Assembly (NCBI GenBank): GCA_029242745.1
Contig: JAQWTI010000038.1
Coordinates: forward strand, 1-38,982
DNA: 38,982 bases
Source of the DNA: Acidimicrobiales bacterium
Lineage (GTDB): Bacteria; Actinomycetota; Acidimicrobiia; Acidimicrobiales; MedAcidi-G1
Reading direction: 5' to 3'
Below, piece by piece: positions 1 to 38,982 of this stretch. Position numbers and translations under genes: made by a program. The notes beneath the pieces are model-generated. The model was not told where the DNA came from, ran no database searches, and worked only from the letters and a program-made list of their open reading frames with translations. Positions within the stretch are counted from its first letter, which is position 1; the number at the start of each line of letters is the position of its first letter.

Positions 1-61
1 CCCGGCGAAAGTGACCAAGCGAGTGGGCCGGTCGCAAGCGCCCCCTGGTTGTGATGGTCCG

Positions 62-469
62 ATGACTCAGTTTGATCGTGGCCTTGAGGCTAGAAGAAGA
101 GTTTTGGGCGACAAATATGTCGATAAGGCACTCCTCGGTGCAGATTCCTTTAATCAAGATTTCCAGAGGTTGGTAACCGAGTATTGCTGGGGCGAAGTTT
201 GGACTCGTTCAGCGCTAAGCGACAAGCAACGAAGTCTTAATAACCTATGTATTCTTGGTGCTCTTAATAGATCACATGAGTTTAAGACACATTTTCGGGC
301 GGCTATTAACAATGGGTGCACTTTAGAGGAACTCAGTGACTGTCTCATACAACTTGCTATCTATGCAGGCATTCCAGCAGGAGTTGAAGCCTTTCGATTA
401 GCACGAGAAGTGCTGGATGGCGAAGGAATCATTCCAGAACAATCCGACAACTGCAAAGAGACTGACTAG
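62..469 (+). CDS. 4-carboxymuconolactone decarboxylase-like protein (PcaC/CMD family)
   Basis: This is a small (about 135 aa) all-helical protein of the carboxymuconolactone decarboxylase/AhpD family. The N-terminus (FDRGLEARRRVLGDKYVDKA) and the core around NRSHEFKTHFRAA are typical of PcaC-type members. PcaC decarboxylates 4-carboxymuconolactone in the beta-ketoadipate (protocatechuate) pathway. Many relatives of this length have other or unknown substrates, and no other pca gene is visible here, so the exact reaction is uncertain. I chose the ATG at 62 because family similarity starts there. A GTG at 11 in the same frame would add 17 residues without family similarity. Neither start has a convincing ribosome binding site, and the gene lies at the window edge, so an upstream partner may be missing. 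Confidence 0.7.
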   Translation: MTQFDRGLEARRRVLGDKYVDKALLGADSFNQDFQRLVTEYCWGEVWTRSALSDKQRSLNNLCILGALNRSHEFKTHFRAAINNGCTLEELSDCLIQLAIYAGIPAGVEAFRLAREVLDGEGIIPEQSDNCKETD

Positions 470-501
470 CAAAGGTAGAACTTCTCGCCGAGTTGAGATT
501 A

Positions 502-543
502 TTTGTGCTTTGTGCTTTGTGCTTTGTGCTTTGTGCTTTGTGC
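502..543. repeat. Six tandem copies of the heptamer TTTGTGC
   Basis: Six uninterrupted perfect copies of a 7-base unit lie just after the PcaC-like gene. There are no spacers, so this is a microsatellite and not a CRISPR array. A second heptamer array follows 7 bases later. Confidence 0.95.
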
Positions 544-550
544 TTAGTGG

Positions 551-578
551 TTCTTGGTTCTTGGTTCTTGGTTCTTGG
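551..578. repeat. Four tandem copies of the heptamer TTCTTGG
   Basis: Four perfect copies of a different 7-base unit lie 44 bases upstream of the GTG start proposed for the next gene. Copy-number change here could alter promoter spacing of the YczE-like gene; that is inference only. Confidence 0.95.
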
Positions 579-621
579 TGCAGCCACCTAGAGTGGCGAC
601 TTGCTCTTCAGGGTCGAGTAC

Positions 622-1236
622 GTGAGGGATCTGTTTACGCGGTCGGTGGCAGTGGTTTCTGGTCTGTTGCTTTTTGCGGCTGGTATCAGTTCTCTGTTTC
701 TTGCAGAACTTGGTGCCGGTCCCTGGGATGTGTTGCACGATGCCATCGCTGGCCTGCTCAACCGCCAGCCGGGTACGATCATCGCAGGACTGGGAGTGGT
801 AGTTGTGGTCGGTGTAGCGGCGCTCCGGCAACCTATTGGACCGGGGACATTGGCCAATGTGGTCATCATCGGACTGACGGTCAACGTCATTTTGGCTCTT
901 GTGGAGCCCCCATCGATGATGGTGGTCCGGCTGGGCTTGGTGGCTGTGGCCCCATTGGTGACGGCCCTCGGCACGATGTTCTACATCGGCGGTGGATTGG
1001 GGGTCGGCCCTCGCGATGGTCTCATGACGGGCCTAGCCGACTTGGGGCTGAGCCTCAGGACTGCCCGAACTCTTCTGGAGACGACAGTTCTGCTGCTCGG
1101 TGTCGTGCTTGGAGGTCAGTTTGGCATCGGTACGGTGGTCTTTGCCTTATTGGTTGGTCCAGCTCTGCAGTTTTTTCGACAACACCTGTGGATGGGTATG
1201 CCTGAGTTGAGTGGAGGAGTTTGGCGTCGGTCCTAA
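622..1236 (+). CDS. YczE/YitT-like integral membrane protein
   Basis: About 204 residues with roughly five hydrophobic segments, apart from short loops and a basic C-terminus. Two related motifs, ELGAGPWDVLHDAI near the N-terminus and GGGLGVGPRDGLMTGL in the middle, are characteristic of the YczE/YyaS/YitT group of bacterial membrane proteins. Their function is not established; some have been annotated as transporters or regulators of export. I prefer the GTG at 622, which has AGGG about 8 bases upstream. A TTG at 601 in the same frame would add 7 residues. The gene is flanked on both sides by short tandem repeats and has no obvious operon partner. Confidence 0.75.
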   Translation: MRDLFTRSVAVVSGLLLFAAGISSLFLAELGAGPWDVLHDAIAGLLNRQPGTIIAGLGVVVVVGVAALRQPIGPGTLANVVIIGLTVNVILALVEPPSMMVVRLGLVAVAPLVTALGTMFYIGGGLGVGPRDGLMTGLADLGLSLRTARTLLETTVLLLGVVLGGQFGIGTVVFALLVGPALQFFRQHLWMGMPELSGGVWRRS

Positions 1237-1250
1237 TTGTTTTTCCTGTT

Positions 1251-1286
1251 GCACCTGCACCTGCACCTGCACCTGCACCTGCACCT
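1251..1286. repeat. Six tandem copies of the hexamer GCACCT
   Basis: Six perfect copies start 15 bases after the stop of the YczE-like gene, in the 219-base gap before the MFS transporter gene. A 5-base inverted repeat (CGGAC...GTCCG, 1391-1406) lies further down the same gap and could be an operator or part of the leader. I could not place a convincing promoter. Confidence 0.95.
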
Positions 1287-1455
1287 ATGCATTGAAAGTA
1301 TGGGTGCATCCTTGTTGATTTCTTAAGGGCGGGAGTGACGGACCACGCGATGTAAACAATCCACTGATGAAGATTTAGAGAGAATGTGATCGGACCACCT
1401 TGTCCGGAGAAAAAGTTGAACTTTAGGGTCACCGGAATCAGGCGGGGAGGGACCG

Positions 1456-2853
1456 ATGTCGTCAATTGAGAGCGTGACGCTGGTTGACCGACGGGCTTGG
1501 GTGGCCTTGGGTGTATCCACGCTGGCTGCTCTACTGACCACCATCGACATCTCGATTGTGAATGTGGCCTTTCCGTCGATTCGGAGAGACCTTGGGGCGA
1601 CGGAAGCTGGTCTTTCGTGGGTGCTTTCCGGCTACTCGATCGCTTCAGGGGCGTTCCTTATGCTCGCCGGACGACTCGCCGACCAAAAGGGCCGTCGGCG
1701 CCTCTTCCTTGTTGGGGTTGTGGTATTTGTGGTCGGCTCGTTACTGGCAGGCATGGCTACCTCTGCCGGGACCCTTATCGCGGCTCGGGTAGTCCAAGGT
1801 ATGGGAAGTTCCATCCTTGGCCCTTCTTCGCTGGCCATGATCCTTCCAGCTTTTCCAGGTGACCGCCGCTCCACGGTGATTGGAATCTGGGGTGCCTCGG
1901 CTGCGCTTGGTGCAGCGTTTGGGCCGTCTATTGGGGCATTGCTAATTGACGCCACTTCGTGGCGATGGGTGTTTTTTGTGAATGTGCCGATTGGTGCGCT
2001 GATCCTTGTTCTTACTCCTCGGTTCGTACGGGAGTCCTCCGATCCTGATGCGCGCGGCGGCTTTGACTTAGTGGGGGTACCGGCGGGCACAGTCGGGGTA
2101 GCACTAGTGCTTTTAGCAGTAGTCCAGGGTGAGCAATGGGGCTACTTTTCGGCGCCGTCGGTTCTATCGGTCCTCCTGGGCTTGTCACTCATAGGGCTGC
2201 TGTTTGTGCGGTCAGCTCGTCATCCCAGTCCATTGATTGATCTGTCGCTTGTCCGTATCAGGTCGTTTTGGTCGGCCGGAGTTGGGCAAATCTTCTTTGT
2301 TGCTGCGTTTATCGCCACAATCTTGTTTCACACACTCCTGCTTCAAGATCTTTGGGGATGGCCGGTGCTGGCCGCCGGGTTCGGAGTGGTGCCTGGTCCA
2401 GCGCTTGCAGCTGTTCTGAGTGGGCCTGTGGGCGCAGTCGTGGACCGACTAGGTCACCGCAAAATAGTGGTCTTTGGAGCACTTATGGCAGCCTTGAATC
2501 CTCTATGGCTGATAGTGACCGTAAGTGCTGACTCCTCATGGCTCACTTCGTTGCTGCCTGCCCAGCTATGTCTCGGGGTAGCAGTGGCGTGCTCGTTTGC
2601 CACTTACGCTTCGTTGGGTCTTCGTGACGTTTCACCTGCCCAGTTCGCCACGGCGAGTGCGATGATGCGGACACTCGGTTCGATCGGTTTTGCTTCGGGC
2701 ATTGCTATCGCTATAGCCGTGTTCTCTTCCGCCCAGCATCTCGGTCCTCTGGCTGCGTTTCAACGGGTCTGGATATATCTTTTCTGCACGTTTGTGGCTG
2801 GTGCTGCATTCTGTGCCGTTGCCTGCCCAGGTCGGGTTGTCCGGGTGGATTAA
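1456..2853 (+). CDS. DHA2-family MFS transporter (EmrB/QacA type)
   Basis: A 465-residue polytopic membrane protein with an estimated 14 transmembrane helices, the usual size for the DHA2 drug:H+ antiporter family. TM1 carries the motif TTIDISIVNVAFPSI (family motif D1, LDxTIVNVALP-like). The TM2-TM3 loop has GRLADQKGRRRLF (MFS motif A), and GASAALGAAFGPSIGALL matches motif C of antiporters. It probably exports a drug, metabolite or osmolyte by proton antiport across the cytoplasmic membrane; the substrate cannot be told. The ATG at 1456 has a strong GGGGAGGGA ribosome binding site. It converges with the P450 gene, with only 8 bases between the stop codons. Confidence 0.9.
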   Translation: MSSIESVTLVDRRAWVALGVSTLAALLTTIDISIVNVAFPSIRRDLGATEAGLSWVLSGYSIASGAFLMLAGRLADQKGRRRLFLVGVVVFVVGSLLAGMATSAGTLIAARVVQGMGSSILGPSSLAMILPAFPGDRRSTVIGIWGASAALGAAFGPSIGALLIDATSWRWVFFVNVPIGALILVLTPRFVRESSDPDARGGFDLVGVPAGTVGVALVLLAVVQGEQWGYFSAPSVLSVLLGLSLIGLLFVRSARHPSPLIDLSLVRIRSFWSAGVGQIFFVAAFIATILFHTLLLQDLWGWPVLAAGFGVVPGPALAAVLSGPVGAVVDRLGHRKIVVFGALMAALNPLWLIVTVSADSSWLTSLLPAQLCLGVAVACSFATYASLGLRDVSPAQFATASAMMRTLGSIGFASGIAIAIAVFSSAQHLGPLAAFQRVWIYLFCTFVAGAAFCAVACPGRVVRVD

Positions 2854-2861
2854 CGGGGTTG

Positions 2862-4106
2862 TTAGGTGGCTCGATTGAGGGAGACGGGCATAGTTTCACG
2901 GCCGCGGAGGATAATCCGGGCGTTGTAGGTGGGTTCGGCAGCCAGAGTGAGGTCAGGAAACCTTCGGATTAGGTGGGTCACAGCAATCTCACCCTCCATC
3001 CGGGCCAGTGCAGCTCCCAGACAGTGGTGGATGCCGCTACCAAACGACACATGTCTGTTGGCGTTAGTCCGGGTCACGTCCAGATCGTCAGCAGTTTCGC
3101 CCCAAAATATGGGGTCTCGATTGCCGCTACCAAGGGCGGTAAGCACCAACTCACCTGCAGGGACCTCAATCCCTGCGATTTCAACGTCGTGCATCATGCG
3201 ACGCCCTGAGGTCTGTACGGGACTGTCATAGCGCAGCAACTCATCAGCGACTGTCCCATCCGTCGATTCATCGGAACGTACGAGTTCTAGTTGCTCAGGA
3301 TGACGCAGCAGAGCGTGTGTGCCATTACCAATCAGATTCACTGTGGTCTCGTGCCCCGCTACGAAAAGAAGGTTTGTCATGGCCAAAAGTTCGTCCTCGG
3401 TCATTCGATCACCCTCTTCCTCAACCTGAACTAGATCACTGAGTAGGTCATCAGCTGGTTCTTGGCGCTTCCAGGCGATGGCGTCTCGGAGGTAATTTTC
3501 CATGTGGTCACCACCGGCTATTGCAGCTTGAACCTGTTCGGGAGTGAGGTATGGCTCAAGTGTTTGGGTCAGTGCGTGGGACCATGAACGCACCCGTTCT
3601 ACATCGGCTTCGGGCAGGCCGAGCATTGTGTGGATAACAGCGAAGGGGATGACGAAGGCGTAGTCGGCGATTAGGTCGATGGGGTCGTCGGTGGCGTGTT
3701 TCGAAAGTTCGTCGAGTAGGTCGTCCACGATGGTGGTAGTCCGCTGGCGCATGCGGGCAATTGAGCGGGGAGTAAACGTCCGTTGGACTAGCTTGCGAAG
3801 GCGGGTGTGGTCAGGGGGATCGAGGCCAAGAATTGATGGTGGCCGGTCTTCCCCTCGTTTATGCAGAACTTTCATGTGTTCTGGGGTGTACGCACCTGAA
3901 TCAAAGCGGCGCACTGAGGTGTGAGGATCACGCAGCACCTGGTGGATGTCCTCGTAGCGACTGACTATGAGGATGCCAAGAGGATTCCTGTGCACTGGGT
4001 CCTCGTCACGCAGCCTTGCGTAGGTTGGATAAGGGTCTAAGAGGAACTCAGGGTCAAAGGGATCCCAAGAAGGAGCGAACTCGGGATTATCGGTACCGTT
4101 ACTCAT
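2862..4106 (-). CDS. Cytochrome P450
   Basis: A soluble class I bacterial P450 of about 414 residues, normal length. Counting from the ATG at 4106, the I-helix oxygen-binding motif AGHETT is at 250-255, the K-helix ExxR (ELLR) at 289-292, and the haem loop FGSGIHHCLG has its ligand Cys at about 362. A GTG at 4115 in frame would add three residues; neither start has a clear ribosome binding site. The substrate is unknown. No ferredoxin or ferredoxin reductase gene is adjacent. It lies 84 bases behind the last gene of the minus-strand C1 operon and could be cotranscribed with it, but may also be independent. Confidence 0.93.
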   Translation of the reverse strand: MSNGTDNPEFAPSWDPFDPEFLLDPYPTYARLRDEDPVHRNPLGILIVSRYEDIHQVLRDPHTSVRRFDSGAYTPEHMKVLHKRGEDRPPSILGLDPPDHTRLRKLVQRTFTPRSIARMRQRTTTIVDDLLDELSKHATDDPIDLIADYAFVIPFAVIHTMLGLPEADVERVRSWSHALTQTLEPYLTPEQVQAAIAGGDHMENYLRDAIAWKRQEPADDLLSDLVQVEEEGDRMTEDELLAMTNLLFVAGHETTVNLIGNGTHALLRHPEQLELVRSDESTDGTVADELLRYDSPVQTSGRRMMHDVEIAGIEVPAGELVLTALGSGNRDPIFWGETADDLDVTRTNANRHVSFGSGIHHCLGAALARMEGEIAVTHLIRRFPDLTLAAEPTYNARIILRGRETMPVSLNRAT

Positions 4107-4190
4107 GGTGTGCACGCTACTGACGGATATATCTCCGGTCCGAACCGGGCTCGACTTGTCGGCCTCAGGGGACTTGGGTTCGAAGAGTCG

Positions 4191-6356
4191 CTATAGACGG
4201 GACCCAATGGCGTGACCGGTACGGATGGCACCTTCGATGTAGCCCACTTCACCAGCATCGCCGACCACGTGGACTTCGACGCCTTCGGCTAAGACGTCCT
4301 TGATGGCTTCGGCTAGCGACGAATCGGGCTCTACTCCACTAGCGAGTAGCACAGTGTCTGCGCCGAACTGCAGTTCTATTTTCTCGGCGCTATCAGAGGA
4401 GCTTATTTCAACCGCTACCTCAGTGGGCGTGATCGCGACTAGGCGCGTGCTGGTCCGGAAATCCACACCCTTTTCTCGGGCCTGGTGCAGGGCCCGCCAA
4501 CGGCGCGGATGGGCCATTTCGACGGCCAGATCGGTGCCTTCTTCTAGGACGGTGACTATCCGGCCTCGCTCCGCCAGGAACTCAGCCAACTCGCATCCCA
4601 CGAGACCACCACCCACCACAACGATACGACGCCCTATTGGCATCCACCGCCGAGACAAGTTCCGAACTCGGTTGAGGTCAGTAGTGATACCGAGCAAGCG
4701 GCCTACGGCTAGGGCGGCCCGGGTGACTGGACTAGGGCGGTGGGCGCTCAGATCGCCGTCGCCGGTGAGAAGTTTGCGGAGGTCATCTCCGGAGAGGACG
4801 TGCGGCAGGTCTGCGCCAGGCACGTTAGGTCGCCCTCGGACTGCCCCCGTGGCCACCACGACAGCATCAGGAAATAGGGCGGCGACTGTGGCGGGGGTAG
4901 CCACTGTGCTGGTCCGGATTTCCACCTCTACTTCTTCGATAGCGGCTTTTAGATAGCGCACTAGGTCACCGTTTAGTGGTGTAGTGAGGGAAGAGAACCG
5001 GGCTGTGCCTCCCAGGTGGTCGGCTCGTTCCAACAAAGTCACCCGGTGACCTCGACTAGCTGACACCCGGGCTGCCTCCATGCCCCCAGGTCCACCACCT
5101 ACTACAACGACATGGCCAGGATTGGCTGCTGGTGATGGTTCGGGTTCATTCTGGTGGCCTAGACGGGCGTTTACCGTACAGATGGGGGCTGCTGACCAGA
5201 AGTTCTGGGCTACGCAAACAAAACAGTTGATGCACGGGCGGACTAGATCGGGCCGTCCTTCAGCAAGTCGGTTAGGGAGGTCGGGATCGGCTAGGAGTTG
5301 GCGTCCCATGGCTATGAGATCGGCACCTCCGTCACGGATGATTCGTTCACCATCGTCGGGGCGTATCCGGCCTACAGCGATGACTGGGACGCTGACAGCT
5401 GCTTTGACTGAGCGGGCGAGATCTTCGTACTGACAGTCCAGCCACGGCAGCGGCCCTTCAGTGAAACCTGGCCCACCGGTGATCGACGAGTATGCCGTCA
5501 CGTGAATGGCGTCCGCGCCGCCGGCTACTGCCAGGGTCGCATATTGGGTAGCCAGGTCGGGGGTGATGCCGCCATCGAGAGCCGTATCGCGCCCGTTGAG
5601 CCGCACCAGGATGGCGAATTTTGTGCCACATCGGGCCCGAATGGCTTGTACTACGTCGACCAACAAGCGGGCGCGGTTTTCTACGGTCCCCCCGTACTGA
5701 TCTGTACGCCGGTTCCACGCAGGGGAGAGAAAGGTATCTATGAGATAACCGTGGCCGGCATGAATTTCAATGCCGTCTAGCCCCGCATCCCGAACTCGGG
5801 CTCCTGCATCAGCGAAGCGGTCGACCACCCAAGCCAACTCGGCCACTGTGGCTTCGTTGTAAGACGGCATCTTGCCCCCAGTTAGGGTGGCCATGGACGT
5901 GAGTTCTTCCATAGTGGTGTCCCGTAAAATGGCCATGGGGTCGGTGTCTGGTACGGGGAGACTGGGCACAAGAACTGTTCGGTCTTCGGCTGTGTCCACG
6001 CTGGAGATCCGCCCGTGGTGGTTTGCTTGGACGACAATCTTTGCTCCGTGGGCGTGGACAGCCTCACCCAGGCGTTGTAGTCCTCTGATTACGCCGTCGT
6101 GTGACAGAGCCGGCTGGTGGCGGGCCGTGGCCCCGTGGGGGAACGCCACCGCTGAAGTCTCGAGGATTAGCAGGCCGGCACCGCCCCGGGCTCGCTCGGC
6201 GTAGTGGGTGATGAGAGTGTCTGTGATCAGGCCGTCGTCACAGGCGTTCTGGTCCATGGCCGGCAGGACAATTCGGTTACGAAGGTCCAGTGGTCCCACA
6301 CGGATAGGCGAAAGTAGGAGTGGGTGGAAACCTGAGATTTTGGAATCTGATGACAC
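4191..6356 (-). CDS. Old-yellow-enzyme-type NADH:flavin oxidoreductase with C-terminal FAD/NAD domain (FadH/TMADH/DgcA-like)
   Basis: A 721-residue flavoprotein with an FMN-binding TIM barrel (about 10-350), a [4Fe-4S] motif CINCFVC...C (C-x2-C-x2-C-x11-C, about 370-390) and a C-terminal dinucleotide-binding region with VVVGGGPGGMEAARV and VVVGGGLVGCELAEF. IHAGHGYL is the substrate-site motif of the OYE family. This architecture is shared by 2,4-dienoyl-CoA reductase, trimethylamine dehydrogenase and the dimethylglycine demethylase subunit DgcA. It is the last C1-operon gene, after metF, so demethylation of an N-methyl amine such as dimethylglycine or sarcosine is an attractive inference. An enoate reductase role cannot be excluded. 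The start is GTG, with GGCAGGAT upstream. The gap to metF is 69 bases. Confidence 0.85.
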   Translation of the reverse strand: MSSDSKISGFHPLLLSPIRVGPLDLRNRIVLPAMDQNACDDGLITDTLITHYAERARGGAGLLILETSAVAFPHGATARHQPALSHDGVIRGLQRLGEAVHAHGAKIVVQANHHGRISSVDTAEDRTVLVPSLPVPDTDPMAILRDTTMEELTSMATLTGGKMPSYNEATVAELAWVVDRFADAGARVRDAGLDGIEIHAGHGYLIDTFLSPAWNRRTDQYGGTVENRARLLVDVVQAIRARCGTKFAILVRLNGRDTALDGGITPDLATQYATLAVAGGADAIHVTAYSSITGGPGFTEGPLPWLDCQYEDLARSVKAAVSVPVIAVGRIRPDDGERIIRDGGADLIAMGRQLLADPDLPNRLAEGRPDLVRPCINCFVCVAQNFWSAAPICTVNARLGHQNEPEPSPAANPGHVVVVGGGPGGMEAARVSASRGHRVTLLERADHLGGTARFSSLTTPLNGDLVRYLKAAIEEVEVEIRTSTVATPATVAALFPDAVVVATGAVRGRPNVPGADLPHVLSGDDLRKLLTGDGDLSAHRPSPVTRAALAVGRLLGITTDLNRVRNLSRRWMPIGRRIVVVGGGLVGCELAEFLAERGRIVTVLEEGTDLAVEMAHPRRWRALHQAREKGVDFRTSTRLVAITPTEVAVEISSSDSAEKIELQFGADTVLLASGVEPDSSLAEAIKDVLAEGVEVHVVGDAGEVGYIEGAIRTGHAIGSRL

Positions 6357-6425
6357 GTCGAGAATCCTGCCCGATCGACGGCTGTTGGGCCAACCGCTCA
6401 GCTTTGTGCTGTTCAGGCCAGATTC

Positions 6426-7301
6426 TCAGTTGGCTAGTTTCTTCAGGGATTTACGACGCCATTCCTCGGTGGTGTCCACTGAGTTAAAAGTAAAGCAGTG
6501 GATTCCAGTGATACCCAGATCGTTGGCCCGACTCGACAGTGGAGCAATCAGCTTGTTTGGGTTGTAGCCACCAGGTGAGAGCAGTCGGATAACTGAGGTT
6601 TTATTTTTTTTAAGAAACCGGGACGAGTGGCGAATACCCAAACGAATCGAGATGGTTAACAATTTGGTGCGGTCTACAGCCCCGGGTACACCTAGGTGGC
6701 AGGGTAGGTCCACACCACCTGCCCGGAGTTCTGAGAGCCACTCGGCGATGACTTGGGCATCAAAGCACATCTGAGTGGCCATGTAGCCCTCTAGCCCAGC
6801 ATTACGGATCAACTCTTGTTTTTCGATAAGAGCATCGGCGAGCTGCTGGTCGGGGATATTGGCGTGACCGTCGGGGTAGGACCCAACACCCACAACGTCG
6901 ATCTCGGGGCGTCGGTCGAGGAATGAACCCAGAAAGCCAGCTGCATCCGTAAAGGGTCCACGGGGCTCAGCATCACCACCAATGCAGAAGACCTTGCGGA
7001 TACCGATCGTGTTTACCCGCCGAACAATCTTCGTGACGTGCTCTTCGCTCTCAACCATGCGCGCAGCGAAGTGTGGGATCACGGCGAATCCCTTGTCGGC
7101 GTATTCGGCGCAGAGGTCGATGGTGTCGTCAATCGTCTTGGCTGGTGAGCAGGTGACCGAGACGGTGGCACCATCAGGAAGGTGCGCGCTCTGGTCGGCC
7201 AAGTTCTTCAGCGGTATGAGCTCGTAAGTCATGCCTTCGAGCAGGCGCTGCTGGATGGGCTTATCTGCTTTGGATCGTTCGATCTTTGCTCGGGTGGCCA
7301 C
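6426..7301 (-). CDS. metF: Methylenetetrahydrofolate reductase-like protein (divergent MetF)
   Basis: A 291-residue flavoprotein TIM barrel that interconverts 5-methyl-THF and 5,10-methylene-THF. Family signatures are CIGGDAEP (Asp110, equivalent to E. coli MetF Asp120), VGVGSYPDGH, and TQMCFD (Gln177, equivalent to Gln183). The N-terminal catalytic Glu28 of E. coli MetF (in SFEFFPP) appears to be replaced by Thr50 in SVTCSP. The context, behind the methyl-THF:corrinoid methyltransferase and Fhs, suggests it runs in the oxidative direction, from methyl-THF to methylene-THF. The start is GTG with a strong GGAGGGAGG ribosome binding site. It lies 78 bases after fhs in the same direction. Confidence 0.85.
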   Translation of the reverse strand: MATRAKIERSKADKPIQQRLLEGMTYELIPLKNLADQSAHLPDGATVSVTCSPAKTIDDTIDLCAEYADKGFAVIPHFAARMVESEEHVTKIVRRVNTIGIRKVFCIGGDAEPRGPFTDAAGFLGSFLDRRPEIDVVGVGSYPDGHANIPDQQLADALIEKQELIRNAGLEGYMATQMCFDAQVIAEWLSELRAGGVDLPCHLGVPGAVDRTKLLTISIRLGIRHSSRFLKKNKTSVIRLLSPGGYNPNKLIAPLSSRANDLGITGIHCFTFNSVDTTEEWRRKSLKKLAN

Positions 7302-7379
7302 GTTGCCTCCCTCCTCTGTAATCCTGGGAACGGTGGTGCTCGCTCACTGGTGGTGCGGAATTCGTGCTAGTCCGCATAA

Positions 7380-9077
7380 TTAACTCAGGCCGACAATCTC
7401 GCCGTCCTGGTCGATGTCAATTCCGATGGCACCTGGTTGGGCGCCAAGTCCGGGCATCGTACGCATATCGCCGCAGATCGGGTACACGAATCCTGCACCC
7501 ACCGACGCCCGGACCTCACGAACGGGAAGCGTCCAACCGGTCGGTGCGCCCTTAAGTGAGGCATTGGAACTAATCGATAGATGGGTTTTGGCTATGCATA
7601 CGGGCAGGTTTCCGAAGCCGTTGGCTTCATAAGAGTCGATTTGCTTCTCGGCCTGTGGTGAGAACTCGACACCATCGGCGCCGTACACCTTTTCAGCAAC
7701 TGTGCGAATCTTGTCACGAAGTGACATCTCGTCTGGGTAGAGCACCTGAAACTTACTTGGTTCTTCTGCTGCTTCAGCAACGGCCTCAGCGAGTTCAGCG
7801 GCACCCGAACCGCCGTCCGTAAAGTGGGTGGTCACGGCTGATCGGGCATTGAATTCATCTGCAATCTCTTTGATTGCTGCGATGTCGCCCTCGTGATCGC
7901 CCGGGAAAACATTAATAGCCACTACTGGGGAAACTCCATGGATCTTCATGTTTTCCAGTTGTTTACGAAGGTTGTCGCCACCCTGATGAACCTCATCAGG
8001 GTTCTCTGCTAGGAGTCCCTCGGGTAGTGGCCGACCGGCAACAATCTTGTGGTTGCCGGAGTGGGCCTTGAGTCCTCGCACAGTCGCCACTAGTACAGCG
8101 GCGTCAGGAGCGATACCCGAGTAACGACATTTGATATTAAAGAAGCGTTCGGCTCCCATGTCTGCGCCAAAGCCAGCTTCGGTCAGGAGGTAGTCGCCAG
8201 TGTGGATGCCGATCTGGTCTGCAATGATCGAAGAGTTGCCAGTAGCGATGTTGCCGAATGGTCCACAGTGCACCAGAGCTGGAGTTCCCTCGAGAGTCTG
8301 CATGAGGTTCGGCTTGATGGCTTCCTTAAGGATCACGGTCATGGAGCCGGCCACACCAAGGTCCTCTGCGGTTACTGGGGTACCAGCTTTGTCGTAGCCC
8401 ACGACAATGCGTCCCATCCGGACCCTCAGGTCGGCTAGCGAGGTGCACAGGGCCAGCGCGGCCATGACCTCGGATGCCGCTGTGATGTCAAATCCAGTCT
8501 CGCGGGGCACGCCATCAAGGCGGCCACCTAGGCCGACCACGATGTTTCGGAGGGCCCGGTCGTTAATGTCCATAACTCGCCGCCAGGTGATGTTGTGGAG
8601 GTCCAGACCCAACTTGTTGCCATGGAAGAGGTGAGCGTCAAGCATGGCCGAGCACATGTTGTGGGCTGCAGTGACGGCGTGCATATCTCCGGTTAGGTGG
8701 AGGTTGAACAGCTCCATGGGGACGACCTGGCTGTAGCCGCCACCCGCTGCACCGCCCTTGATCCCAAAGGTTGGGCCCATCGATGGCTGCCGGATGGCGA
8801 TGGTCGCCTTTCGGCCAATGTGGCTGAATCCCTGTCCGAGGCCGACGGTGGTAGTGGTCTTACCCTCGCCAAGTGGCGTAGGGGTGATGGCTGAGACGAC
8901 CACGTATCGAGCGTCTGGTCGATCGGCCATCCTCTTGATGGCGTCGAGTTTGATCTTGGCTGATCCCTCACCGTACTGCTCGAGGCAATCGGCTGGAATC
9001 CCAGCCTCGTCGGCGACCTCTATCAGGGGGCGCAACTTTGCACCGCGGGCGATCTCGAGGTCAGAGGGAAACGACAT
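7380..9077 (-). CDS. fhs: Formate-tetrahydrofolate ligase
   Basis: A 565-residue protein, close to the normal length for Fhs. The nucleotide-binding signature TPTPLGEGKTTTTVGLGQ is at about 65-82, and long conserved stretches follow (QPSMGPTFGIKGGAAGGGYS; LLTEAGFGADMGAE; CVLVATVRGLKAH-type region). The enzyme couples formate + ATP + THF to 10-formyl-THF. In catabolic demethylation operons it can run backwards, releasing formate and conserving ATP. That direction fits here because an NAD-type formate dehydrogenase is encoded in the same window. The start is ATG. The 146-base gap upstream, the largest in the operon, could hold an internal promoter (a TACAAT-like -10 is present on the minus strand), but this is weak. 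Confidence 0.97.
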   Translation of the reverse strand: MSFPSDLEIARGAKLRPLIEVADEAGIPADCLEQYGEGSAKIKLDAIKRMADRPDARYVVVSAITPTPLGEGKTTTTVGLGQGFSHIGRKATIAIRQPSMGPTFGIKGGAAGGGYSQVVPMELFNLHLTGDMHAVTAAHNMCSAMLDAHLFHGNKLGLDLHNITWRRVMDINDRALRNIVVGLGGRLDGVPRETGFDITAASEVMAALALCTSLADLRVRMGRIVVGYDKAGTPVTAEDLGVAGSMTVILKEAIKPNLMQTLEGTPALVHCGPFGNIATGNSSIIADQIGIHTGDYLLTEAGFGADMGAERFFNIKCRYSGIAPDAAVLVATVRGLKAHSGNHKIVAGRPLPEGLLAENPDEVHQGGDNLRKQLENMKIHGVSPVVAINVFPGDHEGDIAAIKEIADEFNARSAVTTHFTDGGSGAAELAEAVAEAAEEPSKFQVLYPDEMSLRDKIRTVAEKVYGADGVEFSPQAEKQIDSYEANGFGNLPVCIAKTHLSISSNASLKGAPTGWTLPVREVRASVGAGFVYPICGDMRTMPGLGAQPGAIGIDIDQDGEIVGLS

Positions 9078-9223
9078 TGATTTTTTGTGCTCCGTAGTCG
9101 GGGAGTGGATCTGGTTGGGTTTGACGCTGCATCATCGGTGAGGAGGTGGCTGCGAGATTGTAACTAGGCACAGCATTGAGATCTACTGCCCAGAAAGAAT
9201 CGACACTCTCAGGAAAACCTGGG

Positions 9224-10786
9224 TCAGCCGAACTCGTCAGGTATTACTTCTTTGCGGCGAGCGATGAAATCGAGCATGGCTTCATCGGCGGCCTCGTCCA
9301 GTGGGGGTGCCTCGTAACTCTCCAGCATCTCTTTCCAGATGCCGTTAGCTCGCTGGGCGGCGTCAAGACTGCCTTCCTCGGCCCACTTTTCAAATGAGTC
9401 ATTGTTGGCTACGGCGGATCGGGCAAATGCAGTCTCAAAGTTGGCCAGTGTGTGACTGGTTCCCAAATGGTGCTGGCCGGGACCAACTTCTCGAATGGCG
9501 TCCATGGCTAGGCCGTTTTCTGACATATCCACCCCATTGACAAAGGTGGCAGCCAGATTGCACTGGTCGGCATCGATCACGAACTTTTCGTAGCCCATAG
9601 TTAGGCCACCTTCTAGCCAACCAGCTGAGTGCAGCATGAAGTTCACACCCCCCATGAGAGCTGGGATAAACGTCGCCATGGATTCGCTCGCTGCCTGGGC
9701 ATCAGGCACCTTGGATGCACAGAGGTTGCCACCGGAGCGGAACGGCACACCGAGTCGCCGGGCTAAGGCAGCCACCGTGTAGAGCACCAGTGCCGGCTCC
9801 GGGGTGCCAAAAGTTGGAGCACCGGTCTGCATTGACATCGACATGGCAAATGAACCAAACACCATTGGGGCTCCTGGATTAACCAGTTGTACGAAGGTCA
9901 TGCCAGCCAGAGCTTCGGCGAGTGTCTGTATGGCTACACCGGCCACTGTGACTGGCGCCATGGCTCCAGCCAAGATGAAGGGGCTAAGCATGGTGGCTTG
10001 GTTGGAGCGGGCATAGGTCTCGGCTGCCCCAAGCATGGTGGCGTCCCACGCCATGGGTGATGAAGCGTTGATGAGACTGGTCATCACCGTTTTCTGTTGG
10101 ACGACATCTGTCCCGAAAACAAAACCGGCTAGGTCAATGGAGTCCTGGGCCCGTTCGGCGGCCGTCACTGACCCCATGAAGGGTTTATCGCTGTACTTGA
10201 GGTGTGAGTAAACCATGTCTAGGTGTCGTTTAGAGACCGAGATATCCACTGGCTCTACAATTGTTCCTCCCGAATGGTGCAAGCCGGGATGCAAGTAGGC
10301 CATCTTCACAAAGTTTCGGAAGTCTTCTATGGTGGCGTAGCGGCGCCCCTGATCGAGGTCGTACACAAAGGGTGAGCCGTAGGCTGGAACCAGCACCGTG
10401 GCGTCGCCACCTATCTGCACGTTACGGGTTGGGTTGCGGCTGTGCTGGGTGTACGTACTGGGCGCGGAAGCCTGAATTATTTGGCGGCACATGCCTCTTG
10501 GAAACCGGACCCGTTCGCCTTCCACATCCGCACCAGCGTCGGCCATTAAGACAAGTGCTGAAGGATAGCCACAGAAGTCAATTCCAATTTCCTCGAGAAT
10601 TGTGTCAGCCGAGTGCTCAATGATCTCGAGGCCTTCTGTGGACATGGCATCAAAAGGAGCCATAGTACGCGTCAAGTAAGCCCGTGTTTGTGTAGTGACT
10701 TCGGATCGAGCGGCTTGACGGGCTGCTCGGCCACCACTGCGTCGGCCACCTCGGCTGTCGGACGCTGAAGAGTTCTCGTCGTTCAT
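9224..10786 (-). CDS. MttB-superfamily corrinoid methyltransferase, non-pyrrolysine (MtgB-like; probable glycine betaine methyltransferase)
   Basis: A 520-residue member of the trimethylamine methyltransferase (MttB) family, with an uninterrupted frame. There is no in-frame TAG, so it is a non-pyrrolysine member like MtgB, MtpB, MtcB and MtyB. The segment MLHSAGWLEGGLTMGYEKF aligns with the conserved part of the family near the pyrrolysine region. It transfers a methyl group from a quaternary amine to Co(I) of the corrinoid protein. The substrate is inferred to be glycine betaine, because the carnitine genes yield betaine and a dimethylglycine-dehydrogenase-like gene is present. Carnitine, gamma-butyrobetaine or proline betaine remain possible. 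The start overlaps the RACo stop (TAATG), with GAGGGAGA upstream, indicating translational coupling. Confidence 0.9.
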   Translation of the reverse strand: MNDENSSASDSRGGRRSGGRAARQAARSEVTTQTRAYLTRTMAPFDAMSTEGLEIIEHSADTILEEIGIDFCGYPSALVLMADAGADVEGERVRFPRGMCRQIIQASAPSTYTQHSRNPTRNVQIGGDATVLVPAYGSPFVYDLDQGRRYATIEDFRNFVKMAYLHPGLHHSGGTIVEPVDISVSKRHLDMVYSHLKYSDKPFMGSVTAAERAQDSIDLAGFVFGTDVVQQKTVMTSLINASSPMAWDATMLGAAETYARSNQATMLSPFILAGAMAPVTVAGVAIQTLAEALAGMTFVQLVNPGAPMVFGSFAMSMSMQTGAPTFGTPEPALVLYTVAALARRLGVPFRSGGNLCASKVPDAQAASESMATFIPALMGGVNFMLHSAGWLEGGLTMGYEKFVIDADQCNLAATFVNGVDMSENGLAMDAIREVGPGQHHLGTSHTLANFETAFARSAVANNDSFEKWAEEGSLDAAQRANGIWKEMLESYEAPPLDEAADEAMLDFIARRKEVIPDEFG

Positions 10787-12861
10787 TAGATGTCTCCCTC
10801 TCTCGATGCGCTTTTACGGCGACGTCGTCTATTGGTTTGTTCGGGGCCGGTGAATTCAATGAGGCGTTCAGGGAGCGTGATTTGGGTTGATAGTTGGGGG
10901 TAATCGGCAGTCCGATGCGGTATGGCCATCGCATCCACAAAGTGATTCTGGAAAGTTGGCTCTAATGCTGTTTCGATTTTTTCGATCCTGCTGACCACCT
11001 TGGCGATCCGCTTTCGCTCTGATCCAGATAGCAGAGCGATAACTGCCCCAGCGCCTGCTGCGTTGCCGACACTTGCCACCCGATCAGGGTCGCAGTCCGG
11101 GATGAGTCCCAGCACGGTGGCTCGAATGGTGTCGATGTGGCTGCCGAACGCGCCAGCCAGACTGATTTCGTCGACTGAGTTGGTTCCTAGGCGATCCATG
11201 AGCAAGCGAATGCCAGCGTACAGAGCGGCTTTGGCCAGTTGGATAGCTCGGACGTCGTTTTGGGTTACTAGAATTCGTTCACCATCGAGGCCAGAATCAG
11301 CAGGGTCATACAACAGGTAAGAGAAGGTCCGCCCATCGGATTCGATCCGAGTTGAGGGCTTGGTCCCTGCGCCACCGATTACCCCGTCCGCCCCTAGGAG
11401 GCCAGCCAGCCAGAGCTCGGCCACCACCTCGATTATTCCGGAGCCACAGATACCAGTCACCCCGGTCACTGCCGCCTCAACAAAGCCGTCCTCGTCGGAC
11501 CAAGAATCCACACCAATGATCTGAAAGCGAGGCTCGCCGGTGACTGGGTTAATCCTGACCCGTTCGATGGCTCCGTAGGTGGCTCGCTGACCTGAAGAGA
11601 TTTGTGCACCTTCAAACGCCGGTCCAGTGGGGCTCGATGCGGCTAGTACTCGACCAGCACCTGACAGTACGATCTCGGCGTTGGTGCCCACGTCGACAAC
11701 CAGTCGGATGGGGGCAGATTTTTGGTCTTCTCTTTCCTCTTTGTTGAGATCAAGGCCGGTTGCAAGCACAACGGCCGCGGTATCGGCACCGACGTGGCCG
11801 GCGATGCATGGCAATACATGGACCCGGGCTGCTTGGTGGGCCTCGATGGACAACTCTCTGGCCGGGAGATTGAGTGCTTCGTCTACAGCAAGGGCGAAGG
11901 GGGCTCCACCTAGTGGTGTGGGGTCGTAACCCAAAAACAGATGATGCATGATTGGGTTCCCCACCAGCACCAGTTCAAGGACTTCATCTCGGGTTCCGTT
12001 CGCTTGGTCGACAAGGTCGCCAACTAGTTGGTTGAGGGAAGCTCGGACGGCGGTAGTTAGTTCAATCTCACCACCAGGGTTCATCATTACGTAAGAGACC
12101 CGGCTCATCAGGTCTTCTCCAAAGCGGATTTGTGGGTTCATTACCCCGGTGGTGGCTAGCACAGCACCAGTGGCCAGATCGCAAAGGTGCCCTGCGATGG
12201 TCGTCGATCCGACGTCCACTGCGATACCCAGTGCTCGGTCGCGTAGCCCGGGCCACACGGCTACTACCTCACGGTCGTCCCGGATGGCCACGGTAACTGT
12301 GCGGTTACCGGCAGTTAGGGCGCGCTGCACGTCAGACACTAGGATGTCCGACGTTCTAAGCTCCCCGAGGTTCCACTGCTCGCCGAGTGCGGTCATCAGA
12401 CGGCGAACCTCTCCAACGGACTCATCTAATGTGGGATCTGGGACCTGCACTAGGCGGAGAACGACTACTGGATCCAGTTCCAAGTCGCCTAAGTTGACAT
12501 CTTTTCGCACAATCTGGCGGTTGATCTGGCTCTCGGCAGGGACGTCTACCACTAGGTCACCAAAGACCATTGCCGCGCAGCCCAGACGTCGGGAGTCGGT
12601 CAGTGCTCGTCGGCCCTTGTATTCATTTTCAGTCACACCTCGAGTTGATAGGTGGTTGGTATTGGCGGTAATCCCATGCTTTGCGAACTCGCCGAAGGTG
12701 GGTTCCACCTGGCAACGGCCACAGATTCCGCGTCCTCCGCAAACTGAGTCGAGGTCCACCCCAAGTTGTCGGGCAGCATCTAGGACCTTGGTGCCGTGTG
12801 GGAACGAGCCGCGCAACCCTGATGGGGTGAAGACGACTAGATGTTCATCGGTGTTGGTCAT
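10786..12861 (-). CDS. RACo-type reductive activator of corrinoid protein (2Fe-2S plus ASKHA ATPase, DUF4445)
   Basis: A 691-residue protein. It begins with a ferredoxin-like [2Fe-2S] domain: Cys41, Cys47 and Cys50 in CGGRGICGRC, with Cys95 as the probable fourth ligand. A linker region and an ASKHA ATPase region follow, with phosphate-loop motifs GIAVDVGSTTIAGHL and RLVVDVGTNAEIVL. These are the hallmarks of RACo/RamA-like activators without the C-terminal ferredoxin of RamA. The family uses ATP hydrolysis to drive reduction of accidentally oxidised Co(II) corrinoid to the active Co(I) state. This is essential for any corrinoid methyltransferase, more so if the host meets oxygen. It sits between the two methyltransferase genes and its stop overlaps the mttB-like start. 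Confidence 0.93.
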   Translation of the reverse strand: MTNTDEHLVVFTPSGLRGSFPHGTKVLDAARQLGVDLDSVCGGRGICGRCQVEPTFGEFAKHGITANTNHLSTRGVTENEYKGRRALTDSRRLGCAAMVFGDLVVDVPAESQINRQIVRKDVNLGDLELDPVVVLRLVQVPDPTLDESVGEVRRLMTALGEQWNLGELRTSDILVSDVQRALTAGNRTVTVAIRDDREVVAVWPGLRDRALGIAVDVGSTTIAGHLCDLATGAVLATTGVMNPQIRFGEDLMSRVSYVMMNPGGEIELTTAVRASLNQLVGDLVDQANGTRDEVLELVLVGNPIMHHLFLGYDPTPLGGAPFALAVDEALNLPARELSIEAHQAARVHVLPCIAGHVGADTAAVVLATGLDLNKEEREDQKSAPIRLVVDVGTNAEIVLSGAGRVLAASSPTGPAFEGAQISSGQRATYGAIERVRINPVTGEPRFQIIGVDSWSDEDGFVEAAVTGVTGICGSGIIEVVAELWLAGLLGADGVIGGAGTKPSTRIESDGRTFSYLLYDPADSGLDGERILVTQNDVRAIQLAKAALYAGIRLLMDRLGTNSVDEISLAGAFGSHIDTIRATVLGLIPDCDPDRVASVGNAAGAGAVIALLSGSERKRIAKVVSRIEKIETALEPTFQNHFVDAMAIPHRTADYPQLSTQITLPERLIEFTGPEQTNRRRRRKSASREGDI

Positions 12862-12905
12862 GATGTTGCGGTATTTGTTGCGCTTTCAGGTGGGGCGGTT
12901 GGTAC

Positions 12906-13802
12906 TTAGACGGTACGGCGGCGGTTGCTGCGGCGTTCGCGAGCGCCACCGGCCGCATTTGGGTCGCGGTGCTGGCGGATCCAGGTACCGCAGTCGGTAT
13001 CGGTTCCAGTCAGCACGTTGGCCGCTTGGATGGCTGTTTTTACCTCAGGGTGGAGTGGGCTCATGATGGCCGAAGTCATACCGTGCCCTATAGCCATGGC
13101 TAGAAATGTGCCAGTTATGGCGTGTCGGTTGGGCAGGCCAAAACTGACGTTTGACGCTCCGCAGGTAGTGTTTACTTTTAGTTCCTCACGCAGGCGTCGT
13201 ACCAGACTAAAAACCTGTAGCCCAGCGGTACCCATAGCGCCGATGGGCATCACCAAGGGGTCGACAATCACGTCGGCGGCTGAGATGCCATGATCGGCTG
13301 CGCGCTCAACGATCTTCTTGGCTACGTCGAAACGCACGTCGGGATCCTCCGAGATGCCGGTGTCATCGTTGGAGATAGCTACCACCGCAGCCCCAGAGCG
13401 TGCGACTAGCGGCAAGACTCGCTCGAGCACCTCATCCTCACCTGTTACTGAGTTGACCAGCGGTTTGCCCTGATACACGGCAATCCCGGCTTCCAAGGCG
13501 TCGATGATTGAGGAGTCGATAGAAAGTGGAACATCGACCACGGATTGCACCAGTTCGATGGCTTGAGCCAAAAGTGCCGGCTCATCAGCTAGGGGAATAC
13601 CAGCGTTAATGTCCAGCATCTGAGCGCCTGCCTCGACTTGGGCGATTGCATCTGCCTTGACTCGACTGAAGTCCCCAGCCTTCATTTCTTCGGCAAGGAG
13701 CTTGCGGCCGGTGGGATTGATGCGTTCACCGATCATCACAAACGGCCGATTGAAGCCAATGGCTACTTCCCGGGTGGCGGAACTAAGGATGGTGTCGGTC
13801 AT
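12906..13802 (-). CDS. Methyltetrahydrofolate:corrinoid methyltransferase (MtgA/AcsE-like pterin-binding protein)
   Basis: A 298-residue TIM-barrel protein of the pterin-binding (DHPS-like) family. Signatures in order are IGERINPTGRK (23-33), DINAG (64-68), SIDSS (94-98), NSVTGE (117-122), SNDDTG (144-149), VDPLVMPIG (180-188) and CGASNVSFGLPNR (214-226). These match the folate-binding and catalytic Asp/Asn positions of AcsE, MtgA and the N-terminal module of MetH. It moves the methyl group from methyl-Co(III) corrinoid to THF, linking demethylation to the folate pathway. The basic C-terminal tail (rich in Arg) looks unusual. It lies 96 bases after the small gene and 44 bases before the RACo gene. 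Confidence 0.93.
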   Translation of the reverse strand: MTDTILSSATREVAIGFNRPFVMIGERINPTGRKLLAEEMKAGDFSRVKADAIAQVEAGAQMLDINAGIPLADEPALLAQAIELVQSVVDVPLSIDSSIIDALEAGIAVYQGKPLVNSVTGEDEVLERVLPLVARSGAAVVAISNDDTGISEDPDVRFDVAKKIVERAADHGISAADVIVDPLVMPIGAMGTAGLQVFSLVRRLREELKVNTTCGASNVSFGLPNRHAITGTFLAMAIGHGMTSAIMSPLHPEVKTAIQAANVLTGTDTDCGTWIRQHRDPNAAGGARERRSNRRRTV

Positions 13803-13898
13803 CTGTCGGGCTGCTCTCTATCTTGCGTTTGGTTATTTAGAATTGGTTCGGTTTGGTGGGCAATGATCCCGGACTTCCGGAATTCGGATACTGACGTT

Positions 13899-14198
13899 TT
13901 AACCCTCAACGCCACCCAGGTGCACGAGGCGCTCAAGTCGCTCTCGGTCGTAGGAAGCGTTGATACGGGCGGCCTCACTGGCCACCGCAGCTGCTAGGTC
14001 GGTGGTTAACGGCACTGATTCCCGTCGCCACTGGGCGACGTAAGAGTCGGTGTCGCTCATGTTGGCGATCATGGCCGCCCGGTCGATGGCATGTTGAAAG
14101 CGAGCGTCGAGGAGGGCCTTTTCCCGGTTCCGCCCTTGTTGCGCAGTCACTTGAGCAGGGATGTCGCGCCAGTAGATCGTGACGAGTTGGGCGGCCAT
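13899..14198 (-). CDS. Small conserved protein, 'virulence factor'-like (PF13769-type), function unknown
   Basis: A 99-residue acidic/basic soluble protein. The opening LVTIYWRDIPAQV, followed by a helical region with RFQHAIDRAAM and a terminal YDRERLERLV, resembles short proteins often annotated 'virulence factor'. I recall such genes next to corrinoid demethylation and MTHFR genes in other bacteria; this is from memory and unverified. There is no signal peptide or membrane segment. It lies 4 bases behind the DUF1638 gene and upstream of the methyltransferase gene, so it is very likely an operon member with an accessory role in corrinoid or folate C1 transfer. The annotation name says nothing about pathogenicity here. 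Confidence 0.7.
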   Translation of the reverse strand: MAAQLVTIYWRDIPAQVTAQQGRNREKALLDARFQHAIDRAAMIANMSDTDSYVAQWRRESVPLTTDLAAAVASEAARINASYDRERLERLVHLGGVEG

Positions 14199-14202
14199 GA
14201 TC

Positions 14203-14919
14203 TCAGTGGCCTCCTATCTGGGATGGTAGTTGGGTCTGCTTTGCGGTGGTGAGGGGTGGAACGGTCACAGCAGACCGCATTGAGCGTTCTTCGATGGTGA
14301 CGCTGGTACCAGCGAGGAGATGGGCTTCTAGGTGGTCTAGCCCGGTAGGCCGGTGTTCGAACGTGAGGCCTAGCCGTTCTGCAGCGGCCCGTGCCTGATC
14401 CACTAACTCGGGATTGTCAGTTTGGGAGAGGTAGGTCAGGCGCCGATAGTTGTTGAAAACCGTGGCAAGCATTTCGGGGTGGGTATCTAACCAGAATGCT
14501 TTCACTACGAGGCGGTCAAAATGTTTTACTAGATAGTCAGTAAGAAAAAAGGTTCCTAACTCTTCGGCATGGAGGTCGGCAAAAGCGGCACTGCCAGTCA
14601 GGAACTCGTAGCAGTGGTCGCCGGGTAGGCGGTCTACTCCAAGTTCAGCGCATACCGCGTCGAGGCGGCCACCGGTGCCGCAGTCGCCGTAACCCACGAA
14701 GATTCGTTGGTAACGATCCACGGCGGCTCGGATCCTTGCGGCGACAGCATCAGGAATGACATCAGGTGTGTTATGGAATGAAGCGGGCAGACACTCGACG
14801 TCGACATGGGAAAGGCTGTTGACTTCCACCACCTGAAGTAGCTCAGTGGCGAGCGCACCACAGGCGACGACAAGGGTTCGCCCGCCGGGCGCTGCGGGAA
14901 CGCCGGTGGGCTGGATCAC
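14203..14919 (-). CDS. DUF1638 family protein, function unknown
   Basis: A 238-residue soluble protein. RTLVVACGALATELL at the N-terminus and GYGDCGTGGRLDAVCAEL around residue 95 are diagnostic of DUF1638. A conserved CYEFL follows, then a TDYL/DTHPEM region. Members are frequently encoded beside MttB-family methyltransferases and corrinoid proteins in methylotrophic loci; no biochemical function is known to me. Conserved Cys and His residues (CG, DCGTGG, HCYEF) suggest metal or cofactor handling, which is inference. The start is GTG. It begins 8 bases after the corrinoid protein stop and ends 4 bases before the next gene, so it is tightly embedded in the operon. Confidence 0.88.
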   Translation of the reverse strand: MIQPTGVPAAPGGRTLVVACGALATELLQVVEVNSLSHVDVECLPASFHNTPDVIPDAVAARIRAAVDRYQRIFVGYGDCGTGGRLDAVCAELGVDRLPGDHCYEFLTGSAAFADLHAEELGTFFLTDYLVKHFDRLVVKAFWLDTHPEMLATVFNNYRRLTYLSQTDNPELVDQARAAAERLGLTFEHRPTGLDHLEAHLLAGTSVTIEERSMRSAVTVPPLTTAKQTQLPSQIGGH

Positions 14920-14927
14920 GGTCCTGC

Positions 14928-15635
14928 TCAGACTGCTGCGGCCCTGCGCTCAGCAACCAAGCGGCTGGCTGTCTCGGCGGCTACAGCGGCGTCGCGACAA
15001 TAGGCGTCGGCGCCGATGGCTTCACCGAACTCTTCGTTCAGTGGGGCGCCACCGACAATCACCGAGTACTCCTCCCGCAGGCTTTTGCTCAGAAGGGTGT
15101 CAATGACGACCTTCATGTACGGCATAGTTGTTGTTAGCAGGGCCGACATGCCCAGTATGTCGGGCTTGTGCTCGTCCAGCGCCCCGAGGAACTCTTCGAC
15201 GTCGGTGTTTATTCCGAGGTCAATGACCTCGAAACCCGCACCCTCTAGCATCATGCCGACGAGGTTCTTCCCGATGTCGTGGATGTCGCCCTTTACGGTG
15301 CCGATGACCACTTTTCCAATCGGTAGAGCTCCCGTCTCCGCTAGTAGGGGACGGAGGATGGCCATGCCGGCTTTCATGGCATTGGCGGCAAGCAGCACCT
15401 CGGGGACAAAGAGGATGCCGTCGCGGAAGTCAATGCCGACAACCCTCATTCCCTCGACGAGGGCATCGTTTAGAACCCGGCTTGGAGCCCAGTCGCGCCC
15501 AAGGAGGATGTTAGTGCCCTCGGCAATTTCGTCGGCTAGGCCGTCGTAGAGGTCGTCATGCATCTGGGCGGTGAGGTCGTCATCGCTGAGGCTTGCTAGA
15601 TCGATTTCTTCTTCGATGTTCTGATCTTCGGCCAT
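14928..15635 (-). CDS. Corrinoid (cobalamin-binding) protein of the methyltransferase system (MtgC-like)
   Basis: The 235-residue methyl-carrier of the system. It has an N-terminal four-helix cap domain (about 10-100, with GRDWAPSRVLNDALVEGM) and a Rossmann-like B12-binding domain. That domain contains GDIHDIGKN, giving D-x-H-x-x-G with Asp117, the cobalt-ligating His119 and Gly122. SALLTTTMPYMK and VGGAPLNEEFGEAIGADAY follow, as in MtaC, MtgC and the MetH B12 domain. I preferred the ATG at 15635 because GGAG lies 7 bases upstream. An in-frame ATG at 15671 would add 12 residues. It is the first gene of the minus-strand C1 operon and faces the IclR gene across a 268- to 304-base divergent control region. 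Confidence 0.94.
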   Translation of the reverse strand: MAEDQNIEEEIDLASLSDDDLTAQMHDDLYDGLADEIAEGTNILLGRDWAPSRVLNDALVEGMRVVGIDFRDGILFVPEVLLAANAMKAGMAILRPLLAETGALPIGKVVIGTVKGDIHDIGKNLVGMMLEGAGFEVIDLGINTDVEEFLGALDEHKPDILGMSALLTTTMPYMKVVIDTLLSKSLREEYSVIVGGAPLNEEFGEAIGADAYCRDAAVAAETASRLVAERRAAAV

Positions 15636-15725
15636 AGATTCGCTCCATTGCGGATCGGGGGACGCATGCATGTCGATTGGTCAGTTTTGTTTGTTCTCAG
15701 GGGTGGAAAGGAACATCGTCACGTA

Positions 15726-15778
15726 GTTGGGAAGTTTATTCTTTCCCGACAGGTGGGAAGATCCTGTATAGTGGGAAA
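15726..15778. promoter_or_regulatory. Cluster of GGGAA half-sites between the corrinoid operon and iclR (candidate operator)
   Basis: In the divergent intergenic region, three direct half-sites (TTGGGAAG at 15727, GGTGGGAAG at 15752, AGTGGGAAA at 15770) and one inverted half-site (CTTTCCC at 15741) lie within 53 bases. The second and inverted sites form a perfect TTCCC-N7-GGGAA palindrome (15743-15759). IclR-family regulators commonly bind such A/T-tract palindromes next to their own gene. The assignment to this IclR is inference. A TATAGT at 15767 could be a -10 box but has no good -35. Confidence 0.5.
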
Positions 15779-15939
15779 ACCTACTTACCTGAGTGAGGAA
15801 TTTCAAACATTTCGAATATGTGGGTCTAGATGTCTGAAGTTCTGACGTGAGCGGACTCAGATTGTTTCCAGTTCTGCATGTATCGAATTGGACGATGACA
15901 CCCTTAGGGCAAGAGGTCTGGAGGGGAGATGAATAGGTA

Positions 15940-16716
15940 ATGAAGAGTGTTCAGAGCATTGATAGAGCCTTCCAGATCTTGGCCGAGGTCGCTGATGATC
16001 CAGCAGGGATTAGTGAGTTGTCGCGACGCCTCAATCTTCCGACAAGTACCGTGGCGCGGTTGCTGGTCACCCTCGAGCGTCTAGGGGCCATTGAACGTCT
16101 AGTCGACGAAAGTGGCTATCGGATTGGACCGTCGATGGTAACGATGGCAGCCAGCGTGGATCCCACACAGAGCCTCCTGGCGGTGGCCCATTCGACCATG
16201 CAGGATTTAGTTGATCTGTTGGCCGAGGCGGTCGGTTTATCGATACCTGCTGGCTATGACGTTCACTACATCGGCCAGATGGATTGTGCTAATCCTGTTC
16301 GGGTGGAGGACTGGACTGGGGTGAGCCTGCCCATGCACGTCGTGCCGTCGGGCCTGGTCGTTCTTGCCTACTGGTCTGAAGAGGCCCTTGATAGGTACCT
16401 CAGCCGCAAGTTGGATCGATATACAGCCAAGTCGGTGGTCACGCCAAAGCGAATTAGGGCCCGGCTAACGGAGATCCGTGACGCCGGCATTATCTGGATG
16501 GAGGAAGAGTTTGCCGAAGGTATTACCTCGGTAGCTGCTCCGTTGTTCAACTCAGCCGGTGCGGTGGTGGGGGCTCTTCACAGCCATGGTCCGAGTTATC
16601 GGTTCCCTGACGACGACCTGCGAGACATTGTGTCCGATCGAGTGCGGTCGTCTGCTAAGGAGATTTCGTTGGCTCTCGGCTATCTCGGAGAGGCCCGCCT
16701 ACCCAATATTAACTGA
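15940..16716 (+). CDS. IclR-family transcriptional regulator
   Basis: A 258-residue regulator. An N-terminal winged helix-turn-helix (about 1-65: QSIDRAFQILAEV, GISELSRRLNLPTSTVARLLVTL) is followed by an IclR effector-binding domain (about 80-250) with GLSIPAGYDVHYIGQM and GITSVAAPLFNSAGAVVGALHSHGP. IclR proteins sense small organic acids or related metabolites and act as repressors or activators. Its divergent position opposite the corrinoid operon suggests it controls that operon, with a quaternary amine or a demethylation product as effector (inference). The ATG at 15940 is preceded by GGGGAGATG, about 12 bases away. It converges with the SDR gene. Confidence 0.93.
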   Translation: MKSVQSIDRAFQILAEVADDPAGISELSRRLNLPTSTVARLLVTLERLGAIERLVDESGYRIGPSMVTMAASVDPTQSLLAVAHSTMQDLVDLLAEAVGLSIPAGYDVHYIGQMDCANPVRVEDWTGVSLPMHVVPSGLVVLAYWSEEALDRYLSRKLDRYTAKSVVTPKRIRARLTEIRDAGIIWMEEEFAEGITSVAAPLFNSAGAVVGALHSHGPSYRFPDDDLRDIVSDRVRSSAKEISLALGYLGEARLPNIN

Positions 16717-16739
16717 ACAGAAGTTTCGCTTTATTGGGC

Positions 16740-17525
16740 TTAGGTACGCCAGTTTGTGCGGAGAGTTTCGAGGCCACCGTCTACTGAGATCACTTGGCCG
16801 TTGACGAACCGGGCGGCTGGTGACGCTAGGAACACAGCCATGGCTGCAATGTCTCTGCCTTCCACGAACGTCCGCATCGAGACCTGCTTTTCGTAGGCGG
16901 CCCGAACATCGGAAGCAGATTGACCGGAGAGGTTGGCTTCGGCATCTATCACCTTCCTCATTCGTTCACCGTCCACCGATCCGGGGCATAGAACGTTCAC
17001 TCGAATACCAAATTCTCCGACCTCCATAGCCAATGTGTCGCCTAGACCGACGATGGCGTACTTGGACGCCGCGTAGGGCGACCGCATTGGGAAGCCTGTA
17101 ATCCCGGCGGTTGACGAGGTCAGCAGTATTGATCCGCCACCAGCGGCCCGCATGGCTGGGATGGCTCGACGACAAGACAGGAACGCGCTGCGTACGTTGA
17201 CGGCCATAGTTAGGTCCCAGTCTGCGGGCTCAAGGTCCTCGATCGCTCCGGTTGGGCCGGCGATGCCAACGTTGGCGCACAGGACGTCTAACCCACCTAG
17301 ACCGCCAGATTCATTAGGTGCCAGAACTGTTTCGAACAGAGTGTCCATACTTTCAGGATCTGATACATCCACCCCTGTGAAGTCGCAGCCGACAGGTTCC
17401 CCACCGCGTGCGACCTCTAGGTCGGCTACGTGAACACGGGCACCGTTATCGATGAACGCGTGGGCCATGGCTCGTCCGATGCCTGCAGCCCCTCCTGTGA
17501 TCAGCACTCGCTGCGGTTTGGTCAT
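16740..17525 (-). CDS. SDR-family NAD(P)-dependent oxidoreductase
   Basis: A classical short-chain dehydrogenase of about 261 residues. From the ATG at 17525, the cofactor loop TGGAAGIG is near residue 11, CANVGIAG corresponds to the NNAG motif, the catalytic Ser is in LLTSSTAG, and YAASK gives the Tyr-x3-Lys pair. The C-terminal NGQVISVDGG is also typical. The substrate is not evident. Between the iclR and dimethylglycine-dehydrogenase-like genes, a role in N-methyl amine or carnitine metabolism is possible but unsupported. AGGGGG about 10 bases upstream supports the 17525 start over an in-frame ATG at 17564. Confidence 0.9.
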   Translation of the reverse strand: MTKPQRVLITGGAAGIGRAMAHAFIDNGARVHVADLEVARGGEPVGCDFTGVDVSDPESMDTLFETVLAPNESGGLGGLDVLCANVGIAGPTGAIEDLEPADWDLTMAVNVRSAFLSCRRAIPAMRAAGGGSILLTSSTAGITGFPMRSPYAASKYAIVGLGDTLAMEVGEFGIRVNVLCPGSVDGERMRKVIDAEANLSGQSASDVRAAYEKQVSMRTFVEGRDIAAMAVFLASPAARFVNGQVISVDGGLETLRTNWRT

Positions 17526-17720
17526 CAGCGTCTGCCCCCTCTCATTAATTGACGATGATGGCATTCATTGTGGAAGTTAGTTGCACCGTCAACATCATCA
17601 AGGGGTGATGGGTACGCTTCCGTCTCCCTATGGTGATTACCGTTGGGTCCCATCAAACCGACCCCAGGCCACTTTCTAGCGGCTGATTTGAACGGGGCTG
17701 CGTCGGAGGAGAAAAGCCAA

Positions 17721-20240
17721 ATGAGTGATTTCCCGACTAACGCCAGTGTCGTGGTGATCGGTGCTGGCATTGTTGGCAACTGTCTTGTTGGTCATCTAGC
17801 CCGCCTTGGATGGACTGACCTAGTTCTGCTGGATAAGGGTCCGTTGCCCAATCCTGGAGGCTCGACCGGCCATGCCTCGAATTTCATCTTTCCGGTGGAT
17901 CACAACAAGGAGATGGCGCTGCTTGGCGAGCAGAGCGCCAACCAGTACCGGGATATGGATTTGTCTGTTGACTCTGGCGGCATCGAGGTGGCTCGCAGCG
18001 AAGAGCGGATGCAGGAGTTAACTCGCCGTATGACTTCAGCAAAAGCTTGGGGTATTGAAGCCCATCTCTTAACTCCGGCTGAGGTGAAGGAGTTGGTGCC
18101 GTTCATCAACGATGACGTGATTCTTGGTGGTTTCTACTGTCCGACGGTGTCAGTAGTGGACTCGTTGGAGACTGGTAGCACTATGCGCCGGGAGGCAATT
18201 GAGACTGCGGGCTGTCAGGTGTTCGCCAACACCGAGGTGCTCGACATCGAAACCACTGACGGAGAGGGGGGCATCAAAACCGTACGGGCCGTAGTGACCG
18301 ATAGGGGCATTATCGAGGCCGATCACGTAGTCATTGCGTGTGGTGTTTGGTCCAACCGTATGGCCAACATGGCTGGAGCCACCATTCCATTGGTGCCTGC
18401 TGTGCACCAGATGGCCGACGTTGGCCCCATGGACGTTCTGGCTGAGACCAACAACGAGATCGGCTACCCGATCGTTCGAGATATGGATACCTTCTGCTAT
18501 GAGCGGCAGTCTGCGGGTTCAATGGAAGTTGGCTCCTACGGCCATCGAGCAATTCTTCATCATCCGGATGAGATCCCGTCCAACGTTGAAGCTGCCCTGT
18601 CGCCCACAGAGATGCCGTTTACACCAGATGACTTCGATGACCAGATGGAGACGGCCATTGAGTTGATGGACATGCTCGGTGACGCTGAGATCAAGTACGC
18701 AATCAACGGTCTGCTGTCGCTCACCCCTGACACCATGCCCTGTCTTGGGGAAACCACAGAGGTGCGTAATCTGTGGTCGGCTGCTGCGGTGTGGGTAAAG
18801 GAGGGCCCGGGCATGGCTCAGGTGGTAGCCGAGTGGATGACGTACGGTTATCCCCGGGTTATTGATGTCCATGGCGCTGACATAGCCCGTTTTTATGATG
18901 AGGAGCGGACTGAGGATCACATTTGGTCCCGAGCTGATGAGCACTTCATCAAGACCTATGGGATCGTCCACCCAGCGGAGCAGTGGGAGGGTCGCCGCAA
19001 CCTCCAGGTTGGCCCGTACTTTTCTCGACAGCAGAGTCTCGACGCCATGTTCTTTCAGGCCCGAACTTGGGAGCGGCCGCAGTGGTACGGAGCCAATGCT
19101 GATTTGATTGAGCGCTACGGCCTTCTTGAACGCGAGGTCGAGTGGGATAATCGTTGGTGGAGCCCCATCACCATTGGCGAACACCTCAATATGCGTGAGC
19201 ACTGTGGAGTAGTCGACTTAAGTGCCTTTCAGATTTACGAGTTAGAGGGTCCAGGAGCCATTGAATACGCAGAGCGCCTTGCTGTAAACAAGGTTGATGT
19301 GGATGTCGGCCGTTCGATATACACCCCGTGGTTGAACGCCGATGGTGGCTTCCACTCTGACCTCACCATGATGCGCCTAGGTGAAGATCGGATGCGGATC
19401 GTCACAGGTGTGTTCGATGGCGGCCGTGACGAGTTCTGGGCTCGGCGTCATATGCCGACCGATGGCTCGGTGACGTTCACCAATATCACCAAGCAACTCA
19501 CCACACTCGGGTTGTGGGGTCCCAACGCGCCCGCTGTGCTATCTCAACTTACCGGCCAGGATCTGAGCCAGAACGGATCGCCCTACGGATCAATTATTGA
19601 CGCTGAAGTCGCTGGTATCTCGGTACAGCTGTTCCGCATCTCTTACGTTGGTGATGCAGGCTGGGAGCTCTACACCGGCTGGGAAAACGGCCCTGCGTTA
19701 TGGGATGCTCTCATGAAAGTTGGTGCAGATTTGGGCATCCGGGCAACCGGTGGTGGTGTCTACGGATCTTCTGGCCGACTCGAGAAGGGCTATCGGCTGA
19801 TGGGAGCGGAGTTGGAGAGTGAGTACAACCCGTTGGAGGCCGGCCTAGCCCGACCCAGGGTAAAGGCCGCAGACTTTATTGGGAAGGCCGCCTATCTGGA
19901 GGCCCGCGCAGATGGCCCCCCCGAGGTGGCAATGTGCACCCTCACTGTTGAAGATCAGACCGATGGTCAAGGCCGAACCCGACACATGATGGGTGGCAAC
20001 GAGCCAATTTTGGATGCTAGTGGTGATCGCATAGTTGACAGCCACGGTCGGGTCAGCCGGGTGACCTCGGCGGGCTACGGGCCTTCTGTCCGTAAGCATC
20101 TTTTGATGTCTTATCTTCCACAGGAGTTGGCCGTTCCTGATACCAACCTGCAGGTCATGTACATGAATGAGTTGTACCCAGTGAAGGTGGCTTCAACCGG
20201 GGCAGTGTTCGATCCAACTGACTCGAGGATGAAGGGCTAG
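17721..20240 (+). CDS. Dimethylglycine/sarcosine dehydrogenase-like FAD protein with C-terminal GcvT (folate-binding) domain
   Basis: An 839-residue two-part enzyme. Residues 1-420 are a DAO-type FAD domain beginning VVVIGAGIVGNCLVGHL. GSTGHASNF contains His51, at the position of the covalent FAD-linking His in DMGDH and dimethylglycine oxidase. Residues about 440-839 are a GcvT/aminomethyltransferase-like domain (HCGVVDLSAF, WGPNAPAVLSQLTG, GDAGWELY). The family oxidatively demethylates dimethylglycine or sarcosine and passes the methylene group to THF. Electrons go to ETF in dehydrogenases, or to oxygen in oxidases. etfB and etfA immediately follow, which argues for a dehydrogenase. GGAGGAG upstream sets the ATG at 17721; the longer frame to 17643 has no family similarity. 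Confidence 0.9.
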   Translation: MSDFPTNASVVVIGAGIVGNCLVGHLARLGWTDLVLLDKGPLPNPGGSTGHASNFIFPVDHNKEMALLGEQSANQYRDMDLSVDSGGIEVARSEERMQELTRRMTSAKAWGIEAHLLTPAEVKELVPFINDDVILGGFYCPTVSVVDSLETGSTMRREAIETAGCQVFANTEVLDIETTDGEGGIKTVRAVVTDRGIIEADHVVIACGVWSNRMANMAGATIPLVPAVHQMADVGPMDVLAETNNEIGYPIVRDMDTFCYERQSAGSMEVGSYGHRAILHHPDEIPSNVEAALSPTEMPFTPDDFDDQMETAIELMDMLGDAEIKYAINGLLSLTPDTMPCLGETTEVRNLWSAAAVWVKEGPGMAQVVAEWMTYGYPRVIDVHGADIARFYDEERTEDHIWSRADEHFIKTYGIVHPAEQWEGRRNLQVGPYFSRQQSLDAMFFQARTWERPQWYGANADLIERYGLLEREVEWDNRWWSPITIGEHLNMREHCGVVDLSAFQIYELEGPGAIEYAERLAVNKVDVDVGRSIYTPWLNADGGFHSDLTMMRLGEDRMRIVTGVFDGGRDEFWARRHMPTDGSVTFTNITKQLTTLGLWGPNAPAVLSQLTGQDLSQNGSPYGSIIDAEVAGISVQLFRISYVGDAGWELYTGWENGPALWDALMKVGADLGIRATGGGVYGSSGRLEKGYRLMGAELESEYNPLEAGLARPRVKAADFIGKAAYLEARADGPPEVAMCTLTVEDQTDGQGRTRHMMGGNEPILDASGDRIVDSHGRVSRVTSAGYGPSVRKHLLMSYLPQELAVPDTNLQVMYMNELYPVKVASTGAVFDPTDSRMKG

Positions 20241-20248
20241 TCGTATTT

Positions 20249-21028
20249 ATGAGGATTCTCGTTTGTGTAAAGCGCGTTCCTGCACCTGGTGCCCGCATAA
20301 ACGTGACTGCCGATGGCCAGACGGTTGACGCTGCCCATCTGGGCTTTACCACCAGCCCTCACGAGGAATGTGCAGTGGAGGAGGCTGTCCAACTTACGGA
20401 AGCCCACGGCGGTGAGGTCACTGTCATGACTCTGGGACCCGTTGAAGCTGAGGAACAGTTGCGCTATGCAGCCAGTGTCGGCGCCCACAACTTCGTTCTG
20501 ATCCCGATTAGTGAGGTGGACTGGGATCCACAAAGAACGGCCACAGCTCTTTTCGAGGCGATAGTTGCAATCGAGGAGACCGATGGTGCATTCGACCTAG
20601 TTCTTTTCGGAAACGAGTCCGCAGACTCCGGTGGCTTCCAAGTTGGTGTCCGAGTAGCCAACCATTTGGGTCGTCCGATTGTAAACGGCATCAAGGGTAT
20701 CGATCTAGATGGGGAGAATGTGGAGGGTTTCGCCTCTGCTCGTCGGGAAATTGATGGTGGTTTTGAGGTCTATCAAGTGCCCTTGCCTGCGGTGTTTGGG
20801 GTCAAAGAGGGCATCAACCTTCCCCGGTACCCAACCATGAAGGGCCGCCTTGCCTCCAAGAAAGCGGTGGTGGTCACCGACCAGAGGACAGTTGAGGTTG
20901 GAGGGCAGTTGCGGTTGCGTCTGCATCGTCCTGTGGAGCAGATTACCGAGACCGTGATCCTCGGTACTGGTCCGGAAGCTGCCCCAGCTGTCGTCGATCT
21001 CCTTGAGGAGTTAGGGGTGCTCTCATGA
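20249..21028 (+). CDS. etfB: Electron transfer flavoprotein, beta subunit
   Basis: A 259-residue EtfB/FixA. It opens MRILVCVKRVPAPG, and the AMP-binding region contains LGPVEAEEQLRYAASVGA and LFGNESADSGGFQVGVRVA, as expected for the family. It pairs with EtfA to form the soluble electron carrier that takes electrons from flavin dehydrogenases, here most likely the DMGDH-like enzyme encoded 8 bases upstream and possibly the acyl-CoA dehydrogenase at 28916. It delivers them to the respiratory chain through an ETF:quinone oxidoreductase, not seen in the window. The ribosome binding site is weak, so coupling to the upstream gene is likely. Its stop overlaps the etfA start (ATGA). Confidence 0.95.
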   Translation: MRILVCVKRVPAPGARINVTADGQTVDAAHLGFTTSPHEECAVEEAVQLTEAHGGEVTVMTLGPVEAEEQLRYAASVGAHNFVLIPISEVDWDPQRTATALFEAIVAIEETDGAFDLVLFGNESADSGGFQVGVRVANHLGRPIVNGIKGIDLDGENVEGFASARREIDGGFEVYQVPLPAVFGVKEGINLPRYPTMKGRLASKKAVVVTDQRTVEVGGQLRLRLHRPVEQITETVILGTGPEAAPAVVDLLEELGVLS

Positions 21029-21999
21029 GTCTGCTCGTTGTCTGTGACCATGACAGGGGCAGCCTGGCTGACGCCTCGTTGGAAGCACTCACCTTCGCTC
21101 ACCCACTTGCAAGGGCTGCTGGTTTGGAAATGGCTGCCGTAGTTATCGGTGAAGGGGCGGAGATAGCTGGACAGGGCCTAGGTGCTTACGGTGCACATAT
21201 CGTCCACACGGCCTCGCACCCATTGCTGACTGATTTCGGACCGGAAGCCTGGGGTGAGACGGTGGCCCAATTGATGATTAGCACTGGGGCTAGCGCTTTA
21301 CTGGCCTGTGGAACCGACCGAGGTAATGAGGTCGTGGCGCAGGCGGCGGCTCGCCTCGATCTGCCATTCGTGGCCAATTGCCGCAGCGTGGACCCAACGG
21401 GTGACCAGTGGAGTATGACTCGTGTCCAGTGGGGTGGATCTCTACTTGAAGACATCGATCTGACCGCCGAGATCCGCCTCATGACTGTGGCACACCATGC
21501 AGTAGAGGCGAAGGTCGCTGAAGCACCAGCCGCCGGCAGTCTTGTGTCGTTCAGCCCGGAGTTGGGCGAGGAGACGGTCCACACTGTGGTAGCTGACCGG
21601 GTAGTGCTTACCAAGGGGGTCACGCTTTCGACGGCTCCGGTAGTTGTAGGCGGCGGTCGGGGTGTGGGATCTGCTGAGGCATTCGCTCCGCTGGAGGAGT
21701 TGGCTGCAGAACTAAACGGTGTGGTGGGCTGTTCGCGCGCTGTGACCAACAACGGATGGCGGCCACATAGCGATCAAGTTGGCCAGACTGGCACGCGTAT
21801 TGCGCCAGATATCTACATCGCAAGCGGCATTTCGGGAGCTATCCAGCATTGGGTTGGCGCCATGGCGGCAAAGAACATTCTGGCTATCAACACTGACTCA
21901 GAAGCCAATATGGTCTCCCGGGCTGGACATGCAGTTATCGGCGACTTGCATCAAGTCATTCCGGCTATCACACAAGAGATTCGTCGTCGTAAGGGCTGA
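21025..21999 (+). CDS. etfA: Electron transfer flavoprotein, alpha subunit
   Basis: A 324-residue EtfA/FixB. The C-terminal FAD domain is recognisable by GGRGVGSAEAFAPLEELA, VGCSRAVTNNGWRPHSDQVGQTG, PDIYIASGISGAIQH and LAINTDSEANMVSRA. It carries the redox FAD of the ETF heterodimer. It overlaps etfB by 4 bases and closes the dehydrogenase-ETF operon. It converges with the PabB-PabC gene with 12 bases between stops, in a region that contains a perfect palindrome. Confidence 0.95.
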   Translation: MSLLVVCDHDRGSLADASLEALTFAHPLARAAGLEMAAVVIGEGAEIAGQGLGAYGAHIVHTASHPLLTDFGPEAWGETVAQLMISTGASALLACGTDRGNEVVAQAAARLDLPFVANCRSVDPTGDQWSMTRVQWGGSLLEDIDLTAEIRLMTVAHHAVEAKVAEAPAAGSLVSFSPELGEETVHTVVADRVVLTKGVTLSTAPVVVGGGRGVGSAEAFAPLEELAAELNGVVGCSRAVTNNGWRPHSDQVGQTGTRIAPDIYIASGISGAIQHWVGAMAAKNILAINTDSEANMVSRAGHAVIGDLHQVIPAITQEIRRRKG

Positions 22000-22007
22000 G
22001 TCAGCCC
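21993..22007. terminator. Perfect inverted repeat between convergent genes (possible bidirectional terminator)
   Basis: GGGCTGA-G-TCAGCCC overlaps the etfA stop codon and lies just before the convergent PabB-PabC stop. As RNA it could form a 6-bp GC-rich stem with a 3-base loop from either strand. There is no U-tract, so it is not a classical intrinsic terminator. Confidence 0.35.
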
Positions 22008-22011
22008 ACTT

Positions 22012-23805
22012 CTAGCACTGGCTTTCTACTCTGAGGGCTAGAGAGGGATCTGTCAGTGGGACGATCCGGACCCAACCTCGGACTGAATTGACCATCCACA
22101 CGGAATCAGCTCGGTACAAATCCTCTCGGGCCAGTGCTTTTTCAGCGATCGTTCCGTCATCCAGAAGCTGGGCTCGAAAGGTCCCAGGTAGCAGACCACT
22201 AGAAATAGGTGGGGTGACTAATCTGCCATCAAGATCGAGCACCACGTTACCAATAGTGGTTTCGGTGACCTGGTCGACCTCATTGATCAGTAAGACGTCG
22301 GGCGCTTCGGGGAATCGGGCCCGCGCGTCGTCGTAGACTTCCCTGATAGTTGTCTTGTGGAACAGGAACTCGTGGCCTGATGGCACTGGTTCGGAGTCCA
22401 CCGGCACGAACCACGGTTCGTTGGGTGGGGCCGGTTCATGCTGGGCCTCAAGGCTGAGGGCGCCATCGGGGGCACTTAGCAGGCGGAGCCGTTGTTCTTT
22501 GTCCTCTGTGGGTCGAAAACCGTCCAGGAGTGCATTGATGCCGGCTTCGTTGAACTCGAAGCCAAAGTGCGTAGCTGACGCAGCCATGCGAGCAACGTGC
22601 CGGTCGCGGAGCAGCACTCCATCGCTGCGCGTCCAACGCATCGTTTCCAGAAGCTGGAAGTCTGATCGGGCCCTCCCCAGTACGCGACTTTTGTGCTCAA
22701 CTTCGGTCCATTCCTCTTGGGGGTCTGAATCCCAGACGATGCCACCACCGACGCCATATTCAGCGGTGCAGCGGTCCCGGTCGACCCATACTGTCCGAAT
22801 AGCGATATTGAACTCCATGGTCCCATCAGGGGCGATGGCTCCTATAGCGCCTGTATAGACGCCTCTTCCATCACCTTCAAGCGCTTCGATGATCTCGGTA
22901 GTGCGAACCTTCGGAGCGCCGGTGATTGAGGCGGCGGGAAACAATGCGTTGAATATCTCGCCAAGACCAGCGTCCGACTCGGCTGTCACCGTGGAGGTCA
23001 TGGTGTGAAGAGTCGGGTAGGTCTCCACGGTATGGAGTGCTGGCACCTGTACCGAGCCGTGGTCGGCCAAGCGGCTTAAGTCATTGCGGACCATGTCGAC
23101 AATCATCGTGTTCTCGGCTAGATCTTTTTCGGACCGGGCTAAATGGGTGGCGGCCAAGGCATCGAATTCAGGGTCTGGGTGGCGACCGATGGTTCCCTTC
23201 ATGGGTCGTGACGTGAGGAGTCGGCCGTCACGGTGAACGAATAGTTCTGGGGACGCTGAGCAGACAGCACGATCACCAAGGTCCAGGTAGGCGGCGTGGC
23301 TAGCTCGTTGAGCCCTAACCAGATCACCGAAAAGACCTAAAGGGTCCCCCTGGAACGAAGATCGCAGTCGGAGCGTGTAGTTAACTTGGTACGTCTCTCC
23401 TGCAGCGATGAGTTCCCGGATGGTCCGTACCGAAGTCAGGTAGGCAGGGCGAGACCGGTTTGGTATCCATGGGCCTACGTAGTATCCGCCCGAGGCTGAG
23501 GGCTGTCCGTCAAGACCAGCTGAAGACGGCCTGGGGCCGTCGAATATCCCGAACGACACTAGTGGACATCGGCGTAGTCGGGCGGCCCGTACTGCCTCGT
23601 CGAAGGCTGGCCCAGCATCGTAGGAAACCATCCCGACCACCCAGTGGCCGTCGGCAGCTGCCTGCTCAGCAGCAGCCATAGCTGCCGGGACGTCGCGTAA
23701 CTCGTCAGCCACAATGCAGTCTCTTGGTGTCTCGAAGGTGAGCCATCTCCGCCGGCCATCGACAGGGAACTGCAGCAGTGCTCGCTGAACTGATCCTTGG
23801 GTCAC
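22012..23805 (-). CDS. pabB: Aminodeoxychorismate synthase component I fused to aminodeoxychorismate lyase (PabB-PabC)
   Basis: A 597-residue fusion. The N-terminal part (about 1-390) is a chorismate-binding enzyme domain with GETYQVNYTLRL, CSASPELF, SRPMKGTIGR, LAENTMIVDMVRNDL, ITGAPKVRTTEIIE and GVGGGIVWDSDP. The C-terminal part (about 395-597) is a class IV PLP aminotransferase-fold domain (LLETMRW, DVLLINEVDQVTETTIGN, PPISSGLLPGTFR), as in PabC. Together they make 4-aminobenzoate from chorismate for folate synthesis. The glutaminase PabA is not in the window. Location next to a folate-dependent C1 pathway fits a high folate demand. The start is GTG, 13 bases after the DUF1015 gene, so probably cotranscribed. 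Confidence 0.93.
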   Translation of the reverse strand: MTQGSVQRALLQFPVDGRRRWLTFETPRDCIVADELRDVPAAMAAAEQAAADGHWVVGMVSYDAGPAFDEAVRAARLRRCPLVSFGIFDGPRPSSAGLDGQPSASGGYYVGPWIPNRSRPAYLTSVRTIRELIAAGETYQVNYTLRLRSSFQGDPLGLFGDLVRAQRASHAAYLDLGDRAVCSASPELFVHRDGRLLTSRPMKGTIGRHPDPEFDALAATHLARSEKDLAENTMIVDMVRNDLSRLADHGSVQVPALHTVETYPTLHTMTSTVTAESDAGLGEIFNALFPAASITGAPKVRTTEIIEALEGDGRGVYTGAIGAIAPDGTMEFNIAIRTVWVDRDRCTAEYGVGGGIVWDSDPQEEWTEVEHKSRVLGRARSDFQLLETMRWTRSDGVLLRDRHVARMAASATHFGFEFNEAGINALLDGFRPTEDKEQRLRLLSAPDGALSLEAQHEPAPPNEPWFVPVDSEPVPSGHEFLFHKTTIREVYDDARARFPEAPDVLLINEVDQVTETTIGNVVLDLDGRLVTPPISSGLLPGTFRAQLLDDGTIAEKALAREDLYRADSVWMVNSVRGWVRIVPLTDPSLALRVESQC

Positions 23806-23818
23806 AGAGCCACCATGA

Positions 23819-25066
23819 TCAGGGTCTGAATCCCGATGGGGCAGTCTCGCGATCGAGGCGACGCACGAACACGCCTGACCGTGGTTTAGGTTCGAAGTAA
23901 GACGACTTGGGTGGCATGAGACCGTCCTCGTCGGCGACAGCCATCATCTCAGCTACCGAGGTGGCATACATGACAAAGCCGACACGGTTGTCGGCGTCGC
24001 AGCGAGTGGCTAGGGCGCTGATGCCGACTGGTTCAGGTACGTAGTCAATCATTGGGCTACTGCCAGGATCGATGATGTCAAATATCGGGGCCAAGATCCC
24101 ATCTTGCAGGCGCGACACATCCAGGAGATCGACCGCACGCTCCCCGGAGGCCAGTGGTAGGTCCATGGAAAACCATCGACCACCTATGTACACGCCTACC
24201 AAGCCTGGTTGCTTGGGACGTGCTGCGGCAGCGTCGGTGCATGGTTTGAGCGCCCTAATGGAAGAAAGGGCCGTGACAAGGGCATCGGCAGAGCGAGTGG
24301 CCCGGTCACCCACCCGCCGATGGGTAGCTAATACCTGCATCTCAACATCAGGGAAGAGCACGGCTTGAGTCCACTGCAGCGGGTGTTCTTGGCTGATGTT
24401 GGGGTTTCGACGTCGGGCTTCGAGAGCCGCTGCTAGTCGATGGTGTCCGTCGGTGACGTATAACGGTCGGTCACCCATTGCGGTGATGAGGTCGGAGGCT
24501 GATTTGCCGGCCAGCGCCCAAACTGTTTGGTGAATGCCCCCACCTGCCGCTTCTAATACTGGTTTACCGGAACAACCGGCGACGATGGCAGCATCGACCC
24601 CTTTGTCGGTGCGGTAGGTGAGTGAGATCGGACTGGACGACATCCCAACTTCAAGCAGGTGGCGGGTCAGTAGGTCTGCTCGCGCAGGGCGGACGGCTTC
24701 GTGCCGCAGTATTCGACGGTCGCCTGGTTCAGTCACTGGCACTAGGCCCATGACCCCCGTTTGTACATGGTCGATGGTTTCCATCTGGTAGAGAAACAGG
24801 GAGGGCTCGTTGTGGGGACGGTAAACGTCGGCCTCATAGATGCGCTGCATTGACTCGGCACACTGGCTGATCAGCCAGTCAACGTTGTCACGCTTTTCGA
24901 TGGGCACGTCCTCTTGGGACCGAGTCACATTTAAGAAGCTGTACGGGTTGGACTGGGCGATGGCTGCTCGTTCTTCGGGGGAGTAGGCGTCATAGGGGCC
25001 GGTGGTGACCTGATCTGCCCACCCGGGGTCGATGACCAACCCAGGAAAGGGGCGGAGCAAACTCAC
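23819..25066 (-). CDS. DUF1015 family protein
   Basis: A 415-residue soluble protein of DUF1015. Typical features are the start RPFPGLVIDPG, a GPYDAYSPEER segment (cf. APPYDV), NPYSFLNVTR, SLFLYQMET, and the hallmark VTDGHHRLAAALEARR in the middle. Its biochemical function is not settled. The DGHHR motif is also the signature of ParB-like serine kinases, and DUF1015 genes often neighbour serA. Here the GTG start overlaps the serA stop by 4 bases, so the two are translationally coupled. A role in serine or phosphoserine metabolism is a reasonable hypothesis. Confidence 0.9.
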   Translation of the reverse strand: MSLLRPFPGLVIDPGWADQVTTGPYDAYSPEERAAIAQSNPYSFLNVTRSQEDVPIEKRDNVDWLISQCAESMQRIYEADVYRPHNEPSLFLYQMETIDHVQTGVMGLVPVTEPGDRRILRHEAVRPARADLLTRHLLEVGMSSSPISLTYRTDKGVDAAIVAGCSGKPVLEAAGGGIHQTVWALAGKSASDLITAMGDRPLYVTDGHHRLAAALEARRRNPNISQEHPLQWTQAVLFPDVEMQVLATHRRVGDRATRSADALVTALSSIRALKPCTDAAAARPKQPGLVGVYIGGRWFSMDLPLASGERAVDLLDVSRLQDGILAPIFDIIDPGSSPMIDYVPEPVGISALATRCDADNRVGFVMYATSVAEMMAVADEDGLMPPKSSYFEPKPRSGVFVRRLDRETAPSGFRP

Positions 25067-26274
25067 TGGCTACGGGAGGTGGTTTGGACTTGAATCACGT
25101 TGTCTAGACCGGCCAGTTTCCGCGTTAGGTCCTCGGTGACTGTGTCGGCCACGTCGATAATGGCCATGGCTGCGTTCGACCCGTGAAAGACCTTATTTTC
25201 CATGGTTTGGACGTTGATGTCAGCTTGTCGCAACAACTCGAGAGCGGCGGCAAGCACGCCTACCCGGTCGAAGTGTCGGATAGTGATGGTGGTAGAACCT
25301 ACGCGTGTCTGGACTACGTTCACGCAGTTGATCGGGTTACCAGCCCGGTAGGCCTCAATCACCTCCACAGTTCCCGCTGAGGTTGCATCCTGGGCCTGTC
25401 GGGTTGATGCCCCGATGTGATGTGTGCCGACCACGTTGGGATGTGCGGCCAGCGCTGAGGTGAACTCTCCCGTCCCGCTGGCTGGTTCACCCCGAAATAC
25501 GTCTAGACCAGCTCGGATACCTTGCTCGTCGATAGCGGTGATTAGTGCTTCTTCGTCAACCACCTCGCCCCGGGTGGTATTGATCAGGATGGATCCCGGC
25601 TTCATGAGATTCAAAAAGTGCCTATCGACCAGGTTTTTGGTTGAGTCCCCGCCGGGTACATGGAGAGAGACGATGTCTGACTCGGATACCAACTGGTTTA
25701 AATCTTCCACGAGACGGATTCCGATAGATCGGATCCGGGCCTCGACGTCGGGACGCCGGTCACCCTTGCGTATGGCCAGCACGGTCATCCCGAATGAACG
25801 GGCCCGCTCGGCAACTGCCAAGCCGATCTCACCTACACCGACTACGCCAAACGTTTTGCCCATTAGTCCATCAGCCTTCGAGTACTTCTTCTTGTCCCAT
25901 ATGCCGTTTTTGAGATCTGTCGATGCCAGAGGGATTTTTCGGTCGACAGCGAGCAGCAGGCCGAGTGTTAGTTCGGCCACCGCAACCGAATTGGTTCCCG
26001 GCACGTTGCATACGTAGATGCCAGCGTCTGCTGCGGCCTGACAGTCGATGGTGTTGGTGCCGGCGCCCGAGCGGACGATTAGCCCCATGCGATCCGATCG
26101 TTTGATGGCTTCAGCAGTTACTTTGGTGCTACGGACGACTAGTACGTCGAATCCCTCGATGGCGTCAGGGATGTCGTCGACGCCCAGTTCGGGAGAGACG
26201 ACGCACTCGTCGCCTTGCTTGCTGAGTCGGTCGATTTGCGCCTGGGGTAGCGCATCTGCGATCAAGATTCTCAT
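25063..26274 (-). CDS. serA: D-3-phosphoglycerate dehydrogenase
   Basis: A 403-residue D-2-hydroxyacid dehydrogenase with a C-terminal ACT domain. The N-terminal part has VRSGAGTNTIDCQAAADAGIYVCNVPGTN. The NAD-binding GVVGVGEIGLAVAERA is near residue 145, the catalytic Arg is in NTTRGEVVDEEAL, and the Glu/His pair is in the GEPAS...HHIGAS region. The ACT domain starts at about 330 (ITIRHFDRVGVLAAAL). It oxidises 3-phosphoglycerate, the first step to serine, hence glycine and methylene-THF. Length and domain order fit the short SerA type. AAGGAG precedes the ATG. It is first in the serA-DUF1015-pabBC operon and divergent from the carnitine operon. Confidence 0.88.
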   Translation of the reverse strand: MRILIADALPQAQIDRLSKQGDECVVSPELGVDDIPDAIEGFDVLVVRSTKVTAEAIKRSDRMGLIVRSGAGTNTIDCQAAADAGIYVCNVPGTNSVAVAELTLGLLLAVDRKIPLASTDLKNGIWDKKKYSKADGLMGKTFGVVGVGEIGLAVAERARSFGMTVLAIRKGDRRPDVEARIRSIGIRLVEDLNQLVSESDIVSLHVPGGDSTKNLVDRHFLNLMKPGSILINTTRGEVVDEEALITAIDEQGIRAGLDVFRGEPASGTGEFTSALAAHPNVVGTHHIGASTRQAQDATSAGTVEVIEAYRAGNPINCVNVVQTRVGSTTITIRHFDRVGVLAAALELLRQADINVQTMENKVFHGSNAAMAIIDVADTVTEDLTRKLAGLDNVIQVQTTSRSQ

Positions 26275-26356
26275 GGTTTCTCCTTCGGCACGCCGACAAC
26301 GGCACCTAAGGTGCGGGTGTCGGGGTAGCCTCCGCGGATTTAGAGATGGTCACGGC

Positions 26357-26451
26357 CTCTCTTTTTGAGAGACACTGACTGGGGAAAGCCTACGCACGGT
26401 CTGTGCCCGGGACAATCGGTCCAGCCTCGTAGGGTTGCAATTTCATTGAAA
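26357..26451. promoter_or_regulatory. Divergent serA/carnitine-operon control region with two palindromes
   Basis: The 209-base gap between serA and the BKACE gene holds CTCTC-TTTTT-GAGAG (26357-26371) and TTTCA-T-TGAAA (26441-26451). The second lies 32 bases upstream of the BKACE start and could be an operator for the carnitine operon. Promoter boxes could not be assigned with confidence. Confidence 0.3.
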
Positions 26452-26483
26452 AACCAAAACGTGATTCCAAATAGGGGGGCCTC

Positions 26484-27377
26484 GTGACCCGATCCATAAA
26501 CCGTGAGGTAATCATCAGTTGTGCCATCACTGGTTCCGGTGATACAGCCGGTCGCAGCGAGTACGTGCCGGTCACTCCGGAACAGATTGCTGCATCGGCA
26601 CTTGACGCAGCCTCCGCCGGTGCGGCCATTGTTCATTGCCATGTCCGTGACCTCGATACGGGCAAGGGCGTACGCAATGTGGATCACTATCGCGAAGTGG
26701 TTGACCGCATACGCGAGAAAAATACCGACGTTGTCGTCAACCTAACGGCTGGCATGGGTGGAGATCTCAACGTTGGACCTGATCATGACCCGATGTCGTG
26801 GCAACCTGGCACGGATTTGGTTGGTGGCCTGGAGCGTTTGGCCCATGTGGAGGCCATTCGCCCGGATATCTGCTCGATGGACTGTGGGTCTTTGAACTTT
26901 GGTGACGACAACGAGGTTTACGTGTCGACTCCGTCGATGCTCCGGATTATGGCCGAGAGGGTACGTGAGCTGGGGGTACGTCCCGAGTTGGAGATCTTCG
27001 ACACCGGCAACTTGTGGTTCGCGGAGAAGATGATCGAAGAGGGCCTGATTGATGCCCCTTACTGGCTTCAGCTCTGCTTATCGATTCCTTACGGGGCACC
27101 TCTTGATATTGGCATCTTGCAGGCCATGGTGAACCGTTTACCGGACAAGGCTGAATTCACGTCTTTCGGACTCGGCGCGATGCAGATGCCGATGGTGGCT
27201 CAGTCGGTGATGCTAGGTGGCCACGTGCGGGTCGGCTTGGAGGACAATCTCTATTTGGAGCGCGGTGTTCTGGCGACCAACGCCCAGCTGGTTGAAAAGG
27301 CAATCCGAGTTGTCGAACTGATGGGTTCGCGTATCCAGACGGCAACTGACGCTCGTCAGACCCTGGAACTTGGATGA
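26484..27377 (+). CDS. Beta-keto acid cleavage enzyme (BKACE/DUF849), probable 3-dehydrocarnitine cleavage enzyme
   Basis: A 297-residue TIM-barrel Zn enzyme of the BKACE family. Zn ligands His51 and His53 are in IVHCHVRD, after EVIISCAITGSGDTAGRSEYVPVTPEQIA. The NLTAGMGGD and FTSFGLGAMQMPMVAQSVMLGGHVRVGLEDN segments are family hallmarks. The 3-dehydrocarnitine subgroup reacts 3-dehydrocarnitine with acetyl-CoA to give betainyl-CoA and acetoacetate. Assignment to that subgroup rests on the next gene being carnitine dehydrogenase fused to a thioesterase, overlapping by 4 bases (ATGA), a known partner arrangement. The start is GTG with AGGGGGG 4 bases upstream. Confidence 0.9.
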   Translation: MTRSINREVIISCAITGSGDTAGRSEYVPVTPEQIAASALDAASAGAAIVHCHVRDLDTGKGVRNVDHYREVVDRIREKNTDVVVNLTAGMGGDLNVGPDHDPMSWQPGTDLVGGLERLAHVEAIRPDICSMDCGSLNFGDDNEVYVSTPSMLRIMAERVRELGVRPELEIFDTGNLWFAEKMIEEGLIDAPYWLQLCLSIPYGAPLDIGILQAMVNRLPDKAEFTSFGLGAMQMPMVAQSVMLGGHVRVGLEDNLYLERGVLATNAQLVEKAIRVVELMGSRIQTATDARQTLELG

Positions 27378-28864
27378 ATTTTTCTGACACCAATCGCACA
27401 GTTGGTATTGCCGGTGCGGGAGTCATCGGTGTTGGATGGGCGGTTCGAGCGCTGGCCCGAGGCTTGGATGTGGTGGCCTGGGATCCGGCGCCGAACGCCG
27501 AGGAGCGTATGCGGGCTGCTGTGGAGCGGGCCTGGCCGTCGGCCACTCGGCTGGGGTTGTTCCCGGGTGCCGATCTGGAGCGCCTCCTGTGGGTTGACAG
27601 TGCAGAGAAACTTTCTGGGTGTGTCGACTGGATCCAGGAGAGTGCTCCGGAGGACGAAGCCATCAAGCGTTCGCTTCTTCAGACGCTGGCTGCCCACTCG
27701 CGTCGTGAGGTTGTGATTGCCTCAAGTTCGTCAGGTCTGTTACCTACGAATCTCCAGAATGGGTGTGTCCATCCGGAACGAGTGCTCGTTGGTCATCCAT
27801 TTAACCCGGTTTACTTGTTGCCTTTGGTCGAGATTGTGGCTGGAGAGCAGACTTCGGCAGCCACCATTGACGATGCCGTTGCCCATTACGACGATCTGGT
27901 AATGCATCCGCTTGTGGTCCGAACCGAGATCGAGGGCTACCTATCTGACCGGTTACAGGAGGCGTTATGGCGGGAAATTCTGCACCTTGTTAACGATGGT
28001 GTGGCCACCACCCGAGAGTTGGATGAGGCCATCAGCTACGGGCCTGGCTTGCGCTGGGCCGGTATGGGCACCAACTTGACCTTTCATTTGGCTGGTGGTG
28101 ATCAGGGAATGCGCCACATGCTTCGACAGTTCGGTCCATCTCTTAAGTTGCCGTGGACAAAACTTGAGGCGCCGGAGTTGACTAATGAGTTGATTACGGC
28201 GATGGCTGATGGTTGCGAGGAACAGGCTGAGGGTCGCTCGATCGCCGAGTTGGAGCGCCTACGCGATGACTACGTCATTGGGGTGATGCGCTCTCTTCGA
28301 CCCCTCAACCTCGGTGCTGGTCAGTTGATTGCCGAGCGAGAGGCCCGGATCCATGTCGCAGTCGTAGGTGCCCAGTGGGCTGGCGGTGATGTGGTGGCTG
28401 CACCACTGGCGCTGTACGAGGCTGTTGTGGAGCCTGACTGGGTGGACTACAACGGCCATATGTCTGAGTGGGCGTTTCTCACAGCTTTTGGGTGGGCGAG
28501 TGACAAACTTTTCCGCTACATCGGTATCGATGAGGATTATCGGGCGGCGGGCCACTCTTTCTATACGGTGGAGACACACCTCAATTACGTACGCGAGGCC
28601 TCCCTTGGTGATCCGTTACATTTCACGACCCAGGTGCTGGGTGTGGATTCTAAGCGGCTGCACTTTTTCCATGCCATGCATCATGCAGCGACTGGAGAGT
28701 TGCTTTGCACCACTGAGCAGATGCTGCTGCACGTCGATACCGAGACAGGATCGACGGCACCTCTCCTGCCCGGCCCAGCCGCGGCGTTAACTGCTATCGC
28801 CGCAGCCCACGCCGAGTTGTCTATTCCGATTCAAGTTGGTCGGGTAATGCGGGTCCCAGCGTGA
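27374..28864 (+). CDS. L-carnitine dehydrogenase fused to betainyl-CoA thioesterase
   Basis: A 496-residue fusion. Residues 1-330 are a 3-hydroxyacyl-CoA dehydrogenase-like NAD enzyme (GIAGAGVIGVGWAVRAL; SSSSGLLPT; GHPFNPVYLLPLVE), of the length and motif set of L-carnitine dehydrogenase. Residues about 340-490 are a hot-dog thioesterase with VDYNGHMSEW at 357-366 and FYTVETHLNYVREA. The first half oxidises carnitine to 3-dehydrocarnitine; the second hydrolyses betainyl-CoA produced by BKACE to glycine betaine. The same fusion is known from carnitine degraders. It overlaps the BKACE gene by 4 bases. Confidence 0.9.
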   Translation: MNFSDTNRTVGIAGAGVIGVGWAVRALARGLDVVAWDPAPNAEERMRAAVERAWPSATRLGLFPGADLERLLWVDSAEKLSGCVDWIQESAPEDEAIKRSLLQTLAAHSRREVVIASSSSGLLPTNLQNGCVHPERVLVGHPFNPVYLLPLVEIVAGEQTSAATIDDAVAHYDDLVMHPLVVRTEIEGYLSDRLQEALWREILHLVNDGVATTRELDEAISYGPGLRWAGMGTNLTFHLAGGDQGMRHMLRQFGPSLKLPWTKLEAPELTNELITAMADGCEEQAEGRSIAELERLRDDYVIGVMRSLRPLNLGAGQLIAEREARIHVAVVGAQWAGGDVVAAPLALYEAVVEPDWVDYNGHMSEWAFLTAFGWASDKLFRYIGIDEDYRAAGHSFYTVETHLNYVREASLGDPLHFTTQVLGVDSKRLHFFHAMHHAATGELLCTTEQMLLHVDTETGSTAPLLPGPAAALTAIAAAHAELSIPIQVGRVMRVPA

Positions 28865-28915
28865 CCCGGACGTCCATGGAGAACTGACCTACCCCCTACT
28901 GCGTATGGAGCCCCT

Positions 28916-30076
28916 ATGGACTTCGCCCTAACCGATGAACAAGAGATGGTGGTTGACACCGTCCGGAACTTCACTGAACGTGAGTTGGTGCCGTATGAAG
29001 AGGAGGTTGAGCGCCTTGGAGATGTGCCGGTTGAGTTGGTGGCCCAGATACGCGATCGCTCTATAGCTGCTGGAATTTACGCGGCCAATATGCCTGCCGA
29101 ACTGGGCGGTGGAGGACTTGACAACCTGACTATGGCGATGGTTGATCGGGCTTTTGGCTGGACCCAGTACGCACTGCACTACATAGTGGCCCGCCCTTCC
29201 AACATCCTTCAAGCCTGCGTCGGTAATCAGGTCGAGGAGTACCTCCTCCCCACGATCCTTGGTGAGCGGGTCGATTGCTTAGCCATGAGTGAACCTGATG
29301 CTGGTTCCGATGTTCGAGGAATGAAGTGCAGGGCGGTTCAAGATGGGGCTGATTACCTAATCAACGGCACCAAACACTTCATTAGCCATGCAGACCTAGC
29401 CGACTACACGATCCTCTTTGCTGCCACAGGTGAGGAGGAAACACCCCGTGGCCCCAAGAAGTTGATCACCTCGTTTCTTGTCGACCATGACACGCCAGGA
29501 CTAGAGATCGCCCAGGGATACCAATCGGTGTCTAATCGCGGCTACCACAATTGCATCCTTAACTTCAATGATTGCCGCGTGCCGGCCTCGGCGGTGCTTG
29601 GTGAGGAGCACCGGGGCTTCGATGTCGCCAATGAGTGGTTGGGTGCCACCCGCCTACAGGTTGCTGCAGTGTGCTTGGGTCGAGCCGACCGAGCTCTGGC
29701 CGTAGCGCTGGACTGGGCGGCGTCCCGTGAGCAGTTCGGTCAGAAGATCGGCAAGTTTCAGGGAGTCTCGTTCAAGTTGGCTGACATGCGCACGACGATG
29801 ATCGAGGCTGAACTTATGACCTACCGGGCTGCATGGCTTATGGACCGGGGTGAGATGGCTGACGGCGATGCGGCGATGGCAAAGATCTCATCAACGGAGA
29901 TGCTCCAGTTCGTATCGGACGAGGCCATCCAGATTCTCGGAGGGATGGGCCTCATGGACGAATTGCCGTTGGAACGGATTTGGCGAGACGCTCGAGTAGA
30001 CCGAATCTGGGACGGAACGAGCGAGATTCAACGTCATATCGTGAGTCGCGAGATGCTGCGTCCTTTGGGTGCCTGA
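28916..30076 (+). CDS. Acyl-CoA dehydrogenase (candidate gamma-butyrobetainyl-CoA dehydrogenase)
   Basis: A 386-residue acyl-CoA dehydrogenase of normal length. Motifs are MSEPDAGSDVRGMKCRAV (FAD and substrate loop), RLQVAAVCLGRADRALAVALDWAASREQFG and QILGGMGLMDELPLERIWRDARVDRIWDGTSEIQRHI. The position of the MCAD catalytic base (Glu in IYEGT) appears as Asp366 in IWDGT; Glu elsewhere (IVD-type) or Asp itself could serve. Inside an operon with carnitine genes, a CoA ligase and a CaiD-like hydratase, the likely role is oxidation of gamma-butyrobetainyl-CoA to crotonobetainyl-CoA, with ETF as acceptor. The ATG is preceded by GGAG. Confidence 0.88.
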   Translation: MDFALTDEQEMVVDTVRNFTERELVPYEEEVERLGDVPVELVAQIRDRSIAAGIYAANMPAELGGGGLDNLTMAMVDRAFGWTQYALHYIVARPSNILQACVGNQVEEYLLPTILGERVDCLAMSEPDAGSDVRGMKCRAVQDGADYLINGTKHFISHADLADYTILFAATGEEETPRGPKKLITSFLVDHDTPGLEIAQGYQSVSNRGYHNCILNFNDCRVPASAVLGEEHRGFDVANEWLGATRLQVAAVCLGRADRALAVALDWAASREQFGQKIGKFQGVSFKLADMRTTMIEAELMTYRAAWLMDRGEMADGDAAMAKISSTEMLQFVSDEAIQILGGMGLMDELPLERIWRDARVDRIWDGTSEIQRHIVSREMLRPLGA

Positions 30077-30102
30077 GCTGGTCTGCGCGGGGAAATGAAC
30101 TG

Positions 30103-32187
30103 ATGGGGAGGTTGGGGCGTTTACTGGCACCACAGTCGGTGGCCATGGTCGGTGGGCGTCCCGCTGAGTTGGCTATTGAGCAGTGCCGACGTCTGGGTTT
30201 CGAAGGCGAATTGTGGGCCGTGCACCCGACTCGGACGGATCTGGCAGGGGTGGCCTGCGTGCCAACTGTAAATGATCTGCCCGGTGTCCCAGACGCAGCT
30301 CTGGTGGCCGTGAATCGTCATGCCGCGATCGACGTAGTTGGTCGACTGGCGTCTGTTGGTGCTGGTGCCGCAGTCTGTTACGCATCGGGATTTGCTGAGG
30401 CCGGACCTGAAGGAGAAGTTCTCCAGAATGCCCTAACGGCCGCAGCCGCTGGCATGCCACTGGTGGGCCCCAACTGTTACGGGACGGTGTCGGCTACGGC
30501 AGGTGTCGCTTTATGGCCCGACCAGCAAGGTCTCAACCGGGTAAATCGGGGTGTAGCGCTGGTTACTCAGAGCGGGAACATTGGCTTGGATTTGAGTATG
30601 CAGACCCGGCCTATGCCAATCGCCCACCTACTCACACTGGGTAATCAGGCTGACGTAGGTATCGAGGAGTGCCTTGAGACACTGGTGGCCGACCCGGCGG
30701 TTACAGCGGTTGGCCTCCATGTGGAGGCCCTCCACGATGTTCCCCGGTTTGTAAGTGCCTGTCAACGTGCCTCAGTTGATGCTGTACCGGTGGTGGTACT
30801 CAAGACGGGGTCGTCGAATCGAGGTGCAGAGATTGCCGCGTCGCATACCTCATCGATAGTGGGTATCGACGAGGCATACGAGGCTTTGTTTCAGCAACTA
30901 GGGGTGCGGAGAGTCCGGTCTATTCCCGAACTGCTAGACACTCTTCATGTGTTGGACCGCCTTGGAGGCCTTAATGGGAATCGGATCGTCAGCCTCAGTT
31001 GCTCAGGAGGCGAAGCGTCAATTGTGGCTGACCGGTGCGACGGTCTAGATCTAGTATTGCCGGCGTTTGAGCCCATGCAGGTGAAACAGATTCGAAGCGC
31101 TCTGGGTGATGGTGAAAAAGTTGAAATGGTTTCGGTGTCCAATCCATTCGATTATCAAACCTTTATTTGGGGTGACAGAGAGCGTCTGACGGCCACCTTT
31201 TCTGCGGCTATTGAGCCCATTGGACATTTGGGTGAGGGTCCAGATGCCGCCATGTTGGTTGTGGATTTTCCGTCCAGCAATTTTGATGACACCAGTTGGT
31301 GGCCTGCGCTGGAGGCCTTCGGTGCTGCATCAGTGATTACTGGTACGCCTGGGGTCGTGGCGGCCTCAATGGCTGAGAATCTGCCGACAGAAGTGGAGTC
31401 CGCAGCAGTCGACCTCGGCTTGGTTCCGGTGCGGGGTATTGACGAGGCGCTCTTGGGCTTGGAGGCTGCCGCGTGGTGGGGTCGTCGGATTGATGTGCTG
31501 GGGCCAACCCCGGTTGGACCAACAAGTTCGGCCTGTCGAATTCTGAGTGAAAGTGAAGCGAAGGCCGTGTTGGCCGACCACGGGGTGCCCATTCCATACG
31601 GTGAAGTAGTGCCGGTCGACTGTGCTGGGGAAGTGACTGAACGGATAAGTGGACCGGTGGTAGTCAAAGCTGTTGGTGTGGCCCACAAGACCGAGGTCGG
31701 TGGGGTAGCCGTCGGATTGATTGGCGCTGAGGATGTCACTCGGGCTGCCCGACAAATGTTTGCGACTACGGGCAGTAAACAGGTGCTGGTCGAGGCGCAG
31801 GTGGTTGATCCGGAGGCTGGCAGGCTGGTCGAGTTGCTAGTCGCTGTGCGTCGGGCCGCCCCTGTCGGTTGGCTTCTCACCATTGGGGCTGGAGGCGCTC
31901 TAGTTGAGTTGTTGCGCGACACCCAGAATCTGTTGCTCCCTGTGACCGACGATGCCATACGGGTTGCGCTCCAGGCATTGGCCGTTGGCCAGTTGCTGGA
32001 CGGCCATCGCGGAAGTCCTGGTGTGGACCTTGATGCCTTAGTGGTCGTCATCCAGCAAATTGCGGAGCTGGCCACGGTGGTAGCGGGCGTGGTGGAACTG
32101 GAGGTCAACCCGGTGCTCGTCGGACCGGGGGGTGCCACAGTGGTCGACGCGCTTATAGAGATTGAGATTTACGGAGAGGAACAGTGA
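30103..32187 (+). CDS. NDP-forming acyl-CoA ligase (acetate-CoA ligase family), candidate gamma-butyrobetaine/carnitine-CoA ligase
   Basis: About 694 residues. It has a CoA-binding Rossmann domain (about 8-135: SVAMVGGRP, VGPNCYGTVS), a succinyl-CoA-ligase-like domain (about 145-450: VALVTQSGNIGLDLS, KTGSSNRGAEIAASHTSS with the candidate phospho-His248) and an ATP-grasp domain at the C-terminus (GPVVVKAVGVAHKTEVGGVAVGL, VVELEVNPVLV). It activates an acid to its CoA thioester with ATP to ADP + Pi. The substrate is inferred from neighbours: a CaiD-like hydratase overlaps by 4 bases and an acyl-CoA dehydrogenase precedes it. GGGGA upstream supports the ATG at 30103; extending to 29980 would run into the dehydrogenase gene. 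Confidence 0.87.
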   Translation: MGRLGRLLAPQSVAMVGGRPAELAIEQCRRLGFEGELWAVHPTRTDLAGVACVPTVNDLPGVPDAALVAVNRHAAIDVVGRLASVGAGAAVCYASGFAEAGPEGEVLQNALTAAAAGMPLVGPNCYGTVSATAGVALWPDQQGLNRVNRGVALVTQSGNIGLDLSMQTRPMPIAHLLTLGNQADVGIEECLETLVADPAVTAVGLHVEALHDVPRFVSACQRASVDAVPVVVLKTGSSNRGAEIAASHTSSIVGIDEAYEALFQQLGVRRVRSIPELLDTLHVLDRLGGLNGNRIVSLSCSGGEASIVADRCDGLDLVLPAFEPMQVKQIRSALGDGEKVEMVSVSNPFDYQTFIWGDRERLTATFSAAIEPIGHLGEGPDAAMLVVDFPSSNFDDTSWWPALEAFGAASVITGTPGVVAASMAENLPTEVESAAVDLGLVPVRGIDEALLGLEAAAWWGRRIDVLGPTPVGPTSSACRILSESEAKAVLADHGVPIPYGEVVPVDCAGEVTERISGPVVVKAVGVAHKTEVGGVAVGLIGAEDVTRAARQMFATTGSKQVLVEAQVVDPEAGRLVELLVAVRRAAPVGWLLTIGAGGALVELLRDTQNLLLPVTDDAIRVALQALAVGQLLDGHRGSPGVDLDALVVVIQQIAELATVVAGVVELEVNPVLVGPGGATVVDALIEIEIYGEEQ

Positions 32188-32987
32188 GCGAAGAACCAAG
32201 GAGTGAAGGGCCCACAGTTCGGACAACGGTGGATGGTCCGATCCTAGAGGTGGTGTTAGACCGTCCGAAGGCCAACGCCATTGACGCAGCGACCAGTCAG
32301 GAACTCAGTCGGGTGTTCGCTGGTTTTCGGGATGATCCGGCTCTACGGGTGGCGGTGTTCACAGGGGCTGGCGAACGATTTTTTTCGGCTGGCTGGGACC
32401 TTGCTGCAGCCGTTGGGGGAGAGGCGTTCGAGGCTGACTATGGCGAGGGTGGGTTTGGTGGGTTCTGCGAATTGCCGGGACGGTATAAGCCAGTTGTTTG
32501 TGCGGTGAACGGCATGGCGGTGGGTGGGGGATTCGAGATCGCCATGGCTGCTGAGTTCGTAGTGGCTGCGGAACACGCCACTTTCTTTCTACCGGAGACC
32601 GCTTTGGGAATTATTCCAGACGCTGGTGCTATCCGGCTGCCCCGGATCCTGCCGGCTGTAGTAGCCAACGAAGTGCTTTATGGTGGACGTCGGTTGGACG
32701 CCGATGAGGCCGAACGGTGGGGTTTAGTGAACCAGGTAGTGGCGTCTCATGACTTGCTAACTGTGGCTCATGATCTTGCGAGACGGATTGCTACCGCAGC
32801 CCCATTGGCGGTGGAAGCGGTGATGGCTATCGGCCAAGTCAGTTGCCATCGGTCGGTTGGAGATGCATTTGCCTACCTGCGGTCCGGTGAATTGGAAGCT
32901 TACGAACGGATGCTGGCTTCTGCTGATGCACTTGAAGGACCACTAGCCTTCACCGAAAATCGCAATCCCCACTGGGAGGGATGTTAG
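32184..32987 (+). CDS. caiD: CaiD-like crotonobetainyl-CoA hydratase (enoyl-CoA hydratase family)
   Basis: A 267-residue crotonase. The core from YKPVVCAVNGMAVGGGFEIA through FFLPETALGIIPDAGA to RLPRILPAVVANEV closely parallels E. coli CaiD. Both CaiD catalytic Glu positions are present (Glu118 in GGGFE, Glu138 in LPE), as is a CaiD-like C-terminus (ENRNPHWEG). It hydrates crotonobetainyl-CoA to L-carnitinyl-CoA. It overlaps the CoA-ligase stop (GTGA) and is the last gene before the formate dehydrogenase locus, 128 bases further on. No caiB or caiC is seen, so entry and exit of CoA must use the NDP-forming ligase and a thioesterase. Confidence 0.85.
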   Translation: MSEEPRSEGPTVRTTVDGPILEVVLDRPKANAIDAATSQELSRVFAGFRDDPALRVAVFTGAGERFFSAGWDLAAAVGGEAFEADYGEGGFGGFCELPGRYKPVVCAVNGMAVGGGFEIAMAAEFVVAAEHATFFLPETALGIIPDAGAIRLPRILPAVVANEVLYGGRRLDADEAERWGLVNQVVASHDLLTVAHDLARRIATAAPLAVEAVMAIGQVSCHRSVGDAFAYLRSGELEAYERMLASADALEGPLAFTENRNPHWEGC

Positions 32988-33002
32988 TTTCCTATTGGGA
33001 AA
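32988..33002. promoter_or_regulatory. TTTCC-N5-GGAAA inverted repeat upstream of the FDH genes
   Basis: This perfect 5-base inverted repeat begins right after the caiD stop, 114 bases upstream of the FDH start. Its arms resemble the TTCCC/GGGAA arms seen beside iclR (15743-15759). It may be an operator linking FDH expression to the demethylation operon. The similarity is short and could be chance. Confidence 0.35.
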
Positions 33003-33115
33003 GTCCGGTCTTGGTCAAAGTGCGCTAGTTTTTGAGATTGTTGGGACCTGCTTTAGAGGACTCCAAATCACACCGGTCCGAGATGGCCGGATACTTACCA
33101 GCGACAGGGAAACAC

Positions 33116-35041
33116 ATGAGTAAGCGCTTGACTACCCCGATGGTTCGCGATGGTGGTGCTCTTCGTGAGTCCACCTGGGCGGAAGCCTTGCAGCGGGCTG
33201 CTGTTGGGTTCAGCGATGCGGTCGATACTCACGGCCCGACGTCGTTCGGAATGTTCAGTTGTTCTAAGACCACCAATGAGGTGAACTACGCCGCCCAGCG
33301 ATTCGCTCGCCGGGTTATCGGCTCAAATAATATTGATAGTTGTAATCGAACTTGACACGCTCCCAGCGTCGTCGGTCTGGCGACGGTCTTTGGAGCGGGT
33401 GGTGGCACTTCTTCCTATGAAGAGATTGAGGAGGCGGACGTCATCATCATGTGGGGGTCTAATGCGCGTAATGCGCATCCAATCTTCTTTCATCACGCCC
33501 TCCGTGGTGTCAACAATGGTGCCCGTATGTGGACTGTGGACCCTCGGCGTACCGGGACGGCCAAGTTTGCTGACCACTGGCTAGGACTCAATGTCGGCTC
33601 CGATATAGCGCTCGCTAATGGCGTAGCACGTGAAATTGTTGCCTCTGGCCTGCAGAATGAGGAGTTCATTGAGAACTCCACCACCGGTTACGAGGATTTC
33701 GTGGCTTTTGTCGAACCGTGGACACTCGAGCGCACATCAGAGGTAACCGGTGTGCCCGTTGGAGCCATCCGTGAGTTAGCTCATGCCTACGCGACGGCTG
33801 GTAAAGCCCAGATCTGCTGGACATTGGGGATAACCGAGCACCACACCGGGGTTGACAATGTTCAGTCGTTATGCAACTTGTCCTTGCTCACCGGTCACGT
33901 TGGACGCTGGGGCTCGGGCCTGGTGCCGCTTCGTGGACAAAACAATGTGCAGGGTGGGGGCGATATGGGTGCACTCCCTAACAAGTTGACTGGGTTTCAA
34001 GATGTCGAGGACAACGAAGTTCGGGCGAAATTCGAGGCTGCTTGGGACTGCACCATTCCACCGATCAACGGCTGGAACCTCACCCAAATGTTTGAGGCCA
34101 TGGGAAGGGGCGAGATTAGGGCTGTTTATTGCATCGGCGAGAACCCGGTGGACTCTGAGGCCGATGCCACCCATGCTCGGGCCATGCTCGAGGGTCTCGA
34201 CACACTGGTTGTCCAAGACGTATTTATGACCCGGACTGCCGAGCTGGCCGACGTAGTGTTCCCTGCTGCGCTTGGGTGGGCTGAGTCTGATGGCACAGCC
34301 ACCAACAGTGAGCGTCGGGTTCAGCGGGTACGCGCCGCTGTCCCACCACCTGGGCAAGCCCGCCAAGAGGTTGACATCATTAACGACTTAGCGGCAGCAA
34401 TGGGAGATGATGACTGGGGTCAGCCCACACCAGAGGAACTCTGGGACGAGCTACGGACGGTGTCACCAATGCACGGCGGGATGTCTTGGGCCCGACTTGA
34501 GGCTGAGGGGGGTATTCAGTGGCCGTGTCCGACTGAAGACCATCCAGGTAGCCAGTTCTTGCATGGCCGACTTTGGGAGCGACCTGTTCAAGGCCGGCCG
34601 GCTCCGTTTTCATGTGTGGAAGATCGTCCACCGCTAGACGTACTAACGGACGAGTTTCCGTTGCGTCTCACTACGGTGCGAGCACTGGACTCCTACAACA
34701 CCGGTGTTCAGACCGAACATTATTCATCGCCCATCCGGACGGGTGAAGCGTTGTCAATCTCGACAGTCGACGCCGTGGCTCTTGGTGTGGTGGATGGTGA
34801 GCGGGTCAACGTTTCGTCACGACGTGGATCGATCACCATGACTGTGGAGGTCGAGGAGCATCTGGCCGTTGGCCTGTGTCACACAACGTTCCACTTTCCT
34901 GAGACCACCGACATCAACCAGATAACTAGTGATGCCGTAGACCCCAAGTCTGGCACTGCGGAGTTTAAGGCGGCAGCCATCCGGATCGATCGACTGCCGG
35001 TTGCTGCAGGGCAACCTGTGTCTGTGAGCCACAGTGCCTGA
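33116..35041 (+). CDS. fdhA: Selenocysteine-containing formate dehydrogenase catalytic subunit, C-terminal part (Mo/W-bis-MGD domains), UGA-encoded Sec80
   Basis: About 641 residues when the in-frame TGA at 33353-33355 is read as selenocysteine. The context SCNRT-Sec-HAPSVVGL matches the active site of FDH-H (ARV-Sec-HGPSVAGL), including the His after Sec. Downstream are VRGQNNVQGGGDMGALPN, VYCIGENPVDSEAD and VQDVFMTRTAELADVVFPA, then a MopB C-terminal domain from about residue 510 (FPLRLTTVRALDSYN). It oxidises formate to CO2 at a bis-MGD metal site. It lacks the N-terminal [4Fe-4S] domain of the family, which is at the end of the gene at 36875. AGGGA 5 bases upstream sets the ATG at 33116. 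Annotators would split or truncate it at the TGA. Confidence 0.9.
33358..33397 (+). promoter_or_regulatory. Bacterial SECIS element of the FDH gene
   Basis: Two bases after the UGA codon a lower stem pairs CGCTCC (33358-33363) with GGAGCG (33392-33397). The upper stem pairs CGTCGTC (33367-33373) with GGCGACG (33379-33385) around the loop GGTCT (33374-33378). The GGUCU apical loop and its 18-base distance from the UGA are the same as in E. coli fdhF. SelB would bind here to insert selenocysteine. Confidence 0.88.
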
Positions 35042-36875
35042 CCTGTACTTCGGAGCGGCTGATGAGGCCACGGCGGGAGAGCGGACTGCGGTAGCGGAAG
35101 CTATTTCTGGTTTTGGCCCGGTAGTTATCCGAGAATCGGAACGCCTAGTTCATGCTGGTCGGAGCCGAACTAGAGAACGGCGTCACCTTTTGCTGCCGGT
35201 CCTGCATTCGCTGCAGCGGGCTTCGGGTTGGATAAGTCCGGGTGGGCTTGACCATGCATGTGCGGAACTTGAGGTGCCGCCTGCAGAGGCCTACGGGGTG
35301 GCGACCTTTTATCACCTGTTCACCCACGAACCACCGACCAGTGCTGACACAGTTCATGTGTGCGACGACGTGGCGTGTCGTTTGTTTGGCTCAGGCAAAT
35401 TGATTAAGGACCTGCGTGATAATGGTCACCACGTGAAGGCCAGCCCGTGTTTGGGTCAATGTGAGCGGGGCCCAGCAGTCTTAGTTCAGCGCACCGCCGG
35501 GTCTGATCTGACAGTGACCGCAGTTGATGGCGGATCCTCTACTACTACTCTCGCTGCAAGCGAAGTTGCGGTTGCTATTGACGGTGCCAACTCGACGCCA
35601 TCGGTCACTCTCTCCCAAGCTGGATCCGACCAGCTGCGGTTGTTGGCCCGGGTCGGTGTGGTTGATCCATCCAGTCTTGTGGACTACCGAGCCCACGGTG
35701 GCTATGAGGCGCTAGCGGCCTCTCTAACTATGGGACCTGATCGGGTTATCGATGAGATCACCGCAGCGGGCCTGTCGGGGCGCGGTGGTGCGGCATTTCC
35801 CACCGGTGTGAAATGGCGTGGAGTAGCCGATCAAGAGGGTCGTCCCCACCATCTGGTGTGCAACGCTGACGAGTCGGAACCTGGGACCTTTAAGGACAGG
35901 GTTGTAATGGAAGGTGATCCGTTCTCAGTTATTGAGGCCATGACAGTGGCCGGCATTGCCGTTGGAGCCGAGCAGGGGTGGCTCTACATTCGCGGTGAGT
36001 ACCCAGTCGCTGCTGCCCGGCTGACGCATGCCATCAGCGAGGCTTACGCTGCGGGCCTCTTGGGCGCTGATGTGGCCAGTTCGGGTAAACGTTTTGAAAT
36101 CCATCTACGTAGTGGGGCTGGGGCCTATATATGCGGTGAGGAAACGTCACTGTTTAACTCCATTGAAGGGTTTCGCGGAGAGCCCCGGAATAAACCACCA
36201 TTCCCCACTACTCATGGCTTGTTTGGTGAACCGACGGCCATCAACAACGTGGAAACCCTTATCAATGTCCTGCCTATAGTCGTCATGGGCGGATCGGCCT
36301 ATGCCGCCGCAGGAACAGACCGTTCACCGGGAACCAAGTTGTTCTGCCTCAGTGGTCGGGTGGTCCAGCCCGGCACCTACGAGGTGGAGTTTGGTGCCAC
36401 GCTGAGGGAAATAATTGATCTCGCTGGCGGGGTGCCTGACGGCCGGGAGTTGCGCGCTGTGATGCTGGGTGGCGCGGCCGGCAGTTTTGTTGGTCCAGAA
36501 TCATTGGACCTACCGCTGACTCTCGAGGACACCCGAGCTGCCGGGGTTTCGCTGGGATCGGGCGTGATCATGGTGTTCGATCAGGATGACGACATGGTTG
36601 ACTCGGTTCGCCGAATAGCCGAGTTCTTCCGAGATGAATCTTGCGGCCAGTGCGTGCCATGTCGGGTAGGTACGGTCCGCCAGGAGGAAGTTCTGGTGCG
36701 TCTCAGTAGTGGGTCGACTATCGATGAGGAGCAAGATCTGCTGCAGGACCTAGCGACCGTCATGAAGGACGCCTCCATCTGTGGCTTAGGGCAGACTGCG
36801 TCCGGGGCCGTGCTGAGCGCTATCGAACTAGGCTTGTTGGCCGGCTCAAAGTCAGGCGATGGAGGGAGCAACTAA
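35034..36875 (+). CDS. fdhB: NAD-linked formate dehydrogenase subunit, NuoE-NuoF fusion
   Basis: 613 residues. The N-terminal NuoE-like thioredoxin-fold domain (about 40-160) binds [2Fe-2S] through Cys110-x4-Cys115 and Cys139-x3-Cys143. The NuoF-like part (about 200-600) shows GRGGAAFPTGVKW (FMN/NADH site), CNADESEPGTFKDR and GAGAYICGEETSLFNSIEG. A C-terminal [4Fe-4S] motif, ESCGQCVPCRVGT...ICGLG, follows. It passes electrons from formate through FMN to NAD+, as in Fds/Fdh-type soluble enzymes. The start is GTG, overlapping the stop of the catalytic gene by 8 bases. The stop overlaps the next start (TAATG). Confidence 0.93.
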   Translation: MPDLYFGAADEATAGERTAVAEAISGFGPVVIRESERLVHAGRSRTRERRHLLLPVLHSLQRASGWISPGGLDHACAELEVPPAEAYGVATFYHLFTHEPPTSADTVHVCDDVACRLFGSGKLIKDLRDNGHHVKASPCLGQCERGPAVLVQRTAGSDLTVTAVDGGSSTTTLAASEVAVAIDGANSTPSVTLSQAGSDQLRLLARVGVVDPSSLVDYRAHGGYEALAASLTMGPDRVIDEITAAGLSGRGGAAFPTGVKWRGVADQEGRPHHLVCNADESEPGTFKDRVVMEGDPFSVIEAMTVAGIAVGAEQGWLYIRGEYPVAAARLTHAISEAYAAGLLGADVASSGKRFEIHLRSGAGAYICGEETSLFNSIEGFRGEPRNKPPFPTTHGLFGEPTAINNVETLINVLPIVVMGGSAYAAAGTDRSPGTKLFCLSGRVVQPGTYEVEFGATLREIIDLAGGVPDGRELRAVMLGGAAGSFVGPESLDLPLTLEDTRAAGVSLGSGVIMVFDQDDDMVDSVRRIAEFFRDESCGQCVPCRVGTVRQEEVLVRLSSGSTIDEEQDLLQDLATVMKDASICGLGQTASGAVLSAIELGLLAGSKSGDGGSN

Positions 36876-37735
36876 TGAACGAGACTCCGGTCAGTGTGTC
36901 GACCATGGTCGAGTTCACGCTTGATGATGAGGTCGTGAAGGTTCCCGACGGGTCGACAATTCTTGATGCCTGTCGGCGTGAAGGCATTGAAACTCCTACG
37001 CTTTGTTGGGCTGAGAACCTCACCCCGGTCAACGTTTGTCGTGTTTGCGTGGTGGAGGTCGAGGGCTCCCGTGTGTTAGTGCCGTCCTGTTCACGCGCTG
37101 TTGAGGAGGGCATGGTCGTTGCGACTGATAGCGAACGGGTTCGAACTAGTCGTCGCATGGTCTACGAGTTGTTGGCTTCATCCGTAGAGATGGATCGAGC
37201 TGATCCCGAGGTGCACGCATGGATGGAGCACTATGGCGCCCGGCCCGAGCGGATGGGTGACCGATCTGAGATCGCTACTGTGGCCCAGCCGGTAAAGGTT
37301 CAGGATGATCTATATGTACGGGACTATGAGCGTTGCATCCTCTGCTACAAGTGCGTGGAGGCGTGCGGCGATGATGCCCAGCACACCTACGCTATTGCTA
37401 CGGCTGGGCGCGGTTTCGGCGCCCACATTTCGACGGAGCATGACGTGTCCCTGCCCGACTCGGCTTGTGTGTACTGCGGCAACTGCATTGGGGTGTGTCC
37501 GACTGGAGCATTAGCCTTCAAGACCGAACATGACATGCGCGAGGCGGGAACTTGGGATGAGTCGAGCCAGTCCGTTACGACAACGGTTTGCCCGTTTTGC
37601 GGTGTTGGCTGCAACTTGGAGTTGCATACTCAGGACGAACGGATCGTGAAGGTCACTTCACCTGCCGACCACTCAGTGACCCACGGACACCTGTGCATAA
37701 AAGGTCGCTTCGGTTGGCAGCACGCTCACGCATAA
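36875..37735 (+). CDS. Formate dehydrogenase iron-sulfur subunit carrying the N-terminal [4Fe-4S] domain of the split catalytic subunit
   Basis: 286 residues with four cluster motifs. A plant-type [2Fe-2S] (Cys44-x10-Cys55-x2-Cys58-x13-Cys72) is followed by two ferredoxin [4Fe-4S] motifs (Cys154/157/160/164 and Cys198/201/204/208). The C-terminus is CPFCGVGC...LCIKGRFGW (Cys239/242/246/274 with Lys276), which is the molybdopterin-oxidoreductase Fe4S4 domain normally joined to the catalytic domain. It stops right where the family sequence would continue into RLTTPMVRDGG, the start of the gene at 33116. The His-ligated cluster motif (H-x3-C-x2-C-x5-C) usual between the first two parts in FdsA/NuoG is missing. 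Confidence 0.9.
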   Translation: MNETPVSVSTMVEFTLDDEVVKVPDGSTILDACRREGIETPTLCWAENLTPVNVCRVCVVEVEGSRVLVPSCSRAVEEGMVVATDSERVRTSRRMVYELLASSVEMDRADPEVHAWMEHYGARPERMGDRSEIATVAQPVKVQDDLYVRDYERCILCYKCVEACGDDAQHTYAIATAGRGFGAHISTEHDVSLPDSACVYCGNCIGVCPTGALAFKTEHDMREAGTWDESSQSVTTTVCPFCGVGCNLELHTQDERIVKVTSPADHSVTHGHLCIKGRFGWQHAHA

Positions 37736-37744
37736 GCCAAGTGG

Positions 37745-38398
37745 TTAGGTCGATGCTCTGACGAGCACGATCACCCAGCCACCGATTCCTGCCCCGGGTA
37801 GGTGGTCGCCATGCTCTTGGAACGCTATTTCTGCTACCCCTTCGGTTTCAATTGCGTGAAGTTCAGCAGCAAGCGTTCCTAGTTCCCAGAAGTGGTCATT
37901 CAAGCCGATGACCACGGCGCTATCAGGGCGCACTACCCGCAGAATTTTCCGAAGCGCCGAAGGTTGAATGTGTCCAAAGCTGAAGACCCCGACTGCCGCT
38001 GCAGCGTCGTAGGTCTCGTCGGCGGTGCCCAGACCTTCATTGAGGTCGGCTATGAACAGTCTTTGGTAAATGTCAGTTTCTGCTGCCCGTTTCAACATTG
38101 ATGGTGAGAAGTCGCAGCCATCCTGATTGATGAACCCCGCATCGCGGAGCGCTATACCGGAAAGTCCGGTGCCGCAGCCGACATCGAGGACATGGCCTCC
38201 GAACACCCCACCTCGAGATCCGGTTACTTCTGCTAGAGCTGCCGCGCAGCGTGTCGGTTGCGCGTACCCCAAGTCCTCATTGATCTCTCTGTCGTAGGTG
38301 TCGGCCCACGTTTCGTAATGAGTAAGCGTTTCGGCGCCGCTCGCCAGTTCGTATGAGTGACCCAGCAGGCCGTTCACTGGTTCGGTGCCGTCTATCAC
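37745..38398 (-). CDS. Class I SAM-dependent methyltransferase
   Basis: A 217-residue Rossmann-fold methyltransferase. Motif I is VLDVGCGTGLSGIAL at about residue 70. The leader TLTHYETWADTYDREINEDLGY and CDFSPSMLKRAAE resemble the Methyltransf_25/METTL27-like group. The substrate is unknown. It is convergent with the FDH operon (9 bases between stops) and divergent from the lipoprotein gene, so it is probably a separate unit. The start is GTG at 38398 without an obvious ribosome binding site. Confidence 0.82.
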   Translation of the reverse strand: MIDGTEPVNGLLGHSYELASGAETLTHYETWADTYDREINEDLGYAQPTRCAAALAEVTGSRGGVFGGHVLDVGCGTGLSGIALRDAGFINQDGCDFSPSMLKRAAETDIYQRLFIADLNEGLGTADETYDAAAAVGVFSFGHIQPSALRKILRVVRPDSAVVIGLNDHFWELGTLAAELHAIETEGVAEIAFQEHGDHLPGAGIGGWVIVLVRAST

Positions 38399-38484
38399 CT
38401 ATTCGACTCTAGGTAGAACTAGGTGGGGATTTCCAACTATTCCCAAAATAGACAAGACAAAGTGTCCCGAATCATCGTGTGACG

Positions 38485-38500
38485 AAAACATTACTGTTTT
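38485..38500. promoter_or_regulatory. AAAACA-N4-TGTTTT inverted repeat upstream of the lipoprotein gene
   Basis: A perfect 6-base inverted repeat, followed by T-rich sequence, lies in the 233-base divergent gap between the methyltransferase and lipoprotein genes. It could be an operator or a leader hairpin. Nothing else recognisable is in this gap. Confidence 0.3.
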
Positions 38501-38631
38501 TGGTTTTTTAAGCATCGATGTGACAAGTGTCTCGCTAATCCGTACCCTTTCTCAGTGGTGGTCGTAGGGACCGCCGGCCCATTGCCTCGAATGCTGGCGC
38601 TGGACCATTCAATATTTGGAGGGAAATAAAC

Positions 38632-38982
38632 ATGTTTCGACGTGTGCGCGGATTGGTCGCGCTCCTGCTTGGCCTGGCTTTGATTGCCAGTGCTTGTGGG
38701 TCAGATGGTGGAGACGATGGTTCTTCGTCGAGTGGTAGTTCGAGTGGTAGTTCTGCGTCGGCGACGACTGCTGCGCCGGCGACGACTGCGGCTCCGGCGA
38801 CGACTGCGGCTCCGGCTCAAGAAGAGGTCGGCACGGTAGAGGATCATTTGGGTGATGGAAGCCTGGGTGTGGTTCGTGTTGGTGATGGTGAGGAGATCCA
38901 GATTCGTTCGTTGAACGCCATTAGTGGCGATGTGGCGTTCTTGGGTGTCCCAAACCAGCGTGGTGTCGAGTTGGCGATTGCT
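38632..38982 (+). CDS. ABC-transporter substrate-binding lipoprotein (LivJ/type 1 periplasmic-binding family), partial
   Basis: This gene runs off the window end; 117 residues are visible. It begins with a lipoprotein signal peptide: a basic start MFRRVRG, a hydrophobic core and the lipobox ASAC, with the lipidated Cys at residue 22. A Ser/Gly-rich then Thr/Ala/Pro-rich linker follows, and at about residue 94 IRSLNAISGDVAFLGVPNQR starts the fold seen in branched-chain amino acid and amide binding proteins. It should bind a solute outside the membrane for an ABC importer whose other genes would lie downstream. The ligand is unknown. GGAGGGA 7 bases before the ATG is a strong ribosome binding site. 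Confidence 0.85.
   Translation, partial: MFRRVRGLVALLLGLALIASACGSDGGDDGSSSSGSSSGSSASATTAAPATTAAPATTAAPAQEEVGTVEDHLGDGSLGVVRVGDGEEIQIRSLNAISGDVAFLGVPNQRGVELAIA
38761..38814 (+). repeat. Three 18-base tandem repeats in the lipoprotein linker
   Basis: Three near-perfect 18-base units encode repeated Ala-Thr-Thr-Ala-Ala-Pro. This is a low-complexity surface linker, common in actinobacterial lipoproteins. Confidence 0.9.

Follow-up and report, generated by a model that had tools for sequence, protein, structure and literature searches.

A predicted carnitine and glycine betaine catabolic locus with a split selenocysteine formate dehydrogenase in marine Acidimicrobiia

Aerobic B12-dependent demethylation of glycine betaine that feeds THF-linked C1 oxidation was proven by mutants of Ruegeria pomeroyi in 2025 (PMC12478193). 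The MtgBCD(E) system of strain DSS-3 comprises an MttB-family MtgB, MtgC, a pterin methyltransferase, RamA/RACo, a DUF1638 protein and MetF2, and the carnitine proteins CdhABC were induced in the same experiments (PMC12478193). In other marine proteobacteria mtg genes are co-located, and most mtgBCD genomes are without classical MetH; a split methionine synthase model was also put forward (PMC12478193). On plasmid p1 of Paracoccus methylovorus, genes for BKACE, carnitine 3-dehydrogenase, RACo, MtgA, MetF, DUF1638, MtgC and MttB lie within ~17 kb; unlike the locus described here, this stretch also encodes ABC transporters and a C-terminal MetF protein, and no acyl-CoA module, Fhs or formate dehydrogenase (FDH) gene was seen in the part viewed. 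Rhizobium sp. N324 carries a carnitine cassette in the same order as ours (BKACE, carnitine 3-dehydrogenase, acyl-CoA dehydrogenase, acetate-CoA ligase family, carnitinyl-CoA dehydratase), whereas a transporter gene follows it and no mtg genes occur in the stretch viewed.

We analysed a stretch of 38,982 nucleotides (the window) from a marine Acidimicrobiia relative, whose genome assembly is 94.7% complete. Genes were called from open reading frames with NCBIfam and Pfam profile matches, and every gene class named in the original prediction was found at its expected position. Positions 4191-37735 encode a five-gene carnitine/gamma-butyrobetaine cassette, an MtgB/MtgC/MtgA demethylase, MetF, Fhs, dimethylglycine dehydrogenase (DMGDH)/ETF and an NAD-type FDH. 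In Ruegeria the corresponding genes are dispersed and induction of serine-cycle proteins was seen, whereas the Acidimicrobiia have one locus, known from its genes alone, that includes Fhs and a selenocysteine (Sec) FDH. We consider it likely that marine Acidimicrobiia use this conserved locus to break down trimethylated amino-acid osmolytes; its substrates, electron acceptor, direction of flux and energy yield are predicted, as is growth by the route from carnitine or gamma-butyrobetaine through betaine to CO2. Comparative genomics backs this pathway reading, already made in the original prediction, well. Its claim to novelty is unsupported in that form, because the Ruegeria route has been published (PMC12478193) and the P. 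methylovorus locus joins both modules. Most of the pathway steps have been described in other bacteria, and our literature search found no report of them combined in a marine Acidimicrobiia lineage. The new part, of moderate novelty, is the complete locus in Actinomycetota with the B12 and selenium dependence that it implies.

The carnitine and gamma-butyrobetaine cassette

The cassette consists of the following genes:
26484..27377, + strand: BKACE, predicted to convert 3-dehydrocarnitine and acetyl-CoA to betainyl-CoA and acetoacetate (PF05853, 314.5 bits)
27374..28864, + strand: carnitine 3-dehydrogenase/betainyl-CoA thioesterase (4HBT_2) fusion (PRK07531, 525 bits, cut-off 592; PF13279)
28916..30076, + strand: acyl-CoA dehydrogenase, predicted gamma-butyrobetainyl-CoA dehydrogenase (NCBIfam acyl-CoA dehydrogenase families, those listed all below cut-off)
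30103..32187, + strand: ADP-forming acyl-CoA ligase, predicted gamma-butyrobetaine:CoA ligase (PF13549/PF13607/PF13380)
32184..32987, + strand: CaiD-like crotonobetainyl-CoA hydratase (NF002936, 333 bits, cut-off 500)

The start of the ligase was set by inspection: its frame opens at 29980, and the in-frame ATG at 30103 is approximately where the alignments of most relatives begin. Identities to the Rhizobium N324 genes were 56% for BKACE (the first gene of that cassette), 45% for the carnitine 3-dehydrogenase-thioesterase, 61% for the syntenic acyl-CoA dehydrogenase, 43% for the ligase and 49% for the CaiD-like protein, whose counterpart is annotated as carnitinyl-CoA dehydratase. BKACE, carnitine 3-dehydrogenase and betainyl-CoA thioesterase thus adjoin in the window, as in the CdhABC/BKACE route. 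BKACE also adjoins such a dehydrogenase in Rhizobium, Citricoccus and Caballeronia, and in the latter two the thioesterase is a separate gene. A dual function of this kind, carnitine 3-dehydrogenase and thioesterase, was reported for S. meliloti (PMC12482172).

In the proposed route, gamma-butyrobetaine would be converted to its CoA ester and dehydrogenated, with electrons passing to ETF; hydration and release would then yield carnitine, which would be oxidized to 3-dehydrocarnitine. BKACE would react this with acetyl-CoA to give betainyl-CoA and acetoacetate, and the fused thioesterase would release free glycine betaine. The CoA ligase, acyl-CoA dehydrogenase and hydratase of this module lie beside the carnitine genes, and in two sister genera (G017, G018) a gene for a gamma-butyrobetaine hydroxylase (GBBH)-like TauD dioxygenase occupies their slot, which supports gamma-butyrobetaine as a substrate. 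Two observations count against these assignments: the carnitine dehydrogenase of G017 and G018 matched without a thioesterase part, which makes betaine release there less certain, and equivalog cut-offs were missed by the CaiD-like protein (333/500), the fusion protein (525/592), the acyl-CoA dehydrogenase (NCBIfam) and the MtgC-like protein (201/370).

The corrinoid demethylase and methyl oxidation

The genes upstream of the cassette are as follows:
6426..7301, - strand: MetF-like methylene-THF reductase, predicted to act in methyl-THF oxidation (PF02219, 29.8 bits, weak)
7380..9077, - strand: formate-THF ligase Fhs, predicted to run in the ATP-forming direction (PRK13505, 798 bits, cut-off 652)
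9224..10786, - strand: MttB-superfamily methyltransferase, predicted glycine betaine:corrinoid methyltransferase, MtgB-like (PF06253, 717 bits)
10786..12861, - strand: RACo/RamA-type corrinoid reductive activase (PF14574, PF17651, PF17650)
12906..13802, - strand: methyl-corrinoid:THF methyltransferase MtgA (PRK07535, 354 bits, cut-off 259)
14203..14919, - strand: DUF1638 protein, predicted part of cobalamin reactivation (PF07796, 113 bits)
14928..15671, - strand: MtgC-like corrinoid protein (NF047996, 201 bits, cut-off 370)
15940..16716, + strand: IclR-family regulator, between the two halves (NF045644, 136.5 bits, below cut-off)
17643..20240, + strand: DAO-GcvT dimethylglycine dehydrogenase/oxidase (PF01266 and PF01571)
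20249-21028, + strand: ETF beta (PF01012; NCBIfam ETF family below cut-off)
21025-21999, + strand: ETF alpha (NCBIfam ETF family below cut-off)
22012-23805, - strand: PabBC, between the modules (NCBIfam/Pfam)
23819-25066, - strand: DUF1015 protein, between the modules (NCBIfam/Pfam)
25063-26274, - strand: SerA-like protein, between the modules (NCBIfam/Pfam)

The aerobic MtgBCD(E) components MtgB, MtgC, MtgD/A, RACo/RamA, DUF1638 and MetF are therefore encoded together. MtgC was 70-75% and MtgA 64-65% identical to the cognates in Paracoccus and S. meliloti, where the DUF1638 gene also adjoins the corrinoid protein gene. The window MttB has no internal stop, and a Leu aligned to the X of 7xcl, so that it belongs to the type without pyrrolysine, as does MtgB of Desulfitobacterium hafniense (2qne). 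It matched 2qne and 9yce, the latter named glycine betaine methyltransferase and aligning in the same way, with 397 bits; D. hafniense is an anaerobe, and a much closer match was 4yyc (669 bits), a protein that we take to be from S. meliloti. The source genome encodes four MttB-superfamily copies, and the window copy was the nearest to known MtgB (397 bits versus 317 and 204 among the three copies searched against the PDB). Docking of betaine into DhMtgB had placed Y94, R309, H345 and F353 in contact with it (PMC6855144). By manual mapping onto these docked contacts, the window MttB keeps Y, R and H and has Gly at Phe353, as does 4yyc, and it alone among the four copies keeps three of the four residues. 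Betaine contexts were seen for three relatives, its two best plasmid ones and another in S. meliloti: the Azoarcus gene adjoins betA/betB and the gene of a choline transporter, the Paracoccus gene adjoins BKACE and carnitine 3-dehydrogenase, and the S. meliloti gene lies in the vicinity of bmt and a gene for a glycine betaine transporter. Against this assignment count the Gly at Phe353 and the Azoarcus stretch, in which MttB is the sole homologue of the window. Betaine is the predicted MttB substrate. The counterpart of MtgA is named MtgD in Ruegeria (PMC12478193).

MttB, acting as MtgB, would transfer one betaine methyl group to MtgC, which RACo and the DUF1638 protein would hold in the active state, and MtgA would pass the methyl group on to THF. 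MetF, FolD and Fhs would then oxidize methyl-THF to formate with formation of ATP, and the next methyl group would reach methylene-THF through DMG dehydrogenase and ETF. MetF is very divergent, which counts against this step (best PDB match, the MTHFR 7xg9, 123 bits), and the DAO-GcvT protein scored 451 bits to dimethylglycine oxidase 1pj5 and 267 bits to DMGDH. The original prediction had named FolD and ETF:QO as proteins to seek elsewhere in the genome. FolD was present (contig C18, 179 bits) and completes the THF-linked set of MetF, Fhs and FDH in the window. ETF:QO, sought through its domain PF05187, had no match in the source genome, and the same search was positive in 3 of 14 control genomes. 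An EtfD-like CCG protein in the source genome, a family guess, is a candidate in its place. A terminal oxidase in the genome favors the pathway, whereas it counts against it that none of the window proteins scanned was recognised as a transporter of betaine or carnitine. PabBC, the DUF1015 protein and the SerA-like protein, folate precursor and serine-type genes, may also have a role in the pathway.

A split selenoprotein formate dehydrogenase

The original prediction did not mention that the FDH is a split selenoprotein. Its three genes, and a hairpin within the first, are:
33116..35041, + strand: FDH catalytic subunit lacking the N-terminal Fe4S domain (PF00384 and PF01568; start chosen by inspection)
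33350..33406, + strand: bacterial SECIS-like hairpin right behind the Sec codon (Rfam SECIS_3, 22.1 bits, E 1.5, gathering 63)
35034..36875, + strand: FDH diaphorase subunit, a NuoE-NuoF fusion (PF01257, PF01512, PF10589)
36875..37735, + strand: N-terminal part of FDH as its own gene, with 2Fe-2S, 4Fe-4S ferredoxin and Molybdop_Fe4S4 domains (PF13510, PF22117, PF04879)

The catalytic gene covers TIGR01591 positions 49-127 and 162-672 on two open frames, separated by an in-frame TGA (33353-33355) that lies at the metal-ligand position and was kept in all 18 loci covering it. The Rfam score of the hairpin alone is below gathering. The hairpin is paired, with a GGUCU loop, in 29 of 29 distinct sequences, and three sequences showed a compensatory change at two synonymous sites. 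SelA and SelB were found in the source genome. On this sequence evidence, the TGA is read as selenocysteine and the catalytic subunit is a selenoprotein, which would oxidize formate to CO2 and generate NADH.

FDHs of the FdsABG type have a single-chain FdsA that combines FeS domains with the Mo-binding core. The Acidimicrobiia enzyme is not of this form: its FeS part (TIGR01591 positions 1-49) and core are separate genes that flank FdhB, while the overall domain set is equal. The N-terminal gene ended as a separate gene in all 45 readable loci, at identities of at least 60%. Outside the family, the split FDH was near Fhs in 4 of 20 loci (L102, L152, L155, L158), with MtgC nearby in L152 and MttB nearby in L143; 15 of the 20 had no Fhs, MtgC or MttB nearby, which counts against a general link. 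According to the accessible portion of a report on Actinomycetospora chiangmaiensis, this organism has three Sec-FDHs and removes formate in a selenium-dependent manner, and its cytoplasmic three-subunit FDH3 (640/614/316 aa) resembles the window enzyme (~641/613/286 aa) when compared by size alone; that portion states neither a betaine link nor a split catalytic chain (PMC7176365).

Conservation, alternative readings and implications

Conserved synteny in relatives, which the original prediction had proposed to look for, was found. MtgC, DUF1638, MtgA, RACo, MttB and Fhs occurred together in 24 of 27 Acidimicrobiia-type loci from named genomes, and the remaining three were contigs of <9.1 kb. 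All 24 complete loci kept the IclR-family regulator gene and 23 kept MetF. BKACE was found in 19/19 family genomes and shared a contig with FDH in 15 of the 17 having both. A single contig carried MttB, BKACE and FDH in 9 of the 19, with spacings of 14.7-17.2 kb (MttB-BKACE) and 6.8-12.9 kb (BKACE-FDH). SerA and DUF1015 adjoin BKACE in relatives whose stretch reaches that far, and PabBC in some of these. Against pathway linkage, of the 15 genomes having both MttB and BKACE, 6 had them on separate contigs, and by score cut a window-type MttB was missing from 4 of the 19 family genomes. The 5 kb before BKACE in G018 showed none of the other locus genes, and the modules are thus probably unlinked there.

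The gene grouping exceeds chance. A chance neighborhood of unrelated modules in a small genome would fit the PabBC, DUF1015 and SerA genes between the modules, the separate contigs in G018 and the other Actinomycetota that have FDH without the rest; however, gene order and spacing are kept throughout the family and Paracoccus also pairs carnitine and MtgBCD genes, in a different order, which makes this reading barely credible. MtcB and MtyB of Eubacterium limosum act directly on carnitine and gamma-butyrobetaine. That MttB likewise acts on another quaternary amine, with the BKACE cassette as a parallel route, agrees with the several substrate types of the superfamily, the four copies in the genome and the loss of Phe353 of DhMtgB. 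We regard it as very unlikely, given that betaine is the end product of the cassette, that the locus also encodes the DMG dehydrogenase/oxidase, the user of betaine's product, and that the Azoarcus relative lies among choline-to-betaine genes, with no carnitine genes annotated in the stretch viewed.

The alternative of most weight, though still improbable, is that methionine synthesis and C1 assimilation are the main tasks of the corrinoid half, with MtgC/MtgA and MtgE as methionine synthase, Fhs assimilating formate and betaine demethylation minor. The source genome has a single PF02574 protein (~328 aa in a 353-aa frame; PRK07534, 372 versus cut-off 338), an MtgE-type gene of the betaine-homocysteine-methyltransferase type on another contig (C4). 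MetE (PF01717) had no match in this genome, and full-length MetH was not found there, judged from PF02574 only; this MtgBCD(E) pattern, an MtgE-type homocysteine module without MetE or classical MetH, agrees with the split-synthase model (PMC12478193), and PabBC and SerA also sit within the locus. However, the MtgE-type gene lies on C4, away from the FDH, DMGDH/ETF and carnitine genes of the locus, the FDH adjoining Fhs in two other families suits oxidation, and both roles may coexist. As neither MetE nor full-length MetH was found, MtgC/MtgA probably also make methionine together with the remote MtgE-type protein, a role absent from the original prediction. In addition to osmolyte catabolism, our preferred reading, the locus may, with for and against evenly balanced, be both the only methionine synthase core and the main osmolyte-burning machine of the cell, taking methyl groups of carnitine and betaine into MtgC, sending them to homocysteine on demand and otherwise oxidizing them to CO2 with a gain of ATP and NADH. 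In that case the lineage would need both vitamin B12 and selenium to grow.

If the pathway is correct, the aerobic B12 route of betaine demethylation reaches a lineage of marine actinobacteria represented here chiefly by MAGs, joined in one locus to carnitine and gamma-butyrobetaine use and to an energy-conserving end (Fhs and Sec-FDH). The locus would also supply marker genes for carnitine and betaine turnover, and the exchange, in sister genera, of an oxygen-dependent for a CoA-dependent gamma-butyrobetaine step in one and the same slot offers a natural experiment to assign both. Overall, requirements for both B12 and selenium would be predicted for these Acidimicrobiia.

Layout and conservation of the locus

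The original prediction placed carnitine and gamma-butyrobetaine conversion to glycine betaine, corrinoid-dependent demethylation and oxidation of the methyl carbon in one locus (window 4191-37735). Every enzyme that it named was borne out by gene-family matches in the window, and the gene observation was confirmed by these matches together with conservation. The genes are arranged as follows.

15671 down to 2862 (-): leftward run of MtgC (corrinoid protein), DUF1638, MtgA (methyl-corrinoid:THF methyltransferase), RACo (activase), MttB, Fhs, MetF, an Old Yellow Enzyme-like flavoprotein and a P450
Middle: IclR regulator, SDR, and DMG dehydrogenase (DMGDH) with ETF
22012-26274 (-): PabBC, DUF1015 and SerA-like genes, between the modules, also found in relatives where the stretch reaches
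Rightward run (+): BKACE, carnitine 3-dehydrogenase-thioesterase fusion (CDH-TE), acyl-CoA dehydrogenase, CoA ligase, CaiD and three formate dehydrogenase (FDH) genes

With longest-frame starts for all genes except the ligase and the FDH core FdhA, the intergenic gaps in the leftward run were -1 to 146 bases, apart from 400 between DUF1638 and MtgA, and several genes in the rightward run overlapped by 1 to 8 bases. The PabBC, DUF1015 and SerA-like genes possibly supply folate and serine for the C1 flux. The flavoprotein (4191-6356, -) resembles Old Yellow Enzyme/dienoyl-CoA reductases, and six relatives (L014, L016 to L018, L029, and L031) had no flavoprotein match between MetF and the P450. 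In many relatives, the P450 (2862-4115, -) and an MFS exporter (1456-2853, +) adjoin the locus. A small SAM methyltransferase gene (37745-38398, -), weakly similar to the corrinoid-protein-associated CpaM, also lies beside the FDH in relatives of the genus.

The window is contig C36 of a 2.44-Mb draft genome that is 94.7% complete and contains two COX1 matches, which are compatible with an oxygen respirer. In named genomes, MttB matches with at least 73% identity came from Acidimicrobiia-type MAGs and genomes, including Acidimicrobiales, 'Microthrix', MedAcidi-G1, and MedAcidi-G2B, which suggests that the window comes from a member of this marine Acidimicrobiia group. A search for synteny in relatives showed that the locus is conserved: MtgC, DUF1638, MtgA, RACo, MttB, Fhs, and the IclR gene were all present in 24 of 27 Acidimicrobiia-type loci in named genomes, the remaining three being short contigs, and DMGDH and MetF were each found in 23 of the 24 complete loci. 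All 19 family genomes searched carried 3 to 7 MTTB matches (fragments counted) and BKACE orthologues with at least 76% identity, while one of 12 genomes from outside the family had any MTTB match. A single contig carried MttB, BKACE, and FDH in 9/19 family genomes, and BKACE and FDH shared a contig in 15 of the 17 genomes that had both. MttB and BKACE were on separate contigs in 6/15 genomes. In these counts, an MttB copy was taken as the window type when it scored more than about 710 bits, omitting a second such copy in each of G007 and G014, which also lay on contigs other than that of BKACE. Four family genomes (G004, G005, G010, and G015) had no window-type MttB by this cut, and a strong match to FdhN, the N-terminal FeS part of the FDH, was absent in G015 and G016.

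Predicted betaine demethylation and its carnitine supply

Against known structures, MttB scored 397 bits with the betaine methyltransferase entries 2qne and 9yce, and 669 bits with 4yyc. Its best plasmid relative, from Azoarcus, has betA, betB, FolD, ETF:QO, and a gene for a choline transporter as neighbors, and no other mtg genes were found in that stretch. The second best, from Paracoccus methylovorus, is accompanied by BKACE, carnitine 3-dehydrogenase, and a complete mtg set, and the third, from S. meliloti, by bmt, a gene for a betaine transporter, and an mtg set. In a midpoint-rooted tree of 58 rows, from which three duplicates of the genome's own paralogues had been removed and which does not include L037 and L052 because none of their frames matched over 400 residues, the 30 Acidimicrobiia orthologues formed one group (100/100) adjoining the Azoarcus/Thauera rows (96/85), which suggests that MttB has moved between phyla; the own paralogues had very long branches, and their placement was unsure. 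We considered pyrrolysine in MttB, for which Rfam PYLIS_3 gave a weak match inside the gene (22.2 bits; gathering threshold, 38), and rejected it: the frame has no stop, and a leucine aligns with the pyrrolysine position. Mutants of the aerobe Ruegeria pomeroyi prove that it requires MtgC and MtgD, the Ruegeria counterpart of MtgA, for growth on betaine; according to the same paper, Actinomycetota account for 5% of the mtgC reads from the ocean, and betaine and C1 genes are often co-located in other marine bacteria (PMC12478193).

The genome encodes further MttB proteins. One (L112; contig C18, 88 to 107 kb) has LysR, DHDPS-family protein, aldehyde dehydrogenase, DAO, SDR, and CaiB-type genes as neighbors, which suggests a (hydroxy)proline betaine route. 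Two others (L111, C18 at 57 kb; L113, C35) each adjoin a DAO-GcvT protein. An additional MttB type scoring about 680 to 707 bits, e.g., G012:C1:5850-7334, occurs in several members of the genus, and no MttB scoring in this range was seen in the window's own genome.

On the carnitine side, a Rhizobium plasmid has the identical five-gene order BKACE, CDH-TE, acyl-CoA dehydrogenase, ligase, and CaiD (56, 45, 61, 43, and 49% identity, respectively), and two of these plasmid genes are annotated as carnitine genes. Two sister genera (G017 and G018) had no match to the three CoA-module genes (acyl-CoA dehydrogenase, ligase, and CaiD); their slot is occupied by a TauD protein with an N-terminal domain like that of gamma-butyrobetaine hydroxylase (GBBH), and the carnitine dehydrogenase was matched there only without the thioesterase part. 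The dioxygenase genes that replace the CoA-dependent trio of the window's genus are as follows.

L099:10402-11658 (-): gamma-butyrobetaine hydroxylase-like dioxygenase
L100:6792-8063 (+): gamma-butyrobetaine hydroxylase-like dioxygenase

This exchange supports gamma-butyrobetaine as the predicted substrate of the CoA module. An Arctic SAR11 island is reported to combine gamma-butyrobetaine dioxygenase with CDH and BKACE (PMC12421898). No substrate transporter was recognized among the window proteins scanned.

A split selenocysteine formate dehydrogenase

Judged by its NuoEF subunit, the FDH is of the NAD type. Its catalytic frame contains a TGA at 33353-33355 (context SCNRTUHAPS), which was retained in all 18 loci from the family and order that cover this site. 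A six-pair hairpin behind the TGA was paired throughout in 29 distinct Sec sequences (L156, with Ns behind the TGA, was excluded), all with the loop GGUCU; in three of the 29, changes at two synonymous codon positions turned a C-G pair into G-C. The hairpin was lost in three Cys split-type homologues (L147, L148, and L151), which are what remained of four after one 'Cys' row (L035) proved to be a chance pattern match and not an FDH. A nonsense mutation was thus ruled out, because the TGA is conserved with a covarying hairpin that the Cys homologues have lost. SelA (402 bits; cutoff, 268) and SelB (279 bits; cutoff, 242) are encoded together on contig C46.

FdhA (33116-35041, +) lacks the N-terminal Fe4S domain, which instead forms the end of the third gene (36875-37735, +), and the two pieces join cleanly (CIKGRFGW... 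and ...RLTTPMVR). The third gene stopped within 33 codons of the junction in 45/45 loci with at least 60% identity and a readable end (L055 to L071 and L115 to L142), which were drawn from the best matches rather than from all of the 69 genomes, among 396 Actinomycetota genomes drawn, with a match at 1e-50; L072 to L074, cut by contig ends, fall outside this count. In L075 to L083, about 30% identical, the frame runs on (NuoG-like), and L084 gave no match in the split readout. Both FDH parts were adjacent in the usual order in L160 to L162 (near 40% identity). The split gene order of core, diaphorase, and N-terminal FeS part occurs in many Actinomycetota genomes (L115 to L159), most of which have Sec, whereas the three large genomes of L147, L148, and L151 have Cys. 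All 175 matches in the plasmid collection had less than 60% identity, and the 20 listed had less than 39%; those among the 20 that carry an annotation are called fdhF or formate dehydrogenase.

We also considered whether the split FDH is an entirely new kind of enzyme and rejected this: its three subunits (about 641, 613, and 286 amino acids) are similar in size to those reported for FDH3 of A. chiangmaiensis (640, 614, and 316 amino acids), a strain whose formate removal is described as selenium dependent (PMC7176365), so this kind of enzyme was already known. Among 20 split-FDH loci from other families, Fhs was near the FDH in four, which represent two families (L102, L152, L155, and L158); L152 also had MtgC, L143 had MttB, and none of the three was seen near the FDH in the other 15.

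Predicted C1 oxidation, probable methionine synthesis and the proposed pathway

FolD is encoded elsewhere in the genome, on contig C18. ETF:QO was not found in this genome. Contig C27 encodes an FeS protein that has two CCG domains and may be an ETF oxidoreductase of the EtfD type. MetF is divergent, with 7xg9 as the nearest PDB entry. The genome had no match to MetE (PF01717), and its only PF02574 match is a separate protein, about 328 amino acids long, that scores above the PRK07534 cutoff. In S. meliloti, the bhmt product is regarded as MtgE, which provides the homocysteine module of a split methionine synthase; MtgC and MtgD are shared with this enzyme (PMC12478193). Taken together, these observations predict the same sharing here, and the locus probably also serves methionine synthesis.

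Overall, we regard the route from carnitine and gamma-butyrobetaine through betaine and corrinoid demethylation to C1 oxidation as likely. Its chemistry is already known from Ruegeria, the carnitine cassette from Rhizobium, and the pairing of both modules from Paracoccus. In a search of mainly open-access journal articles, we found no report of trimethylamine methyltransferase in Acidimicrobiia. Fhs and FDH would run in the formate- and CO2-forming direction, which would enable growth on these substrates. What the locus adds is a complete, conserved all-in-one arrangement, with Fhs and Sec-FDH, in a marine actinobacterial lineage. In addition, the gamma-butyrobetaine step has been swapped naturally between genera, and the locus probably has a shared function in making methionine.
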